Source: Williamsia sp. DF01-3
GTDB taxonomy: Bacteria > Actinomycetota > Actinomycetes > Mycobacteriales > Mycobacteriaceae
Assembly (NCBI RefSeq): GCF_023051145.1
Contig: NZ_JALKFS010000005.1
Coordinates: 1,054,001-1,118,000, forward strand
DNA: 64,000 nt
Direction of reading: 5' to 3'
Positions within the stretch are counted from its first letter, which is position 1, and every line of letters begins with the position of its first letter. The notes under the pieces were generated by a model that was not told where the DNA came from, searched no databases, and saw nothing but the letters and a program-made list of their open reading frames with translations. Positions 1-64,000 of this stretch are shown in pieces. Position numbers and translations under genes: made by a program.

Positions 1-240
1 GTTACCAAGCGTGCTTTGGTGGTTGTGTGGGATGGCCTAGGCGTAGTGTTCCGCCGCCGCTTCGAAGCCGTTCCCACCCAAAGGAACTCACTCGAACTCG
101 ACGCCGGATCTCGCAGGCCCGCAACCTGGTGCCTCCCGCGGCGTGCTGCGCGTGGGTGCTCGGTATCCGTGCTGGGAGTGCGCGGTCAGGAGTCCGATCC
201 TTCTCTTCCGGCCCGAACTTGGCTTTCCGCGCTTTCCGTA
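1..240 (-). ncRNA. candidate Ms1/MTS2823-like small RNA (partial)
   Basis: No credible gene is seen in positions 1-360. In M. tuberculosis (from memory) the abundant stationary-phase RNA MTS2823, called Ms1 in M. smegmatis, lies just past the Rv3661 HAD gene and on the same strand. This is the equivalent place and strand. A plausible promoter sits at 246-274 on the minus strand, which would start a transcript near 240 running off the left edge. The call rests on synteny and the promoter only. I have not matched the sequence to the RNA family, and the 3' end is outside the window. Confidence 0.35.
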
Positions 241-245
241 ACTAC

Positions 246-274
246 TTTCTACACCGTGACCGCGGTCACATCAA
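246..274 (-). promoter_or_regulatory. candidate promoter with a CRP-like palindrome in the spacer
   Basis: On the minus strand there is a -35 like TTGATG (274-269), a 17-base spacer and a -10 like TAGAAA (251-246). The spacer holds a perfect 14-bp palindrome, GTGACCGCGGTCAC, at 256-269. Extended to 255-270 it fits the actinobacterial CRP pattern TGTGA-N6-TCACA with one mismatch. A regulator bound here would overlap RNA polymerase. Confidence 0.4.
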
Positions 275-360
275 GACCTCGGGCGCATCAATTCGAGATT
301 GACTTTTCCCGTTGGGCGGAAACGTTTTTCGTGTTCGCGGTGGGCTCGGCGCGTCGCGCG

Positions 361-1197
361 TCAGTGGCGCTTGCGTGCCAGGATCGAATAGGTGAGGGCG
401 CCGGCGACCACGGCGCCCAAACCGACTGCCGCCGAGGCGGTCACGGTGGGAGACGGCGTGTTGGGCAGGCGATCGCGAATCGAGATGGGCTTGGTGAACG
501 ACAACATCGGCCAGCCGAGAGCGGTGGCCTGCTTGCGCAGCGCGCGGTCGGGATTGATGACGGTGGGATGGCCGACCGCCTGCAGCATCGGCAGGTCGGT
601 GATCGAGTCCGAGTAGGCGAAACACTGGGAGAGGTCGTAGCCGACGGATTCGGCGATCTCGTTCATCGCCGCGGCCTTCTCCTCGCCGTAACAGTAGAAC
701 TCGACCTCGCCCGCATACTTGCCGTCGATCACCTTCATCCGGCTGGCCATCGAATAGTCGGCGCCCAGCATCTCGCCGATCGGTTCGACGATCTCGGCCC
801 CCGAGGCGGACACGATCACGACGTCATGACCCCGGGCCTTGTGGCCGGCGATGAGGTCCGCGGCTTCGGCGAACACCAGGGGGTTGACGATGTCGTGCAG
901 CGTCTCGCGGACGATCGACGACACCTGGTCCACGTCCCACCCCGTGCACATCTCGGTGACATGTTTACGCATCCGCTCCACCTGATCGTGGTCGGCGGCT
1001 GATAGCAAGAACATGAATTGGGCGTACGACGACTTGAGTACCGAGCGACGGTTGATCAGCCCCTGGTCGAAGAACGGGCGAGAGAACGCCAGCGAACTCG
1101 ACTTCGCGATGATGGTCTTGTCGAGGTCGAAGAAGGCGGCGATCCGCGAGCCGGAGATGGATTCCGGACCACCGTCCGCGGGCCGGGAATAAGTCAC
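361..1197 (-). CDS. HAD-IB family hydrolase (SerB-like phosphatase), Rv3661-like
   Basis: This 278-residue protein has the HAD catalytic motif DLDKT near residue 25, where the first Asp is the nucleophile. It has motif II around VSASGAE and the Mg-binding motif YSDSITDLPML near residue 195. The last 25 residues form a hydrophobic segment ending in RKRH, so it is probably membrane-anchored at the C terminus. Members of subfamily IB dephosphorylate phosphoserine or other small phosphomonoesters; the substrate is not clear here. The start is GTG at 1197, just before SRPADGG. It is divergent from the ssd gene across a gap of about 430 bases that holds a 6C RNA. Confidence 0.85.
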   Translation of the reverse strand: MTYSRPADGGPESISGSRIAAFFDLDKTIIAKSSSLAFSRPFFDQGLINRRSVLKSSYAQFMFLLSAADHDQVERMRKHVTEMCTGWDVDQVSSIVRETLHDIVNPLVFAEAADLIAGHKARGHDVVIVSASGAEIVEPIGEMLGADYSMASRMKVIDGKYAGEVEFYCYGEEKAAAMNEIAESVGYDLSQCFAYSDSITDLPMLQAVGHPTVINPDRALRKQATALGWPMLSFTKPISIRDRLPNTPSPTVTASAAVGLGAVVAGALTYSILARKRH

Positions 1198-1307
1198 GTG
1201 TCGAGGGTACGTCGGGCGTCCATCCCGGGCGCAGATTCATCGGTTCGGACTACAGGGGAGGCCGTTAACGATGTCGGATCGGCATGACGAAAAACAAATG
1301 GTTGAAC

Positions 1308-1338
1308 TTGCAATCAATCCGGAGTTTTTGTGTATAGT
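1308..1338 (+). promoter_or_regulatory. candidate promoter of the 6C-like RNA
   Basis: A -10 like TATAGT lies at 1333-1338 and a -35 like TTGCAA at 1308-1313, with a long 19-base spacer. The expected start, near 1345, falls immediately before the first hairpin of the RNA. Confidence 0.4.
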
Positions 1339-1343
1339 CGTTA

Positions 1344-1437
1344 TTACCCGGACCTGATCCGGGGCTTTCAGCCCGACCCCCGGGGCTGAACGCGACGACC
1401 CTGGCCTCCTCCCCCCTGGCCGGGGTCGTCCCCATTT
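1344..1437 (+). ncRNA. 6C-type small RNA (B11-like)
   Basis: Three hairpins follow one another. Arms CCCGGA 1347-1352 and TCCGGG 1358-1363 make the first. TCAGCCC 1368-1374 and GGGCTGA 1383-1389 make the second, with a loop containing five C. Arms at 1394-1406 and 1418-1430 (13 pairs, one G-U) make the third, with a loop containing six C. Two C-rich loops are the hallmark of the actinobacterial 6C RNA family. In M. tuberculosis the 6C RNA B11 lies (from memory) between Rv3660c and Rv3661, the same neighbours as here. The last hairpin may also act as terminator, although it is followed by CCCATTT rather than a T run. Ends are estimates. Confidence 0.7.
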
Positions 1438-1625
1438 CCGGGGTGTTTCGGTCATCTGACCCGTACGATCATCCCTCGCATCTACCCTTCTGACCTGCTG
1501 TTTTGAGTTATGGGTGGTGTCTGCTCGACCGTCCGACGGATCGGGTTGTCCACAGACCGTCGGCCATCCACAGATGGAGGGTTCGGCCAGGTTCCCCGGT
1601 CGGTGGCGTACCCGATGCTGAGTCC

Positions 1626-2692
1626 ATGCCCGAATCACCCAGCGTGCTCGTCATGGTCTCGTCCGAGGTCGCCGATGACGTTGCGCGTGTCGCAGCCGCC
1701 TCCGGTTATCAGGTGTGGCGTGCGGCACCTGACCGTTGTCGTCGGGAGTGGTCCGAGGCCACTGCGGTGCTCGTCGACGCGACCACCGTTGACGCCACTT
1801 TGTCGGCCGGCCTGCCCCGCCGACCCGGCGTCATGGTGGTCGGGCTGACGGGCAGTGGACCGGACATGTGGCGCACCGCGCTGGCTCTCGGAGCCGAGGA
1901 CGGATTCGTCCTTCCCGAGGACGAGCACGCCGTCGTCTCTGCGCTGTCGCGCATCCGCACACCCACCGGCCCATCCGGTGTTGCGGTCGCTCTGCTGGCT
2001 GGGCACGGCGGCGCCGGAGCGTCGACCTTGGCCGCTGCTGTCGGGTTGCTGGCGACCGAACAGGGCGCCGGCGCTCTACTCCTGGATCTGGACGATCTGG
2101 GTGGAGGCCAGGACCTGATGCTCGGCATCGAGGACCAACCCGGCCTTCGATGGCAGGAACTGACTCTGGAGAGCGGCCAGGTGGCAGCCGACTCACTCCA
2201 CGCCGCCCTGCCCCACGCGCGCGGTGGCCTGGCCGTCCTGACCAGCCGCCGAGGATCCGCGCAGCCTGTGCGTCCCGAGACGGCGCTCGCCGCGATCGAC
2301 GCCTGCCGTGCACACGGTGATGTGGTGGTCGCCGACCTGCCGCGGCGAGATGACGAGCTGGCGGCGGCCGTGGTTGAGGCGGCTGACATCGTGGTGGTCG
2401 TCTGCTCGGCGACCATTCGGTCGTGCGCGGCCACCCGGGAGGTGGCGCGACGGATGGGCTCACGCAGCGGGCGACTGGAAGTGGTGGTCCGTGGCCCTGC
2501 CCCGGGGGTCTGCGGGCCCGGCAGGTCGCCGAGGTGATCGGTCTCCCGTTGCTCGGTGCGACGCGGTCGGATCCGAAGGTTCCCTGGCAGCTCGAGTCCG
2601 GCGGCCTTGTTCTCGGTCGGCGATCACCGCTGCGTCGGACCGCGGAAGCCGTGCTCCAGCGTGGCGTCGACTCACGTCGGGGGCGGAGATGA
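1626..2692 (+). pseudogene. ssd: Ssd/CpaE-like septum-site/pilus ATPase, frameshifted
   Basis: This is a ParA/MinD-type protein like Rv3660c (Ssd), found at the head of actinobacterial Tad loci. The start is ATG at 1626 (MPESPSVLV). A deviant P-loop, GHGGAGASTLAAA, lies near residue 128. The reading frame continues correctly to VVVRGPAPG and then meets the run of five G at 2504-2508. After it the family-like sequence (LRARQVAEVIGLPLLGA, then KVPWQLESGG) continues in the frame that ends at 2692. One extra G would join the two into about 355 residues. As written, translation stops at 2537 after a short wrong tail. The restored stop overlaps the tadA start as ATGA, which supports the longer protein being the ancestral one. 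Confidence 0.75.
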
Positions 2693-3885
2693 CCACTCGG
2701 ACCGATGTGGCCGGCACCACTCGAGCGGCTCTGCTGACCCGTGTCCGGGAACGGCTGGCCGCCACCGCACAAGACCCGACCCCCGAGGTGATGGCCGCGG
2801 TGGTGCGGGAGGAAGCCGGTGGGGTCCTCGGCGACACCGATCTCCTCGACGCGCTGCGGTTCCTGCACACCGAATTGGTGGGCGCCGGAAGGCTCGAGAC
2901 CTTGCTGGCAGGACCGACGGTCAACGACATCCTGGTGGTCGGCCCGAAACAGGTGTGGGTCGACCAAGGCCACGGACTGCAGCCGGCGACGATCGAGTTC
3001 GAGGACGACGATGCCGTCCGGCGACTGGCCATGCGGCTGGCGCTCGCCGCGGGCAAACGCCTCGACGACGCGCAGCCTTGGGTGGACGGTCAACTCACCG
3101 ATGTCGGCAGGCGGGGTTACAACGTGCGCCTGCACGCGGTCATCCCGCCCATCGCCGTCGACGGCACGTGTCTGTCGCTGCGAGTTCTCCGGCCGGCCAC
3201 GCAGAACCTCGATGCGTTGGTCGCGTCGGGTGCGATCGTCGCGGAGGCGGCGACTCTGCTGGAGGCGATCATCGACGCCCGGCTGGCCTTCCTGGTTGTC
3301 GGGGGGACCGGTGCGGGAAAGACAACTCTGTTGTCGGCCCTGCTCGGCCGAGTTGATCCGGCCGAGCGCATTCTGTGCGTCGAGGACGCGGTTGAACTCG
3401 CCCCACGCCATCCTCATGTCGTGCGGCTGGTGGCCCGGACGCCCAATGTCGAAGGTGCGGGCGAGGTTCCGGTCCGCGCACTGGTTCGCCAAGCGCTGCG
3501 CATGCGCCCCGATCGGATTGTTGTCGGTGAGGTCCGCGGCGCCGAGGTGGTCGACCTCCTCACAGCGATGAACACAGGACACGACGGTGGCGCGGGAACA
3601 CTGCACGCGAACTCCACGGCGGAGGTACCCGCGCGGATGGAGGCGCTTGCCGCGCTCGGTGGCATGGACCGCCCGGCTTTGCACAGTCAGCTGGCAGCAG
3701 CCATCTCCGTCGTGATCGGCGTCTTCCGCGACGCCTCGGGCGCCCGGGGCGTCGCCGAGATCGGCATGGTCCGCCGCAGCGACGATGGCCTTGTCAAGAT
3801 CGAGCGGGTCTGGGATCGAGATGACGGATTCTCGGATGCGGCAACGGATCTTGCCGATCTCCTGAGCTCGAGGCTGCGCCGGTGA
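2689..3885 (+). CDS. tadA: TadA-family secretion ATPase (Rv3659c-like)
   Basis: This 398-residue type II/IV secretion ATPase (VirB11/GspE superfamily, TadA branch) powers assembly of Tad (Flp) pili. The Walker A motif GGTGAGKTT is near residue 207, and the Walker B region with the Asp box follows at RILCVEDAVEL. A conserved GEVRGAEVVDLLTAMNTGH block and the His-box GTLHANS come later. The start ATG at 2689 overlaps the end of ssd, and the stop overlaps the GTG of tadB, so ssd, tadA and tadB look translationally coupled. The length is normal for actinobacterial TadA. Confidence 0.93.
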   Translation: MTTRTDVAGTTRAALLTRVRERLAATAQDPTPEVMAAVVREEAGGVLGDTDLLDALRFLHTELVGAGRLETLLAGPTVNDILVVGPKQVWVDQGHGLQPATIEFEDDDAVRRLAMRLALAAGKRLDDAQPWVDGQLTDVGRRGYNVRLHAVIPPIAVDGTCLSLRVLRPATQNLDALVASGAIVAEAATLLEAIIDARLAFLVVGGTGAGKTTLLSALLGRVDPAERILCVEDAVELAPRHPHVVRLVARTPNVEGAGEVPVRALVRQALRMRPDRIVVGEVRGAEVVDLLTAMNTGHDGGAGTLHANSTAEVPARMEALAALGGMDRPALHSQLAAAISVVIGVFRDASGARGVAEIGMVRRSDDGLVKIERVWDRDDGFSDAATDLADLLSSRLRR

Positions 3886-4682
3886 GCGCCGTCGTCGCCG
3901 CTGTTGCGGTCGCTCTGCTGATGTGGCCCCGGACCCCGCACCATCTGCGCGCAACCGGGCTGGCCGAGACAGCCCGCTCTCCTCGCCGAAGAATCGGTGA
4001 TCCTGCAGCGTGTCTCACCGGTGCGGTACCGGTGGTCGCGTTCGCGGTATTCGGCCCGGCAGCCGCACTCGCGGCCGGCATGGCTTCGGCGATGACCTAC
4101 CTCGCGGTGGTGGCGCGACGACGGGAGAGCGACGCGGCAGCCGAGATGGCCCGGCTGCTGGCAGCGCTCGAGGTCATGATCGCCGAGCTCCGCGTGGGTG
4201 CTCACCCGGCTCATGCGTGCCGGCAGGCCGCGCAGGACTGTGTCGATCGTGCGGCGACCTTCGCGATGTTGCAGATGATGGCCGGTCGGGCCGCTCTCGG
4301 GGGTGATGTCGCCGATGGCATCGAGCAGATCGAGAGCAATCAGCGCGCGTCATGGCGCAGGGTCGCGGTGGCGTGGCGCACGGCGGAGCAATACGGCCTG
4401 CCGATGGCCGAGCTGCTGACGTCCGTGCGATCGGACCTGATGGCTCGCAACCGGTTTCGTGAGCGAACCAGGGCTGCACTGGCCGGTGCGAAGGCCACCG
4501 CACTGGTACTCGCATTGTTGCCCGTCCTCGGAATCGTGTTGGGGCAGGCCATAGGGGCGGCTCCGCTGTCGGTGCTGCTCGGTGGTGGCCTCGGTGGCGT
4601 GCTGCTGGTGGTCGGAGTGGCGCTGGTGTGCTGTGGCCTGCTGTGGTCGCGCAGGATCGTGGGCAAGGTGACCGCCCTGTGA
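3882..4682 (+). CDS. tadB: TadB-like inner membrane platform protein (T2SSF domain)
   Basis: A 266-residue membrane protein, equivalent in position to Rv3658c. The N terminus and the stretch VPVVAFAVFGPAAALAAGMA are hydrophobic. The cytoplasmic T2SSF domain follows (about 80-200), and two strong membrane helices lie near the C terminus (ALVLALLPVLGIVLGQAIG, then VLLVVGVALVCCGLLW). With TadC it would form the platform that couples the TadA motor to pilin. The GTG start at 3882 is coupled to the tadA stop (GTGA). Confidence 0.85.
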   Translation: MSAVVAAVAVALLMWPRTPHHLRATGLAETARSPRRRIGDPAACLTGAVPVVAFAVFGPAAALAAGMASAMTYLAVVARRRESDAAAEMARLLAALEVMIAELRVGAHPAHACRQAAQDCVDRAATFAMLQMMAGRAALGGDVADGIEQIESNQRASWRRVAVAWRTAEQYGLPMAELLTSVRSDLMARNRFRERTRAALAGAKATALVLALLPVLGIVLGQAIGAAPLSVLLGGGLGGVLLVVGVALVCCGLLWSRRIVGKVTAL

Positions 4683-5281
4683 CCCCGTGGGTGATCGCCG
4701 CCGTGGCCGGGGCGGGTGGATTGTGGCTGATACCAGGTCCGGTGTGGCGCACCTATCGCGTCGTCGGTCCGCCTGCTCGCACACCCCGTGATCGGGAGCC
4801 GCGTTGGCTGGGAAAGAAGAAGGGCGGCGATGAACCCTTCGCCGCGGCGGCGAGCTATGAACTGTTCGCGGTGTGCCTGCGGTCGGGACTCCCGGTTGGT
4901 ACGGCGGCCCGCGTGGTGGCGGACTCGGCGCCACCAGCCCTGGGCAGAACCCTTGCCGAGGCCGCCGACCTCCTCTCGCTGGGCGCGGACCCGTTGCGTG
5001 CGTGGGCTGTTCCCGACGACGCCGATCCGGCCGCCCATGCTCTGGCTGCCATGGCGAGGCGTTCGGCGCGTGCCGGATCGTCACCGGTGCGTGGCCTCGG
5101 GGAGTTGGCCGACGGTCAGCGGGCCGAAGCGCAAGACCGCGCGGCCGCGGCAGCGGAGCGCGCCGGTGTCGCCATCAGCGGTCCGCTGGGTCTGTGTTTT
5201 CTGCCGGCCTTTGTCTGTCTGGGCATCGTGCCGGTGGTCATCGGATTGGCCGGGCCGGTGTTCGGCGGGGGATTGCTGTGA
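4679..5281 (+). CDS. tadC: TadC-like platform protein (T2SSF domain)
   Basis: A 200-residue partner of TadB, equivalent to Rv3657c. GTG at 4679 overlaps the tadB stop, and the first 20 residues are a membrane segment. The T2SSF-like helical domain includes ASYELFAVCLRSGLPVG and RRSARAGSSPVRGLGELAD. A final hydrophobic pair (FLPAFVCLGIVPVVIGLA) ends the protein. It is shorter than full proteobacterial TadC, as is usual for this actinobacterial locus. Confidence 0.8.
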   Translation: MTPWVIAAVAGAGGLWLIPGPVWRTYRVVGPPARTPRDREPRWLGKKKGGDEPFAAAASYELFAVCLRSGLPVGTAARVVADSAPPALGRTLAEAADLLSLGADPLRAWAVPDDADPAAHALAAMARRSARAGSSPVRGLGELADGQRAEAQDRAAAAAERAGVAISGPLGLCFLPAFVCLGIVPVVIGLAGPVFGGGLL

Positions 5282-5286
5282 AGACT

Positions 5287-5307
5287 TGCCGCGGAATGAC
5301 CGCGGCA
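5287..5307 (+). promoter_or_regulatory. stem-loop between tadC and the pilin gene
   Basis: TGCCGCGG (5287-5294) and CCGCGGCA (5300-5307) form a perfect 8-bp stem with a 5-base loop. It begins 6 bases after the tadC stop and ends just before the pilin ribosome site (AAAAGGGGAG, 5311-5320). There is no T run, so it looks like an mRNA processing or stability element rather than a terminator. Confidence 0.5.
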
Positions 5308-5325
5308 CGAAAAAGGGGAGAAACC

Positions 5326-5532
5326 ATGATGAACAGAGTCTTTCGAGAAGCGCAGGCACGCGCGGCGCTGCTGATGACAGACGAGGACGGGATGTCGACC
5401 GCCGAGTATGCGATCGGGACGATTGCTGCCGCGGCTTTCGGGGCCATTTTGTACACCGTTGTCACCGGCGACAACATCGTGTCGGCGTTGACGGGGATCA
5501 TCGACAAGGCGTTGCAGACGTCGGTCGGATGA
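5326..5532 (+). CDS. DUF4244 Flp-like pilin subunit (Rv3656c-like)
   Basis: A 68-residue protein with a short basic leader followed by G-MSTAEY and a single hydrophobic helix (AIGTIAAAAFGAILYTVVTG). The motif Gly, four residues, Glu-Tyr is that of Flp/Tad prepilins, with cleavage expected after Gly and Glu at position +5. It is probably the major pilus subunit. The start ATG at 5326 (a second ATG at 5329) follows a strong purine-rich site. It is preceded by a hairpin that may raise its expression over the platform genes. No prepilin peptidase gene lies nearby. Confidence 0.85.
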   Translation: MMNRVFREAQARAALLMTDEDGMSTAEYAIGTIAAAAFGAILYTVVTGDNIVSALTGIIDKALQTSVG

Positions 5533-5894
5533 TTCGTCGTGGCCGGGCTCGTCTGGTGTCTGACGAGCGGGGGATGGTGACGGTGGAGGCGGCGATTGCG
5601 ATCGCCTCGATTGTTGCTGCGGTGGTGATGGGGGTGGTGGGGGTCGTTGCGGTGGCGGCTCACGTGCGGTGTATCGATGCCGCTCGTGAGGCGGCGCGGA
5701 TTGCGGCGCAGGGTGATTCGGGTCGGGCTGAAGAGGTTGCCGCGCAGGTCGGTCCACGGGGTGCGCAGGTGCAGATTCGGACTGAGGGTGATGTGGTGGT
5801 GGCGCGGGTGAGTGCGTCTGTGCCGTTGTTCCCGATGCTCGATGTGGGTGCTGATGCGGTCGCGGCGGTGGAGCCGGAGGGTGCGGACCCGTGA
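5529..5894 (+). CDS. TadE-like minor pilin/pseudopilin (Rv3655c-like)
   Basis: A 121-residue protein with the N-terminal pattern DERG-MVTVEAAIAIASIVAAVVMG, which is a prepilin-like cleavage site with Glu at +5 and a hydrophobic helix. A soluble domain of about 80 residues follows. TadE-type pseudopilins take part in pilus assembly. The ATG overlaps the preceding stop (ATGA at 5529-5532). Confidence 0.8.
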   Translation: MIRRGRARLVSDERGMVTVEAAIAIASIVAAVVMGVVGVVAVAAHVRCIDAAREAARIAAQGDSGRAEEVAAQVGPRGAQVQIRTEGDVVVARVSASVPLFPMLDVGADAVAAVEPEGADP

Positions 5895-6244
5895 GGCTTG
5901 CTGCCGACGAGCGCGGGTCGGCGACGGTGGTGGGGGCGTGTGTGGTGGCGGCGCTGGCGGGATTAGTGGTGTTGGTTGTCTATGTGGGGGCGGCTGTTTC
6001 AGCCCGACATCAGGCGCAATCGGCTGCTGATCTCGGCGCGCTCGCCGCGGCGCAGGCGTTGGTGCTTGGTGGTGCCGACCCGTGCGGCCGGGCTGAGGTG
6101 ATCGCTCGCCGGATGTCGGCGGGTGTGGTGTCGTGCACGGTCGACGGCAGTGATGTGGTGCTGACGGTGACCGTGGGGGTGGAGGTGGGTGCCTTCGGAC
6201 AGCGGCAGGCCCGCGCGGTTGCCCGCGCGGGCCCGGCCGAGTAG
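5891..6244 (+). CDS. Rv3654c-like TadE-related secretion protein
   Basis: A 117-residue protein with the DERGSAT signature and an N-terminal membrane helix (VVAALAGLVVLVVYVGAAVS). A small domain with two Cys (DPCGRAEV and VVSCTVDG) may form a disulfide outside the membrane. The family is always the last gene of the actinobacterial Tad-like operon. Unlike the two genes before it, it lacks Glu at +5. GTG at 5891 overlaps the previous stop. The gene ends 6 bases from the convergent gene. Confidence 0.78.
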   Translation: MRLAADERGSATVVGACVVAALAGLVVLVVYVGAAVSARHQAQSAADLGALAAAQALVLGGADPCGRAEVIARRMSAGVVSCTVDGSDVVLTVTVGVEVGAFGQRQARAVARAGPAE

Positions 6245-6250
6245 GGGTGG

Positions 6251-7045
6251 CTACTTGCGTTTGACGATGCCCGCGATCCCGGCGATCACCAGACCGATTC
6301 CCGCGATGAGGGTGAGCCACAAACCGAAACCGACTTCGAGGAGGGGGCTGTAGTCGCTGATGTCGGCGATGTCGATCGCCGAGGTGAGCACGATCAGCAG
6401 ACCGGCGATCAGCGCGATGATGCCTGCGACCAGGTGCAGTGGTGATCGCTTGGCGATCAGCGCGGAGACCACGCCGAAGATGGCCGCGACCAGTCCCAGG
6501 ACCAGTGTGATCATGCCGTCTTTGACGCCGTAGTCGGAGTCGCCGAGGCCATTGACCTCCACGATGCCGGTGACCCAGGGCAAGAACGCCGCGATCACGG
6601 TCAGCAGGCCGAGCGCCGCGATCACCCCACCGATGATCTTGACCGCTTTCGACAGCGTGGTCGGTCCGGTGGCCGCCGCGTCGTAGGGTCCTGCGCCGTA
6701 AGGGCTACCGCCATAGGGATTCTGGCCGGCCTGGTACGGACTCTGCCCAGCCTGCGAGTATTGCGGTTGCTGCCCGTACTGCTGCGCGTTCTGGGGTTGA
6801 GCATTCGGGGGTTGTTGCCCGTACTGCTGGCCGTACTGCGGATGCTGGCCTTGCGGCTGCCCGTATTGCGGTTGTCCATACTGCGGCTGCTGCCCGTACT
6901 GGCCCTGGGATTGGCCGCCCGGCTGACCACTCTGCTGACCGCCCGGCTGCGAATACCCCTGCGGCGGACCACTGGGCGGTGGTGTGGACGTCGGACTGAA
7001 CCGCGTCTGTTCGTACGGGTCGGGCTGCCCGGGGCTCTGAGACAT
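6251..7045 (-). CDS. Gln/Pro/Tyr-rich membrane protein with four membrane helices
   Basis: A 264-residue protein. Residues 1-130 are a low-complexity tail built of YGQQPQ- and GQPQ-type repeats, likely disordered and cytoplasmic. Four hydrophobic segments follow (IIGGVIAALGLLTVIAAFL, then TLVLGLVAAIFGVVSAL, LVAGIIALIAGLLIVL and LTLIAGIGLVIAGIAGIV), ending in KRK. The start chosen is ATG at 7045 with AGAAGGA upstream; a longer reading to 7255 lacks such support. No function is assigned. Similar Q/P-rich tetra-spanning proteins are common in Mycobacteriales. Confidence 0.75.
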   Translation of the reverse strand: MSQSPGQPDPYEQTRFSPTSTPPPSGPPQGYSQPGGQQSGQPGGQSQGQYGQQPQYGQPQYGQPQGQHPQYGQQYGQQPPNAQPQNAQQYGQQPQYSQAGQSPYQAGQNPYGGSPYGAGPYDAAATGPTTLSKAVKIIGGVIAALGLLTVIAAFLPWVTGIVEVNGLGDSDYGVKDGMITLVLGLVAAIFGVVSALIAKRSPLHLVAGIIALIAGLLIVLTSAIDIADISDYSPLLEVGFGLWLTLIAGIGLVIAGIAGIVKRK

Positions 7046-7235
7046 CGTCAATCCTTCTGCTGAAACCTTCAACGAGTTTGGATATCCAACGGTAAGCCCA
7101 AACAAGCCCGTGAGAAACCGAATCCTTGTCCCACCCCGGCAAACGAAAGCTATTTCAGTCAGATGGTCGACACAATCTGGCGCAGGAGCCGCGCGACTGC
7201 GCGACGCAGGCAACGCGGGACCCCGAAACGTGACC

Positions 7236-9554
7236 TCAGCTGTCCGGCAATTCACGCAGGATCAGGTCGAGAACGCGAATGGCAGCCGCCTTGTCGAGCG
7301 GGTCATTGCCGTTTCCGCACTTCGGTGATTGGACACACGAGGGGCAGCCCGCCTCGCAACCGCAGTCCGACACCGCATCCCGGGTCGCTTTGATCCACAT
7401 TTCGAACGCCTCATGTCCGCGGTCGGCGAACCCGGCGCCGCCGGGATATCCGTCGTAGACGAACACGGTGGGCAACCCCGTGTCGGGGTGCAGGTTGGTC
7501 GAGAGCCCTCCGATGTCCCATCGATCGCAGGTGGCCACCAGTGGGAGAAGACCGATTGCTGCGTGCTCGGCGGCGTGTAACGCGCCGGGGAAGTCCACCT
7601 CGGCGATCCCGATCGCATCGAGTGCCTCGGGCTCGATCGTGTACATCACCGCCCGCGTCGACAGCGTCTGGGGCGGCATGTCCAACTCCACCGAGTCCAG
7701 GACCTCACCGGTGAGCAACTTACGCAGGTAACCGATCACCTGATGGGTGACGTCGACGCGGACAAGGGAGACCTTCAACGGTCCGTGCCGCTGTTCCTGC
7801 ATCACCTCGGTGATCTCCACGACTGTCGTCTCGCGGGCGCTGGTGGTCCAGTCCGGTTCTTCTGGGTGGACCAGCGCCAGCCCGTCCTCGAGGTCGAGTT
7901 CATCGACGACGTAGCTCTCACCCTGATGGATGTGGACGGCTCCGGGGTGGACGGTGGACATGGCCCGGCCGGTGTCCACGGTGCCCAGCAGTTGGGCGCT
8001 GGTCTCGTCAACGATCATCACCTGCCCGCCGATGCCGCCCCGGATGTCCACGGCGCCATGAGGATCTACGCCCGCCGCGACGTACCAGCCGGCCTTCCGG
8101 TGACGGATGAGCCCTTGCCGGGCGAGGTCCTCGAGCAGCTCCCGTGCGCCGAATGCGTCCACCTCGGCCTCTTTCAGAGGCATCTCCGCTGCCGCGCAGA
8201 GCAATTGAGGACCGAGTACATACGGGTTGGTGGGGTCGGTGACCGTTGCCTCGACGGGCTTGTCCAGCAACGCTTCCGGATGGTTCACCAGATAGGTGTC
8301 GAGGGGGTCGTCGCGGGCGACGAGCACCACCAGTGAACCCTCACCGCGGCGGCCGGCGCGGCCGGCCTGCTGCCAGAACGACGCGACAGTGCCCGGAAAA
8401 CCCGCCACCACAATGGCATCGAGACCACTGATGTCGACGCCGAGCTCCAGCGCGTTGGTGGTCGCGACCCCCAGTAGTCGACCGTCGGCGAGGTCGCGCT
8501 CGAGCACTCTGCGGTCGTCGGCGAGGTAACCGGCGCGGTACGCGGCCACCCGTGACGACAACTCGGGGTCGACCTCGTCGAGAATGCGTTTGGCCGAGAG
8601 TGCGGCCAGCTCCACTCCTCGGCGGCTGCGTACAAAACAGAGTGTCCGGGCGCCTTCGAGTACCAGGTCGGCGAGGATGCGGGCGGCTTCGGCGCCGGCC
8701 TGTTTGCGCACCGGCGCTCCGTTCTCCCCGGTCATCTCGGGTACGAAGCCTGGTTCCCACAAAGCGACGGTGCGAGCACCGTGGGGCGACCCGTCGTCGG
8801 TGATCTCCTCGCAGGGGGCGCCGACGAGTCTGCTCAGAGCCGCACCCGGCGTTCCCGAGGTGGCGCTGGCCCCGATCACCACCGGATCGGCACCGACCGC
8901 GCGTGCCAATCGCAGCAGACGCCGCAACACCAGGGCGGTGTGTGACCCGAATACGCCGCGGTAGTGGTGACATTCGTCGACGACGATGAATTGCAGACCG
9001 CGCAGGAAATGCCGCCATCGACCGTGGGAGCCGAGTATTCCGATGTGCAGCATGTCGGGGTTGGTGAAGATCCACCTCGAATGTTCGCGTGCCCATTGCC
9101 GGACCGCAGGTTCGGTGTCTCCGTCGTACGCGCAAGGCTGTAGGTGCAGGAACTCCTTTCGCCCGGCCAAGAGCGAGCTGACGGAGCGGAGCTGGTCTGC
9201 ACCGAGCGCTTTGGTGGGCGCGAGGTAGAGGGCGGTGGCCCGCGGGTCGGCGAGCATCCTGCTCAAGATGGGCACTTGATAGGCGAGCGATTTACCGGAC
9301 GCGGTGCCTGTGGAAAGCACCACATGTCGACCGGCCCAGGCGTGTTCGGCGGCCGCCACCTGGTGCGACCACGGTCTGCGAACACCCGCCTCCACAAGCG
9401 CTTCCTTAACCGGACCGGCGACCCAGTTCGGCCACTCGGCGAAAGATGCTGTCCGGCTGGGAATTACCGACTTGTGAGTGAGTGGCGATTCATCAGGGGA
9501 GATTCCGGCCAATGTCCGCGCCAGTAGCGCGGAGCCGAAATCATCACTACTCAT
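7236..9554 (-). CDS. DEAD/DEAH-box helicase with C-terminal DUF1998 (Rv3649-like)
   Basis: A 772-residue superfamily 2 helicase. Motif I is STGTASGKSLAYQ near residue 80, motif II is DECHHYRG near 190, and motif VI is QQAGRAGRRGEG near 390. The C-terminal part ends in a Cys-rich block (DCGCEAGCPSCVQSPKCGNG), the zinc-binding DUF1998 region found in MrfA-type DNA-repair helicases. It is probably an ATP-dependent DNA helicase in repair; a mitomycin-repair role is known for Bacillus MrfA and is only inferred here. The gene points away from cspA, as in mycobacteria. Confidence 0.9.
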   Translation of the reverse strand: MSSDDFGSALLARTLAGISPDESPLTHKSVIPSRTASFAEWPNWVAGPVKEALVEAGVRRPWSHQVAAAEHAWAGRHVVLSTGTASGKSLAYQVPILSRMLADPRATALYLAPTKALGADQLRSVSSLLAGRKEFLHLQPCAYDGDTEPAVRQWAREHSRWIFTNPDMLHIGILGSHGRWRHFLRGLQFIVVDECHHYRGVFGSHTALVLRRLLRLARAVGADPVVIGASATSGTPGAALSRLVGAPCEEITDDGSPHGARTVALWEPGFVPEMTGENGAPVRKQAGAEAARILADLVLEGARTLCFVRSRRGVELAALSAKRILDEVDPELSSRVAAYRAGYLADDRRVLERDLADGRLLGVATTNALELGVDISGLDAIVVAGFPGTVASFWQQAGRAGRRGEGSLVVLVARDDPLDTYLVNHPEALLDKPVEATVTDPTNPYVLGPQLLCAAAEMPLKEAEVDAFGARELLEDLARQGLIRHRKAGWYVAAGVDPHGAVDIRGGIGGQVMIVDETSAQLLGTVDTGRAMSTVHPGAVHIHQGESYVVDELDLEDGLALVHPEEPDWTTSARETTVVEITEVMQEQRHGPLKVSLVRVDVTHQVIGYLRKLLTGEVLDSVELDMPPQTLSTRAVMYTIEPEALDAIGIAEVDFPGALHAAEHAAIGLLPLVATCDRWDIGGLSTNLHPDTGLPTVFVYDGYPGGAGFADRGHEAFEMWIKATRDAVSDCGCEAGCPSCVQSPKCGNGNDPLDKAAAIRVLDLILRELPDS

Positions 9555-9859
9555 AATGCCAGTTCACCACGCCGTAATCGTACCGATTGCTGCCGACAAT
9601 CACGGTTGTGGCCACGTTTGGAATCAGATTGAACTCTCGACTGTTGTGCACGCCCGGAACATGATTGACTGATCGCGGTCGCAGCTTCTGGGGGGCGGTT
9701 CAAGCATTTGGCCGATCTCTCGGGATCGTGTTGCGAGCGTGGTACTGAAGGCTGGGTGCGCGGGTTCGTCCCGCGAGCGGCGCCAGTAGGTATGGCGGTC
9801 GGAACCGGCCCGGCGGGGTAACTCCCCGCCGCACCCGGGTGAAAGAAAAGGAATGCAAG
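9555..9859 (+). promoter_or_regulatory. cspA upstream region with two leader hairpins
   Basis: This 305-base gap holds no gene. It has two perfect stem-loops close to cspA. CGCGGG 9759-9764 pairs with CCCGCG 9770-9775. CGGCGGGG 9811-9818 pairs with CCCCGCCG 9824-9831 around a TAACT loop, ending 28 bases before the ATG. The ribosome site AAAGGAA (9847-9853) is outside the stems. Long structured leaders are typical of cold-shock genes, so RNA-level temperature control is plausible. Confidence 0.45.
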
Positions 9860-10063
9860 ATGGCACAGGGGACTGTGAAGTGGTTCAACGCGGAGAAGGG
9901 CTTCGGCTTCATCGCGCCTGACGATGGACCGGACGACGTGTTTGTCCACTACTCGGAGATCCAGGGGAACGGATTCCGCACCCTCGAGGAGAACCAGCGG
10001 GTCGAGTTCGAGGTCGGTCAGGGCACCAAGGGCCCACAGGCCACCGGCGTTCGCGCGCTGTAG
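9860..10063 (+). CDS. cspA: cold-shock protein (CspA family)
   Basis: A 67-residue single cold-shock domain. RNP1 (KGFGFIAP) and RNP2 (DVFVHYSEI) are both intact, and the protein begins [10 protein letters not shown]. It binds single-stranded RNA and DNA as an RNA chaperone. The start ATG at 9860 follows AAAGGAATGCAAG. Equivalent to Rv3648c by place and sequence. Confidence 0.95.
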
Positions 10064-10210
10064 GTCGCTCCCCGAGGACCTTCGCACCACGCGAGGAACC
10101 TCCGTTTGATTTGGGCATTCTTAAGGTGCTCGACGATCTCACCCCCGGTCGCTGAATTCCGGTGTCCGGGGGTGAGCCGTTTTCCGGCCCACATACCGTA
10201 CGGTTTCATC

Positions 10211-10789
10211 GTGGGTCAGCTGTCCATGTTCTCCGCGGAGACCGACGAACCGTCTGTGGACGATCTCGCCGGTCTGTTGGCGTCGGCCGGACAAACCACG
10301 ATCGGATCTCGCGGCGCACGCGTCTCGGTGGTCGTGGCCGACGACTGGCGGGCCCAAGCGCTGGCAGACGAGATGGAACGGTGCGGACTCACTCCTGAGG
10401 TCTCGGTGTCGTCGGAGGGTTCGCCGCTTGTGGGTACCGCCACCACATGGGCACTCGAGCCGCTCCATCGCGCTTGGACAAAAGGCGCGATCAAGACGAT
10501 GCCTGCGACGTGGGTGCCGAGCCCCCGGGCGCTGCGTCTGTGGGTGATCGCTGCCGGGCAGCGCGACGTCGACCGCTACCTGTTGGGACTCGACCCGCAC
10601 ACCCCTGAGTCCCATGGGGCTTTGGCCACCGCTGTGATGCGCGCAGGGGTGGCACCGACGCTGGTGGGCACGCGGGGCGCGGCCCCCGCCCTGCGGATCG
10701 CAGGCAAACGTCGCTTGACGCGTCTGATCGAATCAGTGGGTGAGGCTCCGGACATCCCCGGGGCGGCCGCATGCTGGCCATTCATTTGA
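10211..10789 (+). CDS. Rv3647c-like conserved hypothetical protein
   Basis: A protein of about 192 residues between cspA and topA, where mycobacteria have Rv3647c. The N-terminal third resembles a short acidic domain (SMFSAETDEPSVDDLAGLLAS). The rest is mixed alpha/beta with PATWVPSPRALRLWVIAAG as its most conserved-looking stretch. No catalytic motif is recognised. Start choice is uncertain: GTG at 10211 or ATG at 10226, neither with a clear ribosome site. Function unknown. Confidence 0.7.
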   Translation: MGQLSMFSAETDEPSVDDLAGLLASAGQTTIGSRGARVSVVVADDWRAQALADEMERCGLTPEVSVSSEGSPLVGTATTWALEPLHRAWTKGAIKTMPATWVPSPRALRLWVIAAGQRDVDRYLLGLDPHTPESHGALATAVMRAGVAPTLVGTRGAAPALRIAGKRRLTRLIESVGEAPDIPGAAACWPFI

Positions 10790-10944
10790 CGGGCGCGTCG
10801 ATCGATCGCTGAACTGCGACGACACCCTGTCCGAGGGGGGTCCCAACACCGGGCCCCGACCGGTTTCGCGGGTGGCAGATCAGGTAGAGGTGTGTCAGTA
10901 GCGCTATACATAAGGTACAAACGGGCCAGAAGGCCCAGGGAAAG

Positions 10945-13935
10945 GTGCAGGCAAAGACGGTGGCGGATTCAGGTACAACAGCCCGCGGGACTGGCGGTGT
11001 CGTGCGCCGGCTCGTGATCGTCGAGTCTCCGACCAAGGCCCGCAAGATCTCCTCATATCTCGGCAACAACTACGTGGTGGAGTCGTCCCGCGGACACATC
11101 CGGGACCTCCCACGCGGCGCGGCGGACGTGCCCGCCAAGTACAAGGGTCAGCCCTGGGCGCGACTCGGTGTCGACGTCGAGCACGACTTCGAGCCCCTCT
11201 ACGTGGTCTCGCCGGACAAGAAGTCCACCGTCACCGAGCTCAAGTCGCTGCTCAAGGACGTCGATGAGCTCTATCTCGCAACAGACGGTGACCGGGAGGG
11301 CGAGGCCATCGCCTGGCACCTGCTGGAGACCCTCAAGCCCAAGGTTCCGGTCAAGCGGATGGTCTTCCACGAGATCACCGAATCGGCCATCAGGGCTGCC
11401 GCAGAGAACCCCCGTGACCTCGACGAAGACCTGGTCGACGCCCAGGAGACCCGACGCATCCTCGACCGCCTGTACGGCTACGAGGTGTCGCCGGTGCTGT
11501 GGAAGAAGGTCATGCCGAAACTCTCGGCGGGCCGTGTGCAGTCGGTGGCCACCCGCATCATCGTCGAGCGCGAACGCGAGCGGATGGCGTTCCGGTCGGC
11601 AACGTATTGGGACATCGCCGCCACGCTCGACGCCGGCGCGGAAGCGACACCCCGCAGTTTCGGCGCGAGGCTCGTCAGTGTCGACGGCGACCGCGTGGCC
11701 AGTGGCCGCGACTTCGACTCCGCCGGTGCGCTGAAGAAGGCCGACGGGGTGACAGTGCTCGACGAGTCGCGCGCCGTGTCACTCGCGTCAGGGCTCCAAG
11801 GCGCCGCGATGACGGTCTCGTCGGTCGAGGAGAAGCCCTACACGCGCCGCCCGTACGCGCCGTTCATGACGTCGACCCTGCAGCAGGAGGCCGGCCGCAA
11901 ACTCAGGTTCACCTCCGACCGCACCATGCGGGTGGCGCAACGGCTGTACGAGAACGGCTACATCACCTACATGCGTACCGACTCGACCACGCTGTCCGAG
12001 TCGGCCATCACAGCCGCCCGTAACCAGGCCCGTGATCTCTATGGGGCCAACTTCGTCCATCCGACGCCGCGGCAGTACACCCGCAAGGTGAAGAACGCGC
12101 AGGAGGCGCACGAGGCCATCCGGCCGGCGGGCGAGTCCTTCCGGACGCCGGGTCAGGTCGCCTCGGCGCTGCAGACCGACGAGTTCCGGTTGTACGAGCT
12201 GATCTGGCAGCGCACGGTCGCGTCGCAGATGGCCGACGCGCGCGGCACCACGATGAGTCTGCGGATCAGCGGCAAGGCGCAAACAGGTGAGACCTGTACC
12301 TTCGCCGCGTCCGGTCGCACCATCACCTTCCCGGGCTTCTTGTCGGCTTATGTGGAGACGGTGGACGAGCAGGCCGGCGGCACCGCCGACGACGCCGAGA
12401 GTCGCCTCCCGAATCTCGTCGAAGGCCAATCACTCACTGCAACCGAGCTGCGTCCTGACGGGCACACCACCAACCCGCCCGCCCGATACACCGAGGCTTC
12501 ATTGGTGAAGACGTTGGAGGAGTTGGGGATCGGACGTCCGTCGACGTACGCGTCGATCATCGGCACCATCCAAGACCGCGGGTACGTACACAAGAAGGGG
12601 TCGGCCCTCGTGCCGTCCTGGATCGCGTTCGCGGTGGTGGGACTGCTCGAGGCGTACTTCAAACGCCTTGTCGACTACGACTTCACGGCCACCCTCGAAG
12701 ACGATCTCGACCAGATCGCGCAAGGCGCCGAGAATCGCACCGCCTGGCTGACCCGTTTCTACTACGGGCAAGAGGGTGCAGAAGGACAGGCCGGCACCGG
12801 GCTCAAGAAGCTCGTCGGCGTGAACCTCGAAGAGATCGATGCCCGTGAGGTCAACTCGATCCGGTTGTTCGACGACGACCAGGGTCGCCCGGTGTACGTG
12901 CGGGTCGGCCGATTCGGTCCGTATCTCGAACGCACGGTCACCCCTGAAGGTGGTGGCGAGCCGGAGTCGCAGCGCGCCAACCTGCCCGACGACATCACGC
13001 CTGACGAGCTCACGCTCGAATTGGCCGAAAAGCTTTTCAGCACACCGCAAGAGGGCCGCACCCTGGGTGTCGATCCGCTCACCGGTCACGAGATCGTCGC
13101 CAAGGAAGGGCGTTTCGGTCCGTACGTGACCGAGATCCTCCCGGATCCGGAAGACGAAGGCGACGACGGGAACTCGGTCCCGGCGCTGACTCCTCCGCCT
13201 GCGCCCACCCCGCTCGACGACGGCGCGACCCCACTGGACGCACCGACGGGCGGCGGCGGCACCGCAACCGCCACCAAGAAGGCGACTGCCAAGAAAGCCG
13301 CGAAGAAGGCGGCCAAGAAGGCCGGACCGAAACCGCGCACCGGATCACTGTTCAAGTCGATGGAGATCGGCTCGGTCACTCTCGACGACGCGTTGAAGTT
13401 GCTGTCGTTGCCACGGGTTGTGGGGCAGGATGCCGAAGGCCAGGAGATCACCGCACAGAACGGTCGCTATGGGCCATATCTGAAGCGCGGCACCGATTCT
13501 CGCTCGTTGACGTCCGAGGACCAGATCTTCGACATCACCTTGGACGAGGCGTTGAAGATCTATTCCGAGCCCAAGCGCCGCGGTCGGGCAGCAGCTGCTC
13601 CTCCGCTGCGTGAGCTGGGCAAGGACCCGGTCTCCGAGCAGCCGATGGTGATCAAGGACGGCCGTTTCGGTCCGTACGTGACCGATGGCGAGACCAACGC
13701 GAGCCTGCGAAAAGACGATGACGTCGCGTCGATCACCGACGAGCGTGCGTCGGAGTTGCTGGCGGACAGGCGAGCTCGTGGCCCGGCGAAGAAGTCGGCC
13801 AAGAAGGCGTCCAAGAAGGCTCCGGCAAAGAAGACCGCTGCCAAGAAGACAGCGGCGAAGAAGACCACCGCCAAGAAGACAGCTGCGAAGAAAGCTCCCG
13901 CGAAAAAGGCTGCTGCCAAGAAGAAGGCTGACTAG
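10945..13935 (+). CDS. topA: DNA topoisomerase I (type IA)
   Basis: A 996-residue enzyme that relaxes negative supercoils by passing strands through a Tyr-linked break. The TOPRIM domain begins RLVIVESPTKARK near residue 30. The active-site block ITYMRTDSTTLSE places the catalytic Tyr near residue 340. Four C-terminal GRFGPY/GRYGPY repeats lie between about 650 and 910 and bind DNA. A Lys/Ala-rich linker falls between the second and third repeats. The last 60 residues are a Lys-Ala tail (KKTAAKK repeats), as in mycobacterial TopA. GTG at 10945 follows AGGG; GTG at 10960 is an alternative. A -10-like TATACA lies at 10905-10910. Confidence 0.96.
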   Translation: MQAKTVADSGTTARGTGGVVRRLVIVESPTKARKISSYLGNNYVVESSRGHIRDLPRGAADVPAKYKGQPWARLGVDVEHDFEPLYVVSPDKKSTVTELKSLLKDVDELYLATDGDREGEAIAWHLLETLKPKVPVKRMVFHEITESAIRAAAENPRDLDEDLVDAQETRRILDRLYGYEVSPVLWKKVMPKLSAGRVQSVATRIIVERERERMAFRSATYWDIAATLDAGAEATPRSFGARLVSVDGDRVASGRDFDSAGALKKADGVTVLDESRAVSLASGLQGAAMTVSSVEEKPYTRRPYAPFMTSTLQQEAGRKLRFTSDRTMRVAQRLYENGYITYMRTDSTTLSESAITAARNQARDLYGANFVHPTPRQYTRKVKNAQEAHEAIRPAGESFRTPGQVASALQTDEFRLYELIWQRTVASQMADARGTTMSLRISGKAQTGETCTFAASGRTITFPGFLSAYVETVDEQAGGTADDAESRLPNLVEGQSLTATELRPDGHTTNPPARYTEASLVKTLEELGIGRPSTYASIIGTIQDRGYVHKKGSALVPSWIAFAVVGLLEAYFKRLVDYDFTATLEDDLDQIAQGAENRTAWLTRFYYGQEGAEGQAGTGLKKLVGVNLEEIDAREVNSIRLFDDDQGRPVYVRVGRFGPYLERTVTPEGGGEPESQRANLPDDITPDELTLELAEKLFSTPQEGRTLGVDPLTGHEIVAKEGRFGPYVTEILPDPEDEGDDGNSVPALTPPPAPTPLDDGATPLDAPTGGGGTATATKKATAKKAAKKAAKKAGPKPRTGSLFKSMEIGSVTLDDALKLLSLPRVVGQDAEGQEITAQNGRYGPYLKRGTDSRSLTSEDQIFDITLDEALKIYSEPKRRGRAAAAPPLRELGKDPVSEQPMVIKDGRFGPYVTDGETNASLRKDDDVASITDERASELLADRRARGPAKKSAKKASKKAPAKKTAAKKTAAKKTTAKKTAAKKAPAKKAAAKKKAD

Positions 13936-13942
13936 CACCACG

Positions 13943-14003
13943 ATCGTCCCCGTCATCGGTGGCCGAGGACATAAGTCCCTCCGCCCCAGCCGACGGGGAC
14001 GAT
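13943..14003. terminator. long inverted repeat between convergent topA and cyclase genes
   Basis: ATCGTCCCCGTC (13943-13954) and GACGGGGACGAT (13992-14003) are perfect 12-base inverted arms around a 37-base loop. They fill the gap between two convergent genes. A T run is missing, so any termination would be of the intrinsic I-shaped type proposed for actinobacteria, working from both sides. Confidence 0.5.
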
Positions 14004-14013
14004 ACTGGTGGAG

Positions 14014-15555
14014 CTAGACCTCGACCTCGTATTTCGGCCTCGCCAAACGTGTCTCGATGCCCCGTCCACGTAGTTCGACACCTTCGCCGATGTCCCAGTG
14101 CTCGGCTTCCTCTGATGACGCCAGGTACACGGCGCGGGCGGAACCGAGTACGCGACTCGGCTCGAACTTCGCCAGGTCGGTCAGCCGGGCAGCCTCGTTG
14201 ACCGGGTCGCCGATGACGGTGTACTCGAGGCGCTGTTGCGAACCGATGTGTCCGGCAATGGCTTTGCCCGCCGATACCCCGATGCCGACGTCGGTGTCGC
14301 CGAGCGCGGCATCGAGTTCCTGACGCAACGTCCGTGCCGCGGCGAGGGCCTGACCTGCGAAGTCCTCTTGATCCAAGGGGGCGCCGAAGATCGCGAGGGC
14401 GGCGTCGCCCTGGAACTTGTTGACGAAGCCCCCGTGGCGGCCGACGACGTCGACGATCACCCGGAAGAACTCGTTGAGCAGGTTGACGACGTCGCGGGGT
14501 GGTCGGTTGACGGCCAGTCGGGTTGATCCGACGATGTCGACGAACAGCACCCCGACGTAGCGTTCTTCGCCACCGAGTTCGGTGCCGATCTCGATGGCAC
14601 GGCGCGCCACGTCTTCGCCGACGTAGCGGCCGAACAGGTTGCGGAGCTGTTGGCGCTCACGCACATCGGCCACCATCTCGTTGAATCCCGCCTGCAGGAG
14701 ACCGAGGTCGCTGCCGTCGTAGATGCGCACGGAGGTGTCGAGGTTTCCCTCACGCACCTCGGCCTGCGCGAACCGGAGCTGTTTGATGGGGTCGGCGATG
14801 GCGGACACCACGCGCACGAGACCGATCGAACCGAAGGCGAGGGCGGCGATCGCCATCCACAGGACCGGGCGTTGCAGACCGGCGGCGTCGGTGTCGATCA
14901 CGCCGATCTGCTGACCGATCACCAGCGCGATGATGACGCAGAGGGGAGCAGCCACGCTGATGATCCAGAACAGGATGATGCGCTGGGTGACGCTTGGGGC
15001 CGTGGCGCTCTCGGGGTTGTTGGCCATCGCGGCAACGGTGATGGGTCGGAGTACCTTCTCCGACTGCATGTAGCCCAGCACGCAGGTGATGAGGGCGCCG
15101 ACGAACGAACCGAGTGCCACGACGATGGCTGTTTTTGCCGATTGCGAGAGGCTGAGGAGCGCGAAGATCGCGCCGCCGAGCAACCACAGGGCGCCATGCA
15201 CCTGCACCAGCAGCACCGGGAGGCGGAGGGCGCGTCGGCGTGCGCTCTCGTTGTCGAGTCGGGATCGTCGGCGGGTCCATACGAGAACCGGGAGCGACAG
15301 GGCGATGGTGGCGTACGCACTCACCAGGCCGGCGATGAAGAGGTAGACCACGAACACCAGCTGGCTCAGGCCGCTGATCTCGGACAACTGGACCGACGTC
15401 TGCTGGGGGAGGCCGAACCGGAGGAATGCGAAAGTGAACAGGGCACCGACGACATTGGCCCGGAGCATGTCCAGAGCCAGCACCGGCCACGGTGTGCGCA
15501 CCAGCCAGCGCAACAGGTGCCATCCCCGTTGTAAGCGTGACTGTCTTTCCACCAC
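14014..15555 (-). CDS. class III adenylate/guanylate cyclase with HAMP domain (Rv3645-like)
   Basis: A 513-residue membrane cyclase. Six hydrophobic segments occupy about residues 20-270. A HAMP linker (RVVSAIADPIKQLRFAQ to NEMVADVRERQQL) and the CHD catalytic domain from about 330 follow. The catalytic core shows GVLFVDIVGSTRLA with the first metal Asp, FVNKFQGDAALAIFGAP with the second metal Asp, and GVSAGKAIAGHIG. It would make cAMP at the inner membrane. The start is taken as GTG at 15555 (VVERQSRLQRG); a TTG at 15582 is the longest reading. It lies between topA and holB exactly as in M. tuberculosis. Confidence 0.9.
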   Translation of the reverse strand: MVERQSRLQRGWHLLRWLVRTPWPVLALDMLRANVVGALFTFAFLRFGLPQQTSVQLSEISGLSQLVFVVYLFIAGLVSAYATIALSLPVLVWTRRRSRLDNESARRRALRLPVLLVQVHGALWLLGGAIFALLSLSQSAKTAIVVALGSFVGALITCVLGYMQSEKVLRPITVAAMANNPESATAPSVTQRIILFWIISVAAPLCVIIALVIGQQIGVIDTDAAGLQRPVLWMAIAALAFGSIGLVRVVSAIADPIKQLRFAQAEVREGNLDTSVRIYDGSDLGLLQAGFNEMVADVRERQQLRNLFGRYVGEDVARRAIEIGTELGGEERYVGVLFVDIVGSTRLAVNRPPRDVVNLLNEFFRVIVDVVGRHGGFVNKFQGDAALAIFGAPLDQEDFAGQALAAARTLRQELDAALGDTDVGIGVSAGKAIAGHIGSQQRLEYTVIGDPVNEAARLTDLAKFEPSRVLGSARAVYLASSEEAEHWDIGEGVELRGRGIETRLARPKYEVEV

Positions 15556-15624
15556 GTGACCACGGTAGCTGGCTGCTTGCAAGAGTTAAACACGACAGTC
15601 GGAGGCGCCCGATAGGCTTGACCT

Positions 15625-16881
15625 GTGACAACTGTGTTCGATCGACTTGTCGGCCAGCACGCGGTGGTGGGTGAACTCACATCGGCGGCGGTTGCCGCAG
15701 TTCGGCTTGCTGCCTCGCGCGACCTTCAAGCACACGGAAATGACCCGTTACCACTGCTTGCCGGGGACCCGGACTCCGGCTCTTCGGCGATGACACACGC
15801 GTGGCTGTTCACCGGTCCGCCTGGTTCTGGGCGGTCTGTGGCGGCTCAGTGTTTTGCCGCCTCGCTGCAATGTGAGGTGACCGACTCGCCCGGATGTGGG
15901 CGATGTCACGCGTGCACGACTGTGATGGCGGGCACACATTCGGATGTTCGGAGGATAGTCCCGGAGGGATTGTCGATTCCGGTGAAGGACATGCGAGCCA
16001 TCGTCCAGACCGCCGCGCGCCGTCCCAGCGTGGGTCGTTGGCAGGTTGTGGTGATCGAGGATGCCGACCGGCTCACCGAAGGCGCCGCCAACGCGCTGCT
16101 GAAGGCGGTCGAGGAGCCGCCACCTCGCACGGTGTTCTTGCTGTGCGCCCCCAGCATCGATCCAGAGGACATCTCGGTGACGCTCCGGTCGCGGTGCCGG
16201 CACGTGGCGCTGACCATGCCGTCGGTGGCCTCGATCGCCGAGGTGCTCATCGAGTCCGACGGCATCGATCCGGAGATGGCCAAGTGGGCGGCGTCGGTGT
16301 GTGGCGGTCATGTCGGCCGGGCGCGACGGCTCGCCACCGATGACGAGGCCCGTGAGCAGCGCAAGCAGGCGCTGGCGGTCGCACGGGCAGCCACCAGGGA
16401 CGCGACCGCGTACTCGGCAGCCGAGGCGCTTGTGAAGTCGGCCGACGCCGCTGCCAAGGCCATCAGCGCCAGACTCGACGAGGCCGAAACCGAAGAGATG
16501 CGTACGGCGCTCGGCGCCGGCGGCACGGGAAAAGGTGCGGTCGGGGCCATGCGGGGTTCGGCGGGAATCCTCAAGGACCTCGAACGTCGGCAGAAATCCC
16601 GGGAGACGCGCACCGGGCGCGACCTCCTCGATCGTGCGCTCGTGGATCTGGCGGCCCTGTTCCGGGACGCTCTGGCCGCGTCGTATGGGTCGTCGGTGAC
16701 CGCGATGCACCCCGACATGTCCGAGCAGACCGTGGCGATGGCCGGCTACGCCCGCCGCGAGGAACTGCTGGCCTGTGTCGAGGCGGTTCTGGAATGCCGG
16801 GAGTCGTTAGGTTTCAACGTCAAACCGAAGTTCGCAGTCGATTCGATGGTCGCCAAGATCGGCTTGGCCCTGCGCCACTGA
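15625..16881 (+). CDS. holB: DNA polymerase III delta-prime subunit
   Basis: A 418-residue clamp-loader subunit. The P-loop region reads GPPGSGRS, with Arg in place of the usual Lys, which fits the non-hydrolysing delta-prime role. A four-Cys zinc module follows (C-x8-C-x2-C-x2-C around CEVTDSPGCGRCHAC). The DEAD-like box is VIEDADRLTEGAANALLK and the SRC motif is TLRSRCRH. It loads the beta clamp with the delta and gamma/tau subunits. GTG at 15625 is the start. Confidence 0.93.
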   Translation: MTTVFDRLVGQHAVVGELTSAAVAAVRLAASRDLQAHGNDPLPLLAGDPDSGSSAMTHAWLFTGPPGSGRSVAAQCFAASLQCEVTDSPGCGRCHACTTVMAGTHSDVRRIVPEGLSIPVKDMRAIVQTAARRPSVGRWQVVVIEDADRLTEGAANALLKAVEEPPPRTVFLLCAPSIDPEDISVTLRSRCRHVALTMPSVASIAEVLIESDGIDPEMAKWAASVCGGHVGRARRLATDDEAREQRKQALAVARAATRDATAYSAAEALVKSADAAAKAISARLDEAETEEMRTALGAGGTGKGAVGAMRGSAGILKDLERRQKSRETRTGRDLLDRALVDLAALFRDALAASYGSSVTAMHPDMSEQTVAMAGYARREELLACVEAVLECRESLGFNVKPKFAVDSMVAKIGLALRH

Positions 16882-16894
16882 GTGCGGCGAACGC

Positions 16895-17335
16895 TCACCT
16901 TGCGGGTGCTTCCGAGGCGGCACCGAGTTCCTCGAGGCAGGTGCGGAACACCTCGTAGCGGTCCGCGCCGAGTCGGTCGGCCCAGACCCGTTCGACCTCG
17001 CCGATCGCTTCGCGCGTGCGCTCCACCGCGGCCAATCCACGGGGTGTCGGTGTGATCATCGTGGCTCGGCGGTCAGTCGGGTCGCGGACGGACTCGACGT
17101 ATCCGTGCTCTTCGAGGTGTCCGATCAATTGGGAGATGCCCTGCCTCGTGATCGCGGTGCGCTCGGCAAGGGTGCTGGGTCGGGTTCCTTGCTCATCGAC
17201 GGAATCGAGGATGCGCAGATGAGACGGTCGCAGCGGTCCCACGTCGCCGACCTGGGTGAGCAGATCCCGTCGGAATTGCGTGAATGCATCGTCCATCAGG
17301 GCCGCCAGGTGAGTCGGGAAAGACCGTTGCGCCAT
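16895..17335 (-). CDS. MarR family transcriptional regulator
   Basis: A 146-residue winged-helix protein. The recognition region is RPSTLAERTAITRQGISQLIGHLEEHGYVE and the wing is RDPTDRRATMITPTPRG, both typical of MarR. It is divergent from a phosphotransferase-like gene. An inverted repeat lies 13-25 bases above its ATG, so self-regulation is likely. The ribosome site AAAGGAA overlaps the operator area. Confidence 0.9.
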   Translation of the reverse strand: MAQRSFPTHLAALMDDAFTQFRRDLLTQVGDVGPLRPSHLRILDSVDEQGTRPSTLAERTAITRQGISQLIGHLEEHGYVESVRDPTDRRATMITPTPRGLAAVERTREAIGEVERVWADRLGADRYEVFRTCLEELGAASEAPAR

Positions 17336-17347
17336 TTAGTAAAGTTC

Positions 17348-17360
17348 CTTTAGTATAAAG
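17348..17360. promoter_or_regulatory. candidate MarR operator
   Basis: CTTTA-GTA-TAAAG is a 5-3-5 inverted repeat in the gap between the marR gene and the divergent phosphotransferase gene. A second related half-site (TTTAGTAAAG, 17336-17345) lies next to it. The repeat covers the marR ribosome site. Confidence 0.45.
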
Positions 17361-17409
17361 TCAGTTGATCAAGCTAGTTTACTACTCTGGCGGTGTTCAC
17401 CATGATGAG

Positions 17410-18477
17410 ATGCCGGTTCCTGCTGAAAGCACGTTGTCCACGGTGGCTCGCGCACTCGGTGTGACGGGGTCCGTCACCTACTCGGCCCGGCCTCTCGACT
17501 TCGAGATTGCTGCTCCGGGCACAGGTGGCCTCTGGCGTGTGCGCATCGCTGGGGCCAACGGTTCCGCCACCTCCGTGGTCAAGGCATTGCGGCACCCGAG
17601 CGGTTGGCCGATGCTCGCCCAGCTCTCCGACGCCGATCGGGCGATGTTTCTCGCGACGTTCCCGTGGTCGGGTGAGCCCGAGGTGCTGAACGAGCTCACC
17701 GCGGCGTGCCCGGTGGGCATGCGTGCGGTCGGACTCCTGGGATCGCAGTGGCACGGCGATCAGCTCCGGACGATGTGGATGGAGGACCTCGGAGAGGCAT
17801 CTGCGCCGTTCACCGCCGAGCAGATAGCAAGCACGTCGCGCTTGCTCGGTGAACTGGCCGGCCGCCGAACTCTGGCCGGATCGGCGATGTCCGAGGCGTT
17901 CGAGGACGGCTTCGCTCTGACGATGATCGCGAGGGGTCGCGTGATGTCCGGTCTGCTACCGCTTCTCTCTGGGCCGATGGGGGATGCCGCAGGCGACCTC
18001 GTCTCACCGGAACTCGTCAGCGACCTGCTCTGGGTGGGCGAACATCTCGAGGACGTGCTCGGCGTTGTTCACGCTCTGCCCCAGACGCCCGTGCACGGTG
18101 ACGCGGCGCCCGAGAACCTGCGCCAAGATCCCTGCGATGCCGGCATGATCGTCCTGATCGACACCGCGCAATTTCCTCGGCATGCGGTCGGCTATGACCT
18201 CGGGCAACTGCTGTTCGGTCGGGGCAGTCCGGCGATTGCCATGGGCGAAGACTTCATCGATGACGCCGTGGGCCAGTTCGTTCGGGGGCTGGCCAACGGG
18301 GGCCTTCCGACGGCGGCCGCAGATGTGTGGGCCGGGTTCGTCGGGTCGGCGTTGATCCGCAACGGGTTCGACGTCGTCACGCCCGGAGACGATGTGGCGG
18401 ACCGGATCGCGACTACGCGGTATCTCATAGACAAAGCCGTGGAGCTGGGCCTTTTGCCGCATCGACCAGCTCACTGA
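17410..18477 (+). CDS. aminoglycoside-phosphotransferase-fold protein
   Basis: A 355-residue protein with the APH/choline-kinase catalytic loop HGDAAPENLRQD near residue 232 and the metal-binding Asp in VLIDTAQFPRHAVGYDLGQL. The glycine loop and Lys are weak, so the true substrate is unclear. Families of this fold phosphorylate small molecules such as antibiotics or maltose. The start chosen is ATG at 17410 (MPVPAESTLS); a TTG at 17365 would run across the divergent promoter. It is likely controlled by the neighbouring MarR protein. Confidence 0.7.
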   Translation: MPVPAESTLSTVARALGVTGSVTYSARPLDFEIAAPGTGGLWRVRIAGANGSATSVVKALRHPSGWPMLAQLSDADRAMFLATFPWSGEPEVLNELTAACPVGMRAVGLLGSQWHGDQLRTMWMEDLGEASAPFTAEQIASTSRLLGELAGRRTLAGSAMSEAFEDGFALTMIARGRVMSGLLPLLSGPMGDAAGDLVSPELVSDLLWVGEHLEDVLGVVHALPQTPVHGDAAPENLRQDPCDAGMIVLIDTAQFPRHAVGYDLGQLLFGRGSPAIAMGEDFIDDAVGQFVRGLANGGLPTAAADVWAGFVGSALIRNGFDVVTPGDDVADRIATTRYLIDKAVELGLLPHRPAH

Positions 18478-18540
18478 CCGAGCCGGTTTGGTTGCTGTCG
18501 GCTCCGGTCGATAGACTCGTCTGCGCTGCCTTGGCAGCAC

Positions 18541-18613
18541 GCCGCCTTAGCTCAGTCGGTAGAGCGCTTCACTCGTAATGAAAAGGTCGCGAGTTCGATT
18601 CTCGCAGGCGGCT
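18541..18613 (+). tRNA. tRNA-Thr (anticodon CGT)
   Basis: A 73-base cloverleaf: acceptor arms GCCGCCT and AGGCGGC, D stem GCTC/GAGC, anticodon loop CTCGTAA, and T arm GCGAG-TTCGATT-CTCGC. The discriminator is T. From the anticodon loop onward it is shared with the right attachment site. The bases after the discriminator read CCG here but CCA at the right end, so integration replaced the templated CCA. Confidence 0.95.
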
Positions 18614-18615
18614 CC
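18572..18615. repeat. attL core (44-bp direct repeat, copy 1)
   Basis: Identical to 35458-35501. It begins at the first base of the tRNA anticodon loop and ends two bases past the discriminator. With the integrase gene just inside, it marks the left end of the integrated element. Confidence 0.95.
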
Positions 18616-18624
18616 GAAGGAAAG

Positions 18625-18661
18625 TCCCCTTCACCTGGAACGACAGGTGAGGGGGATTTTT
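18625..18661. terminator. rho-independent terminator after tRNA-Thr and int
   Basis: A 13-pair stem, 18625-18637 with 18644-18656 (one G-U pair), and a GAACGA loop, followed by TTTTT on the plus strand. It lies just inside the element between the tRNA and the convergent int gene, so it can end the tRNA transcript; on the minus strand the hairpin may stop int readthrough. Confidence 0.85.
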
Positions 18662-18670
18662 GGTTCAACG

Positions 18671-19936
18671 TCAGACCGGTTGATGTGGTCTCGAAGTGGT
18701 CTTATTCCGCGCCGAACGCTCGGATTGTGCCTCTGCGGCGGCCACGTCGAGGGCGGCCCCGAGGGCGTCTGCTGCGGCGTGTGCGGCCTCCGGTGTGAGG
18801 TGCCCGTAGAGATCGGCGGTAATTGATACCTGCGAGTGCCGAAGTGTCTTGGAGACCAGGGCTAGGGGTACGCCGTTGGTGAGCATGAGAGTCGCTGCAA
18901 GGTGTCTGAGGTCGTGCAGGCGGCAGGTTGGTAGGCCCGCCTCGGTGGAGAGCGTGCGGAAACGTTTCAGGACGCGTTCAGGCCGGAGCATGGCGCCATC
19001 CTCGCGAGCAAACACGAGGTCTTGGTCGTCGTACCCCTCTCCCCACTTCGCTCGGTCTTGCTGTTGCTGCTGGCGTTGGCGTTCTAGTGCCCTCACAACT
19101 CGTAACGACAGGCCAACGCCGGCTGTGCTGCCACTCGTTTTTGTGGTGCCAACGATGAGTTTCCCGCCGACATCGGAGACGGCGCGGTGGACGTACATCG
19201 TGCGGGTCTCCACGTTGATGTCCGACCACTGGAGTGCGAGTGCCTCTCCGCGCCGGAGGCCGGTTCCAATGATTGTCTCGAAGAGGTTCGCGAGCGGGTC
19301 AACCTGCCATGGCGGCGCCCCGGTGACGTGGTCAAGAAAAGCGACGGCCTGTTGAGCTGTCCATGGCTGAATCTCCGTGCGCTCGACCCGGCCGGGGTGG
19401 ACATGTTCGGCGGGGTTATGGGACAAGCGTTTGGTGCGTTCGGCATCGCCGAGGGCGGATCGTAGAACCGCCAGGATGCGTTTGATTGTCGGTACGCCGC
19501 GGCCTTCCTCTTCGAGGTCGGTGACGAACTGGACCAGGTCTTCGTGCCGAAGTTGCTGGAGCCGGTGATTGCCCAGAGAGGGAATGATGCGTTTGTTGAC
19601 GTACTCGCTGTAGCTGTAGTGGGTGAGTGGCTTGAGGGTCCGCTTCTTCTGGGCGAGCCATGATGTCAGGTACTGCTCGACAGTCTCCCGATCGTCGTTC
19701 TTCACGCTATTGGTGGCGCGCTCGTTAACCTTCTTTAGTTCCGCCGCGGCCGCACGTTTGGTCTGAAATCCGCTGCGCCGCAACAGCTTCCTCTCACCCT
19801 GGGCCGACGGTACATAGACGGCGAAGCCCCATACGCCGTGTTTGTCATCGACACCCAGCTTTGGACACGCTTTGCCATACTGCTTGCCGGTTCCAGGATT
19901 CCGACACGCGCAACGCCGGTAGACGCGCCCGCTCAT
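18671..19936 (-). CDS. int: tyrosine integrase
   Basis: A 421-residue site-specific recombinase. The N-terminal arm-binding AP2-like part contains a Cys pair (RRCACRNPGTGKQ). A SAM-like core-binding domain spans about 90-180 (TVEQYLTSWLAQKK). The catalytic domain has Arg in GTGLRRGEALAL, HDLRHLAATLML with His and Arg, and a Tyr in ITADLYGHLTPEAA. It catalyses recombination between attP and the tRNA-Thr attB. The start is ATG at 19936, whose ATGA overlaps the repressor stop; the longer reading to 20272 is only shadow. The last codons carry candidate arm-type sites. Confidence 0.95.
   Translation of the reverse strand: MSGRVYRRCACRNPGTGKQYGKACPKLGVDDKHGVWGFAVYVPSAQGERKLLRRSGFQTKRAAAAELKKVNERATNSVKNDDRETVEQYLTSWLAQKKRTLKPLTHYSYSEYVNKRIIPSLGNHRLQQLRHEDLVQFVTDLEEEGRGVPTIKRILAVLRSALGDAERTKRLSHNPAEHVHPGRVERTEIQPWTAQQAVAFLDHVTGAPPWQVDPLANLFETIIGTGLRRGEALALQWSDINVETRTMYVHRAVSDVGGKLIVGTTKTSGSTAGVGLSLRVVRALERQRQQQQQDRAKWGEGYDDQDLVFAREDGAMLRPERVLKRFRTLSTEAGLPTCRLHDLRHLAATLMLTNGVPLALVSKTLRHSQVSITADLYGHLTPEAAHAAADALGAALDVAAAEAQSERSARNKTTSRPHQPV
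18684..18706 (+). promoter_or_regulatory. candidate left arm-type integrase sites
   Basis: TGTGGTCTCG (18684-18693) and AGTGGTCTTATT (18695-18706). Both strings recur near the right end at 35344-35353 and 35333-35344. They share the core GTGGTCT and lie about 70-90 bases inside attL, where arm sites of tyrosine integrases usually sit. Confidence 0.5.
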
Positions 19937-20760
19937 TGATTCGACTCGCCGGGGTCTCGGTGGCGTTCCAGGCCGTCGACCAACTCCTGGATCTTGGCCC
20001 GCCCACGCTCGATGGCGGTTAGAAATCTCTGGCGCGTTACGGGGTCGTCGATGTCGTCGGCGGAAGGTTTCATCCCCAGCTCCTTCTGGCGCACGAGGTT
20101 CTCGTATAGCCGTTCCATCTGCCCGTCCAGCTCGCGGTCTAGTGTCATGATTTCTCGGTTGGCCAGTGCAGTCTCGGCGGCGAGCTGAGATTCTTCGTAA
20201 GTCCAAGCTCGTTGCTCTATGCCAGGGCTGCGTCGCAGCTCTTCTACGTCGGCGGCTTTCTTCATCGCCCACTCGCGGCGTGCTTGTTCTAGACGCTGGA
20301 TATTGGAGCGGATTGTCTGTTCCTCGCGGGCAAGCCGAAGGTTGACCCCGCCCTCGTACTGGGCCCTCAGGTCGTCACCCCAGTAAGTCAGGTTCATTTT
20401 CCCGTCTGGATCTGGACCGTAGTGTTGGAACGGCTGCTCACCGGAAAACCATTGTGCAGCAGCAATAGCCAGCGTCCTTACCTCGGGGATCACCTCGACT
20501 ACCTCGCCGGGCACCCCGGGGTAGAGCAGAAGTAGCGGCGGCACAGCAAGCGCCTTCGCGAGGATGACTAGTTCGGCGACGCTGAGAAGCGCTCCCCGAT
20601 TGCCGCGCTCGATGTCGGAAATGCGGGAGCGGCTGATAGGGAACCCGAGTTCAGACGTTCGGTCGGCGAGCCACTGGACTGTGTTGTCACCGCGTAAGTG
20701 CCTTATTGCATCTGCTGCCTGCTGCGTCTGGTCGCGCCCCCAGGTCTTTTCGCTCGTCAT
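19933..20760 (-). CDS. XRE-family repressor-like protein with long C-terminal domain
   Basis: A 275-residue protein. An N-terminal HTH_3 domain (residues 12-75) includes SRISDIERGNRGALLSVAELVILAKAL. A middle hydrophobic motif (VPPLLLLYPG) and a long charged helical region (about 130-275) rich in Glu and Arg follow, probably coiled coil. It sits between int and the rightward genes, the place of an immunity repressor. There is no LexA-type Ser-Lys protease domain, so induction would need another signal or an antirepressor. The start is ATG at 20760. Confidence 0.8.
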   Translation of the reverse strand: MTSEKTWGRDQTQQAADAIRHLRGDNTVQWLADRTSELGFPISRSRISDIERGNRGALLSVAELVILAKALAVPPLLLLYPGVPGEVVEVIPEVRTLAIAAAQWFSGEQPFQHYGPDPDGKMNLTYWGDDLRAQYEGGVNLRLAREEQTIRSNIQRLEQARREWAMKKAADVEELRRSPGIEQRAWTYEESQLAAETALANREIMTLDRELDGQMERLYENLVRQKELGMKPSADDIDDPVTRQRFLTAIERGRAKIQELVDGLERHRDPGESNQ

Positions 20761-20784
20761 TCTGCGAAGACTAGCAGGACTGTC

Positions 20785-20807
20785 GCGTATCGCTCGCACA
20801 GATACGC
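20785..20807. promoter_or_regulatory. candidate operator, inverted repeat GCGTATC-N9-GATACGC
   Basis: Perfect 7-base arms at 20785-20791 and 20801-20807, 25 bases above the repressor ATG. A natural site for autoregulation of the leftward repressor-int transcript. Confidence 0.5.
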
Positions 20808-20821
20808 ATCGGGACGACCTA

Positions 20822-20850
20822 TTGCGTAAATCGACGCACGGTCGTAATCT
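20822..20850 (+). promoter_or_regulatory. candidate rightward promoter of the element
   Basis: A -35 like TTGCGT (20822-20827), a 17-base spacer and a -10 like TAATCT (20845-20850). It would drive the genes beginning at 20906. A palindrome, TCGTA-AATC-TACGA, lies downstream at 20879-20892 and could be an operator. Confidence 0.5.
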
Positions 20851-20878
20851 GTAAGACAGCGAGAGAAACAGCTTGCAA

Positions 20879-20892
20879 TCGTAAATCTACGA
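20879..20892. promoter_or_regulatory. candidate operator, TCGTA-N4-TACGA
   Basis: A perfect 5-4-5 inverted repeat between the rightward promoter and the ribosome site (AGGGAG, 20895-20900) of the first rightward gene. Its sequence differs from the repeat at 20785-20807, so one or both may bind the repressor. Confidence 0.4.
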
Positions 20893-20905
20893 ACAGGGAG
20901 TCATC

Positions 20906-21163
20906 ATGCCAAGCCCAGCGCCCGCGCAGACGGTGCCGACAACCAGGCGCCCGACCTGGTTAGAAGAACTTGAGAAAGCGGGGCCAACTGTCTCGCTGTG
21001 GCCCACTGCGGGCAAGGCTGTTGGTGCATCAAAGTCGCACACGTATCAGATGGGTCGCGCTGGCACTTTCCCCGCGAAGGTAATCAAACTCGGTGCTTCT
21101 TATCGAGTGGTGACCGCCGACTTAATTCGCCTTCTCAGTGGCGATGGCCCGGCGGCCGCGTGA
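20906..21163 (+). CDS. small HTH protein, excisionase or regulator candidate
   Basis: 85 residues. A helix-turn-helix-like core reads VSLWPTAGKAVGASKSHTYQMGRAGTFPAKVIKLGASYRVVTADLIRLL, resembling the MerR/excisionase-type fold where a DNA-binding helix is followed by a wing and a targeting strand. It is the first rightward gene after the repressor control region, where Cro-like or Xis-like proteins are found. The exact role is not shown. ATG at 20906 follows AGGGAG. Confidence 0.65.
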   Translation: MPSPAPAQTVPTTRRPTWLEELEKAGPTVSLWPTAGKAVGASKSHTYQMGRAGTFPAKVIKLGASYRVVTADLIRLLSGDGPAAA

Positions 21164-21189
21164 TGCGCCAAACAACGAGCAACAAAGAA

Positions 21190-21225
21190 GCCCCCGACAG
21201 CGATCTTGGCGGATCTGTCGAGGGC
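21190..21225 (+). promoter_or_regulatory. strong stem-loop before the 21262 gene
   Basis: GCCCCCGACAG (21190-21200) and CTGTCGAGGGC (21215-21225) form an 11-pair stem with one C-A mismatch at the fourth pair and a 14-base loop. It lies between the first and second rightward genes, 25 bases before the ribosome site AAGGAG (21245-21250). It could be an attenuator, a weak terminator or an RNase processing site that sets early gene ratios. Confidence 0.5.
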
Positions 21226-21261
21226 CTCGAATCCAATCCCCATGAAGGAGATCGAACCAAC

Positions 21262-21852
21262 ATGTCCAATCTAGCACCAGCCAAAGACATCGTCACCGAC
21301 CTGTCCAATGTCTGGATTGATACCGAGTACGAACCGGACACCGAAGACACCAATTTGGCCGGCAATGGCTACGCCGCCCGCAGCTTCGACGGCCCGGACG
21401 TGGAGCTCCGCGACGGCGTCAAGCTGTCCGCTTCAGTAATCGAGACAGTCGAACCCGGCAAGCCGGTGGACACGGACCTCTACTTGGAGTCACATCTCCT
21501 TGCTTCCAACCGGGTGATCGATCTTTCGTTGAATAGCACTATCGCTCTGCATAAGTCGGGCCATGCCGGAGAGCAGTTCCCCGCCCAGCAGGAACCGGAC
21601 GCCGAATACGTTCTCAGAATCCGTGACATTGCAGGCGAGTACGGAACGGCGGCCATCGTCAACGCCCACCGCTGCTTGGAAAGTGATGGCACCCAGCACC
21701 GGGAAGTTGAGATCGCGGTGCGCGTCGACGGCGTTGAGCACGACTCGCTGCTCGACGTGAATCAGGCGCGGCAGTTCGCAGAGGGCCTGCTTCAGGCCAT
21801 CGCCGCCCACGAGGCCGACGCTGCCCGGCAGCAGAAGGACGAACCGTCATGA
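21262..21852 (+). CDS. unknown element protein, acidic
   Basis: 196 residues, acidic N terminus (WIDTEYEPDTEDTNLAGNG), then a region with alternating strands (VELRDGVKLSASVIETVEPG, YVLRIRDIAGEYGTAAIVNAHRC, REVEIAVRVDGVEHDSL) and a C-terminal helix (ARQFAEGLLQAIAAHEADAA). No family is recognised. ATG at 21262 is chosen for its AAGGAG site; an in-frame ATG at 21163 would start inside the previous stop and run through the hairpin. The stop is coupled to the next gene by ATGA. Confidence 0.7.
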   Translation: MSNLAPAKDIVTDLSNVWIDTEYEPDTEDTNLAGNGYAARSFDGPDVELRDGVKLSASVIETVEPGKPVDTDLYLESHLLASNRVIDLSLNSTIALHKSGHAGEQFPAQQEPDAEYVLRIRDIAGEYGTAAIVNAHRCLESDGTQHREVEIAVRVDGVEHDSLLDVNQARQFAEGLLQAIAAHEADAARQQKDEPS

Positions 21853-22055
21853 CACCCACCGTTCTGTACTACCGCGTGCCCGACAACCCCGACCTGCTTT
21901 TGCAGATGATGGATGGCGTCGAGGCGGATGGCGGACTTCCGTTGGCAGTCATGCCCGTTCGAGAGGAGTTGTGGCGCCGCGCCGGCCCGTCGGCCCGTTT
22001 GTCCGCTCGGCTCTCGCAGAACGTCGGCACCATGGCTGCGGAGGTCGGCCTGTGA
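21849..22055 (+). CDS. unknown small element protein
   Basis: 68 residues (begins MTPTVLYYRVPDNPDLLL). It has a short strand-helix pattern and then a basic helix (REELWRRAGPSARLSARLSQN). It overlaps both neighbours by four bases (ATGA at its start, GTGA at its end), so it is very likely translated as part of a coupled chain. No function can be given. Confidence 0.65.
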   Translation: MTPTVLYYRVPDNPDLLLQMMDGVEADGGLPLAVMPVREELWRRAGPSARLSARLSQNVGTMAAEVGL

Positions 22056-22558
22056 CTGACACCGTGGACGAGACAGTGGATTTCGAGCGGCAACAGTGTG
22101 CCTACTTTCTGGCCGCACTGTTGTCCTCGAACGCGCTTGACGTCTCCGCGGTATGTGCGACCGTCCGGCCGGATGACATTGCCCTGCTGGATGACCCGAC
22201 CGCCACCATCTACCGGGTGGCGGTCGGGTTGGCCCGGCGGGGGGTCACTCCCGATCACACGCAGGTATGGGCAAAGCTGTTGCAGGACGGCGAGTTCGCC
22301 GGCCGCAAGGGTGAACTCGTACGGGATCGTATGCTCGCGGTTGTCTCGGTGAGAGCATACGCGGAGAGATTGTTCGAGACGGCCGCTCAATTGCTCAGCC
22401 TGGTCTTTCGCAACAGACTGGCCGCTGCAGGTGCCGCTATCGCCCAGGCCGCCGTCGACTTCTCCGAAGCGGACGCTTGGGCGTTGATGATCCGTGAGGG
22501 CGGCGAGACTCGCAAGATCTACGAGCGGATTGAACGCCTGCGGGGTGAAGCGGCATGA
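22052..22558 (+). CDS. stand-alone DnaB N-terminal-domain-like protein
   Basis: 168 residues. The pattern QQCAYFLAALLSS, then LDDPTATIYRVAVGLARRGVTPDHTQVWAKLLQDG, then helices VRAYAERLFETAAQLLSLVFRNRLAAAGAAIAQAA matches the helical N-terminal domain of replicative helicase DnaB. That domain forms the hexamer collar and binds primase. No ATPase core follows. A RecA-like ATPase is encoded 8.4 kb away at 30983, so the two may form a split helicase or this may act as a helicase-interfering factor (inference). GTG at 22052 overlaps the previous stop. Confidence 0.6.
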   Translation: MTDTVDETVDFERQQCAYFLAALLSSNALDVSAVCATVRPDDIALLDDPTATIYRVAVGLARRGVTPDHTQVWAKLLQDGEFAGRKGELVRDRMLAVVSVRAYAERLFETAAQLLSLVFRNRLAAAGAAIAQAAVDFSEADAWALMIREGGETRKIYERIERLRGEAA

Positions 22559-22845
22559 GCGATTCCTGGCGCGCCTCCACTATCCCGACGCCGTACGAAC
22601 ACCTCATTGAAGCCCTCGACGCTATCGAGTCGCGGGTACGCAGCGATGCGTTGACATGTGAGTACTGCGGTGAGCGCCAGTGGATTAAACGGCGGCGTCT
22701 CACTGAACACGACGTCGAAGAGTTGCGCTGGGATCGACTTCCGCTCACTGCAGCGTTCGTGCACGGTCGCCGCTGCCTCTCGACTTGCCCCTTGTTCGGC
22801 ACTGCCGACAACTTTCCCAACAAAGGAGAACGACCGTGGATGTAG
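22555..22845 (+). CDS. unknown element protein with a CxxC pair
   Basis: 96 residues. A single CEYCGERQWIKRRR motif near residue 35 could form half of a zinc site, with further Cys in GRRCLSTCPLFG near 75. That makes four Cys in all and a possible zinc-binding domain. ATGA coupling to the preceding gene is clear, and the end overlaps the start of the tape measure gene by ten bases. No family recognised. Confidence 0.65.
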   Translation: MSDSWRASTIPTPYEHLIEALDAIESRVRSDALTCEYCGERQWIKRRRLTEHDVEELRWDRLPLTAAFVHGRRCLSTCPLFGTADNFPNKGERPWM

Positions 22846-25800
22846 GCGTACTTCGCGCAGAGCTGGAGCTGGACGCAGCGACTTTCCGGCGTGATCTCGA
22901 TCAGGCCGGGAACCAATTCCGTCAACTCGGACAGACCGCCGATCGAATGGCACAGCAGGTTGATACTGCATGGCGGTCCGCTGGACAGGGCGCGGAACGC
23001 TCAGCAGATGGAATCGGGGCAGCGTACCGCCAAGAGGCGACACGGGCCGAGCAATCGGCATCGGGGATCGGCGGGGCATTCCAGCAGGCCGGCTCCCGAG
23101 CTGAGGGGTCAGCGTCAGGCATCGGCAGCGCCTACCGGCAGGAAGCGGCACGAGCCGAGTCGGCAGCGAGCGGCGTAGGCAGTGCGTGGCGCAGCGCCGG
23201 CGAAGAAGGCGAGCAGTCGGCCTCGGGTATTGGTGACGCCTACCGCAACGCGATGGAACGCGCACAGGCATCCGCACAGGGCGCGGGCGAGACCAGCGGC
23301 GGTTCGTTCGTCGCTGCATTCGGTTCCCGCATAGCAGCTCTCGGCTCTCGTGGCGGCCCGATTGGCTTGGCGCTGGGTGCGACCGTGGGGGTTGGGGCAC
23401 TCGCCGGCGCCAAGCTCGCCGACACAGTGTTCGACGGCTTCCACATTCAGGCTGAGCGTGACTTTTCGCAAGCGTCGTTCGGGTTTACAGACGAGCAGAT
23501 GGAGCGCGTCGGGACCGCGGCCGGCGCATCCTTCGGTAACGCCTGGGGCGAGTCTGTCAACGCCAACATCAATACCGCAGGTATTGCGATGCAGTCGGGA
23601 CTCTTAGACGGGGATGCGACGGCAGCGGAGATCCAACCGGTCATCGAGCAGCTTTCGTTCGTGTCCTCGATGATGGGTGAAGAAATCCCTGCGGTTGCAC
23701 GTGCGGCCGGGCAGATGATCAAAACAAACCTCGTCGAAACCCCGCAGCAGGCGTTCGACCTCCTCACTGCTGCACAGCAGGGTGGATTGAACCTGTCACA
23801 AGACTTGCTCGACAGCATGAACGAGTATGGCGTGCAGTGGCAAAAGCTTGGCATGGATGGCGCGCAGGCCATGGGCACCATCTCGCAATTGATGCAGGGC
23901 GGCGCCCGCGATACGGACATCGCCGCGGACGTGTTCAAGGAGTTCTCGCTGCGTGTCATCGACGGGTCCGAGTCGACGGCCGAGGCATTCCAGTCGCTCA
24001 ACCTGAACGCCGAAGAAACGTCGGCTGCGTTCGGTAAGGGTGGAGAAGCTGCCAACGAGATGGCCGACACAGTCATCGACCGACTGAATGCGATCGAAGA
24101 TCCGGTCGAACGCAACCGGCTCGGTCTGGCGCTCTTCGGCACCCAATGGGAAGATCTCGGCGGAGCGATCAACAACCTCGACCTATCCGACGCCAAGAAC
24201 GAGATGGCCGCCACCAACTCGACTCTCGATGCCATGGCAATTGCGGGCGGTGGAGCAGGGGCGTCGATCGAAGCGGCAAAGAACAAGATCTCCGTTGCTG
24301 CAGACGAGATGAAGGTCAAGCTTGCCGAGGCGTTCGCGCCGATGGCGGTCGACGCCGCCACCTGGGTCGGCGAGCACCAAAACGAAATCCTGGGATTCTT
24401 TGCCAGTGTCGGCACGGCGGCGCTCGACGTGTCGGCCGCGCTGCTCAACGTGGGCGCGGCCGGTATGTATTTGGGCTCGTACATGATGGAGGGGCTTGCG
24501 GGCGCGGCGCAGGGCTTCATTCCCTTCCTGTACGTCGTGGAGCAGATCGGCGCGGCGATGTCGCATCTTCCTGGCGATGCTGGGAAGGCCGGTGAGGCGA
24601 TCCGGGATCAGGCTCGTGGCGCCATCGAAGGCGTTCGGGGGATGAACGACTACGGCAACAGCATGCGCGACGCCGCAGGCGTGATGAATGACCTTGCGGG
24701 GCAGTTGCGTGACGGCAAGATCACTCTCGAAGAGTTCGGGTCGCGGATGGCGCTCGCCACCACCATCTCGAACAACCTCGGCGGAGAGCTTGAGTTCGTA
24801 CGTCAGGGAGTTCTCAACATCCCGGACAGCAAGTCGATCATCATCTCGGACAACAGTCCCGAGACAGAGAAGCGTCTTACTGATCTCGGCTTCAAGGTCG
24901 AGACCCTGCCGGATGGCACGGTCAAGGTCATCGCCGATGATGCTGAGGCGCAGGAGAAGCTACGGCTGATCACCGAGCCCCGGTCCAAGGTCATCAACAT
25001 CGAGGTACGTGATCCAACCGGCCTCGTCTACAACCCCAACATCGGTGGGTCGACGGCAGCCCGCGAGTTCCACGCCAACGGCGCCATCCGTGAGTATGCA
25101 GACGGTGGGGTGAATGCGGCCGGACAGCATGTAGCCCGTGAGCCGATGATCGCCAGTGGTGGCGCCAACATCCTCTGGGGTGAGAAGGAGACGGGCTGGG
25201 AAGCCTACATCTCTGGGAAACCCTCAGAGTTGGAACGCAACAAGGCGATCTGGCTCGAGGCAGGCCAGCGTCTCGGGATCGTGCAGATGGCAGACGGCGG
25301 CGTGTTGGGATCGATCCAGGCTGTACAGCAACAGGCCGCGCCGACCCTGACTCTCACGTCCGGTGTCCGAAACGAGCCGGGTAGCTACCACAACACCGGC
25401 CAGGCTGGCGATTTCGGCCCTCCTGGTGGTGGCCGGGATACCGACGACATGCTGGCGTTCGCCAACTACATGGCGGACAACTACCGCGGACAGTTGGCTG
25501 AGCTGATCTACCACGACTCCCGCTTCTCCGGCCGCCAAGTCGGCGACGGCGCATTCGTCGACGACTCCTACTACGCCGGCGCAGGCGACCACCACGACCA
25601 CGTACACGTCGCCGCAGAGCAACCGCTCACCCCACCCGCCGGGATGGCGATGGAGCCAGCCGAAATCGAAGTACCCGTGCTGTCAACAGACTCCTCCAAA
25701 GAGGATGTGGCGCGGGCGATCATCGCGCAGGGACGCAAACGCGGCTACACCGACGACGAGATCAAGGCGATTCTCGCAACCGGCATGCAGGAATCAGGCC

Positions 25801-26786
25801 TGAGCCCATCAGCGAATGGCGGTAACGGGGCATGGCACGGCGTCTTCCAGCAAGACGAATCCTATGCCGGCCGTGACGATCCCAACCAGAACATCGACGA
25901 GTTTTACAACCGCCTGGACGAGAAGCACAAGGGCCAAGCTGGCGGCGATATCTGGGAGGACATCTTCTGGTTGCAACAGCGACCGGGGGACACGTCGGGG
26001 GCGTCGGCTGTCGCGAATGGGCGGCAGGGATACCTCACTGAGATCCAGTCGCAGTCTGATGATGCGGGTGCGTTGTTTGATCAGGTGGCTCCTTCGGTCG
26101 GCACTGTGCCACCGGCGGATGGAGCGGGAGCGCCTGCGGGTGTGCAGCAGGTGTATGTGGTGGGTGGCCGGCTCGACGGGGCTTCACCCGCAGCTACCAC
26201 GCCGAGCGCCCCTGCGCCGCCGTCAACTCCGGCAGCCCCGGAGATTGTCGGTCGCGGGCCGTTGCCCCTGGTTGCCTATGAGAATGGCGGGACCATCCCC
26301 GGTGTCGGCAACGAGGATTCCGAACTGCTCTTGGGAATGCCAGGCGAGGAGATCATCTCGAAGGGTCCAGCCGAGGAGTGGCGCCCCTTCTTAAAGGCGA
26401 TCAACGCGGGCAAGATCCGCCGGTTCGCCTCAGGGGGGACGGTCGGTTTCGGCGGCTACTCCGACGACACCACGGACGCCATGAAGCCAAAGAACTGGTA
26501 CGACTGGGCGGCTTTGACCGCGGGAGTCGGTTTTGCTGCGGCGTCGGTGGTCACCCCGTACGTGAACATGGCCATGAGTGGGCAAGTCAATCTCGGCTCG
26601 GTTCTGCCGACCATGGACACCTCCGCGAACTCGGTTGATGGCGTATCGGCCGAAGTTGGGAAGTTCGCCGATGCTGTGCTCAAGCAACTGGAAGAACTGA
26701 TCCAGGCAACACGCGACGGTAAGAAGGTCCACCCTGTCGATCCGAACAGTGGTGCCGGCATGATCCTCTCGGCGGCGGGCCTGTGA
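22836..26786 (+). CDS. phage tail tape measure protein with C-terminal peptidase and lysozyme-like domains
   Basis: 1316 residues. Residues 20-150 repeat Ala-Ser-Gly segments (QSASGIG, AYRQEAAR) and are helical. A hydrophobic stretch at about 165-190 (RGGPIGLALGATVGVGALAG) precedes the TP901-type tape measure core (EIPAVARAAGQMIK to LFGTQWEDLGG, about 290-450). An M15-like metallopeptidase segment ends DHHDHVHVAAEQ near 925. A transglycosylase-like segment (IKAILATGMQESGLSPSA, about 970-1060) follows. The tail has the typical ENGGTIPG and FASGGTVGFGG turns. It sets tail length and helps DNA cross the cell wall. GTG at 22836 follows AAGGAG. No tail-chaperone pair with a slippage site is seen before it. 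Confidence 0.9.
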   Translation: MDVGVLRAELELDAATFRRDLDQAGNQFRQLGQTADRMAQQVDTAWRSAGQGAERSADGIGAAYRQEATRAEQSASGIGGAFQQAGSRAEGSASGIGSAYRQEAARAESAASGVGSAWRSAGEEGEQSASGIGDAYRNAMERAQASAQGAGETSGGSFVAAFGSRIAALGSRGGPIGLALGATVGVGALAGAKLADTVFDGFHIQAERDFSQASFGFTDEQMERVGTAAGASFGNAWGESVNANINTAGIAMQSGLLDGDATAAEIQPVIEQLSFVSSMMGEEIPAVARAAGQMIKTNLVETPQQAFDLLTAAQQGGLNLSQDLLDSMNEYGVQWQKLGMDGAQAMGTISQLMQGGARDTDIAADVFKEFSLRVIDGSESTAEAFQSLNLNAEETSAAFGKGGEAANEMADTVIDRLNAIEDPVERNRLGLALFGTQWEDLGGAINNLDLSDAKNEMAATNSTLDAMAIAGGGAGASIEAAKNKISVAADEMKVKLAEAFAPMAVDAATWVGEHQNEILGFFASVGTAALDVSAALLNVGAAGMYLGSYMMEGLAGAAQGFIPFLYVVEQIGAAMSHLPGDAGKAGEAIRDQARGAIEGVRGMNDYGNSMRDAAGVMNDLAGQLRDGKITLEEFGSRMALATTISNNLGGELEFVRQGVLNIPDSKSIIISDNSPETEKRLTDLGFKVETLPDGTVKVIADDAEAQEKLRLITEPRSKVINIEVRDPTGLVYNPNIGGSTAAREFHANGAIREYADGGVNAAGQHVAREPMIASGGANILWGEKETGWEAYISGKPSELERNKAIWLEAGQRLGIVQMADGGVLGSIQAVQQQAAPTLTLTSGVRNEPGSYHNTGQAGDFGPPGGGRDTDDMLAFANYMADNYRGQLAELIYHDSRFSGRQVGDGAFVDDSYYAGAGDHHDHVHVAAEQPLTPPAGMAMEPAEIEVPVLSTDSSKEDVARAIIAQGRKRGYTDDEIKAILATGMQESGLSPSANGGNGAWHGVFQQDESYAGRDDPNQNIDEFYNRLDEKHKGQAGGDIWEDIFWLQQRPGDTSGASAVANGRQGYLTEIQSQSDDAGALFDQVAPSVGTVPPADGAGAPAGVQQVYVVGGRLDGASPAATTPSAPAPPSTPAAPEIVGRGPLPLVAYENGGTIPGVGNEDSELLLGMPGEEIISKGPAEEWRPFLKAINAGKIRRFASGGTVGFGGYSDDTTDAMKPKNWYDWAALTAGVGFAAASVVTPYVNMAMSGQVNLGSVLPTMDTSANSVDGVSAEVGKFADAVLKQLEELIQATRDGKKVHPVDPNSGAGMILSAAGL

Positions 26787-26871
26787 CCACCGCGTGACCG
26801 CTAAGCGCTAGACCAGCAAGAACAACCAACCCAGCGGACAACGAATCCGCAACTCAAAGAAGGAGAATCAC

Positions 26872-27255
26872 ATGACTTATCCCGAACCGCGGATCACTCC
26901 GCTCGAAGAGTCCGCCGGCTACGAAACGCACAAGGCGGGCGTGCCCTACAACGGCGACCCCGCCGACATCCTCGCAGACGGCGAGATCCAGATCGGCGCC
27001 AGAATCCGTGATGCCGCAGTCGATCCGCAGCCTGAGGACTTTCTGGCACCAGTGAACGCAGGCAAGGCCGACCCCCACGGCCCAGACGTTCGAGCGATTG
27101 AAGTCGACTCTTCGCTGTGGGAGGCCCACGTCGCCAAGAACCGCAAGGAACACCCCGAAATGCACGCACCGATCGTGCCGAAAGACGACCCCGGCGCCGG
27201 CTCAGTGGTCGACGCCAGCTACCTCGCCGAACTCAACGCCAACAACAACGACTGA
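26872..27255 (+). CDS. unknown element protein after the tape measure
   Basis: 127 residues, acidic, Pro-rich (EPRITPLEESAGYETHKAG, then NGDPADILADGEIQIGARIRDAAVDPQPEDFL). It looks like a small, partly extended structural or decoration protein, but no family is recognised. ATG at 26872 has AAGGAG at 26860-26865. It is followed after 16 bases by the next gene. Confidence 0.65.
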   Translation: MTYPEPRITPLEESAGYETHKAGVPYNGDPADILADGEIQIGARIRDAAVDPQPEDFLAPVNAGKADPHGPDVRAIEVDSSLWEAHVAKNRKEHPEMHAPIVPKDDPGAGSVVDASYLAELNANNND

Positions 27256-27271
27256 TCAGGAGAAAAACACC

Positions 27272-27964
27272 ATGTCGAAGCTGACCCAGCTCACCGCAGA
27301 AATCAACCAGCTCGCCCGCGAAAAGCGTGAAGCCGTGCGCGGTGCATACACCTGGAACAGGAACATGTCCGACCAGTACAACCACGAAAAGAAGCTTGAA
27401 GCCGAGACCAAGGTGCGCGCCGAGTATGACCCGCGCCTCGACGCGTTGAAGGCCGAGGCTCGCGAGGTTGCCACGTCCGCTGCCACCGCGGGCGCGAAGC
27501 ATCGGCCGACCCTCGACCGTTCGGACACGGCACAGGTTGCGAACGTTCGGATGGAGTGGGACAACCGGGTGTTGCCGCTTCTGCAAGCTGACAAGTCTCT
27601 CCGGTCGATTCTGGCTGAGGGTGACATTCACACCGTGTTGGCCGCCGAGCAGTACGCACCGGCCTGGTTTCGGGCGAACCGACCGAAGGTCACCGACCAC
27701 GCTTTCATCAGCGACACAGTGACCAACAGGTTCGCCGAGCTTGCCCCCGACGACACGGCGGCCGCTGCAATCAGGGACGCACACAACGCCGCCAGTGAGC
27801 GCGCCGTGTTCAACGACGTCGTCGCATCAGCCGAATCCGATTCATCTGCAATGCATTTAGACGCAGCGGTGAAGGTTGCCTATGCGAATGGTGAAGTCAA
27901 CACACGCCCCACTGCTGACCCCATGGCCGCAGACGTGGGCGCCGCCATGGCGCACAACGCCTGA
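27272..27964 (+). CDS. unknown coiled-coil element protein
   Basis: 230 residues. The first 80 are a charged heptad-like coiled coil (TAEINQLAREKREAVRG, KKLEAETKVRAEYDPRLDALKAEARE). The rest is helical with no motif. The length and coiled coil could suit a scaffold or a minor virion protein, but that is a guess from form and place only. ATG at 27272 has AGGAG upstream. Confidence 0.65.
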   Translation: MSKLTQLTAEINQLAREKREAVRGAYTWNRNMSDQYNHEKKLEAETKVRAEYDPRLDALKAEAREVATSAATAGAKHRPTLDRSDTAQVANVRMEWDNRVLPLLQADKSLRSILAEGDIHTVLAAEQYAPAWFRANRPKVTDHAFISDTVTNRFAELAPDDTAAAAIRDAHNAASERAVFNDVVASAESDSSAMHLDAAVKVAYANGEVNTRPTADPMAADVGAAMAHNA

Positions 27965-28039
27965 CCCCAATTCGTGGGGGTGGCCGGTCCTGAGAGGCGG
28001 AGCTGGCCACCCTCACCCCAACCCCCGGAAGGGGACACC

Positions 28040-28285
28040 ATGCCCACACCAACCCGCGAACAGCGGAGCGACGCAACAGCCCTCGCGATGGACATCATCG
28101 CCAGCACCCTCGACAAACCCGATCAGCACATCAAACTCGAATCCCAGCAGGAGACCGGCGCTGTGATTGGCGCGCTCGCCACATACGCCGGCATCCTGTT
28201 GCTGCACACCGCCGCAGAGGACACGACCGCGCTCGATCTCGCTGAAGCGTTGCGTTCGGCGGCAACCCTCCTCCGCACGTCGTGA
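28040..28285 (+). CDS. unknown small helical element protein
   Basis: 81 residues, mostly two or three helices (RSDATALAMDIIASTLDK, then ETGAVIGALATYAGILLLHTAAED, then DLAEALRSAATLL). The middle helix is hydrophobic but bounded by charge. A purine-rich GGAAGGGG (28027-28034) precedes ATG at 28040, and the stop is coupled to the small terminase by GTGA. Function unknown; a head-to-tail or packaging helper is possible from place alone. Confidence 0.6.
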   Translation: MPTPTREQRSDATALAMDIIASTLDKPDQHIKLESQQETGAVIGALATYAGILLLHTAAEDTTALDLAEALRSAATLLRTS

Positions 28286-28782
28286 GCGACAACGTGCTCC
28301 CGTTCGAGAGCAAGGGACCAGGCCACGGCGGACCGGCCCGCGGCTACACGTGGGAACCGTTCCAGCCAGGGCACTTCAAAGCCCTCAAGCACGGCGCCCA
28401 CAGCCCACGAATCATCGTGCCGATGGCCGCCGAGATCGCCAACGACCTCATGCAGCGCCACGAACGGCTACGCGACCCGCTCTACCGCGAACAACTACTC
28501 GAGTACTCGAAGCTCATGGCCCAGGTGAACCGGTTCGAGGTGTACCTGGACAAGGTGGGCGAGATCTTCGAGACAGGGGAGAAGGCGGGCCAGGTGCGGC
28601 CGGCCGCCGAGTACCTGCTTAAGGCGCGCAAGCAGGCATCGAACATCGCTGATCGTCTCGGGTTGACGCCGCTTGCGAACGCTCGCCTGGGCAAGGACAC
28701 AGCCAGTGCCCAGGCCGATCTCGTCGCCGTCTACGCGCAGATGCTCGCCGAACAGAAGGACGATAATGACGACAGCGCGTGA
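28282..28782 (+). CDS. probable small terminase subunit
   Basis: 166 residues, immediately before and overlapping the large terminase gene. An N-terminal segment of phage type (FKALKHGAHSPRIIVPMAAEIANDLM) is followed by a helical middle (LYREQLLEYSKLMAQVNRFEVYLDKVGEIFETGEK) and an extended C terminus. Gene order and the GHFKALKHGAHS motif fit small terminases of actinophages, which select the packaging site and feed the large subunit. GTG at 28282. Confidence 0.7.
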   Translation: MSDNVLPFESKGPGHGGPARGYTWEPFQPGHFKALKHGAHSPRIIVPMAAEIANDLMQRHERLRDPLYREQLLEYSKLMAQVNRFEVYLDKVGEIFETGEKAGQVRPAAEYLLKARKQASNIADRLGLTPLANARLGKDTASAQADLVAVYAQMLAEQKDDNDDSA

Positions 28783-30265
28783 CGAACAGCTCAGAGCGGT
28801 AGCACGGCATGGCTTCTCCGACATCGGGACATTCGCCGAGAACATCGTCGGGCACCCGCTGTGGCCCCACCAACTCGAAATGGCGATGTGCCCGGCCAGG
28901 CGCCGGGCCGTGTGTGCCGGCCGTCAGGTTGGCAAGTCTGAGGAACAGGCAATCGAGGCACTGTGGCAGTCGGCCACCAAACCCGGATCGTTCACCCTCA
29001 TCATCTCCGCGGGTGAGACAGCGGCGCTGCGACTGCTCGAACGCATCGCTGTCCTGGCCTCAAACTCGACGTTGTTGGCTTCATCGGTCGTGGACGACAC
29101 CAAGACCGAGATCACCTTCTCGAACGGCTCACGTATCAAGTCCGTCCCCGCATCGCAGCAACAGATCCGCGGCTGGTCGGTCGATCTGCTCATCATCGAC
29201 GAGGCAGGGTTTGTCAGTCCAGAGATCTGGCGAGCGGCCGAGCCGGCCATCATCGCCAGGCCGGGTTCGCGGATCATCCTGTCGTCTTCGCCGTGGGGCA
29301 GTATCGATCACTTTTTCCGCCAGCTCTGGAACCTCGGCATGGATACGCAGGATGAGAAGTACGCATCCTTCCATTGGCCCAGCAGCATCTCGCCCCTGAT
29401 CTCCGAAACTGACCTCGAAGAGATCCGCCAACGCGAAGCGCCCCACTACTTTAACCGGGAGTACATGGCGGAGTGGACCGACGAATCAGGCGCCTATTTC
29501 ACCACCGAAGAAATCGAAAACTCAGTGGCCGACTATCAACTCATTAGGCCTCAGGAGTCACGCGGCCGGTACACGGTGGTCGGCGGTATCGACTGGGGAA
29601 TGTCACGTGACGCCAACGCAGTTGTCTATCTGGCTGCCAGCGGCGACACCGAACTGAACCGCGACAAGTTCGGTGACACACCAATGTTCTTCGTGCCCTG
29701 GCTCGAAGCGCACCATCGAATGCCGTACGCCGACTTCATCGATCGGCTGGTCGACAACGCCCGGTACTTCGGTGTGCATCGCTATGTCTCTGAGACAAAC
29801 GGGGTGGGCCAATTCCCCACCCAGGCACTCCAGGACAAACTCCACAAGGAGTGGTACGGGGGTGGGGGATCTCTCCAGCAATTGACGTGGGTCAACGGAG
29901 TTCACACGGACACCAGCCGCAAATCCGGGGGCTTCGGGCGCATCAAGGGCCTGCTTCAGCAAGGCCGGCTGGTACTTCCGAGGCACCCGGACCTGTTGCG
30001 CCAACTTCACGCGCTCACATTCGAGCAGACTGAGAGCGGCCAATTCAAAATCTCCGTCCCTGACAACGTCGGCCACGACGACCTCGCCATGGCACTTCTA
30101 CAAGCTTGCTCCAGCATCAACACGTGGGACGGCTGCTGGCCCAGCCACGATGGCCACTACGGCACCGGAGACACCCTCACCACCAACAACGGCACCCAGA
30201 TTCGTACGCATCCCGCAACCCACCCGCAGGAAAGACTCCTGCAAGGCAGCCTGAAACGAGTCTAA
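28766..30265 (+). CDS. terL: large terminase subunit (terL)
   Basis: 499 residues. Walker A is GRQVGKSEEQ near residue 53 and Walker B is LLIIDEAGF near 142, with the coupling motif SSPWGS after it. The RNase H-like nuclease domain shows GGIDWGMSRD near 273 (first metal Asp), VSETNGVG near 340 (Glu), and GHDDLAMALLQA near 437 (last Asp pair). It packages DNA into empty heads and cuts the genome. All catalytic residues are present. ATG at 28766 overlaps the small terminase. Confidence 0.93.
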   Translation: MTTARDEQLRAVARHGFSDIGTFAENIVGHPLWPHQLEMAMCPARRRAVCAGRQVGKSEEQAIEALWQSATKPGSFTLIISAGETAALRLLERIAVLASNSTLLASSVVDDTKTEITFSNGSRIKSVPASQQQIRGWSVDLLIIDEAGFVSPEIWRAAEPAIIARPGSRIILSSSPWGSIDHFFRQLWNLGMDTQDEKYASFHWPSSISPLISETDLEEIRQREAPHYFNREYMAEWTDESGAYFTTEEIENSVADYQLIRPQESRGRYTVVGGIDWGMSRDANAVVYLAASGDTELNRDKFGDTPMFFVPWLEAHHRMPYADFIDRLVDNARYFGVHRYVSETNGVGQFPTQALQDKLHKEWYGGGGSLQQLTWVNGVHTDTSRKSGGFGRIKGLLQQGRLVLPRHPDLLRQLHALTFEQTESGQFKISVPDNVGHDDLAMALLQACSSINTWDGCWPSHDGHYGTGDTLTTNNGTQIRTHPATHPQERLLQGSLKRV

Positions 30266-30267
30266 CC

Positions 30268-30720
30268 ATGGCCCATCCGAACAAAACCAAAGGCGACCGC
30301 GCCGAACGTGCGGTACGAGACTATCTGCGTAGCAATGGATTTCCCCGCACTGAGCGTACCCGAGCCGGGTACACCCGCGATGCCGGCGACCTCCACCCCT
30401 GCCAAGGCCTCACAGTCCAGGTGAAGGATCGAGCAGCGTACGCCTGGCCCGAGTGGTTCCGCCAGCTTCGAGAGCAGCGCGCAGAAGCCAAGGCCGACCA
30501 CGCAGTGCTGGTGCTCAAACGCCGCGGTCTCGGTGATCCAGGGGAGTGGCTGGCGGTCATGCCGCTCTCGGAGATGACACGCCTTCTCAAGGCTGCCGGC
30601 TATGGGTTGCTCCATGATTCGGCTGAGCTATGGCCCGACTCGCCAGGCGGAAAGTCGTTGAATGGCAGCGAAAACCATGAAATGATTGATCCGTTGAGAG
30701 CCGCACGGCACGAGACCTGA
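30268..30720 (+). CDS. PD-(D/E)XK nuclease, Holliday-junction-resolvase-like
   Basis: 150 residues. NKTKGDRAERAVRDYLRSNGF begins the fold with the conserved Glu. DAGDLHPCQGLTVQVKDR gives the Asp and the Val-Gln-Val-Lys active-site strand (Q-x-K variant of ExK). An Arg/Glu-rich helix follows. The form fits archaeal/phage Hjc-type resolvases that cut branched DNA before packaging. Its place next to terL supports that role. ATG at 30268, 2 bases after the terL stop. Confidence 0.75.
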   Translation: MAHPNKTKGDRAERAVRDYLRSNGFPRTERTRAGYTRDAGDLHPCQGLTVQVKDRAAYAWPEWFRQLREQRAEAKADHAVLVLKRRGLGDPGEWLAVMPLSEMTRLLKAAGYGLLHDSAELWPDSPGGKSLNGSENHEMIDPLRAARHET

Positions 30721-30773
30721 GACCCGCACGGGACCAGCGTTCACCACTTCCGCACCAGCCCGAAGGATCTCCC

Positions 30774-30986
30774 GTGCCCCTCAATCCCCGGACAGGACTA
30801 TCTGTCGAGCCTCTCGCGATCAGCGAAGCTGCACAACGCATCCAACGCACACCGCGGACCGTTCACAACTACATCAAGCGCGGACTGCTGACCAAGTACC
30901 GTCTGGGCGGCCGGGTCTACGTCGACCGCAACGAAGTCGACACCCTCCTCACCGCAGTCACACCGGACACCGGTGATGCCGCATGA
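30774..30986 (+). CDS. small MerR-type HTH protein
   Basis: 70 residues: LAISEAAQRIQRTPRTVHNYIKRGLLTKYRLGGRVYVDRNEVDTLL, a classic helix-turn-helix 17 (excisionase/BldC-like) with the GGRVYVDR wing. It is coupled by ATGA to the replication ATPase and so may regulate replication or act as a recombination directionality factor. GTG start at 30774. Confidence 0.75.
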   Translation: MPLNPRTGLSVEPLAISEAAQRIQRTPRTVHNYIKRGLLTKYRLGGRVYVDRNEVDTLLTAVTPDTGDAA

Positions 30987-32212
30987 GAGCCCAAGAAATG
31001 GGAAAGGCCCCCGCTCCCAACGAGGGCCAATCCGAGACCAACAGCCACCACGCCGCGCAGTCTGACGTTGATTCTATCGCAGCCGTGGACCCGTACGCAG
31101 ATTTGCCACACCCGGCGGACGTAGTCGCAGAGATCGACTACCAAGAACGACGCATCCGCGACGAAGTCCGCAGTCTTGAGATCCGCGAGGAAGCGCGGCG
31201 ACGGGTGGCCGCGGCAAGCAACGCACACCTACTAGAGGCGATAACTCCACCCCAGCGGCTCGATGACTTCCTTGCGGTGCCAGATGAGCCCACCAAATAC
31301 CGAATCGACGGCCTGTTCCCGATTGGGGGCCGCATCATGCTCTCCGCACAATACAAAGCGGGCAAGACCACCGCAGTCGGCAACCTGATCCGCTCGCTCG
31401 CAGATGGAGACCCGTTCCTCGGGAAGTTTGCCACGACGCCAGTCCGCAAAGTCACACTGCTGGACAACGAACTTGACGCACGAACCCTCCGCAGCTGGCT
31501 ACGTGATCAGGGTGTCCAGAACACCACGGCAGCAGCGGTTGAGGCAATGCGCGGCAAAGTTGGAACCTTCAACATTATTGACCCTGAGATACGTGCGCGT
31601 TGGGCGGAAGTACTGCACGGCACAGACTTCCTAATACTTGACGTTCTCCGACCAGTCCTCGACGCCCTTGGTCTCGACGAGAACCGAGACGCCGGACGTT
31701 TCCTCGTAGCCTTCGATGCGCTACTTGCTGAAGCGGGCATCCCCGAAGGGGCGATCATTCACCACATGGGACACACCGGCGAACGCAGCCGCGGTGACTC
31801 AAGACTTCAAGACTGGCCTGACGCGATCTGGCGCCTTGTTCGCACCGACCCCGACGATCCCTCCTCGCCGCGCTACTTCTCCGCCTACGGCCGAGACGTC
31901 GAGGTGCCCGAAGGACAGGTCGCCTACGACATCCGAACCCGCAACCTGACATACGCCGCAGGCAGCCGAAAAGATGCCGCGTCCTCCGAGGCCGAGGGCC
32001 ATATCAAGCGGCACCTCACCGAGAGCCCAGGCTCCAGTGGGCGCGAGATTGAGATAGCGCTGACTGCAAATCCAGGACTGACGCAGAAGGCCATTCGTGA
32101 CGGCCTCAAAGCTGTCATCTCAAGCGGGGAGGTTCAGGTCATTCCCGGCGCGAAGCGGGCCAGACTCCACTATCTCGCCGAAACCAAGCTTGCTGGACAG
32201 CCAGCAGCCTAG
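30983..32212 (+). CDS. RepA/DnaB-type RecA-fold ATPase with C-terminal winged helix
   Basis: 409 residues. A leader of about 105 residues precedes FPIGGRIMLSAQYKAGKTTAVGNLI, which holds the Walker A motif (YKAGKTT). Walker B is DFLILDVLRPVLDALGL and a sensor region follows at AIIHHMGHTGERSRGDSRL. The last 80 residues form a winged helix (EIEIALTANPGLTQKAIRDGLKAVISSGEV). This domain order is that of AAA_25 ATPases used as replicative helicases by plasmids and integrative elements. An iteron-like repeat cluster lies 340 bases downstream, which supports a replication role. Confidence 0.8.
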   Translation: MRAQEMGKAPAPNEGQSETNSHHAAQSDVDSIAAVDPYADLPHPADVVAEIDYQERRIRDEVRSLEIREEARRRVAAASNAHLLEAITPPQRLDDFLAVPDEPTKYRIDGLFPIGGRIMLSAQYKAGKTTAVGNLIRSLADGDPFLGKFATTPVRKVTLLDNELDARTLRSWLRDQGVQNTTAAAVEAMRGKVGTFNIIDPEIRARWAEVLHGTDFLILDVLRPVLDALGLDENRDAGRFLVAFDALLAEAGIPEGAIIHHMGHTGERSRGDSRLQDWPDAIWRLVRTDPDDPSSPRYFSAYGRDVEVPEGQVAYDIRTRNLTYAAGSRKDAASSEAEGHIKRHLTESPGSSGREIEIALTANPGLTQKAIRDGLKAVISSGEVQVIPGAKRARLHYLAETKLAGQPAA

Positions 32213-32502
32213 TTGTGAGGCACCTCTAGGTGTTGAGTCCACTCCTGGCCGGCGGGATCAGTCCACTCCACCAGGATGTACGGAGGGTTGGCCTTCGCCC
32301 CGTATGCAGCCTTGAAAACCTTCTGTATGCCTCCGCCATTGGGCACAGCGTCGACGGTTTGCGTCCAGTCGCGTTGACCGAACATGCCCGACACCATGGG
32401 TCCGTGAGCTGAAAACCGGACACTCGTGACATCCTCACCAGTTCGGTTCACCAGGTCGTACAACGACCCGCTCCGCCACTCCAACGACCAGTCGCCACTC
32501 AT
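32209..32502 (-). CDS. unknown 97-residue element protein
   Basis: A compact protein starting MSGDWSLEWRSGSLYDLVNR, rich in strands (VTSVRFSAHGPMVSG, YILVEWTDPAGQEWTQHLEV). The pattern suggests a small beta-sandwich. It is convergent with the replication ATPase and overlaps its stop by four bases. The start is ATG at 32502; the open frame continues upstream into the repeats but without a good start. No family recognised. The iteron cluster lies just above its start and may also be its promoter. Confidence 0.55.
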   Translation of the reverse strand: MSGDWSLEWRSGSLYDLVNRTGEDVTSVRFSAHGPMVSGMFGQRDWTQTVDAVPNGGGIQKVFKAAYGAKANPPYILVEWTDPAGQEWTQHLEVPHN

Positions 32503-32552
32503 CCCGAAAGTATCTCCCGCAGAGCCGGATGCAGCTCCAGTCGACACACCCA

Positions 32553-32689
32553 GTGCGTTAGTGCGTTGCAGTGCGTTGCCAGTGCGTTGACGAACACCCG
32601 CAGTCCAGTGCGTTAGTGCGTTAGTGCGTATATACAACGCACTACACGCACTCACTGCGAACGACCGACGACCAGCGATCGAGTGCGTT
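32553..32689. repeat. iteron-like cluster, candidate replication origin
   Basis: Seven perfect copies of GTGCGTT start at 32553, 32561, 32571, 32582, 32608, 32616 and 32683, with one variant GTGCGTA at 32624. One perfect inverted copy lies at 32636-32642 and one variant at 32645-32651. Most direct copies are spaced 8-11 bases apart. In the centre, TAGTGCGT and ACGCACTA are a perfect 8-base inverted repeat around ATATACA. No gene is supported here. Iterons beside a RepA-like ATPase are the usual form of a plasmid or phage origin; an operator cluster is the alternative. Confidence 0.7.
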
Positions 32690-32744
32690 GCAGCACACCT
32701 GCGGACCAACGCCCAACACCAAGACAGGTAGGCATACTCAAACC

Positions 32745-32936
32745 ATGACCGACCCACGGATCGAAGGCGGCAGCCTGTCGGCCTGGGCGTGTGAGCGTGC
32801 TGGGCAAAATGATGCGCGCACTTCAGGCTGTGCTTGGTACAAACGTTGGTGTCTCATTACTAAAGATCTGAGACGGAACAAGAAGCGGAGCAGCTCGACC
32901 TCGAATGCCCAGGTCGAACTGTCTCAGAAGTTGTAA
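32745..32936 (+). CDS. doubtful small open frame
   Basis: 63 residues starting MTDPRIEGGSLSAWACERAG, Arg/Lys/Ser-rich at the end. It has no ribosome site. The second half overlaps the res-like repeats, so it may be chance. A -10-like CATACT (32733-32738) lies seven bases above the ATG, leaving only a leaderless start possible. Confidence 0.2.
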   Translation: MTDPRIEGGSLSAWACERAGQNDARTSGCAWYKRWCLITKDLRRNKKRSSSTSNAQVELSQKL

Positions 32937-32981
32937 CAAAAGGTCTGTCTCGTATTGTGTCGCACAAGTACTTATGAGACG
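32850..32981. promoter_or_regulatory. res-like recombination site of the serine resolvase
   Basis: TGTCTC arms occur at 32850, 32920 and 32946 and inverted GAGAC arms at 32870 and 32976. Arms at 32851-32856 and 32869-32874 (GTCTCA, TGAGAC) frame a 24-base subsite. Arms at 32947-32954 and 32973-32980 (GTCTCGTA, TATGAGAC) frame one of exactly 34 bases. A lone arm lies between. Separated subsites of such sizes, directly before a resolvase gene, are the plan of Tn3-type res sites. The gene starts nine bases later, so binding would also repress it. Confidence 0.6.
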
Positions 32982-32989
32982 ATGGTTGC

Positions 32990-33565
32990 ATGACCACAGC
33001 AGAAGCCACCGCTACCGTCCTCGGCTACGCACGTGTATCGACCGCACATCAGACGCTTGATCAGCAGCAGGACGCTCTCACTGCCGCGGGGGTGCAGGTG
33101 GATCGGATCTACTCCGACAAGCTGTCAGGGACGCGCTCAGACCGTCCTGGCCTGGCCGCTCTGCTGGACTACGCCCGGCCCGGTGACGAGATCGTGGTGG
33201 TGGGTATCGACCGTCTCGGGCGTAACGCTGCCGAGGTCATGCTGACGATCCGGGATCTGATGGAGCGAGGGATTACGCTGCGGTCGCTGCGTGAGGGGGT
33301 GGACACCTCCACTGCGGCTGGCCGCATGCTGGCCGGGGTGCTGGCTTCGCTGGCTGAGCTGGAGCTTGAGCTGGGCCGTGAGCGTCGAGCCGCGTCCCGC
33401 GAGGCCAGGACGGCGCGGGGTGCGTCTAATGGGCGGCCGCCGAAGTTGTCGGCGGAGCAGGTGGCGTTGGCAAAGCGGATGCGGGATCAGGGGGAGCCCG
33501 TACCCACCATCGCTGAGACGTTCAGCATCAGCCGGGCCACCGCCTATCGGCTCATCGGTGGCTAA
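32990..33565 (+). CDS. serine recombinase, resolvase/invertase family
   Basis: 191 residues. The catalytic Ser lies in LGYARVSTAHQT near residue 17. Arg-bearing motifs follow in YSDKLSGTRSDRPGL and VVVGIDRLGRNAAEV, then the long E helix (AGRMLAGVLASLAELELELGRER). A C-terminal HTH (VPTIAETFSISRATAYRLIGG) ends the protein. It is a small resolvase of the Tn3/Hin type and would resolve multimers of a circular form or act on the adjacent res-like site. No transposase is nearby, so it is not a Tn3 transposon. The start is ATG at 32990, apparently without a ribosome site. Confidence 0.92.
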   Translation: MTTAEATATVLGYARVSTAHQTLDQQQDALTAAGVQVDRIYSDKLSGTRSDRPGLAALLDYARPGDEIVVVGIDRLGRNAAEVMLTIRDLMERGITLRSLREGVDTSTAAGRMLAGVLASLAELELELGRERRAASREARTARGASNGRPPKLSAEQVALAKRMRDQGEPVPTIAETFSISRATAYRLIGG

Positions 33566-33603
33566 GGACAAACGCCGTCCGCACCGCCTCTTACACTGGC
33601 GAA

Positions 33604-33990
33604 GTGCCACATTCTGGGCTACTCATCGTGCGGTTCGGCCCTTGGTCGGCCACTAGGTGCCAAGAGACCGCCCTTGAGCAGTTTGCCGACGATGTGGCGG
33701 CGGGAAGGCGAGGTCGGTACGGAATCTCGGTTTTCGGTGATGTTGTCGGCGAGGGCGAGTCTGTTGAGGACGTGTTGAAGCGCATATGCGTTGAGGCACC
33801 GTGTCGCGGTAAGAAAGTTGCTGCGGTTTGGGCGCAGGACCTTCAGAATGCTGGTTGGGTGGTATCACCCGAGATGCCTCCGCGGTTGCACTACTTGCTG
33901 GGTCAGGGAGATTTCTCTCAGATCCCCGACGTAGACTCACTGGCGGTAATCTGGATGGAGCACAAACGTGACAACCCGGCCAATGGATAG
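33604..33990 (+). CDS. unknown element cargo protein
   Basis: 128 residues (begins PHSGLLIVRFGPWSATRCQ). It has a helix with ETALEQFADDVAAGRRGRYG, then VAAVWAQDLQNAGWVVSPEMPPRLHYLLGQG, and ends WMEHKRDNPANG. No motif is recognised. The start is GTG at 33604. Its stop lies 11 bases before the next gene, whose ribosome site overlaps its end, so the three genes to 34800 form one unit after the resolvase. Confidence 0.55.
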   Translation: MPHSGLLIVRFGPWSATRCQETALEQFADDVAAGRRGRYGISVFGDVVGEGESVEDVLKRICVEAPCRGKKVAAVWAQDLQNAGWVVSPEMPPRLHYLLGQGDFSQIPDVDSLAVIWMEHKRDNPANG

Positions 33991-34001
33991 GAGGTAGATT
34001 G

Positions 34002-34370
34002 ATGAGTATTCGACGAATACAGATCGACCTCAACCGTAGGAATCGCGCTGGTCAGACGCCTGCACCCTACTTCGGCCCCACGCCGAGGGTGGGTGAGCGC
34101 GTCGTTGCATTCGAGCCTGAGGATGGCGTCGCTCTGGACGCCGCGGTTGCAGAGGTTGATATCGAGCGGTGCCGCGTCGTTCTAGATATCGACTGGGACT
34201 CTCTCCGGGATGATGTGGCTCCCCAGGCTGAGCTGTTTGTCCTCGGTATGACTGGCAGTTGCTCACAGTTTGTCGTCACGACCCCCAGCACACCGATGTC
34301 GCGGGGTTCAGGTGAGCGCGTTGCGCTCCGTCTTTCTGACCTGCTGCCGTCGTCGGTGGCGATCCGGTAG
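34002..34370 (+). CDS. unknown element cargo protein, strand-rich
   Basis: 122 residues with an AGGAGG ribosome site (33989-33994) and ATG at 34002. The middle is beta-rich: RVGERVVAFEPEDGVALDAAVAEVDIERCRVVLDIDWDSLRDD, suggesting a small barrel. No family recognised. It lies four bases before the DUF6941 gene and is likely co-translated. Confidence 0.55.
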   Translation: MSIRRIQIDLNRRNRAGQTPAPYFGPTPRVGERVVAFEPEDGVALDAAVAEVDIERCRVVLDIDWDSLRDDVAPQAELFVLGMTGSCSQFVVTTPSTPMSRGSGERVALRLSDLLPSSVAIR

Positions 34371-34374
34371 TGAT

Positions 34375-34800
34375 GTGGAGCTGACTCTCCTTCTCGCGGA
34401 CGCGGCTCAGGCCGACCAGCATGGGAAGGTCCACGCACTGGGGTTGGCGTGGACCAATGTGCCGACTCCCACGCCTCCGATGGCGGTGATCGTCCTAATC
34501 GACTTCGAGGCCGACGAGGTTCCAGCCTCGGTGTCCCTTCGGATCGAGTTGCAGACTGAGGCCGGCGAGGTTGTTGTCTTGGCTGGTGGCGAGCCGGTCA
34601 GGATCAATGCAGCGGCGACCGCCCACGCGCTGGATGAGGAGAAGGCGGGTGAGCAGATCCGGGTGCCTTTCAGTATTCAAATAGGCCCCGGCTTGCCCCT
34701 CCCTGTTGGTCTCTACCAGTTCGAGGCCACAGCGGTCCGTGACGATGACGACAATGCCCGAGCGGCCGCCTTCCAAAAGGTTCGGGTGTCCGAAGAGTAG
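34375..34800 (+). CDS. DUF6941 family protein
   Basis: 141 residues starting VELTLLLADAAQADQHGKVHALGLAWTNV, the usual opening of the DUF6941 family of small beta-sandwich proteins often seen near phage or mobile-element genes. Later strands (MAVIVLIDFEADEVPASVSLRIELQ, LPVGLYQFEATAVRDDDDN) fit. The biochemical role is not known. GTG at 34375. The gene's last 130 bases are overlapped on the other strand by the extended tail of an HTH gene. Confidence 0.65.
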   Translation: MELTLLLADAAQADQHGKVHALGLAWTNVPTPTPPMAVIVLIDFEADEVPASVSLRIELQTEAGEVVVLAGGEPVRINAAATAHALDEEKAGEQIRVPFSIQIGPGLPLPVGLYQFEATAVRDDDDNARAAAFQKVRVSEE

Positions 34801-35056
34801 GCAGACTCAGCAGACTCAGCGGGCTCGTCGGTCGTGGTACCGCCGAGATCCCGCAGTTAGCCCCCCAGGGTCGCCAGTCTGCCTGTACCTCGTGACGCTT
34901 GAGGATGGCTGCGATGTGGTCCTCGGTGTAGCGAATGTGGCGCCCGAACTTCTGGTGGGGGATGTTGCCCTTGCGTCGTTCGGTGGCGATCCAGGTGGGT
35001 GGAACGTTGAGGCGTTCTGCTGCTTCAGCTTCGGTGTAAATGCGGTCCGTGTCCAT
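34670..35056 (-). CDS. MerR/BldC-type HTH protein with an unusual C-terminal extension
   Basis: 128 residues. Residues 1-60 are a clear helix-turn-helix 17 domain (YTEAEAAERLNVPPTWIATERRKGNIPHQKFGRHIRYTEDHIAAIL). The following 65 residues are low-complexity (SPLSLLSLPTLRTPEP) and run antisense across the end of the DUF6941 gene, which suggests a lost stop codon or a small rearrangement. ATG at 35056 overlaps the upstream stop as TGATG; ATG at 35071 is an alternative. With its neighbour it is a candidate excisionase pair. Confidence 0.6.
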   Translation of the reverse strand: MDTDRIYTEAEAAERLNVPPTWIATERRKGNIPHQKFGRHIRYTEDHIAAILKRHEVQADWRPWGANCGISAVPRPTSPLSLLSLPTLRTPEPFGRRPLGHCRHRHGPLWPRTGRDQQGGASRGLFEY

Positions 35057-35316
35057 CAAAGGTTGGTCCATCGCACAGATTTCGGTTCCCAGGCCGGCGC
35101 ATTGTCTGCATACGCCTCAAGGTCTGTGCGTTTGAACATGACTAGCTTCCCTTCGAGGTAGGCCGGGATGGCGCCGTCGTTGACGTGCCGGTCCAGGGTG
35201 CGTGTGCTGATGGCGAGGAAGTGTGCCGCCTCCGTCTTGGTGAAGCGATATTTGGTGGTCATGTCTTGGAGGGCGATGCGGATGAGCCGGAGCAATTCGG
35301 CTTCGCTGTAGGTCAC
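35056..35316 (-). CDS. HTH protein, excisionase candidate
   Basis: 86 residues: a short N-terminal helix, then FTKTEAAHFLAISTRTLDRHVNDGAIPAYLEGKLVMFKRTDLEAY, a typical excisionase/HTH_17 domain. It lies next to attR, close to candidate arm sites, the position of a recombination directionality factor. The start is GTG at 35316; ATG at 35262 (MTTKYRF) is possible. It is coupled to the next HTH gene by overlap. Confidence 0.7.
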   Translation of the reverse strand: MTYSEAELLRLIRIALQDMTTKYRFTKTEAAHFLAISTRTLDRHVNDGAIPAYLEGKLVMFKRTDLEAYADNAPAWEPKSVRWTNL

Positions 35317-35332
35317 GCGTGCGACAGTACCG

Positions 35333-35353
35333 AGTGGTCTTATTGTGGTCTCG
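35333..35353 (+). promoter_or_regulatory. candidate right arm-type integrase sites
   Basis: AGTGGTCTTATT (35333-35344) and TGTGGTCTCG (35344-35353), the same two strings as at 18684-18706 but in reversed order. They are about 105-125 bases inside attR. The rest of 35317-35457 holds no gene. Confidence 0.5.
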
Positions 35354-35457
35354 CACCGCGTGGTCCGTCCTGGACGGTGCGCACTCGATGGACCTGGAAC
35401 CGCCTGTGACCTGCACCTGAGGTACTGTCTGGACCGTGCGATACCGCCCGAGTGTCC

Positions 35458-35501
35458 CTCGTAATGAAAAGGTCGCGAGTTCGATTCTCGCAGGCGGCTC
35501 C
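35458..35501. repeat. attR core (44-bp direct repeat, copy 2)
   Basis: Identical to 18572-18615. It is the 3' part of the tRNA-Thr from the anticodon loop and is followed by A, so the original CCA end is preserved here. The bases before it do not match the tRNA 5' half, so this copy is not a functional tRNA. Confidence 0.95.
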
Positions 35502-35567
35502 ACGTGAGAACCGGCACCGATCGGTGCCGGTTGGTGCATCCGGCAAACACTAGGTGGCGGTTGATTC

Positions 35568-36344
35568 ATGGGTGTCCTCGTCTGCTTCCACGCTCATCCC
35601 GACGACGAGGTGTTCGGGACCGGCGGGATCATCCGGCTCTCCGCCGATGCCGGCCACAGGGTGGTACTCGTCACGGCCACCGACGGTGCTGCGGGTGAGG
35701 TCCCCGACGGACTGCTGGTCCCGGGCGAATCGCTTGCCGAGCGCCGGCGAACCGAACTGGAGAAGTCTGCCCGCATCCTGGGCGCGCACCGCCTGGTCAT
35801 GCTCGGCTACGCCGACTCCGGGATGGCCGGCACGCCTGAGAACAACAGCCCGGACGCCTTCGCCAACGTCCCCGTCGAGCAGGCGGCCGAACGTCTGGCC
35901 GCTGTGCTCGGCGAGGAGAAGGCGGATGTCATCACGCTGTACGACAGCAACGGCGGTTACGGGCACCCCGACCACATTCAGGTGCACCGCGTAGGAATGC
36001 GCGCCGCGGAAATAGCCGGCGTGAAGAACGTGTACGAGAGCGTGATCAATCGGGATCAGATGCGCGAGATGATGATGTCGAATCCAGAATGGAACAACGA
36101 CGACTCGCCGATCGATTTCGAATCGTTCGGCACCCCGGAAGCGGAGATCACCACAAGGGTCGACGTGGCCGCGGCCATTGCGGCCAAGCGTGCGGCCATG
36201 CAGGTGCACGAAACCCAGATCGGCGACTTCGGCCCTGTGCTGAAAATGGCGGACGAGGAATTGAAAGCTGCGTTCGGAACCGAGTGGTTCCGACGGGTTG
36301 GCTCAGAACCGGGCGGGGCGAAGGAGCTATCTCTGCCGTTGTAG
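35568..36344 (+). CDS. PIG-L family deacetylase
   Basis: 258 residues. The zinc motif AHPDDE near residue 10 and HPDHIQVH near 130 are both intact, as in MshB, Mca and LmbE-type N-acyl amide hydrolases. The substrate is uncertain: mycothiol-related amidase activity is possible in this lineage. It is the first host gene right of the element. ATG at 35568. Confidence 0.85.
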   Translation: MGVLVCFHAHPDDEVFGTGGIIRLSADAGHRVVLVTATDGAAGEVPDGLLVPGESLAERRRTELEKSARILGAHRLVMLGYADSGMAGTPENNSPDAFANVPVEQAAERLAAVLGEEKADVITLYDSNGGYGHPDHIQVHRVGMRAAEIAGVKNVYESVINRDQMREMMMSNPEWNNDDSPIDFESFGTPEAEITTRVDVAAAIAAKRAAMQVHETQIGDFGPVLKMADEELKAAFGTEWFRRVGSEPGGAKELSLPL

Positions 36345-36375
36345 TCGGCAGAGCAGAGTGGTTTTCGGGTTGACT

Positions 36376-36954
36376 TCAGGGCTCGAGCTGGCCGGAGGTG
36401 TCATCGGATACCGCCCAGGTCGCCACTTCGGAACCGCCTGCGAACGACAGGGCGACGATCGTCTCGCCAGGGGGTAGCAGAAACGCGACCGACCCCGTGG
36501 CCACGTCGTTCTGGGTGAGGGTTGTCGCTTCCAGTGGGTGCTCGAGTGCTGTTGCGACGGTTGTCAATTGGCTCCCGCCGGACGTGCGCGCAGTGAGCTC
36601 TGCGGGCTCGAGCAGTGCGGTGCCGCGCACCAATTGGACCGTGGCGTCCACGACGTGGAGCGAGCCGCCCGAACAGTCTGCTCCCTCTGCGCCCGTGCGC
36701 ACGTTGTCCAGTGTGATCCGGAGTTCGGCGCCGCCGGTGTCGACCACCACGGCGTCACCCAGTTGGTGGGTCTGTGGTGCCCCCGCGATGAGCGATGCAA
36801 CCGACCTGCTGTCGGCGACCGTGGGTGAACGGTTCTCCGGTGTCGCCTGAATGAGGGCAAGAGTAACGGCGGTTCCGCCACCGAGTATCAAGAGAACAAA
36901 TGCATATGTGAGAACGGTTGCAATCACATTCCGTTCGTGTGGATCGTCTCGCAC
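36376..36954 (-). CDS. membrane-anchored DUF4352-like protein
   Basis: 192 residues. One N-terminal membrane helix (VIATVLTYAFVLLILGGGTAVTLALI) is followed by an external beta-sandwich-like domain of about 140 residues (HQLGDAVVVDTGGAELRITLDNVRTG and VVDATVQLVRGTALLEP), as in DUF4352 proteins. One Cys only. GTG at 36954 has GAAGAGA upstream; longer readings to 37212 cross the divergent tetR promoter. Function unknown. Confidence 0.6.
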   Translation of the reverse strand: MRDDPHERNVIATVLTYAFVLLILGGGTAVTLALIQATPENRSPTVADSRSVASLIAGAPQTHQLGDAVVVDTGGAELRITLDNVRTGAEGADCSGGSLHVVDATVQLVRGTALLEPAELTARTSGGSQLTTVATALEHPLEATTLTQNDVATGSVAFLLPPGETIVALSFAGGSEVATWAVSDDTSGQLEP

Positions 36955-37138
36955 AATTCTCTTCTTTTCGGCAGGGCGTTCTTTGTTTGTCGCTGGTCGA
37001 ACGCGTTCAGATGAGAGTACGGGCAGTCCGCAAACATTTCTCGATGGGGCCGGCAAAAGAAAGTGAAATACAGTTGGCGACGCCGCGAACATTCGTTGGC
37101 GTAACGACCGGACACAGCCACTCACATATGCTCGATAC

Positions 37139-37705
37139 GTGACTGAACACCCGGCCGTCGATGCGCGGATCACTCGCACACGACAAGTGGTCATCGAAGC
37201 GATGCACCGCATTTTCGAGGAGGAAGGCGCCTCGGGGCTGACGCATCAGCGTGTCGCGCTCAAGGCGGGGGTGGGCCGCGCGACGATCTACCGGCACTGG
37301 CCGACCACGCTCGACCTGCTCGTCGACACCCTGCGCGACATCGATCAGTCGATGATGCAGCCCGGCGACGAACCGTTTGACGAGTGGTTGCGGAACCAGC
37401 TCGCGCATGCCGCTGTCGAATTGGCTCTGCCCACCAGCCGACAGTTCATCGCGTTGATGATTGCCGAGGCCGACAATCACACGGTGATCGCCGACCTCGG
37501 TGCCGAACTCATCGAGCGGACATACCGGGTGATGGAAGGGATGATCGACCAAGCCGTCGATCGTCGCGAACTCGATCAAAAACTCGATGAGACGGACGTG
37601 GTGGCAAAAACCCTGGGGCCGATCATCTATCGGACCGCGATGCAGCGTCTCGACGTGACGCCCGGTTTCATCGACGAGATCGTCGAATCCGTGGTCCGCC
37701 GCTGA
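37139..37705 (+). CDS. TetR family transcriptional regulator
   Basis: 188 residues. The N-terminal HTH spans about 15-60 (LTHQRVALKAGVGRATIYRHWPTTLDLLVDTL), followed by an all-helical ligand domain. It is divergent from the DUF4352-like gene and upstream of the photolyase-family gene, either of which may be its target. GTG start at 37139. Confidence 0.9.
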   Translation: MTEHPAVDARITRTRQVVIEAMHRIFEEEGASGLTHQRVALKAGVGRATIYRHWPTTLDLLVDTLRDIDQSMMQPGDEPFDEWLRNQLAHAAVELALPTSRQFIALMIAEADNHTVIADLGAELIERTYRVMEGMIDQAVDRRELDQKLDETDVVAKTLGPIIYRTAMQRLDVTPGFIDEIVESVVRR

Positions 37706-37726
37706 GCAAACCGTACGCTGGACGAG

Positions 37727-39214
37727 GTGAGCGATTCTTTGGCGCCGCTGTGGTTGTTTGCCGACCAACTCGGTCCCCATATCCACTCCGCCGAGGGCCA
37801 TCTCGGACGTGAGGTGGTCCTCATCGAGTCCACCGCGGCCTTGCGGAGGCGAGCGGGTCACCGGCAGAAGGCGCATCTGTTGCTGTCGGGGATGCGGCAC
37901 CTGGCCGACGACCTCGGCGATCGCGCGCACCATCTGAAAGCGGACGGCTACCGCGACGCCCTCGTGGAGTTCGGCCGACCGGTGGTGGTGCACGAGCCGA
38001 CCTCGTGGGCCGCTCACGACTTCGTGCATCGCCTCCAGGCGGAGGGACTCGTCGAGGAGGTGCTGCCGAACCCGTCGTTCGCTCTGCCCAGAAGTGACTT
38101 CGAACAGTGGGCGGGGAACAGTTCGCGCTTTCGCCTCGAGATGTTCTACCGCGATCAACGCACGCGTTTCGACATCCTCATGGACGGCGATCAACCCATG
38201 GGTGGTGCGTGGAACTACGACCACGACAACCGGAAGTCACCGCCCAAGACGCCGACCCTGGGCGTGCCCGACCCCTGGTGGCCAGAGGAGGACGGGATCG
38301 ACGAGCAGGTGCGCGCCGACCTCGACGCACTCGACGCACCGTGGTCGGGTGTCGACGGGCCGCGGCTGTTCGCGGTGACGGCGGCGGAGGCGCAGTCTGC
38401 TCTCGAGACGTTCATCGACCATCGGCTGGCAGATTTCGGACCATACGAGGACGCGATGATGGGTGGGGACTGGTCGATGTCCCACTCGCTGTTGTCGGTG
38501 CCGCTGAATCTGTCGCTGCTGCACCCGCTTGATGCAGTTCATGCCGCCGAGGCCGCCGCCCGTGAAGGGTCGGTCCCGTTGGCCTCCGCCGAGGGGTTCA
38601 TCCGGCAGATCCTGGGGTGGCGTGAGTTCGTCTGGCATCTGTACTGGCATTTCGGTCGCGACTATCGCACCGGAAACAACGAATTGAACGCGCATCGGCC
38701 GCTGCCCGACTGGTTCCGCGATCTCGATGCCGGTGCGGTGACGGCCAAGTGCCTCTCCGACGCTTTGGGTGGCGTCCACGACAGAGGATGGGTCCACCAC
38801 ATCCCGCGGTTGATGGTGCTGGGAAACCATGCACTGCAACAGGGTTACGACCCGGACGAGCTCACCCGCTGGTACACGGCCAACTTCGTGGACGGTTACG
38901 AATGGGTGATGCCGGTCAACGTGGTGGGCATGAGTCAGCACGCCGACGGCGGCAAGATGGCGACCAAGCCGTACAGCTCGGGCGGCGCCTACATCAACAA
39001 GATGTCCGACTTCTGCAAGGGCTGCGAGTTCGATCCCCGCAAGCGGTTAGGCGCGGACGCATGCCCGTTCACTGCCGGCTACTGGGCCTTCACCCATCGA
39101 CACCGTGATCGGCTGGCGAAGAACATGCGAACGCGGCGGGCCGTGGCGTCGATGGAGCGACTGGCCGATCTCGACGCCGTCCTCGAACAGGAGCGCCACC
39201 GGGACCGATTCTGA
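37727..39214 (+). CDS. Fe-S cryptochrome/(6-4) photolyase family protein (PhrB-like)
   Basis: 495 residues. The N-terminal Rossmann domain opens LWLFADQLGPHI. The FAD-binding helical half contains MSHSLLSVPLNLSLLHP, QILGWREFVWHLYW and GMSQHADGGKMATKPYSSGG. Cys residues in KCLSDALG, FCKGCEF and ADACPF can hold the 4Fe-4S cluster that marks the FeS-BCP group. These enzymes repair (6-4) photoproducts or act as light sensors. GTG at 37727, 21 bases after tetR. Confidence 0.88.
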   Translation: MSDSLAPLWLFADQLGPHIHSAEGHLGREVVLIESTAALRRRAGHRQKAHLLLSGMRHLADDLGDRAHHLKADGYRDALVEFGRPVVVHEPTSWAAHDFVHRLQAEGLVEEVLPNPSFALPRSDFEQWAGNSSRFRLEMFYRDQRTRFDILMDGDQPMGGAWNYDHDNRKSPPKTPTLGVPDPWWPEEDGIDEQVRADLDALDAPWSGVDGPRLFAVTAAEAQSALETFIDHRLADFGPYEDAMMGGDWSMSHSLLSVPLNLSLLHPLDAVHAAEAAAREGSVPLASAEGFIRQILGWREFVWHLYWHFGRDYRTGNNELNAHRPLPDWFRDLDAGAVTAKCLSDALGGVHDRGWVHHIPRLMVLGNHALQQGYDPDELTRWYTANFVDGYEWVMPVNVVGMSQHADGGKMATKPYSSGGAYINKMSDFCKGCEFDPRKRLGADACPFTAGYWAFTHRHRDRLAKNMRTRRAVASMERLADLDAVLEQERHRDRF

Positions 39215-39313
39215 CCCACACAATCGCCGAAGGCTGTCAACGGTTGGAATCGTGGTGAATATCAGCCGTCGCGGCTGGGGAACCCACACGGTGTGATCTC
39301 TATATTCGAATCC

Positions 39314-40117
39314 ATGGCTTCCGCTCCGAGCTCCTACCTCGTATGCGCTTCGCAACGCAGCGGTAGCACCCTCCTCGTCGAATCGTTGCGGGCCAGCAAG
39401 ATTGCCGGTGAACCCGAGGAGTTCTTCCAGTACCTGCCGTCGACCTCTCTGCCGCCGCAACCGCGTCAGTGGTTCGCCGACGTCACCGATCCCGCCGTGC
39501 TCGCCCTGCTGGCCCCGCTGCGGGCGGGCACGCCGAGCATCGAGACCAGCGACCGATGGCGTGAGCGCATCGCGCGGGAGGCGCGCACCCCCAACGGAGT
39601 CTGGGGCGGCAAGCTGATGTGGAATCAGGTTCCGCTGGTGATCGACCGGGCCGAGGGCTTCACGGCCCGATCCGGTGGTGACCTCCGATCCGCCATCGCC
39701 GACGTCATCGGCGAGGAACCGCTGTACATCAAGGTGAATCGGCCGGACGTCGTGTCGCAGGCGGTGTCGTTCTGGCGTGCGGTGCAGACGCAGGTCTGGC
39801 GAGGACACGCAGAACCGGAGGTCGATGCGGCGGCGCAGTACAACGCGGACGGGATCGCGCACCTGGTCACGATCCTCCGCGAGCAGGAGCGCGGCTGGCG
39901 GACCTGGTTCGAGCAGGAGTCGATCACGCCGATCGAGGTCGACTACAGCGAGCTGGCGACGGACTCCACCGGTGTCACGGCGCGGATCCTCGCCGCCCTC
40001 GATCTGGACCCTGCCGCAGCGCCGCCGCCGGTGCTGGAACGTCAAGCGAACAACCGGTCCGGTGAATGGGTAGAGCGATACCGCGCCGAGGCCCGACAAA
40101 GGGGGTTGCCAGTATGA
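39314..40117 (+). CDS. stf0: Stf0-type sulfotransferase
   Basis: 267 residues. The 5'-phosphosulfate loop reads [14 protein letters not shown] near residue 15, followed by the acceptor-side EPEEFFQY, as in mycobacterial trehalose 2-sulfotransferase Stf0. It would transfer sulfate from PAPS to trehalose or a similar sugar. The stop is coupled to cysD by ATGA, so PAPS synthesis and use are in one operon. ATG at 39314 is chosen; GTG at 39293 is in frame. Confidence 0.85.
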
Positions 40118-41040
40118 CAACGCAGATCACCGCCGACGTGACCCACGTCGATGAGCTGCGGGTTCTCGAAGCCGAGGCGGTGCACATCATCCGTGAGGTG
40201 GTGGCCGAACTCGAGCGACCGGTCTTGCTCTTCTCGGCGGGTAAGGACTCGATCGTGCTGCTCCGGTTGGCAGAGAAGGCCTTTCGGCCGTCGCCACTGC
40301 CGTTTCCGGTGCTGCACGTCGACACCGGGCACAATTTCCCCGAGGTCATCGACTTCCGCGATCGGCGCCTCGCCGAGGGCGGGCACAAGCTGATCGTCGG
40401 TTCGGTGCAGGAGTCGATCGACTCCGGACGGGTGCAGGAGGTCGGCGGACCGGCCGGCTCGCGCAATCGCCTGCAAACGAGGACTCTGCTCGACGCACTG
40501 GAGGCCGGCAAGTTCGATGCAGCGTTCGGCGGCGCTCGGCGCGACGAGGAACGCGCTCGGGCGAAGGAGCGTGTGCTCAGCTTCCGCGACGAGTTCGGTC
40601 AATGGGACCCGCGTGCACAACGACCCGAACCATGGTCGCTCTACAACGGGCGCATCCGCAGGGGTGAACAGGTCCGGGTCTTCCCGCTGAGCAACTGGAC
40701 CGAACTCGACATCTGGCGGTACATCGAGCTGGAAGGCCTCGAGTTGCCGCCGATCTACTTCGCCCATGAGCGCGAAGTGTTCGAGCGTGACGGAATCCTG
40801 CTCGCCACTTCGGAATTCACCAGGCCGGCCGAAGGGGAGTCGGCCTCCGTGGAATGGGTGCGCTATCGAACGGTCGGCGACCTGACCATCACCGGAGCGG
40901 TCCCGTCACGGGCCACCACGATCGCCGACGTGGTCACCGAGATCTCCGCATCCACCGTGTCCGAGCGCGGCGAGACCCGCGCAGACGACCGCACGTCCGC
41001 CGCGGCCATGGAAGACCGCAAACGGGAGGGGTACTTTTAG
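40114..41040 (+). CDS. cysD: sulfate adenylyltransferase subunit 2
   Basis: 308 residues of the PAPS-reductase/ATP-pyrophosphatase fold. The PP-loop is [15 protein letters not shown] near residue 43. Conserved [14 protein letters not shown] and [15 protein letters not shown] follow. With CysN it makes adenosine 5'-phosphosulfate from ATP and sulfate. ATG at 40114. Confidence 0.96.
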
Positions 41041-42909
41041 ATGACACGCCAACTGCTCCGGCTCGCCACCGCCGGTTCGGTGGACGACGGTAAGAGCACA
41101 TTGATCGGTCGGTTGCTCCACGACACCGACAGTCTGCCGCTCGATCACCTCGAATCGGTCACCGACACCGAAGGTGTTGCCGACCTCGCCGCCCTGTCCG
41201 ACGGTCTGCGGGCCGAACGCGAGCAGGGCATCACCATCGACGTGGCCTACCGCTTCTTCTCCACGGCCACACGCAATTTCATCCTCGCCGACACCCCCGG
41301 TCACGAGGCGTACACCCGCAACATGTTCACCGGTGCGTCCAATGCGCACGTGGCGGTGCTGCTGGTGGACGCCCGTGCGGGCGTGGTACGTCAGACCCGT
41401 CGCCACGCCCGGATCGCCACGTTACTCCGGGTGCCCCACCTGGTCGCGGCGGTCAACAAGATCGACCTGGTCGACTACAGCGAAGAGCGTTTCGCCGATG
41501 TCGAAGCCGAATTGCACGTGCTCGCACAACGTTTGGGTGTCCAGAACCTCACCGTTGTTCCTCTGGCCGCCAAGCTCGGCGACAACGTCGTGACCCGTTC
41601 GACCAACACACCCTGGTACACCGGTCCGACGTTGCTGGAGTTCCTCGAGGCCGTCGAGTTGAAGGCGCCGGCCGCCGAACCGACCGAGGTGCGTCTTGCG
41701 GTGCAGTGGGTGTCGCGGCCGGCCGCCGGCGAGCGTCGTCGCTACACGGGCCGGTTGTCTGCGGGCACCCTGCAGGTCGGTGATCCGGTCGTGGTGCTGC
41801 CGTCGGGTTCGAAGAGCAGCGTCACCGCACTCGACACCCTCGACGACGACCGCAGCGTGGCCGTCGCGCCGTTGTCGGTGTCGGTGGAACTGGCCGACGA
41901 GATCGACGTTGGCCGCGGCGACATGATCGTCAGTGGGTCACCGGATGCGCACCTACCGGTCGCCGCCCGTGAGCTCGACGTCACGGTCTGCTGGTTCTCG
42001 GAGACGCCGCTTCGTGCGGGGGACCGGATCGCGCTGAAGCAGGCGACGCGCACGGTGCGCGCCACGGTCCAGGAGCTGCACAGCCGACTGGATCCCGAAA
42101 CGCTGGGCGAGGATCCGCATCCCGTGGAACTCGCGCTGAACGACGTCGGCACGGTGACGTTGCGCACCAGTTCCATCGTGGTGGCCGATCCGTACGCGGA
42201 CAATCGCGATGTCGGCGCGTTCATCCTGATCGACGAGAACTCCAACGACACGGTGGGCGCCGGCACCATCACCGAGCCCCGGGAGGTCAAGCCGGGCGCC
42301 CGGACACGCAACGACATCAAGTGGCATCCGTCCTCCCTTGAACGCACCCATCGGTGGAGTGCGGTCGGTCAGCGGGGAGCGGTCATCTGGCTCACCGGCC
42401 TGCCGGCGTCGGGCAAGTCGACCGTCGCGGTCGCACTCGAGCGTGCACTGGTGGAGTCGGGTCGGGTGGCCTATCTGCTCGACGGCGACAATGTGCGCCA
42501 CGGGCTGTCGGACGACCTCGGGTTCTCGGCCGGGGACAGGGCCGAGAACATCCGCCGTGTCGGGCATCTGACCAGGCTCTTCGCCGATGCCGGGGTGGTC
42601 GCGATCGCATCGCTGGTGTCGCCGCTGCGCAGTGACCGGGAGATCCCCCGGGCACTGGCGGCTGCCGCTGACCTTCCGTTCATCGAAGTCCATGTGGCCA
42701 CGCCGCTGGCCGAGTGCGAGCGTCGCGACCCGAAGGGGCTCTACGCGAAGGCACGGGCGGGCGAACTCAAGGGGCTCACCGGGATCGACACGCCGTACGA
42801 GGCGCCGGAGAACCCGGACCTGGTGATCGATACGACGGGCGCCGACGCCGACGAACTGGTGCGGCAGATCCTGGAGATCCTCGCCGATCGCGAACACGCC
42901 AGCGTCTGA
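41041..42909 (+). CDS. cysNC: bifunctional sulfate adenylyltransferase GTPase subunit / APS kinase
   Basis: 622 residues. The GTPase half has AGSVDDGKSTLIGRLL near residue 10, ADTPGHEAYTRNM near 85 and NKIDLVDY near 140. EF-Tu-like domains extend to about 430. The APS-kinase half has its own P-loop, TGLPASGKSTVAVAL, near 452 and ends in the usual GLTGIDTPYEAPENPDLVIDT. It completes PAPS synthesis for the upstream sulfotransferase. It starts directly after the cysD stop. Confidence 0.96.
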   Translation: MTRQLLRLATAGSVDDGKSTLIGRLLHDTDSLPLDHLESVTDTEGVADLAALSDGLRAEREQGITIDVAYRFFSTATRNFILADTPGHEAYTRNMFTGASNAHVAVLLVDARAGVVRQTRRHARIATLLRVPHLVAAVNKIDLVDYSEERFADVEAELHVLAQRLGVQNLTVVPLAAKLGDNVVTRSTNTPWYTGPTLLEFLEAVELKAPAAEPTEVRLAVQWVSRPAAGERRRYTGRLSAGTLQVGDPVVVLPSGSKSSVTALDTLDDDRSVAVAPLSVSVELADEIDVGRGDMIVSGSPDAHLPVAARELDVTVCWFSETPLRAGDRIALKQATRTVRATVQELHSRLDPETLGEDPHPVELALNDVGTVTLRTSSIVVADPYADNRDVGAFILIDENSNDTVGAGTITEPREVKPGARTRNDIKWHPSSLERTHRWSAVGQRGAVIWLTGLPASGKSTVAVALERALVESGRVAYLLDGDNVRHGLSDDLGFSAGDRAENIRRVGHLTRLFADAGVVAIASLVSPLRSDREIPRALAAAADLPFIEVHVATPLAECERRDPKGLYAKARAGELKGLTGIDTPYEAPENPDLVIDTTGADADELVRQILEILADREHASV

Positions 42910-42942
42910 CCCCCGCCTGCGGGCGAGCTCAGGGTTTGGGGT

Positions 42943-43485
42943 TCAGGGCACCTCGTCGGTCTTCAGGAGACCGAAGACGACGAGGTCGTGCCTGCGACCG
43001 TTCTTTCCGGGCGCTGCCGATCGGAGAACACCTTCCTGGGTGAAACCGCACTTACGGGCTACGGCGCGTGACGCCTTGTTCTCCACATAGGCGTCCAGTT
43101 CCACCCGGACTGCCCCGATCTGCCAGGAGAACTCGATGAGCAGCCGGGTCGCCCTGGTGGCCACACCGGCGCCGCGTGCCCAGGGAGCCACCGCGTACCC
43201 GATCTCGGTCACCGCGTCGTCGTCCTTCGCCCGCAAACCGCACACACCGAGGAACGCGTCGTCGGGATCAACGATCGCGACGTCGAACCCCGGCCACACC
43301 TTGACCGACCGATCTTCGACGAAATCACGGGCGTCGGCCTCCGTGTACGGGCTCGGAACCACGGTGAACTCGGCCGTCGCATGGTCTTGGCTGGCCGCCA
43401 GTACGGCGCCGATGTCGTCGTGCACGAAGGGCCGGAGAGTGATCACCTGATCGGTCAGCGTGGGGATGTGCCGAGGCCAGTCCAT
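42943..43485 (-). CDS. GNAT family N-acetyltransferase (RimJ/RimL type)
   Basis: 180 residues. VITLRPFVHDDIGAVLAA opens the fold, and EIGYAVAPWARGAGVATRATRLL is the acetyl-CoA loop (motif A, RGxGVA). NKASRAVARKCGFTQEG is motif B. It likely acetylates an amine on a protein or small molecule. ATG at 43485; GTG at 43494 is possible. Confidence 0.88.
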   Translation of the reverse strand: MDWPRHIPTLTDQVITLRPFVHDDIGAVLAASQDHATAEFTVVPSPYTEADARDFVEDRSVKVWPGFDVAIVDPDDAFLGVCGLRAKDDDAVTEIGYAVAPWARGAGVATRATRLLIEFSWQIGAVRVELDAYVENKASRAVARKCGFTQEGVLRSAAPGKNGRRHDLVVFGLLKTDEVP

Positions 43486-43602
43486 GTGTTCCACGGTAGT
43501 GGTGAGTGGCGGGGGCGCGGCGCCTCACGCACCTCCACTAAGGTGCAGAAGCAACGTCCCCGGCCGTCTTGCCGGCCGCCCCAGCCAACGAAAAGGGAAT
43601 GC

Positions 43603-46562
<2,960 letters not shown>

Positions 46563-46599
46563 CTCTCGGGGCGGGCCCCTCGGTCACCGGTGGGCGAGG

Positions 46600-47631
<1,032 letters not shown>

Positions 47632-47687
47632 CTACCGATCGACAGCTCATCGGTTGGGCACAGTGCCTGGGGCCTAAGGTGTCACGT

Positions 47688-48562
47688 ATGCGCGGAATCA
47701 TCCTGGCGGGGGCACCGGAAGTCGGCTGCATCCCATCACGCAAGGTGTGAGCAAACAACTCGTCCCCGTTTACGACAAGCCGATGATCTACTACCCGCTG
47801 ACCACGTTGATGCTGGCGGGTATCCGCGAGATCCTGGTGATCACCACGCCGCACGACTCGTCTGCGTTTCAGAACCTCCTGGGGGACGGCAGTCAATTCG
47901 GGATCTCGATCACGTACAAGGTGCAGGAGAGTCCGGACGGATTGGCACAGGCGTTTGTTCTGGGTGCTGATCACATCGGGTCGGAGTCGGTGGCGCTGGT
48001 CCTGGGCGACAACATCTTCTACGGACCCGGGCTGGGCTCGCAGCTCAACCGGTTCCACGACATCGAGGGTGGCGCGGTGTTCGCCTACTGGGTCCGCAAT
48101 CCCGAGGCCTACGGGGTGGTGGATTTCAACAGCGATGGCAAGGCCATCGACCTGCAGGAAAAGCCCGAACATCCTCGGTCCAACTTCGCGATCCCGGGCC
48201 TGTACTTCTATGACAACAACGTCGTGGAGATCGCATCGGGGCTGCAGCCGAGTGCCCGTGGCGAGTACGAGATCACCGACGTCAACCGGGCGTACCTCGA
48301 CAAGGGCCTGCTGCACGTCGAGGTGCTGCCCCGGGGCACAGCGTGGCTCGACACCGGAACCTTCGACTCACTGCTGGATGCGGGCAACTTCGTCCGCACC
48401 GTCGAAGAACGTCAAGGCCTGAAAATCGCTGTGCCGGAAGAGGTTGCCTGGCGACGCGGCTTCATCGACGACGAGCAGTTGCGGGCCCGCGCCCAGACCT
48501 TGCTCAAGTCGGGATACGGGACCTACCTGATCGACCTCCTCGAACGCGGCAAGGAACTGTAG
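47688..48562 (+). pseudogene. rmlA: glucose-1-phosphate thymidylyltransferase, frameshifted near the N terminus
   Basis: The family start MRGIILAG is at 47688-47711, then a run of five G (47708-47712) puts the rest out of frame. With one more G it would continue [24 protein letters not shown], the nucleotide-binding loop. From 47747 the frame is open to 48562 and normal ([44 protein letters not shown]). As written the first 20 residues with the catalytic GGxGxRL loop are lost, so the product would be inactive. rmlA is usually essential in this group, so either a sequence error or a second copy elsewhere is expected. Confidence 0.85.
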
Positions 48563-48567
48563 AGAAC

Positions 48568-49185
48568 ATGCTGATCGAACCCCTGTCCATCGACGGCGCC
48601 TGGGAGATCACCCCGAAGAAGTTCGGCGACCCGCGTGGCCTTTTCATGGAGGCATTCCGCGGTGACCTGCTCGCGGAGGTGATCGGGCATCCCTTCGACC
48701 TCCAGCAGGCCAATCTCTCCGTGTCGGCCGCCGGCGTGCTGCGCGGGGTGCACTTCGCCGATGTGCCACCGGGACAGGCGAAGTACGTCAGCTGCCCCAG
48801 AGGTGCGATCTTCGACGTGGTGGTGGACATCCGCGTCGGGTCACCGACATTCGGTGCCTGGGACGGCGCACTGCTCGACGACGTCGACCGCAGAGCGCTC
48901 TACATCGGCGAGGGACTCGGGCACGCGTTTGTGGCGCTAGAGGACAACTCCGTTGTCACCTATCTGTGCTCGACCGGATACAACCCCGCCGGTGAACACG
49001 GCATCAACCCGTTGGACCCGGCCATCGGAATCGAGTTCCCCACCACGGCCCGCGACGGCTCGGATCTCACTTTCACCCTGTCGGACAAGGACACTGCCGC
49101 GCCGACGCTCGCCGAAGCCGAGGCGAGTGGCCTGCTTCCCGAGTACACCGACGTCATCGGCTACATCCGCAGTCTCACCACCTGA
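48568..49185 (+). CDS. rmlC: dTDP-4-dehydrorhamnose 3,5-epimerase
   Basis: 205-residue cupin enzyme. DPRGLFMEAFR opens the fold, and LRGVHFADVPPGQAKYVSCPRGAIFDVVVDIR contains the catalytic His. IGEGLGHAFVALEDNSVVTYLCS holds the second conserved His and Tyr region. Third step of dTDP-rhamnose synthesis. ATG at 48568, five bases after the rmlA stop, so one operon. Confidence 0.95.
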   Translation: MLIEPLSIDGAWEITPKKFGDPRGLFMEAFRGDLLAEVIGHPFDLQQANLSVSAAGVLRGVHFADVPPGQAKYVSCPRGAIFDVVVDIRVGSPTFGAWDGALLDDVDRRALYIGEGLGHAFVALEDNSVVTYLCSTGYNPAGEHGINPLDPAIGIEFPTTARDGSDLTFTLSDKDTAAPTLAEAEASGLLPEYTDVIGYIRSLTT

Positions 49186-49190
49186 GTGGT

Positions 49191-49805
49191 TCAGGAGAAG
49201 CCGGGACCGGGCAACGTGGTGATCGTCGAGCACATCTGGTCGACCAGCGTGCGGTCGTGACTGACCAAAGCCATGCCAACGCCTTCTGCGGCAATCGATC
49301 TCAACAGCGACGCCACGTCGGCGGCGGCGATGGGGTCGAGCATGGCGGTGGGCTCGTCGCAGAGGAGATACGTCGGCTCCTGGACAAGCACCCTGGCAAG
49401 GCAGGCGCGTTGAAGCTGGCCGTCGCTGACCTGTGATGGGAAGCGGCCCAACAGCTCGGAGTCCAGCCCGGTGCGTGCGGCGTAGCTTTCCGGGTCGACC
49501 GGACGCCGCATGATGTCGGCGGGTTCGCGAATGATCTGCGACAACGTCCATCGGGGATTGCAGACCAACCGCGGGTGCTGATCGATCATCGCGACCGATC
49601 CGCGAGGCGCGCGGGCTGACCCGCCGAACCGCACCACGCCTGCATCGGGCGGTCGGATGCCGGCGAGAACCTGCAGCAGCGTGGTCTTCCCGCTGCCCGA
49701 GCGACCGATGATCCCGCTGACACGGCCGGGCGCAACGTCGAAGTCGATGTCGCTCAACACCGTGGTGCCGCCGAACCGCACCCCGATGGCACGGGCGGTG
49801 ATCAT
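49191..49805 (-). CDS. ABC transporter ATPase (second, Dpp/Nik type)
   Basis: 204 residues. Walker A is GRSGSGKTTLLQ near residue 35, the signature is VSDGQLQRACLARVL and Walker B is YLLCDEPTAMLD. It is short for the family, without the C-terminal oligopeptide-transporter extension. It is coupled by ATGA to the preceding ATPase gene. Last gene of a five-gene operon (binding protein, two permeases, two ATPases). Confidence 0.88.
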   Translation of the reverse strand: MITARAIGVRFGGTTVLSDIDFDVAPGRVSGIIGRSGSGKTTLLQVLAGIRPPDAGVVRFGGSARAPRGSVAMIDQHPRLVCNPRWTLSQIIREPADIMRRPVDPESYAARTGLDSELLGRFPSQVSDGQLQRACLARVLVQEPTYLLCDEPTAMLDPIAAADVASLLRSIAAEGVGMALVSHDRTLVDQMCSTITTLPGPGFS

Positions 49806-50569
49806 CGGGGTACCCCCGTGAACAGTTTCTGCGTGCGTTCATCGGCTGCTTGCCGGACACGGTGTGGCGAGTTCTGCGCGACGATCCGTCCTCGCCGCAT
49901 CACGGCGAGGGAGTCGCAGACGCCCGACGCGATCATCGATGCGATGTCGTGGGTGATGACCAGGACGGCGGCTCCGTCATCGGCGATGCTGCGCAGCAAT
50001 GTCCACACCATCTCGGCGAGCTCGGTGTCGAGTGCGGATGTCGGCTCGTCGGCGAGCAGCACGGCCGGTCGGCCGGCGAGCGCAGCTGCAATCGCGGCGC
50101 GCTGCACCATCCCGCCCGACAATTGATGTGGGAACAGTTCGAGGGCGTCGTCGGGCAGCCCTGCCAGCGCAGCCAATTCGAGTGCACTGCGGTCACTGTC
50201 GAGTGCCTGGACCACTTCGGCAATCTGCGATCCGATGGTACGGACGGGGGTGAACGACGTCGCCGGAGACTGCGGGACCAGGCCGACGGCGTGTCCTCGG
50301 AGTTCCCGCCACGTCTTCTCGTCCGCGTCGGTCACCTCGTGGCCCGCCACGTGCAACCGTCCCCGAGTTGTGGACCCCGGTGGCAGCAGCCCGCACAGTG
50401 CAAGTACCACCAGCGATTTGCCGCATCCCGACTCGCCGACCAGGGCGGTCACCGCGCCGGCCGCGACGTCCAGGTCGACACCGTCGAGGCCGGTGACCGT
50501 CGCAGTCTCCCGCTCACGGGTTGCGATACGAACGCCGAATCCATCGAGGCGGGCAGCCATGTCGGTCAC
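49802..50569 (-). CDS. ABC transporter ATPase (first, Dpp/Nik type)
   Basis: 255 residues. Walker A is GESGCGKSLVVLAL, the Q-loop is GLVPQSPATSF, the signature is LSGGMVQRAAIAAAL and Walker B is VLLADEPTSALD. The GTG at 50569 overlaps the preceding permease stop. It powers the importer together with the next ATPase. Confidence 0.9.
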   Translation of the reverse strand: MTDMAARLDGFGVRIATRERETATVTGLDGVDLDVAAGAVTALVGESGCGKSLVVLALCGLLPPGSTTRGRLHVAGHEVTDADEKTWRELRGHAVGLVPQSPATSFTPVRTIGSQIAEVVQALDSDRSALELAALAGLPDDALELFPHQLSGGMVQRAAIAAALAGRPAVLLADEPTSALDTELAEMVWTLLRSIADDGAAVLVITHDIASMIASGVCDSLAVMRRGRIVAQNSPHRVRQAADERTQKLFTGVPR

Positions 50570-51392
50570 CACACCTGGCCTCCCGGTGGCTGGAGGCGTC
50601 GACGCAATCCGGAACCTCCGGCGGCGACCGCGAGGGCGGTGACAAGAAGTGCCGATGCGGGAACCACCAACGTCCACCACGCGCCCAGCATCACGTCACC
50701 GCGGGACTGGCCGAGCAGCGTGCCCAGGCTGGCGCGATCGGGCGAGAGTCCAACGCCGAGAAAGGAAAGCGTGGACTCGTGCCACACCGCATGGGGTAGC
50801 AACATCACCATTGCCACAGTGCTTGCCCGCCAACGGCGGGCAGGAGGTGGTGTCGTCCCACGAACCAGCGAGACGCCCCGGCGAGTCGAGCCGACCGTAC
50901 CCACCCTGCGTTGGCCCCCGACCGTAATTCCGCCCGGACCACCCGCGCGACCGCGGGCCAGTGGGTCAAGCCGATCGAGGCGATGATCGCCAGTGGTTCG
51001 CCGCGCCACATCGCGGCGATCACGATGCCGATCACCAGATGCGGCAAAGCATTCACCCCGTCGACCACGCGCATCACGACGGCATCGATCCAGCCGCCGG
51101 CCGCCACCGAGCCCACCCCGATCAGCACGCCGAGCCCGGTGGCCACCACCGCACACACCGCTGCCATCGTCAGCGAGATGCGCAGGCCCTCGGCTGTGCG
51201 GGTGAGCAGGTCGTATCCCGAATGGTCGGTACCGCCCAGATGGCCGATGCCCGGCGCCCGCAACGCCTCACCGAAGTCCGCGACCGTTGAACTGGAGAGC
51301 AGGGGAATCACCACGGCCGACGTCGCGATGAGGATCAGCAACAACCACGGCCACTGTCGGCGTAGCGGTGTCGCGTAGGAGGCCATGCTCAC
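50566..51392 (-). pseudogene. ABC permease (DppC/NikC type), frameshifted
   Basis: The first frame from GTG 51392 (or ATG 51386) gives the N-terminal helix and LRISLTMAAVCAVVATGLGVLIGVG, and the inner-membrane permease region GLTHWPAVARVVRAELRSG. It continues to RHHLLPAVGG. It then needs one more base near 50837-50841 to go on in the frame with TVAMVMLLPHAVWHE and LSFLGVGLSPDRASLG, which ends at 50566. A G added to a three-G run would restore it. As written the product stops early and lacks the last membrane helices. Confidence 0.78.
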
Positions 51393-52383
51393 GACGTCGC
51401 ACCGATCCGTGGGTCGATGGCCGCCGCCGCGGCATCTGACGCTGCCGAACCCAGCAACACAGCAAACGCCGCGCCGACCGTCAACGCCGCCAGCAGCGGA
51501 AAGTCCAGCGCCACCGCGGAGTCCACGAGCACCGACGCCAGCCCCGGCCAGCCGAAGACGGTTTCCACGATGGCGGCTCCGGCGATCACCTCCGGTAGCC
51601 GGGTGCCGAGTAGGGCCAGGGTAGGTGCCACGGATGTCGGCAGGATGTGGCCGCGCAGCAGTGCCCAGCCGTGCAGACCCCGAGCCCTCGCCGCGCGCAC
51701 CGCGTCCGATGACGATGCCGCGACCACGGCCGTTCGAGTGGTCAGCAGCAGCCATGGGATCTGCGAGATGGTGAGCGCCACAAAGGGAAGGAAGCCGTGG
51801 GTGAGGATTCCCCGGGCGGTGTACGGATCGCCGGGAGCGGCCGCCCCCGACGTGGGGAACCATCCCAACGACACCGCGACCACCGACACCAGTACCAGCG
51901 ACACCACAAAGGGGGTACCGCAGCCAACGCCGCAGACAACGCTGAGCACGTCTGGTCGAGTGGTCCGCCGCGGCGCATCCCGGCAAGAGTGCCCACCACG
52001 ATCCCTATCAGCGCGGAAGCAACCATCGCGGCGAGTGACAAGCCGACGGTGAACGGCAGTCGCTCGGTGAGAACGGTTGCCACCGGCAATGATTGGGTGG
52101 ACGACCATCCGAGGTTGCCCTGGCACAGCTCGGTGAACCATCGCCACCAGGCGGCGTACCAGGAGCCGTCGGTGTTGTATGCCTCACGCACTGCGGTCCG
52201 CTGCGACAGGGTGGCGGATTGATATCCATCACCGAGGTAGACGGTCAGAGGGTCCAGGGGCGAGAGCGACGCGATGAAGAAGATCGTCGCCGACACGGCC
52301 AGGGTGACGGGCAGAGCAACCACCGTCCGTACGCCCAGAAGCCGAACTGCGGGTACGAGTCTCGATCGGGTGACAGCATTCAT
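51389..52383 (-). pseudogene. ABC permease (DppB/NikB type), frameshifted
   Basis: From ATG 52383 (overlapping the binding-protein stop) the frame shows VALPVTLAVSATIFFIASLSPLDP and FTVGLSLAAMVASALIGIVVGTLAG. At five C on the coding strand (51911-51915) it changes frame. With six C it would read LAAVPPFVVSLVLVSVVAVS and continue through the EAA-like loop (AARARGLHGWALLRGHILP) to 51389. As written the protein ends in a wrong tail, so the transporter would be inactive unless this is a read error. Confidence 0.8.
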
Positions 52384-53966
52384 CGGGTCCACCCGGCGAC
52401 ATGCCACCAGGGGCCCCAGGAGACCCCGTGTGAATGTGGCTCGAGAATCGGTGCGGTCTGGTTCCAGCCGAGATCGCGGTAGGCGTAGGTGTGGTCGAGG
52501 AAGGCCAGGAACACATACGACGGCTCAGAGATGTACCGCTGCTGCACTTCTCGATATTTCGCGTCGGTGTCGGGCGACCGCCCGGCCGACCGCGCCTCGT
52601 CGAGCAATCGATCCACACCCGGGGGAGTGAGGTTGCCCGGGTTCGCGTACGGTGACGAGTCCGGAACCCGCGTGTGCAGCGTGTCGTACACCTGAGAGTC
52701 GATGCTGTAGGGGGTTTCGCCTCCGCCCAGGAGTACCGCCGCGGTGTCCAATCTGGTGTCGATCTCGTCCCAGCTCGTGCCTCGTGTTCGCACCTCGACG
52801 CCGAGCGGTGCCATTGCCGCGGCGAAAGCTGTCGAGAGATCACGGCGCAGGCTGTCCTGCGCGTTGTAGAGGAGATCGAAACGGGCTGTGCTGCCGTCTT
52901 TCTGCCGCACGCCGTCGGAGCCCATCCGCCAGCCCGCGCGGTCGAGCATGGCTGCGGCGCCGTCGACATCGTGGGGGAACTGAGCTCTGGGGTCGTAGGC
53001 GTCGCCGTACACCTCGGCGACGGGTGTGCTCGCAGGCCGACCGTGTCCTGCCAGTACGTCGTCGATCATGGTCTGCCGGTCGACGCCGACATTCATCGCA
53101 GTCCGCGCAACCGGGTCGGCGGTGAAAGAATTGTTGCGCGGCAGCGACACTCCGCGCCAGTCCGCCGATGCGACCCCGATGGTCGTGATTCCTTCGCGAC
53201 CGGCGACCGCACTGAGCAACCCGGGCGGCAGGCTTGCACCGTCGACCTCGCCGGCGACGATGCGCTGGGCGCGGGTGTTGTCGTCGGGAGTATGGGTGAA
53301 CACCAGCGAACGCACGTGTGGCCGAGGGCCCCAGTAGTCGTCGCGGGCGGTGAAGACGGCTTGGTCCGGGCGCAGGCTCGTCAGTTCGTAGGGGCCGGTA
53401 CCGACGGGTTCGGTGTTCAGCGCCCAGTCGGCAACGGGTGCCTGCTCGATCCGTTCCGACGGCGCGATTCCCAGCAGCAGCTGAGGTGATGGATCGGCGT
53501 CGTTGGCCACCGTGACGACCACGGCGTCGGCACCGTCGGCGCGGATGTCGGTGATCGGACGGAAGTGGGTGGCGATTTCAGAGGCGACCAGTGGGTTGGC
53601 CACCGCTTTGTACGTAGCGACGACATCGGCGGAGTCCAGCAACGATCCGTCGGAGAATGTGACGCCTGGCCGCAGCTGCACTCGCCATTGCCGCTCGCCG
53701 AGGGGCGCCGGCGCCGCGACCGCCAGTGCCGGAACCAGATCGGGCAGCGTGGTGTCGGTGTCGGACGCTGGGCGCAGCAGGCCGTCGTACAGCGGGGACA
53801 CACCGAGTTCGCCGTAGCCTGCGACGGGGTTGTATCCACCGAGTTCCTGGCTTTCGGCCAGCACGATGCGGTCTGAGCGATCTTCGCTCGGCGACCCACA
53901 TCCGGCCGCGACCGATGCCACGCAGGCGAGAGCCAGGAACAAAGGCATTCGACGAATGCGTGGCAC
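52380..53966 (-). CDS. ABC transporter substrate-binding lipoprotein (SBP family 5)
   Basis: 528 residues. An RIRR-rich n-region, a hydrophobic stretch and lipobox VAAGC (Cys near 23) mark a lipoprotein. RVQLRPGVTFSDGSLLDSADVV and EPVGTGPYEL are typical of SBP_bac_5 (peptide, nickel or metal-chelate binding). The C terminus carries His and Trp (EPHSHGVSWGPWWHVAGW). Together with the metal-sensor-like ArsR across the promoter, this points to a metal or metallophore (inference). GTG at 53966; ATG 53948 also possible. Confidence 0.88.
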   Translation of the reverse strand: MPRIRRMPLFLALACVASVAAGCGSPSEDRSDRIVLAESQELGGYNPVAGYGELGVSPLYDGLLRPASDTDTTLPDLVPALAVAAPAPLGERQWRVQLRPGVTFSDGSLLDSADVVATYKAVANPLVASEIATHFRPITDIRADGADAVVVTVANDADPSPQLLLGIAPSERIEQAPVADWALNTEPVGTGPYELTSLRPDQAVFTARDDYWGPRPHVRSLVFTHTPDDNTRAQRIVAGEVDGASLPPGLLSAVAGREGITTIGVASADWRGVSLPRNNSFTADPVARTAMNVGVDRQTMIDDVLAGHGRPASTPVAEVYGDAYDPRAQFPHDVDGAAAMLDRAGWRMGSDGVRQKDGSTARFDLLYNAQDSLRRDLSTAFAAAMAPLGVEVRTRGTSWDEIDTRLDTAAVLLGGGETPYSIDSQVYDTLHTRVPDSSPYANPGNLTPPGVDRLLDEARSAGRSPDTDAKYREVQQRYISEPSYVFLAFLDHTYAYRDLGWNQTAPILEPHSHGVSWGPWWHVAGWTR

Positions 53967-53989
53967 CGATCGACTCCCTCGCCCACGAC

Positions 53990-54009
53990 ATGTGTCTGCA
54001 CAGACACAT
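53990..54009. promoter_or_regulatory. candidate ArsR operator, perfect 9-2-9 palindrome
   Basis: ATGTGTCTG and CAGACACAT flank CA. It is 23 bases above the binding-protein start and 61 above the arsR ATG, so it can control both directions. ArsR/SmtB metal sensors bind 9-2-9-type or 12-2-12-type palindromes, so the match is strong. Confidence 0.7.
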
Positions 54010-54070
54010 TTACGTGCCGTAGCCTAACACCGACGAGACCGGGCAGCAGCACGAGAGCGTGGGGGCGGAC

Positions 54071-54367
54071 ATGGGCGACCACGAGCACACCGATATCGAC
54101 GGTTGGGCCAAACGCTTTGCGCTGCTGTCCGATTCCACGCGACTACGACTGATCACGCACATGCACGAACACCCGGACGCAACGGTCAGTGAACTCGCCG
54201 CGGCAGCCCGGATCACCGAGAACGCGGCCTCGCAGTCGTTGCGCGCCCTACGTGCACAGGGCTGGGTGACCACCACCAAAGCAGGTCGGACGGTGCATTA
54301 CCGTGTGGTCGCCGATGCCATCGTCCACCGGATCCTGCACGACGTGATGGGCGCGCACCACCACTAG
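54071..54367 (+). CDS. ArsR/SmtB family regulator, His-rich ends
   Basis: 98 residues. The winged helix is DATVSELAAAARITENAASQSLRALRAQGWVTTTKAGRTVHYRV. The N terminus (MGDHEHTD) and C terminus (VHRILHDVMGAHHH) are rich in His and Asp, and the last helix has the spacing of alpha-5 metal sites (Asp and His). This pattern is seen in Ni/Co or Zn sensors such as NmtR and Zur-like SmtB proteins. It is divergent from the transporter. ATG at 54071 with GGGGGCGG upstream. Confidence 0.88.
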   Translation: MGDHEHTDIDGWAKRFALLSDSTRLRLITHMHEHPDATVSELAAAARITENAASQSLRALRAQGWVTTTKAGRTVHYRVVADAIVHRILHDVMGAHHH

Positions 54368-54729
54368 AACGGGTCGTCGCCGGGTTCGGCTTTCCGGTTC
54401 TCCAGCGCGGCATTCTGCAAAGCGATGGCCCGGGCGAGGCGCGCGTACTTCACTTCCAGTTCGCGAAACCGCAGATAGGTTCCGATGGTGGTGAACGCGA
54501 AAGCCACCACCAGGCAATAGAGCACCAGGTCGGTGCCACGGCCGACACCCACCCATCCGGCGATGACGGTGAGGTCGTCGGGCCGCAGCAAGGCGTACAC
54601 ACCAAAAGCCAGGAAGCCGACAAACGCGATCTTCACCCAGGCCGAGGCCTTGGCGTTGCCGCGCTGGGTGATGAAGTATCCGACCAGCGCGATGACAAAC
54701 AGGATCAGGATGATCTGAATGGCCAGCAT
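54364..54729 (-). CDS. DUF2304 membrane protein (Rv3632-like)
   Basis: 121 residues, three membrane helices (IQIILILFVIALVGYFI, AFVGFLAFGVYALLR, YCLVVAFAFTTIGTYLRF) and a helical C-terminal tail. In M. tuberculosis Rv3632 stimulates the adjacent glycosyltransferase Rv3631 (from memory). Here it follows the equivalent glycosyltransferase by two bases. It probably anchors or activates that enzyme. Confidence 0.85.
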   Translation of the reverse strand: MLAIQIILILFVIALVGYFITQRGNAKASAWVKIAFVGFLAFGVYALLRPDDLTVIAGWVGVGRGTDLVLYCLVVAFAFTTIGTYLRFRELEVKYARLARAIALQNAALENRKAEPGDDPF

Positions 54730-54731
54730 GA

Positions 54732-55421
54732 TTACCGCCTCATCCGGCCGTGGAGCAGGCCATCGGTCAAGATGTTCACGCCGTTGAGCAGCGACTGACC
54801 TTTGGCCATGGAGTATTCGGTGTAGAGGATGGTGACCGGTTGTTCGGCAACCCGCCACTGATGATGGTCGATGAGTGCGACGAACTCCGACGCGTGGCTC
54901 ATCCCGTTCATGATCAGGTCGAGTTGTGCGGCCACCGTGGCGTTGAAGACCCGAAGACCGTTGTGAGCGTCGGTCAGACCCAGTCGGCGGGTACGCGGGC
55001 TGAGAAACACTATGGTGCGCAGGGCCATCCGTTTGACCACCGGGACGCTCTTGCTCCGGTCGTCGGCGAATCGGGTGCCGATGACCATGTCCAAGGGCTC
55101 GGATCGCAGGCGGTCCAGCATGGCCACCACGTCGTCCACCTGATGTTGGCCATCGGCATCGAAGGTCACAAAATACCTGGCGCCCGGCTGAGAACGCGCG
55201 TACTCCACGCCGGTCTGAATGGCCGCGCCCTGACCGAGATTGACCGGATGTCGCACCAGATGGACTCCGGCAGCGAGTATTTCGTCGGCAGAGCCGTCTT
55301 TGCTGCCGTCATCGACACAGACGATGTTCGGGAAGGTCCGTTTTGCCGCGCCGGCCACCGAACGGATGACCGGAGCTTCATTGAAGACGGGAACGATCAG
55401 CCACACATCTGAATTGCCCAC
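54732..55421 (-). CDS. family 2 glycosyltransferase, polyprenyl-phosphate sugar synthase-like (PpgS, Rv3631-like)
   Basis: 229 residues. LIVPVFNEAPVI and VCVDDGSKDGS form the nucleotide-sugar site, and FDADGQHQ the DxD-like metal site. There is no C-terminal membrane domain, which is why the DUF2304 partner matters. Rv3631 moves N-acetylgalactosamine to polyprenyl phosphate; the same donor is inferred here. The galE-like gene at 45630 could provide it. Confidence 0.82.
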   Translation of the reverse strand: MGNSDVWLIVPVFNEAPVIRSVAGAAKRTFPNIVCVDDGSKDGSADEILAAGVHLVRHPVNLGQGAAIQTGVEYARSQPGARYFVTFDADGQHQVDDVVAMLDRLRSEPLDMVIGTRFADDRSKSVPVVKRMALRTIVFLSPRTRRLGLTDAHNGLRVFNATVAAQLDLIMNGMSHASEFVALIDHHQWRVAEQPVTILYTEYSMAKGQSLLNGVNILTDGLLHGRMRR

Positions 55422-55521
55422 GGCAGTACCTGGCTCAGTGATCGTTCCACCTCCACGCCCACCTCGACTGCAAACCGGCCGCCTGGGAGTCTATCGGTTC
55501 GCCGCAGCGTATTCTTCCACC

Positions 55522-56397
55522 GTGCTGGTCGATGTCATGTTGCCTTTCTACGGGGACGTCGCCCTCTTCAAGACCGCCGTGCGCAGCGTCCTCGCCCAAA
55601 CCCACGGCGACTTCCGCCTGGTGATGGTCGACGACCAATACCCGGACCCCGAACCCGCGCGCTGGCTGCAGGAATTGACGGACCCCCGGGTGCACTACCT
55701 GCGCAACAAGGAGAATCTCGGGGTCAACGGCAACTTCCGTCGATGTGTGGACCTGGTGCAGGCGCCCGCGTTCACCATCATGGGATGCGATGACGTGATG
55801 GCCCCCGACCACCTGGCGCGAGCGGTCGCCGCACTGGGGAGTCACCACGAGGCAGCGGTGGTGCAGCCCGGGGTCGACGTCATCGATTCCGCAGGTGAGG
55901 TCGTCCGCCCGCTGGGTGATCGGGTCAAGGCATCGATGGCCCCCACCTCGCCCACCACGCTGAGCGGCGAGTCGATGGCGCAGAGCCTCTACCGCGGGAA
56001 CTGGACGTACTTCCCGTCACTGGTCTGGCGCACCGAGATCGCGGCTCCGATCGGTTTCCGGTCCGGTCTCGAGGTGGCCCTCGACCTGGGGTTGCTCACC
56101 GACATCGCCCGTGCGGGCGGATCGATGGTGTTCGACCCCCACGTCACCTTTTGCTACCGGCGCCATCAGCAGTCCGTCAGCTCGGTACGCGCGGTCGACG
56201 GCCGCCGGTTCGAGGAGGAACGCGCCTTCTTCGAGAACGAAGCATCGCGCTGCCGCGAGCGGGGATGGTCCAAAGCCGAACGGGCCGCTCGACGGCACGT
56301 CACCTCGAGGCTCAACGCGGCGACGCTCTTGCCGGGTGCGTTAGTCGGTCGACAATGGAGCGTCGCCCGGGCCTTGGGCCGGCACGTCGTGCGCTGA
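55522..56397 (+). CDS. family 2 glycosyltransferase
   Basis: 291 residues. VDVMLPFYGDVALFKTAVRSVLAQTHGDF opens the GT-A fold; LVMVDDQYPD and FTIMGCDDVMAPDHL hold the donor and metal Asp residues. A long helical end (RRFEEERAFFENEASR) follows. The acceptor is unknown. GTG at 55522; the open frame upstream runs over the divergent gene start and is not used. Likely cell-envelope glycan. Confidence 0.82.
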   Translation: MLVDVMLPFYGDVALFKTAVRSVLAQTHGDFRLVMVDDQYPDPEPARWLQELTDPRVHYLRNKENLGVNGNFRRCVDLVQAPAFTIMGCDDVMAPDHLARAVAALGSHHEAAVVQPGVDVIDSAGEVVRPLGDRVKASMAPTSPTTLSGESMAQSLYRGNWTYFPSLVWRTEIAAPIGFRSGLEVALDLGLLTDIARAGGSMVFDPHVTFCYRRHQQSVSSVRAVDGRRFEEERAFFENEASRCRERGWSKAERAARRHVTSRLNAATLLPGALVGRQWSVARALGRHVVR

Positions 56398-57626
56398 TCC
56401 GCCGCGGGCTGCCAGCAGGTGTACGGCGATGCCCACCAGCGGTCCGATCATCAGGGCGATCGGGACGCGGACCGTCAGGTCGGCGGGGATGAACAGCAAT
56501 CCCCCGCTCATTGCCGTCGCCAGCCACCATCCGGCGGCATAGAGCCGGTGTCGGCCGCCAGCCAGGGCCATCGCCCCGGTCAGGGTCAGCATCGCCATCG
56601 CCACGGCCCCGGCGGTCAGTGCGGCGACGGCGGCGCCCGACAGCTGGTAGTCGGCGCCGAAGACGGTCTCGAGCAGCCACGGTCCGGTCAGCCACGCAGC
56701 CAGGATCCCGACGATGCCGACCGCAAGAACCGCAGCGGCCGGTGACGCCACCGACCGCAGGAGGTGATCACGGCTGTCGACGAAGCGGCTGATCAGTACA
56801 CCCTGAAAGCTGTTCAGCGGGACCAGGAGTGGCGCGCGGGTGAGCGTGACCGCAAGGATAACCGCGCCGGCCGACGCGTCGAGGCCGTCGCTGGAGATCG
56901 AGATGAGCACGGGGAACCCCATCACGAGAACAGCGCTCGCCATCGCCGCTGTCATCGCCGTGAGCATGTTGCGCGCCAGCTCACCAGATGGGATATCACC
57001 GCGTGCGCCGAGCACCCCCGCGCGCCGGCGAAGATGGCCAGGACGACCGCGGTGGAGACCGTGCCCGCGACCGTGATGACCAAAAAGGCCTGTAGGCCCC
57101 ATCCGGCAGCCACCGCGACCACGGTCAGCAGCAGACGGATCAACGCATCGACGACGAGAAGGGCCGAGAAAACGCCCCACCGACCCAGCCCGGACAGCAC
57201 GCCGCCCAGCCCCGCGTAGAGACCGAACGCCGCGACACCTGCCGTCAACAGCAGCACCGATTCGACACGGTTCGACTCGAACACCACCCCGGCCCAGGCA
57301 AGGGAGGTGACGGCGACGAGGCCGGCCAGGGCGAGGCCGAGAATCGCGTTCATCGGCATCGGCCGGGCACCGGTGCCGCGCCCTCGTTCACGCGCGCGCC
57401 GGACCGCGCGGGTGGTCTCCTGCAGCTGTCCGTTCTGGGTGCCGGTCACCAACCCGTACGCGGCCCAGAAGACGGCGAATGCCGCATACCCGTCGGCGCC
57501 CAGGGCACGTGCAGCCAGCAACAGCACGAGGTAACCCGACGCCGCAGCCACAACGGTGGCCACTGCCACCCGGCCCAGGGAGTCACGAGTACTCGGGGCC
57601 GCATTGCTCACCGGGCCTTCGCTCAT
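56341..57626 (-). pseudogene. polysaccharide flippase-like membrane protein (Rv3630-like), frameshifted
   Basis: From ATG 57626, coupled to the stop of the peptidase gene, the frame gives six helices (AVATVVAAASGYLVLLLAARAL to FLVITVAGTVSTAVVLAIF). It meets five C on the plus strand at 57015-57019, read as G on the coding strand. One more G would give GARGVLGARGDIPSGELARNML and then about six more helices ending at 56341. Wzx/MATE-like proteins flip lipid-linked sugars. As written it stops at 56952. Confidence 0.78.
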
Positions 57627-59026
57627 CAGGGACCCGGGTAGGGCGGCAGCGCCTTCTGCTCGAGCCACTGGTGCCACAGGTCGTTCAGCGGCTGTGGGCT
57701 GTACCGCGCGGCGAGTCCGGTGAAGTCCTCGGTGCTGACCGAGCTGTAGCGGTACTCGCGAGTCCATTCGCGCAACAGGGCGAAGAAGTTGTTGTCGCCC
57801 AGGGACTTCCGCAATGCATGCAGCGTAAGAGCGCCCCGTTTGTACACCACGTCGTCGAACATGCGCTCCGGGCCGGGATCGCCGATCATCAGATCTTGCG
57901 ACGATGAGAGGAGACGATCGTAGTACTTGCGCGCCTGTGCTTCGGTGCTGAGTCCGCCCGTGCGTTCGGACCAGAGCCACTCGCTGTAACAGGCAAACCC
58001 CTCGTGCAGCCAGATGTCTTTCCATCGCGACAAAGTCAGCGAATTGCCGAACCACTGATGCGCCAGCTCATGGGCGATGAGGCGCTCGGATCGTCCGGAA
58101 CCGCTGCAGTGGTTGGCTCCGAAGATCGACAGGCCTTGTGCCTCGATCGGGATCTCCAGCTCGTCGTCGGTGACCACGACAGAGTATTCGGGGAACGGGT
58201 AGGGCCCGAACCACTCGATGAACGCCTCCATGATCCGCGCCTGATTGACGAACTCGATCTCGAAGTTCCTGCGCAGGCCCGGCGGGATCACGGCGTGGAT
58301 CGGAACTGGTTTAGTCGTCAGGGTTTTTCGGATGTAATGGCCGATCTGAATGGTCGCCAGGTACGACGCCATCGGCTCCACCTGCTCGTACACCCAGGTC
58401 GTCTGGGCGGCCTTGGTCCGTTTGCGCTGCAGCGACCCGTTGGCCACGGCCATGAAAGGGCTGTCGGTGGTGATCGAGATACCGTATGCCGCTTTGGAGA
58501 TCGGATGGTCGTCGCACGGAAACCACGACGCCGCGCCGTTCGGCTGGCTGGCCACGAGAGCGCCCTCGGTGAGTTCCTCCCAACCGACCTCGCCCCACCG
58601 CCCCCGTATCGGCCGCGGATTGCCCGAGTACTTCACCACCACGGTCATCACGCCGCCCGGTGGCAGTTCGTCTTCCATTGTCACCGTCAGCTTGTGGCTG
58701 CGGTGGCCGAAACGACTTGCCCGCACACCGTTGACCGTCACACGGTCGACCTTGAGGGCGCTGGAGAGATCCAGCGCGAATCGGCTCAGGGTGATGATCG
58801 TGGTGGCCGTGATGGTTGCGGTCCCGGCAAGCCTGTTGGTCGCCACCCGGTATTCGAGGTCGAGGTCGTAGCGGGACACCCGATAACCGAGGTTGCCGTT
58901 GGCGGGCAGATACGGATCGATGCCGTCCGAAGGATCGCCGAGAAGCGGTTGACCTGTCCCGGGGGAACGTCGGCCCGCTTTACCTGGCACTAATCCTCCT
59001 ATTCGGCCCCACGTTTGGTCTTTCAT
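57626..59026 (-). CDS. M1 family metallopeptidase
   Basis: 466 residues. HELAHQWFGN with a downstream Glu in LHEGFACYSEWLW is the zinc site (HExxH-x18-E). The GAMEN position reads PIEAQGLSIFG, a divergent form. The N-terminal beta domain (about 45-230) precedes it, but the C-terminal helical domain of full aminopeptidases is missing, as in actinobacterial short M1 proteins. It likely trims peptides. ATG at 59026. Confidence 0.9.
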   Translation of the reverse strand: MKDQTWGRIGGLVPGKAGRRSPGTGQPLLGDPSDGIDPYLPANGNLGYRVSRYDLDLEYRVATNRLAGTATITATTIITLSRFALDLSSALKVDRVTVNGVRASRFGHRSHKLTVTMEDELPPGGVMTVVVKYSGNPRPIRGRWGEVGWEELTEGALVASQPNGAASWFPCDDHPISKAAYGISITTDSPFMAVANGSLQRKRTKAAQTTWVYEQVEPMASYLATIQIGHYIRKTLTTKPVPIHAVIPPGLRRNFEIEFVNQARIMEAFIEWFGPYPFPEYSVVVTDDELEIPIEAQGLSIFGANHCSGSGRSERLIAHELAHQWFGNSLTLSRWKDIWLHEGFACYSEWLWSERTGGLSTEAQARKYYDRLLSSSQDLMIGDPGPERMFDDVVYKRGALTLHALRKSLGDNNFFALLREWTREYRYSSVSTEDFTGLAARYSPQPLNDLWHQWLEQKALPPYPGP

Positions 59027-59124
59027 GACGTTACATGGCTCCTAGGGCGATGGCGCTCTGAGACCCGTGGGGCCGCTCGCCCGGAATCACACCTATGTGC
59101 CAAACGACCTGAAGGATGGAAGTC

Positions 59125-59571
59125 ATGGGTATCACGAGGAATCTCGCATCGTTTGTCGCCCGAGTGATTCTCGGCATCATCTTCATCTTCCACGGCTGGC
59201 AGAAGCTGAACAAAGACGGGATCGACGCCACCGAGGCGTACTTCAAGTCGTTGGACATCCCCCTGCCTGCGGCCGCTGCGTGGTACTCCGCGCTGGTCGA
59301 GTTCGGTGGTGGAATCCTGCTCATCCTCGGAGTTCTCACGCCGCTGGTGTCCTTGTTGCTGATCGCCGACATGATCGGGGCGATCTTCTACGCGCACATC
59401 GACAACGGATTCTGGAACGCCGATCAGGGCTACGAACTGCCGTTGGCGCTGATCGCAGGCCTCGTCGCCGTCGGCTTCGCAGACACCGGCCGGATCGGCG
59501 GCGACGGCTACCTGATGAATCGCCGGCGCCGCCGCCGCGACCTCAATCGCGACCGCGACGTCGCGTACTGA
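59125..59571 (+). CDS. DoxX family membrane protein
   Basis: 148 residues with four membrane helices: FVARVILGIIFIFHGWQKL, ALVEFGGGILLILGVLTPLV, SLLLIADMIGAIFYAHIDNG and LPLALIAGLVAVGFAD. An Arg-rich tail (MNRRRRRRDLNRDRD) follows. The FHGWQKL and FWNADQGYEL motifs are typical of DoxX. Members are linked to thiol/oxidative stress in mycobacteria. ATG at 59125 after GAAGGA; ATG at 59116 is upstream. Confidence 0.88.
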   Translation: MGITRNLASFVARVILGIIFIFHGWQKLNKDGIDATEAYFKSLDIPLPAAAAWYSALVEFGGGILLILGVLTPLVSLLLIADMIGAIFYAHIDNGFWNADQGYELPLALIAGLVAVGFADTGRIGGDGYLMNRRRRRRDLNRDRDVAY

Positions 59572-59609
59572 CAACCGGCTCGTCACCCGCCCGAACCGGT
59601 CCTGGGCCC

Positions 59610-62600
59610 TCAATTCCAAGGCGCGATCGGATTGCCTTGCCAGCGGGTCGAATCGGGCACCACGTCGCCGCGCATCACCAGCGATGCCGGGCCGACGGTC
59701 GCCCCGTCGCCGAGACCTGAGGCAGGCAGCGCGACGCAGTGCGGTCCCAGGGTGGCCCCGGCGCCCAGGACGACTTCGTCCATGGCCATCACCCGATCAT
59801 GGAACAGATGGGTCTGCACCACGCAGCCCCGGGATACGGTGGCGCCGTCACCGAGGCGGACCAGGTCGGCCTCCGGCAGCCAGTACGTCTCGCACCAGAC
59901 GCCCTCACCGATGTGGGCCCCGAGCATTCTCAGCCACAGGTTGAGGATGGGTGTTCCGGTGGCGGCGTTGGCGAACCACGGGGCCGCGACCGTCTCGACG
60001 AACGCATCCGACAACTCGTTGCGCCAGACGAACGAGCTCCACAGCGGGTACTCGGTGGCCCGGATACGTCCCACCACAGCCCATTTGGCGGCGGCCGCGA
60101 TGCAGCAGGCTGCGGCTCCGGCCACCAACAGCACCAGCCCGCTGACGGCTGCCGCAACGTAGATGTTCGATTCCTGCGAGATGTACTGCAGGCCGATCAG
60201 CACGAACAGCCCCAGGCCGAAGGTGATCATCACCGGGATGAGACGCAACGTCTCCACCGAAGCGCGGGCCACCTTCAACTTCATCGGCGGATCGAAGGTT
60301 CGGGAGGTGTCCGATTGCGCGGCCGCCCGGCGCAGTCGTACCGGTGGGCTGCCGAGCCAGCTCGACCCGGACTTGGCCTTGCTCGGGGTGGCGGATAGCA
60401 CCGCCACCAGAGAGTTCTTCGGAACCTTCCGCCCTGGCCCGGTCATCCCGGAGTTGCCGAGGAAAGCGCGTTTGCCCACTTTCGCCTCGTCGATGTGCAT
60501 CCATCCGCCACCCAGTTCGTACGAGGCGACCATGGTGTCGTCGGCGAGGAACGCCCCGTCACCGACCGTGGTGAACTTCGGGATCACCAGCGCGGTCGAG
60601 ATCTCGGTGCCCTTGCCGATGTCGGCGCCGAGCAACCGGAACCACCACGGTGTCAGCAGTGATGCGTACAGCGGGAACAAGAAGGTGCGGGCAGAGTCCA
60701 TCAGGCGTTCGGTGGCCCACACCTGCCAGCCGGTCCGCGACCGCACCGGGTGATAGCCCTCGCGCATCCCGAGGGAGAGCAGGCGCACCAGCACCACCGT
60801 GATGAACGCGAACACCAGCAGGCTCACCATGGTCGCCACCGGCAGGAGCGCGAGCGCGCGCAATGCCACCGACCGCAGCCGGTCCGCACTGCCGGCCCAC
60901 GCGCCGATCACGGCGAGCCCGGCACACAGGGAGATGAGCGGAACGCCGGCCAGCGCGATGGACGACAGACCGAAGATCGGTACCCAGTAGCTGCGCCGTG
61001 GCGGGCGGTGGTGGGGCCATGGGCGCTGGGCCTTACCGGTTTTCACAGCGGGTGACCCGGCCCAGTGCTGGCCGCCCTTGACCCGGCCCATCACCGCCGA
61101 ACCGGGGGCGATCTCGGCGTTGGCTCCGATGGTGGTGCCGGGCAACAAGGTCGAGCGCGATCCCACGCTCGCGCCGGCGCCCACCTCGATGTCGCCGATG
61201 CGGACCACGTCGCCGTCGATCCACCAGCCGGCCAGGTCCACCTCCGGCTCGACGGAGCAACCGTCGCCGAGGGTGATCAGGCCGGTGACCGGTGGGAGCG
61301 TGTGCATGTCCACGCCGTGGCCGATCTGAGCGCCCAGCGATCGGGCGAAGTAGATCATCCACGGGGCGCCGGCGAGGTTGGCTGCGCCGCTGGCCTCGGT
61401 GAGCCGCTCGGCGATCCACAATCGCAGGTGCACCGACCCGCCGCGCGGATAATCACCCGGCTCCACCCCGGCGAGCAGCAGGCGGATACCGCCCGCGGCA
61501 ATGGCCATCCGGCCCAGCGGGGTGATGAAGACGATGAACGCCGCCAACACCACCCACCAGTTCACCGGTTGGATCCACGGTGCGTCGGTGAACCATGCGA
61601 GCACGTTGTTGATCACCGCGAGCCAGGTGACCCACTGCAGTCCCGTGAGAGTTGTCAGCGGCACCGACAACGCCACCTGCGCAAGACCGGTCCGGCGGGG
61701 GGTGGGCCGAACGATGCGTTTCTCGGTCACCGCTCCGGGGTTGATGTCATCGAGCATCTGCGCCAGCGAGCCGAGCCGCGGATGGTCGTAGAGGTCGGCG
61801 ACCGTCACCGTCGGGAAGCGCTCACGCAGCGCGGTGACCAACTGTGCCGCCGCCAGCGAACCGCCTCCCTCGGAGAAGAAATCGGTCTCGGCGTCGGTGA
61901 TCGACACCCCGAGTACCGCGGTCCAGCGATCGGCCACCCACGCCTCGGTGGAGTTCAGGTCGCCCGGCGTCTGGTCGTCGCCGGACGACGGCAGGGGCCA
62001 GGGCAGCGCGTTCCGGTCGACCTTGCCCGACGTGCGAGTCGGCAGTTCGTCCACCAGGACGAGCCGGGGGATCAGCGCGGAGGGCAACTGGTCGGAGAGC
62101 CGGTCGCGGGCGAGTGTGATGTCGAAGTCGGGATCGGTGGACACGAGATAACCCACGAGGACCGAGTTGCCCGCGGCGGACTTGCGCACCGCCGCGGCGG
62201 CGCCACCGACACCCGGCAGATGCTGCAGCGCGTTGTCCACCTCGCCGAGCTCGATCCGTCGGCCACCGACCTTCACCTGGTCGTCGGCGCGACCCATGAA
62301 GACCAGACCTTCGGGTTCAAAACGCACCAGGTCGCCACTGCGATAGGCGCGGTCCCAGCCGAGTGTGGCCATCGGCGAGTACTTCTCGGCGTCCTTGGCC
62401 GGGTCGAGATAGCGGGCCAGACCCACCCCGCCGATCACCAGCTCGCCGATCTCACCGGGCGCGACGGGCTGCCCGTCACCATCGACCACCGCGAGATCCC
62501 AGCCGGCCAGCGGCAAGCCGATGCGGACCGGCATGGTGCCGTCGAGCTGCGCGGCGCACGCCACCACAGTCGCCTCGGTGGGGCCGTAGGTGTTCCACAC

Positions 62601-63494
62601 CTCGCGGCCGTCGACGGCAAGACGGGCACCCAGCTCGGGCGGGCAGGCCTCGCCGCCGAAGATCAGCAGTCGCACCGCTTCGAGGGCCTCCGGTGGCCAC
62701 AGCGACGCCAGGGTGGGCACCGTCGAGACAACAGTGATGTCCCGTTGCACCAGCCACGGCCCGAGGTCCATACCCGACCTCACGAGGGCGCGTGGCGCAG
62801 GCACCAGGCATGCGCCGTAGCGCCAGGCGAGCCACATCTCTTCGCAGGACGCGTCGAACGCGACCGACAGGCCGGCCAGGACCCGATCGCCCGGACCCAG
62901 CGGCTCGTCCTGCAGGAACATCTCAGCCTCGGCATCGACGAACGCGGCGGCATTGCGGTGGGTCACCGCCACACCTTTCGGCGTTCCGGTGGAACCGGAG
63001 GTGAAGATGATCCAGGCGTCGTCCTCGACGGTCGGTCGCTGGGCATCGGCCGGCCGGTCGACGTCGCTGTCGATGTCACCCGAACGAGAGAGACCCAGGT
63101 CGGATGGCCACCGCAGACCGTCGGCTCCGAGTACCGCGGCCACCTTGGCCTCGCCGAAGACGAGTGTCGCCCGCTCGGGGGGATCGTCGGCGTCCACCGG
63201 GACGTACGCGGCGCCGGCCGCCAGCGTCGAGAGGATGGCCAGGTACAGCTCACGTGAGCCCGACGGCATACGGATCCCGATGCGGTCACCCCGGCCGATG
63301 CCGCGGCTGCCGAGCCACGCCGCGCCCTCGTCGATCAGGTCGATGACCTCGGAGTAGGTGAGAACCAACTCCCCGTCGTCGATGGCGGGTGCATCCGGAT
63401 GAGCTGACGCGGTCTCGGTCAGGATGTCGATCAGGGTGCGTGCGGTCGGCGCCTGCGCTGATCTGCTGAACTGCGCGAGGGTCGGAGCTGTCAC
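59610..63494 (-). CDS. Pls/PosA-type nonribosomal peptide synthetase with hexapeptide-repeat membrane C-terminal half
   Basis: 1294 residues. An adenylation domain fills about 20-500 (TSGSTGTPKGVAVTHRN, NTYGPTEATV, YRSGDLVRFEPEG and SGKVDRNALP). A carrier domain follows at about 515-590, with the phosphopantetheine Ser in EGGGSLAAAQL. The remaining 700 residues have about six membrane helices between three blocks of left-handed hexapeptide-like repeats (IGDIEVGAGASVGSRSTLLPG, VGDGAFLADDTM and LGDGATVSRGC). This is the plan of the epsilon-poly-lysine synthetase group, which polymerises one amino acid. The amino acid used is not clear from motifs. GTG at 63494. Confidence 0.85.
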   Translation of the reverse strand: MTAPTLAQFSRSAQAPTARTLIDILTETASAHPDAPAIDDGELVLTYSEVIDLIDEGAAWLGSRGIGRGDRIGIRMPSGSRELYLAILSTLAAGAAYVPVDADDPPERATLVFGEAKVAAVLGADGLRWPSDLGLSRSGDIDSDVDRPADAQRPTVEDDAWIIFTSGSTGTPKGVAVTHRNAAAFVDAEAEMFLQDEPLGPGDRVLAGLSVAFDASCEEMWLAWRYGACLVPAPRALVRSGMDLGPWLVQRDITVVSTVPTLASLWPPEALEAVRLLIFGGEACPPELGARLAVDGREVWNTYGPTEATVVACAAQLDGTMPVRIGLPLAGWDLAVVDGDGQPVAPGEIGELVIGGVGLARYLDPAKDAEKYSPMATLGWDRAYRSGDLVRFEPEGLVFMGRADDQVKVGGRRIELGEVDNALQHLPGVGGAAAAVRKSAAGNSVLVGYLVSTDPDFDITLARDRLSDQLPSALIPRLVLVDELPTRTSGKVDRNALPWPLPSSGDDQTPGDLNSTEAWVADRWTAVLGVSITDAETDFFSEGGGSLAAAQLVTALRERFPTVTVADLYDHPRLGSLAQMLDDINPGAVTEKRIVRPTPRRTGLAQVALSVPLTTLTGLQWVTWLAVINNVLAWFTDAPWIQPVNWWVVLAAFIVFITPLGRMAIAAGGIRLLLAGVEPGDYPRGGSVHLRLWIAERLTEASGAANLAGAPWMIYFARSLGAQIGHGVDMHTLPPVTGLITLGDGCSVEPEVDLAGWWIDGDVVRIGDIEVGAGASVGSRSTLLPGTTIGANAEIAPGSAVMGRVKGGQHWAGSPAVKTGKAQRPWPHHRPPRRSYWVPIFGLSSIALAGVPLISLCAGLAVIGAWAGSADRLRSVALRALALLPVATMVSLLVFAFITVVLVRLLSLGMREGYHPVRSRTGWQVWATERLMDSARTFLFPLYASLLTPWWFRLLGADIGKGTEISTALVIPKFTTVGDGAFLADDTMVASYELGGGWMHIDEAKVGKRAFLGNSGMTGPGRKVPKNSLVAVLSATPSKAKSGSSWLGSPPVRLRRAAAQSDTSRTFDPPMKLKVARASVETLRLIPVMITFGLGLFVLIGLQYISQESNIYVAAAVSGLVLLVAGAAACCIAAAAKWAVVGRIRATEYPLWSSFVWRNELSDAFVETVAAPWFANAATGTPILNLWLRMLGAHIGEGVWCETYWLPEADLVRLGDGATVSRGCVVQTHLFHDRVMAMDEVVLGAGATLGPHCVALPASGLGDGATVGPASLVMRGDVVPDSTRWQGNPIAPWN

Positions 63495-63719
63495 CGAGGT
63501 CCTTTCTCAAGTCAAAGAATGCTCATTGTCGCAGCAGGTACCGGGCCCGCGAAGCCAACCAGATCACAAATCACCGTGTCTATTCGTGCGCGCCCAGGTC
63601 GCGAGGGCGCATGATGGGGTGAACTTCACCAACGGTTCGCCTTGGGTTCACCCATCCGGGGTAGCCGCCGTGGTCGCCGAAACCGCCGCGCCGCACGACT
63701 GGACGCCTGGAGGTTCCTC

Positions 63720-64000
63720 ATGACCGTCACCACACACAGACACCCGAGTCTGCGCTCGTACCCGATCTGGCTGGGCTCTCGGCTGTTCGTCAAACCGGCC
63801 CTCGCCCTGTGGCCGATCAGCGTGTTCGGGCTCCGGCCGCTGTTCATGATCGATGAACTGTTCGCACTGGCCCCGGGCCCCCGCGGCGTCGTCCGCGAGC
63901 AGATGACCCTCGCCGGTCGGCCCGTCGAACTGATGGTGCCGGCCGGCCCCAGCAAACGTGATGACGCCACCGCCGTGCTGTACCTGCACGGCGGGGCCCT
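63720..64000 (+). CDS. alpha/beta hydrolase, partial at the right edge
   Basis: The first 93 residues are visible, from ATG at 63720, beginning TVTTHRHPSLRSYPIWLG. VLYLHGGA at the end of the window is the oxyanion-hole His-Gly-Gly-Ala of the HSL-type esterase family; the catalytic Ser, Asp and His lie beyond the edge. It is divergent from the Pls-type gene across 225 bases without a gene. Confidence 0.75.
   Translation, partial: MTVTTHRHPSLRSYPIWLGSRLFVKPALALWPISVFGLRPLFMIDELFALAPGPRGVVREQMTLAGRPVELMVPAGPSKRDDATAVLYLHGGA

Follow-up and report, generated by a model that had tools for sequence, protein, structure and literature searches.

A probable actinobacterial satellite with its own terminase and tape measure protein

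We conclude that a 16.9-kb element in the window (the whole 64-kb stretch of DNA analysed) is probably an integrated satellite that is packaged by its own terminase and places its own tape measure protein (TMP) into the tails of a helper phage. The original prediction had proposed both parts of this reading. Comparison with relatives and the precedent of the PLE satellites (PMC12987554) support it as a satellite and as a TMP substitution, while packaging into helper heads and incorporation of the TMP are inferred.

Direct repeats of 47 bp (98% identical; 18569–18615 and 35455–35501) bound the element. Their core is identical over 44 bp and forms attL (18572–18615, + strand) and attR (35458–35501, + strand). 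The integration target is a tRNA-Thr (CGT) gene found with ARAGORN at 18541–18615 (+ strand), and the 3′ part of this gene is the left repeat. When the outer flanks were joined and the resulting 600 bases compared with eight other genomes of the genus, an empty site was seen in three: one matched all 600 bases unbroken (96%) and two were unbroken over bases 168–600 (98–99%). The remaining five matched in separate pieces only. Together with the integrase, the repressor-like HTH protein and terL, the repeats and empty sites bear out the idea of a repeat-bounded, phage-related element.

Twenty element proteins were searched with Pfam and PHROGs (E up to 0.05; intervals 21849–22055 and 32209–32502 were left out). 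Genes are on the + strand unless marked. At the left end lie a tyrosine integrase (421 aa, 18671–19936, – strand; Pfam Phage_integrase 5e-23, phrog_1 5e-69) and an HTH repressor-like protein (275 aa, 19933–20760, – strand; Pfam HTH_3 4e-05). Next come a small early gene (85 aa, 20906–21163; phrog_32619 6e-07, function not annotated), an early protein (196 aa, 21262–21852) and a 168-aa protein of uncertain start codon (22052–22558) with weak similarity to the DnaB N-terminal domain (Pfam DnaB 0.011, below cut-off). The TMP gene (22836–26786) is followed by g9 (127 aa, 26872–27255), g10 (230 aa, 27272–27964), g11 (81 aa, 28040–28285) and the terminase genes. Further right are a RusA-like Holliday junction resolvase (150 aa, 30268–30720; phrog_244 2e-26), an HTH_17 regulator (70 aa, 30774–30986; Pfam 3e-08), an AAA_25 replication-type ATPase (409 aa, 30983–32212; Pfam 2e-22), a serine recombinase/resolvase (191 aa, 32990–33565; Pfam Resolvase 4e-37), two genes without a family match (33604–33990 and 34002–34370), a DUF6941 protein (141 aa, 34375–34800; Pfam 2e-06) with a relative in the G151 element (41%), and an HTH_17/excisionase-like protein (86 aa, 35056–35316, – strand; Pfam 2e-09, phrog_66 5e-07). 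PADLOC gave no match for ten element proteins. Beside the ATPase gene is an iteron-like cluster (32552–32689, no strand), in which the motif AGTGCGTT occurs eight times in 138 bp. These are the only matches in the 64-kb window, where 1.3 were expected, and a count of eight was reached in none of 100 shuffles. The cluster is a candidate replication origin. Being compact and integrated, with its own integrase, a replication-type gene and an incomplete virion gene set as judged by Pfam and PHROGs, the element shares these general attributes with satellites.

The small subunit of the terminase (TerS, 166 aa, 28282–28782) matched Pfam Terminase_4 (2e-07) and phrog_83 (4e-07), and the large subunit (TerL, 499 aa, 28766–30265) matched phrog_2 (2e-37) and Pfam Terminase_6N (4e-09). 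The TerL profile also matched the solved chains of T4 gp17 and other phage TerL proteins in the PDB. As predicted, catalytic residues are in place: the ATPase motifs and acidic nuclease positions are kept in all nine aligned relatives. Among the best 40 of 2209 phage records listed, TerL had only distant matches (about 23–26% identity), with Thermus and haloarchaeal phages ranking first, and so gives no pointer to the helper. A single-sequence TerL search of genome contigs found nothing; an alignment-based search did find relatives.

Of 401 genomes searched in the family, eight others contained related elements, as did six others of 397 searched in the order; named relatives occur in Gordonia, Rhodococcus, Pseudonocardia, Blastococcus and Microbacterium. 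The terminase marks a family of small elements that spans several actinobacterial families, and the relatives examined within the family likewise proved to be small elements bounded by repeats. Gene content was compared across 36 contexts, reduced from 38 by counting once L053 (no difference from G227 in any of the three genes compared, so that dN/dS is uninformative for this pair) and G501 (same contig as L038); L002 and L041–L045, L047–L051 and L065–L090 (TerL identity 40% or less) were left out. A TMP without a recognised capsid was seen in 13 of the 36 contexts (10 firm, 3 weak), and an HK97-type capsid without a TMP in five, all from Rhodococcus. The two never occurred together (0/36), an exclusivity that rests on 18 elements. 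Direct repeats bound seven of the 13 TMP carriers, and these span 14.2–16.9 kb. In the five Rhodococcus elements, which have no recognised portal or tail genes, the capsid gene sits just upstream of terS; a scaffold-like protein of this type is weakly alike to Raleigh gp6 (29–34% over 82–91 aa). Two TMP carriers, L052 and L054, also have a tail assembly chaperone (TAC; phrog_3860) beside the TMP, and a single element, G472, has a tail fibre and no TMP. In the TerL tree the capsid group is placed among the TMP carriers. At least one head/tail change is needed when only TMP and capsid rows are used and four when rows with neither are added; more than one head/tail change is possible.

Genes of the relatives were called with a custom script that misses small genes and performs poorly on some contigs (none were called in L059). 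Of the 26.4 kb of L062, 11.8 kb were covered, and the sequence of G668b stops within its TMP. The capsid profile does not detect capsids in general: in the phage-like contexts L033 and L064 it missed the likely capsid genes, which were named by position only. For this reason the absence of capsids from TMP carriers also depends on a check of their larger genes (at least 250 aa). Most of those that the profile did not match were searched with PHROGs; the exceptions were serine-integrase-like genes in G507, G644 and G668b and the repressor gene of the window's element, the latter searched with both Pfam and PHROGs. No PHROGs match was obtained for one gene each of G507 (260 aa) and G644 (351 aa), and only a weak one for a second gene of G507 (345 aa) and for one of L039 (383 aa). 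L030 was rejected as a clean satellite, as its repeat-bounded interval also contains an FtsK/SpoIIIE-like gene. In the host genomes, portal model PF04860 matched in one of nine and PF05133 in six of nine, the window's genome included. There the PF05133 portal belongs to a second, capsid-forming element and not to the element described here.

The TMP frame is open across 1316 aa and matches TMP families (phrog_9228 8e-89, PhageMin_Tail 2e-14), in line with the full-length protein originally described. Pfam and PHROGs revealed no separate lysis gene, also as described, but the TMP itself carries a segment at about residues 950–1085 that resembles endolysins (phrog_700 3e-20; Pfam Phage_lysozyme2 0.001, below its cut-off). 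The protein is a mosaic with prophage TMPs of its own genus. Residues 721–800 are 88% identical to the TMP of a prophage resident in this genome (dN 0.08, dS 1.29), and residues 814–1128 are 80% identical to a prophage TMP in the congener G005 (dN 0.15, dS 1.62). In both blocks dN is far below dS, with dS near saturation and the comparison also counting change on the phage side. Outside the common blocks, identity to the resident prophage TMP is low (17–43% per 80 residues, except one block of 66%), and so this prophage need not be the helper. Among deposited TMPs, that of Gordonia phage TinyDot ranked top (41.8% over 66% of the query).

These features bear on what the TMP does. A satellite could use it as a decoy or inhibitor that titrates helper tail proteins and weakens the helper, without entering satellite particles. 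Satellites and other bacterial defences are known to target tail assembly, according to the portions of PMC12987554 and PMC11364771 consulted, and no TAC match was found in the window's element with Pfam or PHROGs. Yet a fragment of the TMP would presumably suffice for this purpose, whereas the protein is full-length with constrained conserved blocks, which fits assembly better, as does the TAC kept in L052 and L054. We regard a decoy as unlikely. Less likely still is that an incorporated TMP is selected mainly for DNA delivery (host entry or escape from TMP-directed exclusion) and not for tail length or outcompeting the helper. The endolysin similarity, the position of the blocks best conserved with same-genus prophages (residues 721–1128) and the fibre-bearing, TMP-less G472 are in its favor, but endolysin-type matches are missing from some of the relatives' TMPs scanned (e.g. 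L038).

We also considered whether the element is a prophage in decay, its head genes having been deleted. Its gene set is phage-type, and TerL proteins of the same family occur with a portal relative in six phage-like contexts (L033, L055, L056, L058, L060 and L064), the layout of which differs from that of the element. Similar compact layouts with open genes are, however, found at other sites in other genera, the slot upstream of terS is occupied by a capsid gene in relatives likewise devoid of portal and tail genes, and the TMP is under constraint. We looked for near relatives that retain the missing genes, as a simple deletion would predict; those examined in the family were other small elements, five of them with a capsid in place of the TMP. 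Decay is thus very improbable, in keeping with the earlier view that the element is not an obviously rotting prophage, which the family of small elements marked by its terminase now supports.

The predicted lack of recognisable portal, capsid and tail tube genes held for all 20 proteins in Pfam and PHROGs (E up to 0.05), which likewise gave no terminator or holin match, and no tip gene was recognised. Six proteins (21262, 22555, 26872, 28040, 33604 and 34002) had no match in either database, and three (20906, 22052 and 27272) had weak or function-less matches only. Four of the nine had been singled out as possible capsid or connector genes. For 21262, Pfam, PHROGs and PADLOC gave no family match. 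The products of g10 (27272; AF2 mean pLDDT 80) and g11 (28040; a three-helix model from a two-sequence alignment) are predicted to be all-helical, and so would resemble neither an HK97 capsid nor a portal. Neither BFVD nor PDB contained a fold match for g10 (E up to 0.001), and a tblastn search of 50,697 phage records with g10 was also negative (E up to 0.01). In g9 (26872) there is a segment alike to part of a phage gene placed between capsid and head–tail adaptor genes (TinyDot gp8 / Raleigh gp8). Relatives of g10 sit beside ter or TMP genes, but W-type and G227-type proteins are only ∼15% identical, so that a single g10 family is not established. A counterpart of g11 occurs in a G. sputi element (35% identity); the GTDB genus of the present host differs from Gordonia, the genus of G. 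sputi. To our knowledge, all known portal proteins are larger than 230 aa. The most improbable reading, though it would account for the unmatched proteins, is a very small but complete phage with portal and coat proteins diverged beyond recognition: the largest unexplained gene encodes 230 aa, g10 and g11 are predicted helical, and tube, terminator and tip genes were not recognised.

In the satellite reading that we favor, phage infection or prophage induction would trigger excision by the integrase and the excisionase-like protein, and replication would proceed from the iteron-like cluster with the AAA ATPase. TerS–TerL would then cut element DNA and pump it into procapsids, with portal and coat provided by a helper siphophage. 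The helical g10 is a candidate capsid-size or assembly factor and, with g9 and g11, the best candidate for steering or shrinking helper capsids. Helper tail parts would assemble on the satellite TMP, which would set the length and the DNA-delivery segment of the resulting chimeric tails. The resident prophage TMP has 1717 aa; were that prophage the helper, the chimeric tails would be expected to fall short of its own by about 60 nm, at 0.15 nm per residue.

The exchange of capsid for TMP among relatives suggests that such satellites remodel the phage they exploit at a single selected point. More tentatively, these elements may form a broad Actinomycetota satellite family, in which one TerS–TerL motor is combined with an exchangeable virion part in each member: a capsid, a TMP (with or without chaperone) or a tail fibre. 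If so, one property of the helper particle would be reset in each case: head size by the capsid, tail length and delivery by the TMP, host binding by the fibre. The same motor would then have been adapted to piracy of heads, tails or fibres. The natural swap allows related motors with a head part and with a tail part to be compared directly. One genome, that of the window, holds the TMP satellite, the capsid-forming element and a candidate helper prophage, so a single strain would suffice to study how they interact.

Several known systems share features with the element. TinyDot and Streptomyces phage Raleigh are complete siphophages; they have in common with it the TMP similarity (TinyDot) and the g9 segment. 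Their TerL proteins do not match the window's TerL, and the best full relative, G227, reaches 25% over 223 aa. The cf-PICIs have their own small and large terminase, as the element does, and depend on helper tails, according to the part of PMC10690885 consulted. They encode major capsid protein, protease, portal and head–tail connectors, none of which was recognised in the element, just as the portal and major capsid genes of a complete tailed phage were not; unlike cf-PICIs, the capsid-type relatives also have no recognised portal. Putative tmp genes appear in a sampling of cf-PICIs (PMC12987554, legend of Extended Data Fig. 10). The Streptomyces satellites MulchRoom and MiniFlayer, compared by description, likewise come from Actinomycetota and encode both terminase subunits, but portal and capsid are present and, in the part of PMC10690885 consulted, no primase is recognised; the phrase 'tape measure' occurs zero times in that paper. 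Closest, again by description, are the Vibrio cholerae PLEs (PLE1, PLE4 and PLE11), which like the element encode their own TMP. As far as the sections of PMC12987554 consulted report, PLEs place this TMP into hijacked tails, making them chimeric, and deletion of tmp cuts transduction by 96–99.9%. Tail takeover through a satellite's own TMP is therefore less unusual than originally supposed. PLEs also encode TAC, as do L052 and L054 but not, by Pfam and PHROGs, the window's element, and PLE11 a baseplate hub protein. They use the contractile tails of the lytic phage ICP1, whereas the element's TMP is alike to siphophage TMPs, and those sections do not mention a TerL of their own, whereas the element encodes TerS and TerL. 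As a probable TMP-substituting satellite with its own terminase, the element is a new Actinomycetota variant of a strategy shown for Vibrio PLEs in 2026. It adds a second, taxonomically wide group, in several members of which the TMP is the only recognised virion protein and is paired with the element's own packaging motor.

The element at 18572–35501 of the window is 16.9 kb long and flanked by an exact 44-bp repeat, the left copy of which is the 3' part of tRNA-Thr(CGT). When its outer flanks were joined and compared with the nine genomes of the genus, the join was unbroken over all 600 bases in one congener (96%), and bases 168–600 were matched in two further congeners (98–99%). The remaining five congeners gave separate pieces only, and the window's own genome gave two separated halves. 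From the left repeat, the element has int and a repressor gene (both minus strand), early genes, the tape measure protein (TMP) gene, three genes termed g9, g10 and g11 (26872, 27272 and 28040), terS, terL, and genes for a RusA-like resolvase, an HTH protein and an AAA_25 ATPase. Beyond these come a repeat cluster, a serine recombinase gene, cargo and an excisionase-like gene (minus strand), then attR. The cluster, 3' of the ATPase gene, holds eight copies of AGTGCGTT within 138 bp, and eight is also the count for the whole 64-kb window, versus 1.3 expected; we consider it a candidate replication origin. A possible minus-strand gene lies between the ATPase gene and the cluster (32209–32502), with no match in PADLOC.

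The original prediction of an element with terminase and a full TMP, but no recognised head genes, was borne out. The TMP reading frame is open over 1316 aa and matched several TMP families, with endolysin similarity at residues ∼950–1085. TerS and TerL were both recognised, and the TerL profile matched solved T4 gp17 in the ATPase part and other solved phage TerL chains in both the ATPase and nuclease parts. Among the 20 element proteins scanned against Pfam and PHROGs, none matched portal, capsid, tube, terminator or holin families. A rival reading of this gene set is a tiny phage. The predicted fold of g10 (230 aa; four sequences, mean pLDDT 80) contains helices only, and a fold search with this model gave no match; g11 (81 aa) was modelled as three helices (pLDDT 76) on a two-sequence alignment. 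As modelled, g10 and g11 resemble neither an HK97 coat nor a portal. In g9 (127 aa), 64 residues are 53% alike to gp8 of the Gordonia siphophage TinyDot and 33 residues are 61% alike to gp8 of the Streptomyces siphophage Raleigh. In both phages the gp8 gene lies after that for the capsid and before the head–tail connector genes. The g9 segment also occurs in a Blastococcus element (51% over 49 residues) and, weakly, in relative G444 (46% over 37).

Relatives were collected through TerL, with queries and cut-offs that differed among searches. The family search (401 genomes) found TerL in 9 and the order search (397 genomes) in 7, the own genome included in each; among 394 genomes of the class and nine of the genus, only the own genome had it. 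Two genera gave 3/59 and 3/28, all six already among the family matches. A named collection yielded 25 loci, including Gordonia sputi (the contig of G227), G. jacobaea (G235), four Rhodococcus (G134, G184, G222, G274), three Pseudonocardia, Nonomuraea, Blastococcus and Microbacterium, plus distant archaeal and other records; IMG/VR yielded 39.

Gene content was examined in 38 contexts, or 36 once two duplicates were removed. Thirteen of the 36 carry a TMP without a recognised capsid. Ten are firm: the window's element, G227, G151, G235, L052, L054, L062, L038 (Blastococcus), G507 and G644. Three are weaker: G444 (phrog_7025, 4e-05), L039 (932 aa, a single match of unknown function) and G668b, judged by eye, whose TMP-like start runs for 65 residues before the contig stops. 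Five contexts (G134, G184, G258, G222 and G274) have an HK97-type capsid without a TMP. These capsids form one BLAST cluster, and the two scanned matched Pfam Phage_capsid (2e-40 and 7e-41); a scaffold-like gene was also called in four of the five elements, on weak matches. Four lie on named Rhodococcus contigs, and G258 is in the same GTDB genus as two of them. Not one of these 18 elements had a TMP together with a capsid, counting capsids recognised by PHROGs and a capsid profile that is not general. Three contexts (L030, L034 and G472) have neither. The others were cut by contig ends (L029, L035, L061, G668a), not assignable (L040, L059), phage-looking with a portal relative (L033, L055, L056, L058, L060, L064) or classed as phage-like (L046, L057, L063).

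Individual relatives add detail. G235 and L062 encode a minor-head (MuF-like) protein just before terS (L015:19210–19926 and L062:8758–9534) with no recognised portal or capsid, and in G644 a 305-aa protein (L108:12678–13595) has a head maturation protease domain in its C-terminal part, with no recognised capsid gene in that element. Because of these proteins, the absence of head genes holds for the window's element but not for every TMP carrier. The capsid-type elements (L017, L019, L021, L023, L025) encode a capsid along with TerS and TerL; no portal was recognised in them, and they too would need that of a helper. A tail assembly chaperone (TAC) gene precedes the TMP gene in L052 and L054 (phrog_3860, 4e-33 and 4e-30), with a second in L052. 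G472 has a tail-fibre gene (L114:9892–11385; phrog_18703, 9e-32) in a TerS–TerL element without TMP, possibly a fibre-swapping satellite. In L030 (Pseudonocardia parietis), an FtsK/SpoIIIE-like gene (13346–15466) lies in a repeat-bounded interval that also contains TerS–TerL, perhaps two elements in one site.

A midpoint-rooted tree of TerL (30 rows) places the five capsid elements in a single group (84/92), within a starred branch that also contains three TMP carriers. The TMP and capsid rows alone need one change, as they do with firm TMP rows only; four are needed when the 'neither' rows are included. Head and tail cargo have therefore been swapped at least once on related motors. By best family the TMPs form two clearly different groups, phrog_9228 (window) and phrog_4197 (G235), which both fall in the same starred clade, made up of six TMP carriers; both groups matched phrog_2337 and phrog_10780.

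Direct repeats flank seven TMP elements of 14.2–16.9 kb: window 16.9, G227 16.3, G151 16.9, G235 14.2, G444 16.8, Blastococcus 15.1 and Microbacterium 14.4 kb. The direct-repeat search found none for G507, G644 and L052, nor, outside the TMP group, for L061 and G472. All five capsid elements are repeat-bounded, at 8.4–9.3 kb. The TinyDot genome is 41.1 kb, and by simple scaling a T=4 shell would hold ∼18 kb if a T=7 shell fits 41.1 kb. Such a shell would suit the TMP group if the helper coat is T=7 with a TinyDot-size genome, a fit that is not proof.

About 1 Mb from the element, the window's genome carries a prophage-like region (L139–L141, contig C5, ∼2.065–2.115 Mb). Its genes for a connector, a tail terminator, a major tail protein, TAC, a TMP of 1717 aa and minor tail proteins are TinyDot- or Raleigh-like, and its head genes were named by gene order only. 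Its TMP is 88% identical to the satellite TMP at residues 721–800 (dN 0.08, dS 1.29), 66% at 1201–1280, and 17–43% per 80 residues elsewhere. The TMP of a prophage in congener G005 is 80% identical at residues 814–1128 (dN 0.15, dS 1.62), and that of TinyDot 56–66% at 161–400. At the DNA level, the resident-prophage and G005 blocks meet at 25277–25301 of the window. The satellite TMP is therefore a mosaic of blocks that also occur in phages of its own genus or a close one. With dS near or above 1, the exchange is old and the values are rough, and phage-side change is also counted in dN/dS. The satellite TMP has been kept as a protein; a rival explanation takes the element to be a remnant. The resident prophage, the G005 prophage and TinyDot, or kin of any of these, would be natural helper candidates. 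The genome also has a second element (L142:7013–17296, contig C5, ∼3.332–3.342 Mb) with TerL (phrog_9, 2e-82), portal (phrog_104, 9e-102), an HK97-type capsid, a scaffold-like gene, adaptor and connector, and an integrase that by likeness is of the serine-recombinase type. No tail gene was called behind these head genes, and the element looks like a capsid-forming satellite of ∼10 kb.

The best-supported mechanism is that TerS–TerL would package the element's own DNA into helper-derived heads, and that its TMP would take the place of the helper's. The relatives' cargo and the precedent of Vibrio PLE satellites lend partial support to this part of the original prediction, whose functional steps we infer. 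Rival explanations are that the TMP acts as a decoy or is kept mainly for delivery.

In its tail part the element would work most like a PLE; we do not class it as a PLE. Titles and abstract openings of literature on satellites, capsids and tails, a set mostly outside subscription papers and preprints, named no TMP satellite from actinobacteria, and 'tape measure' was absent from passages of literature with actinobacterial terms, including PMC10690885. Own terminase is the likeness to capsid-forming PICIs (cf-PICIs); the element was ruled out as a cf-PICI, since the defining head genes were not found. Described cf-PICIs also differ from the capsid-type relatives, which show no recognised portal. 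In PLE, the satellite TMP is reported in particles, tails are 10 nm shorter with it, and tmp deletion lowers transduction by 96–99.9% (PMC12987554). PLE has a TAC and TMP pair, as do the relatives L052 and L054.
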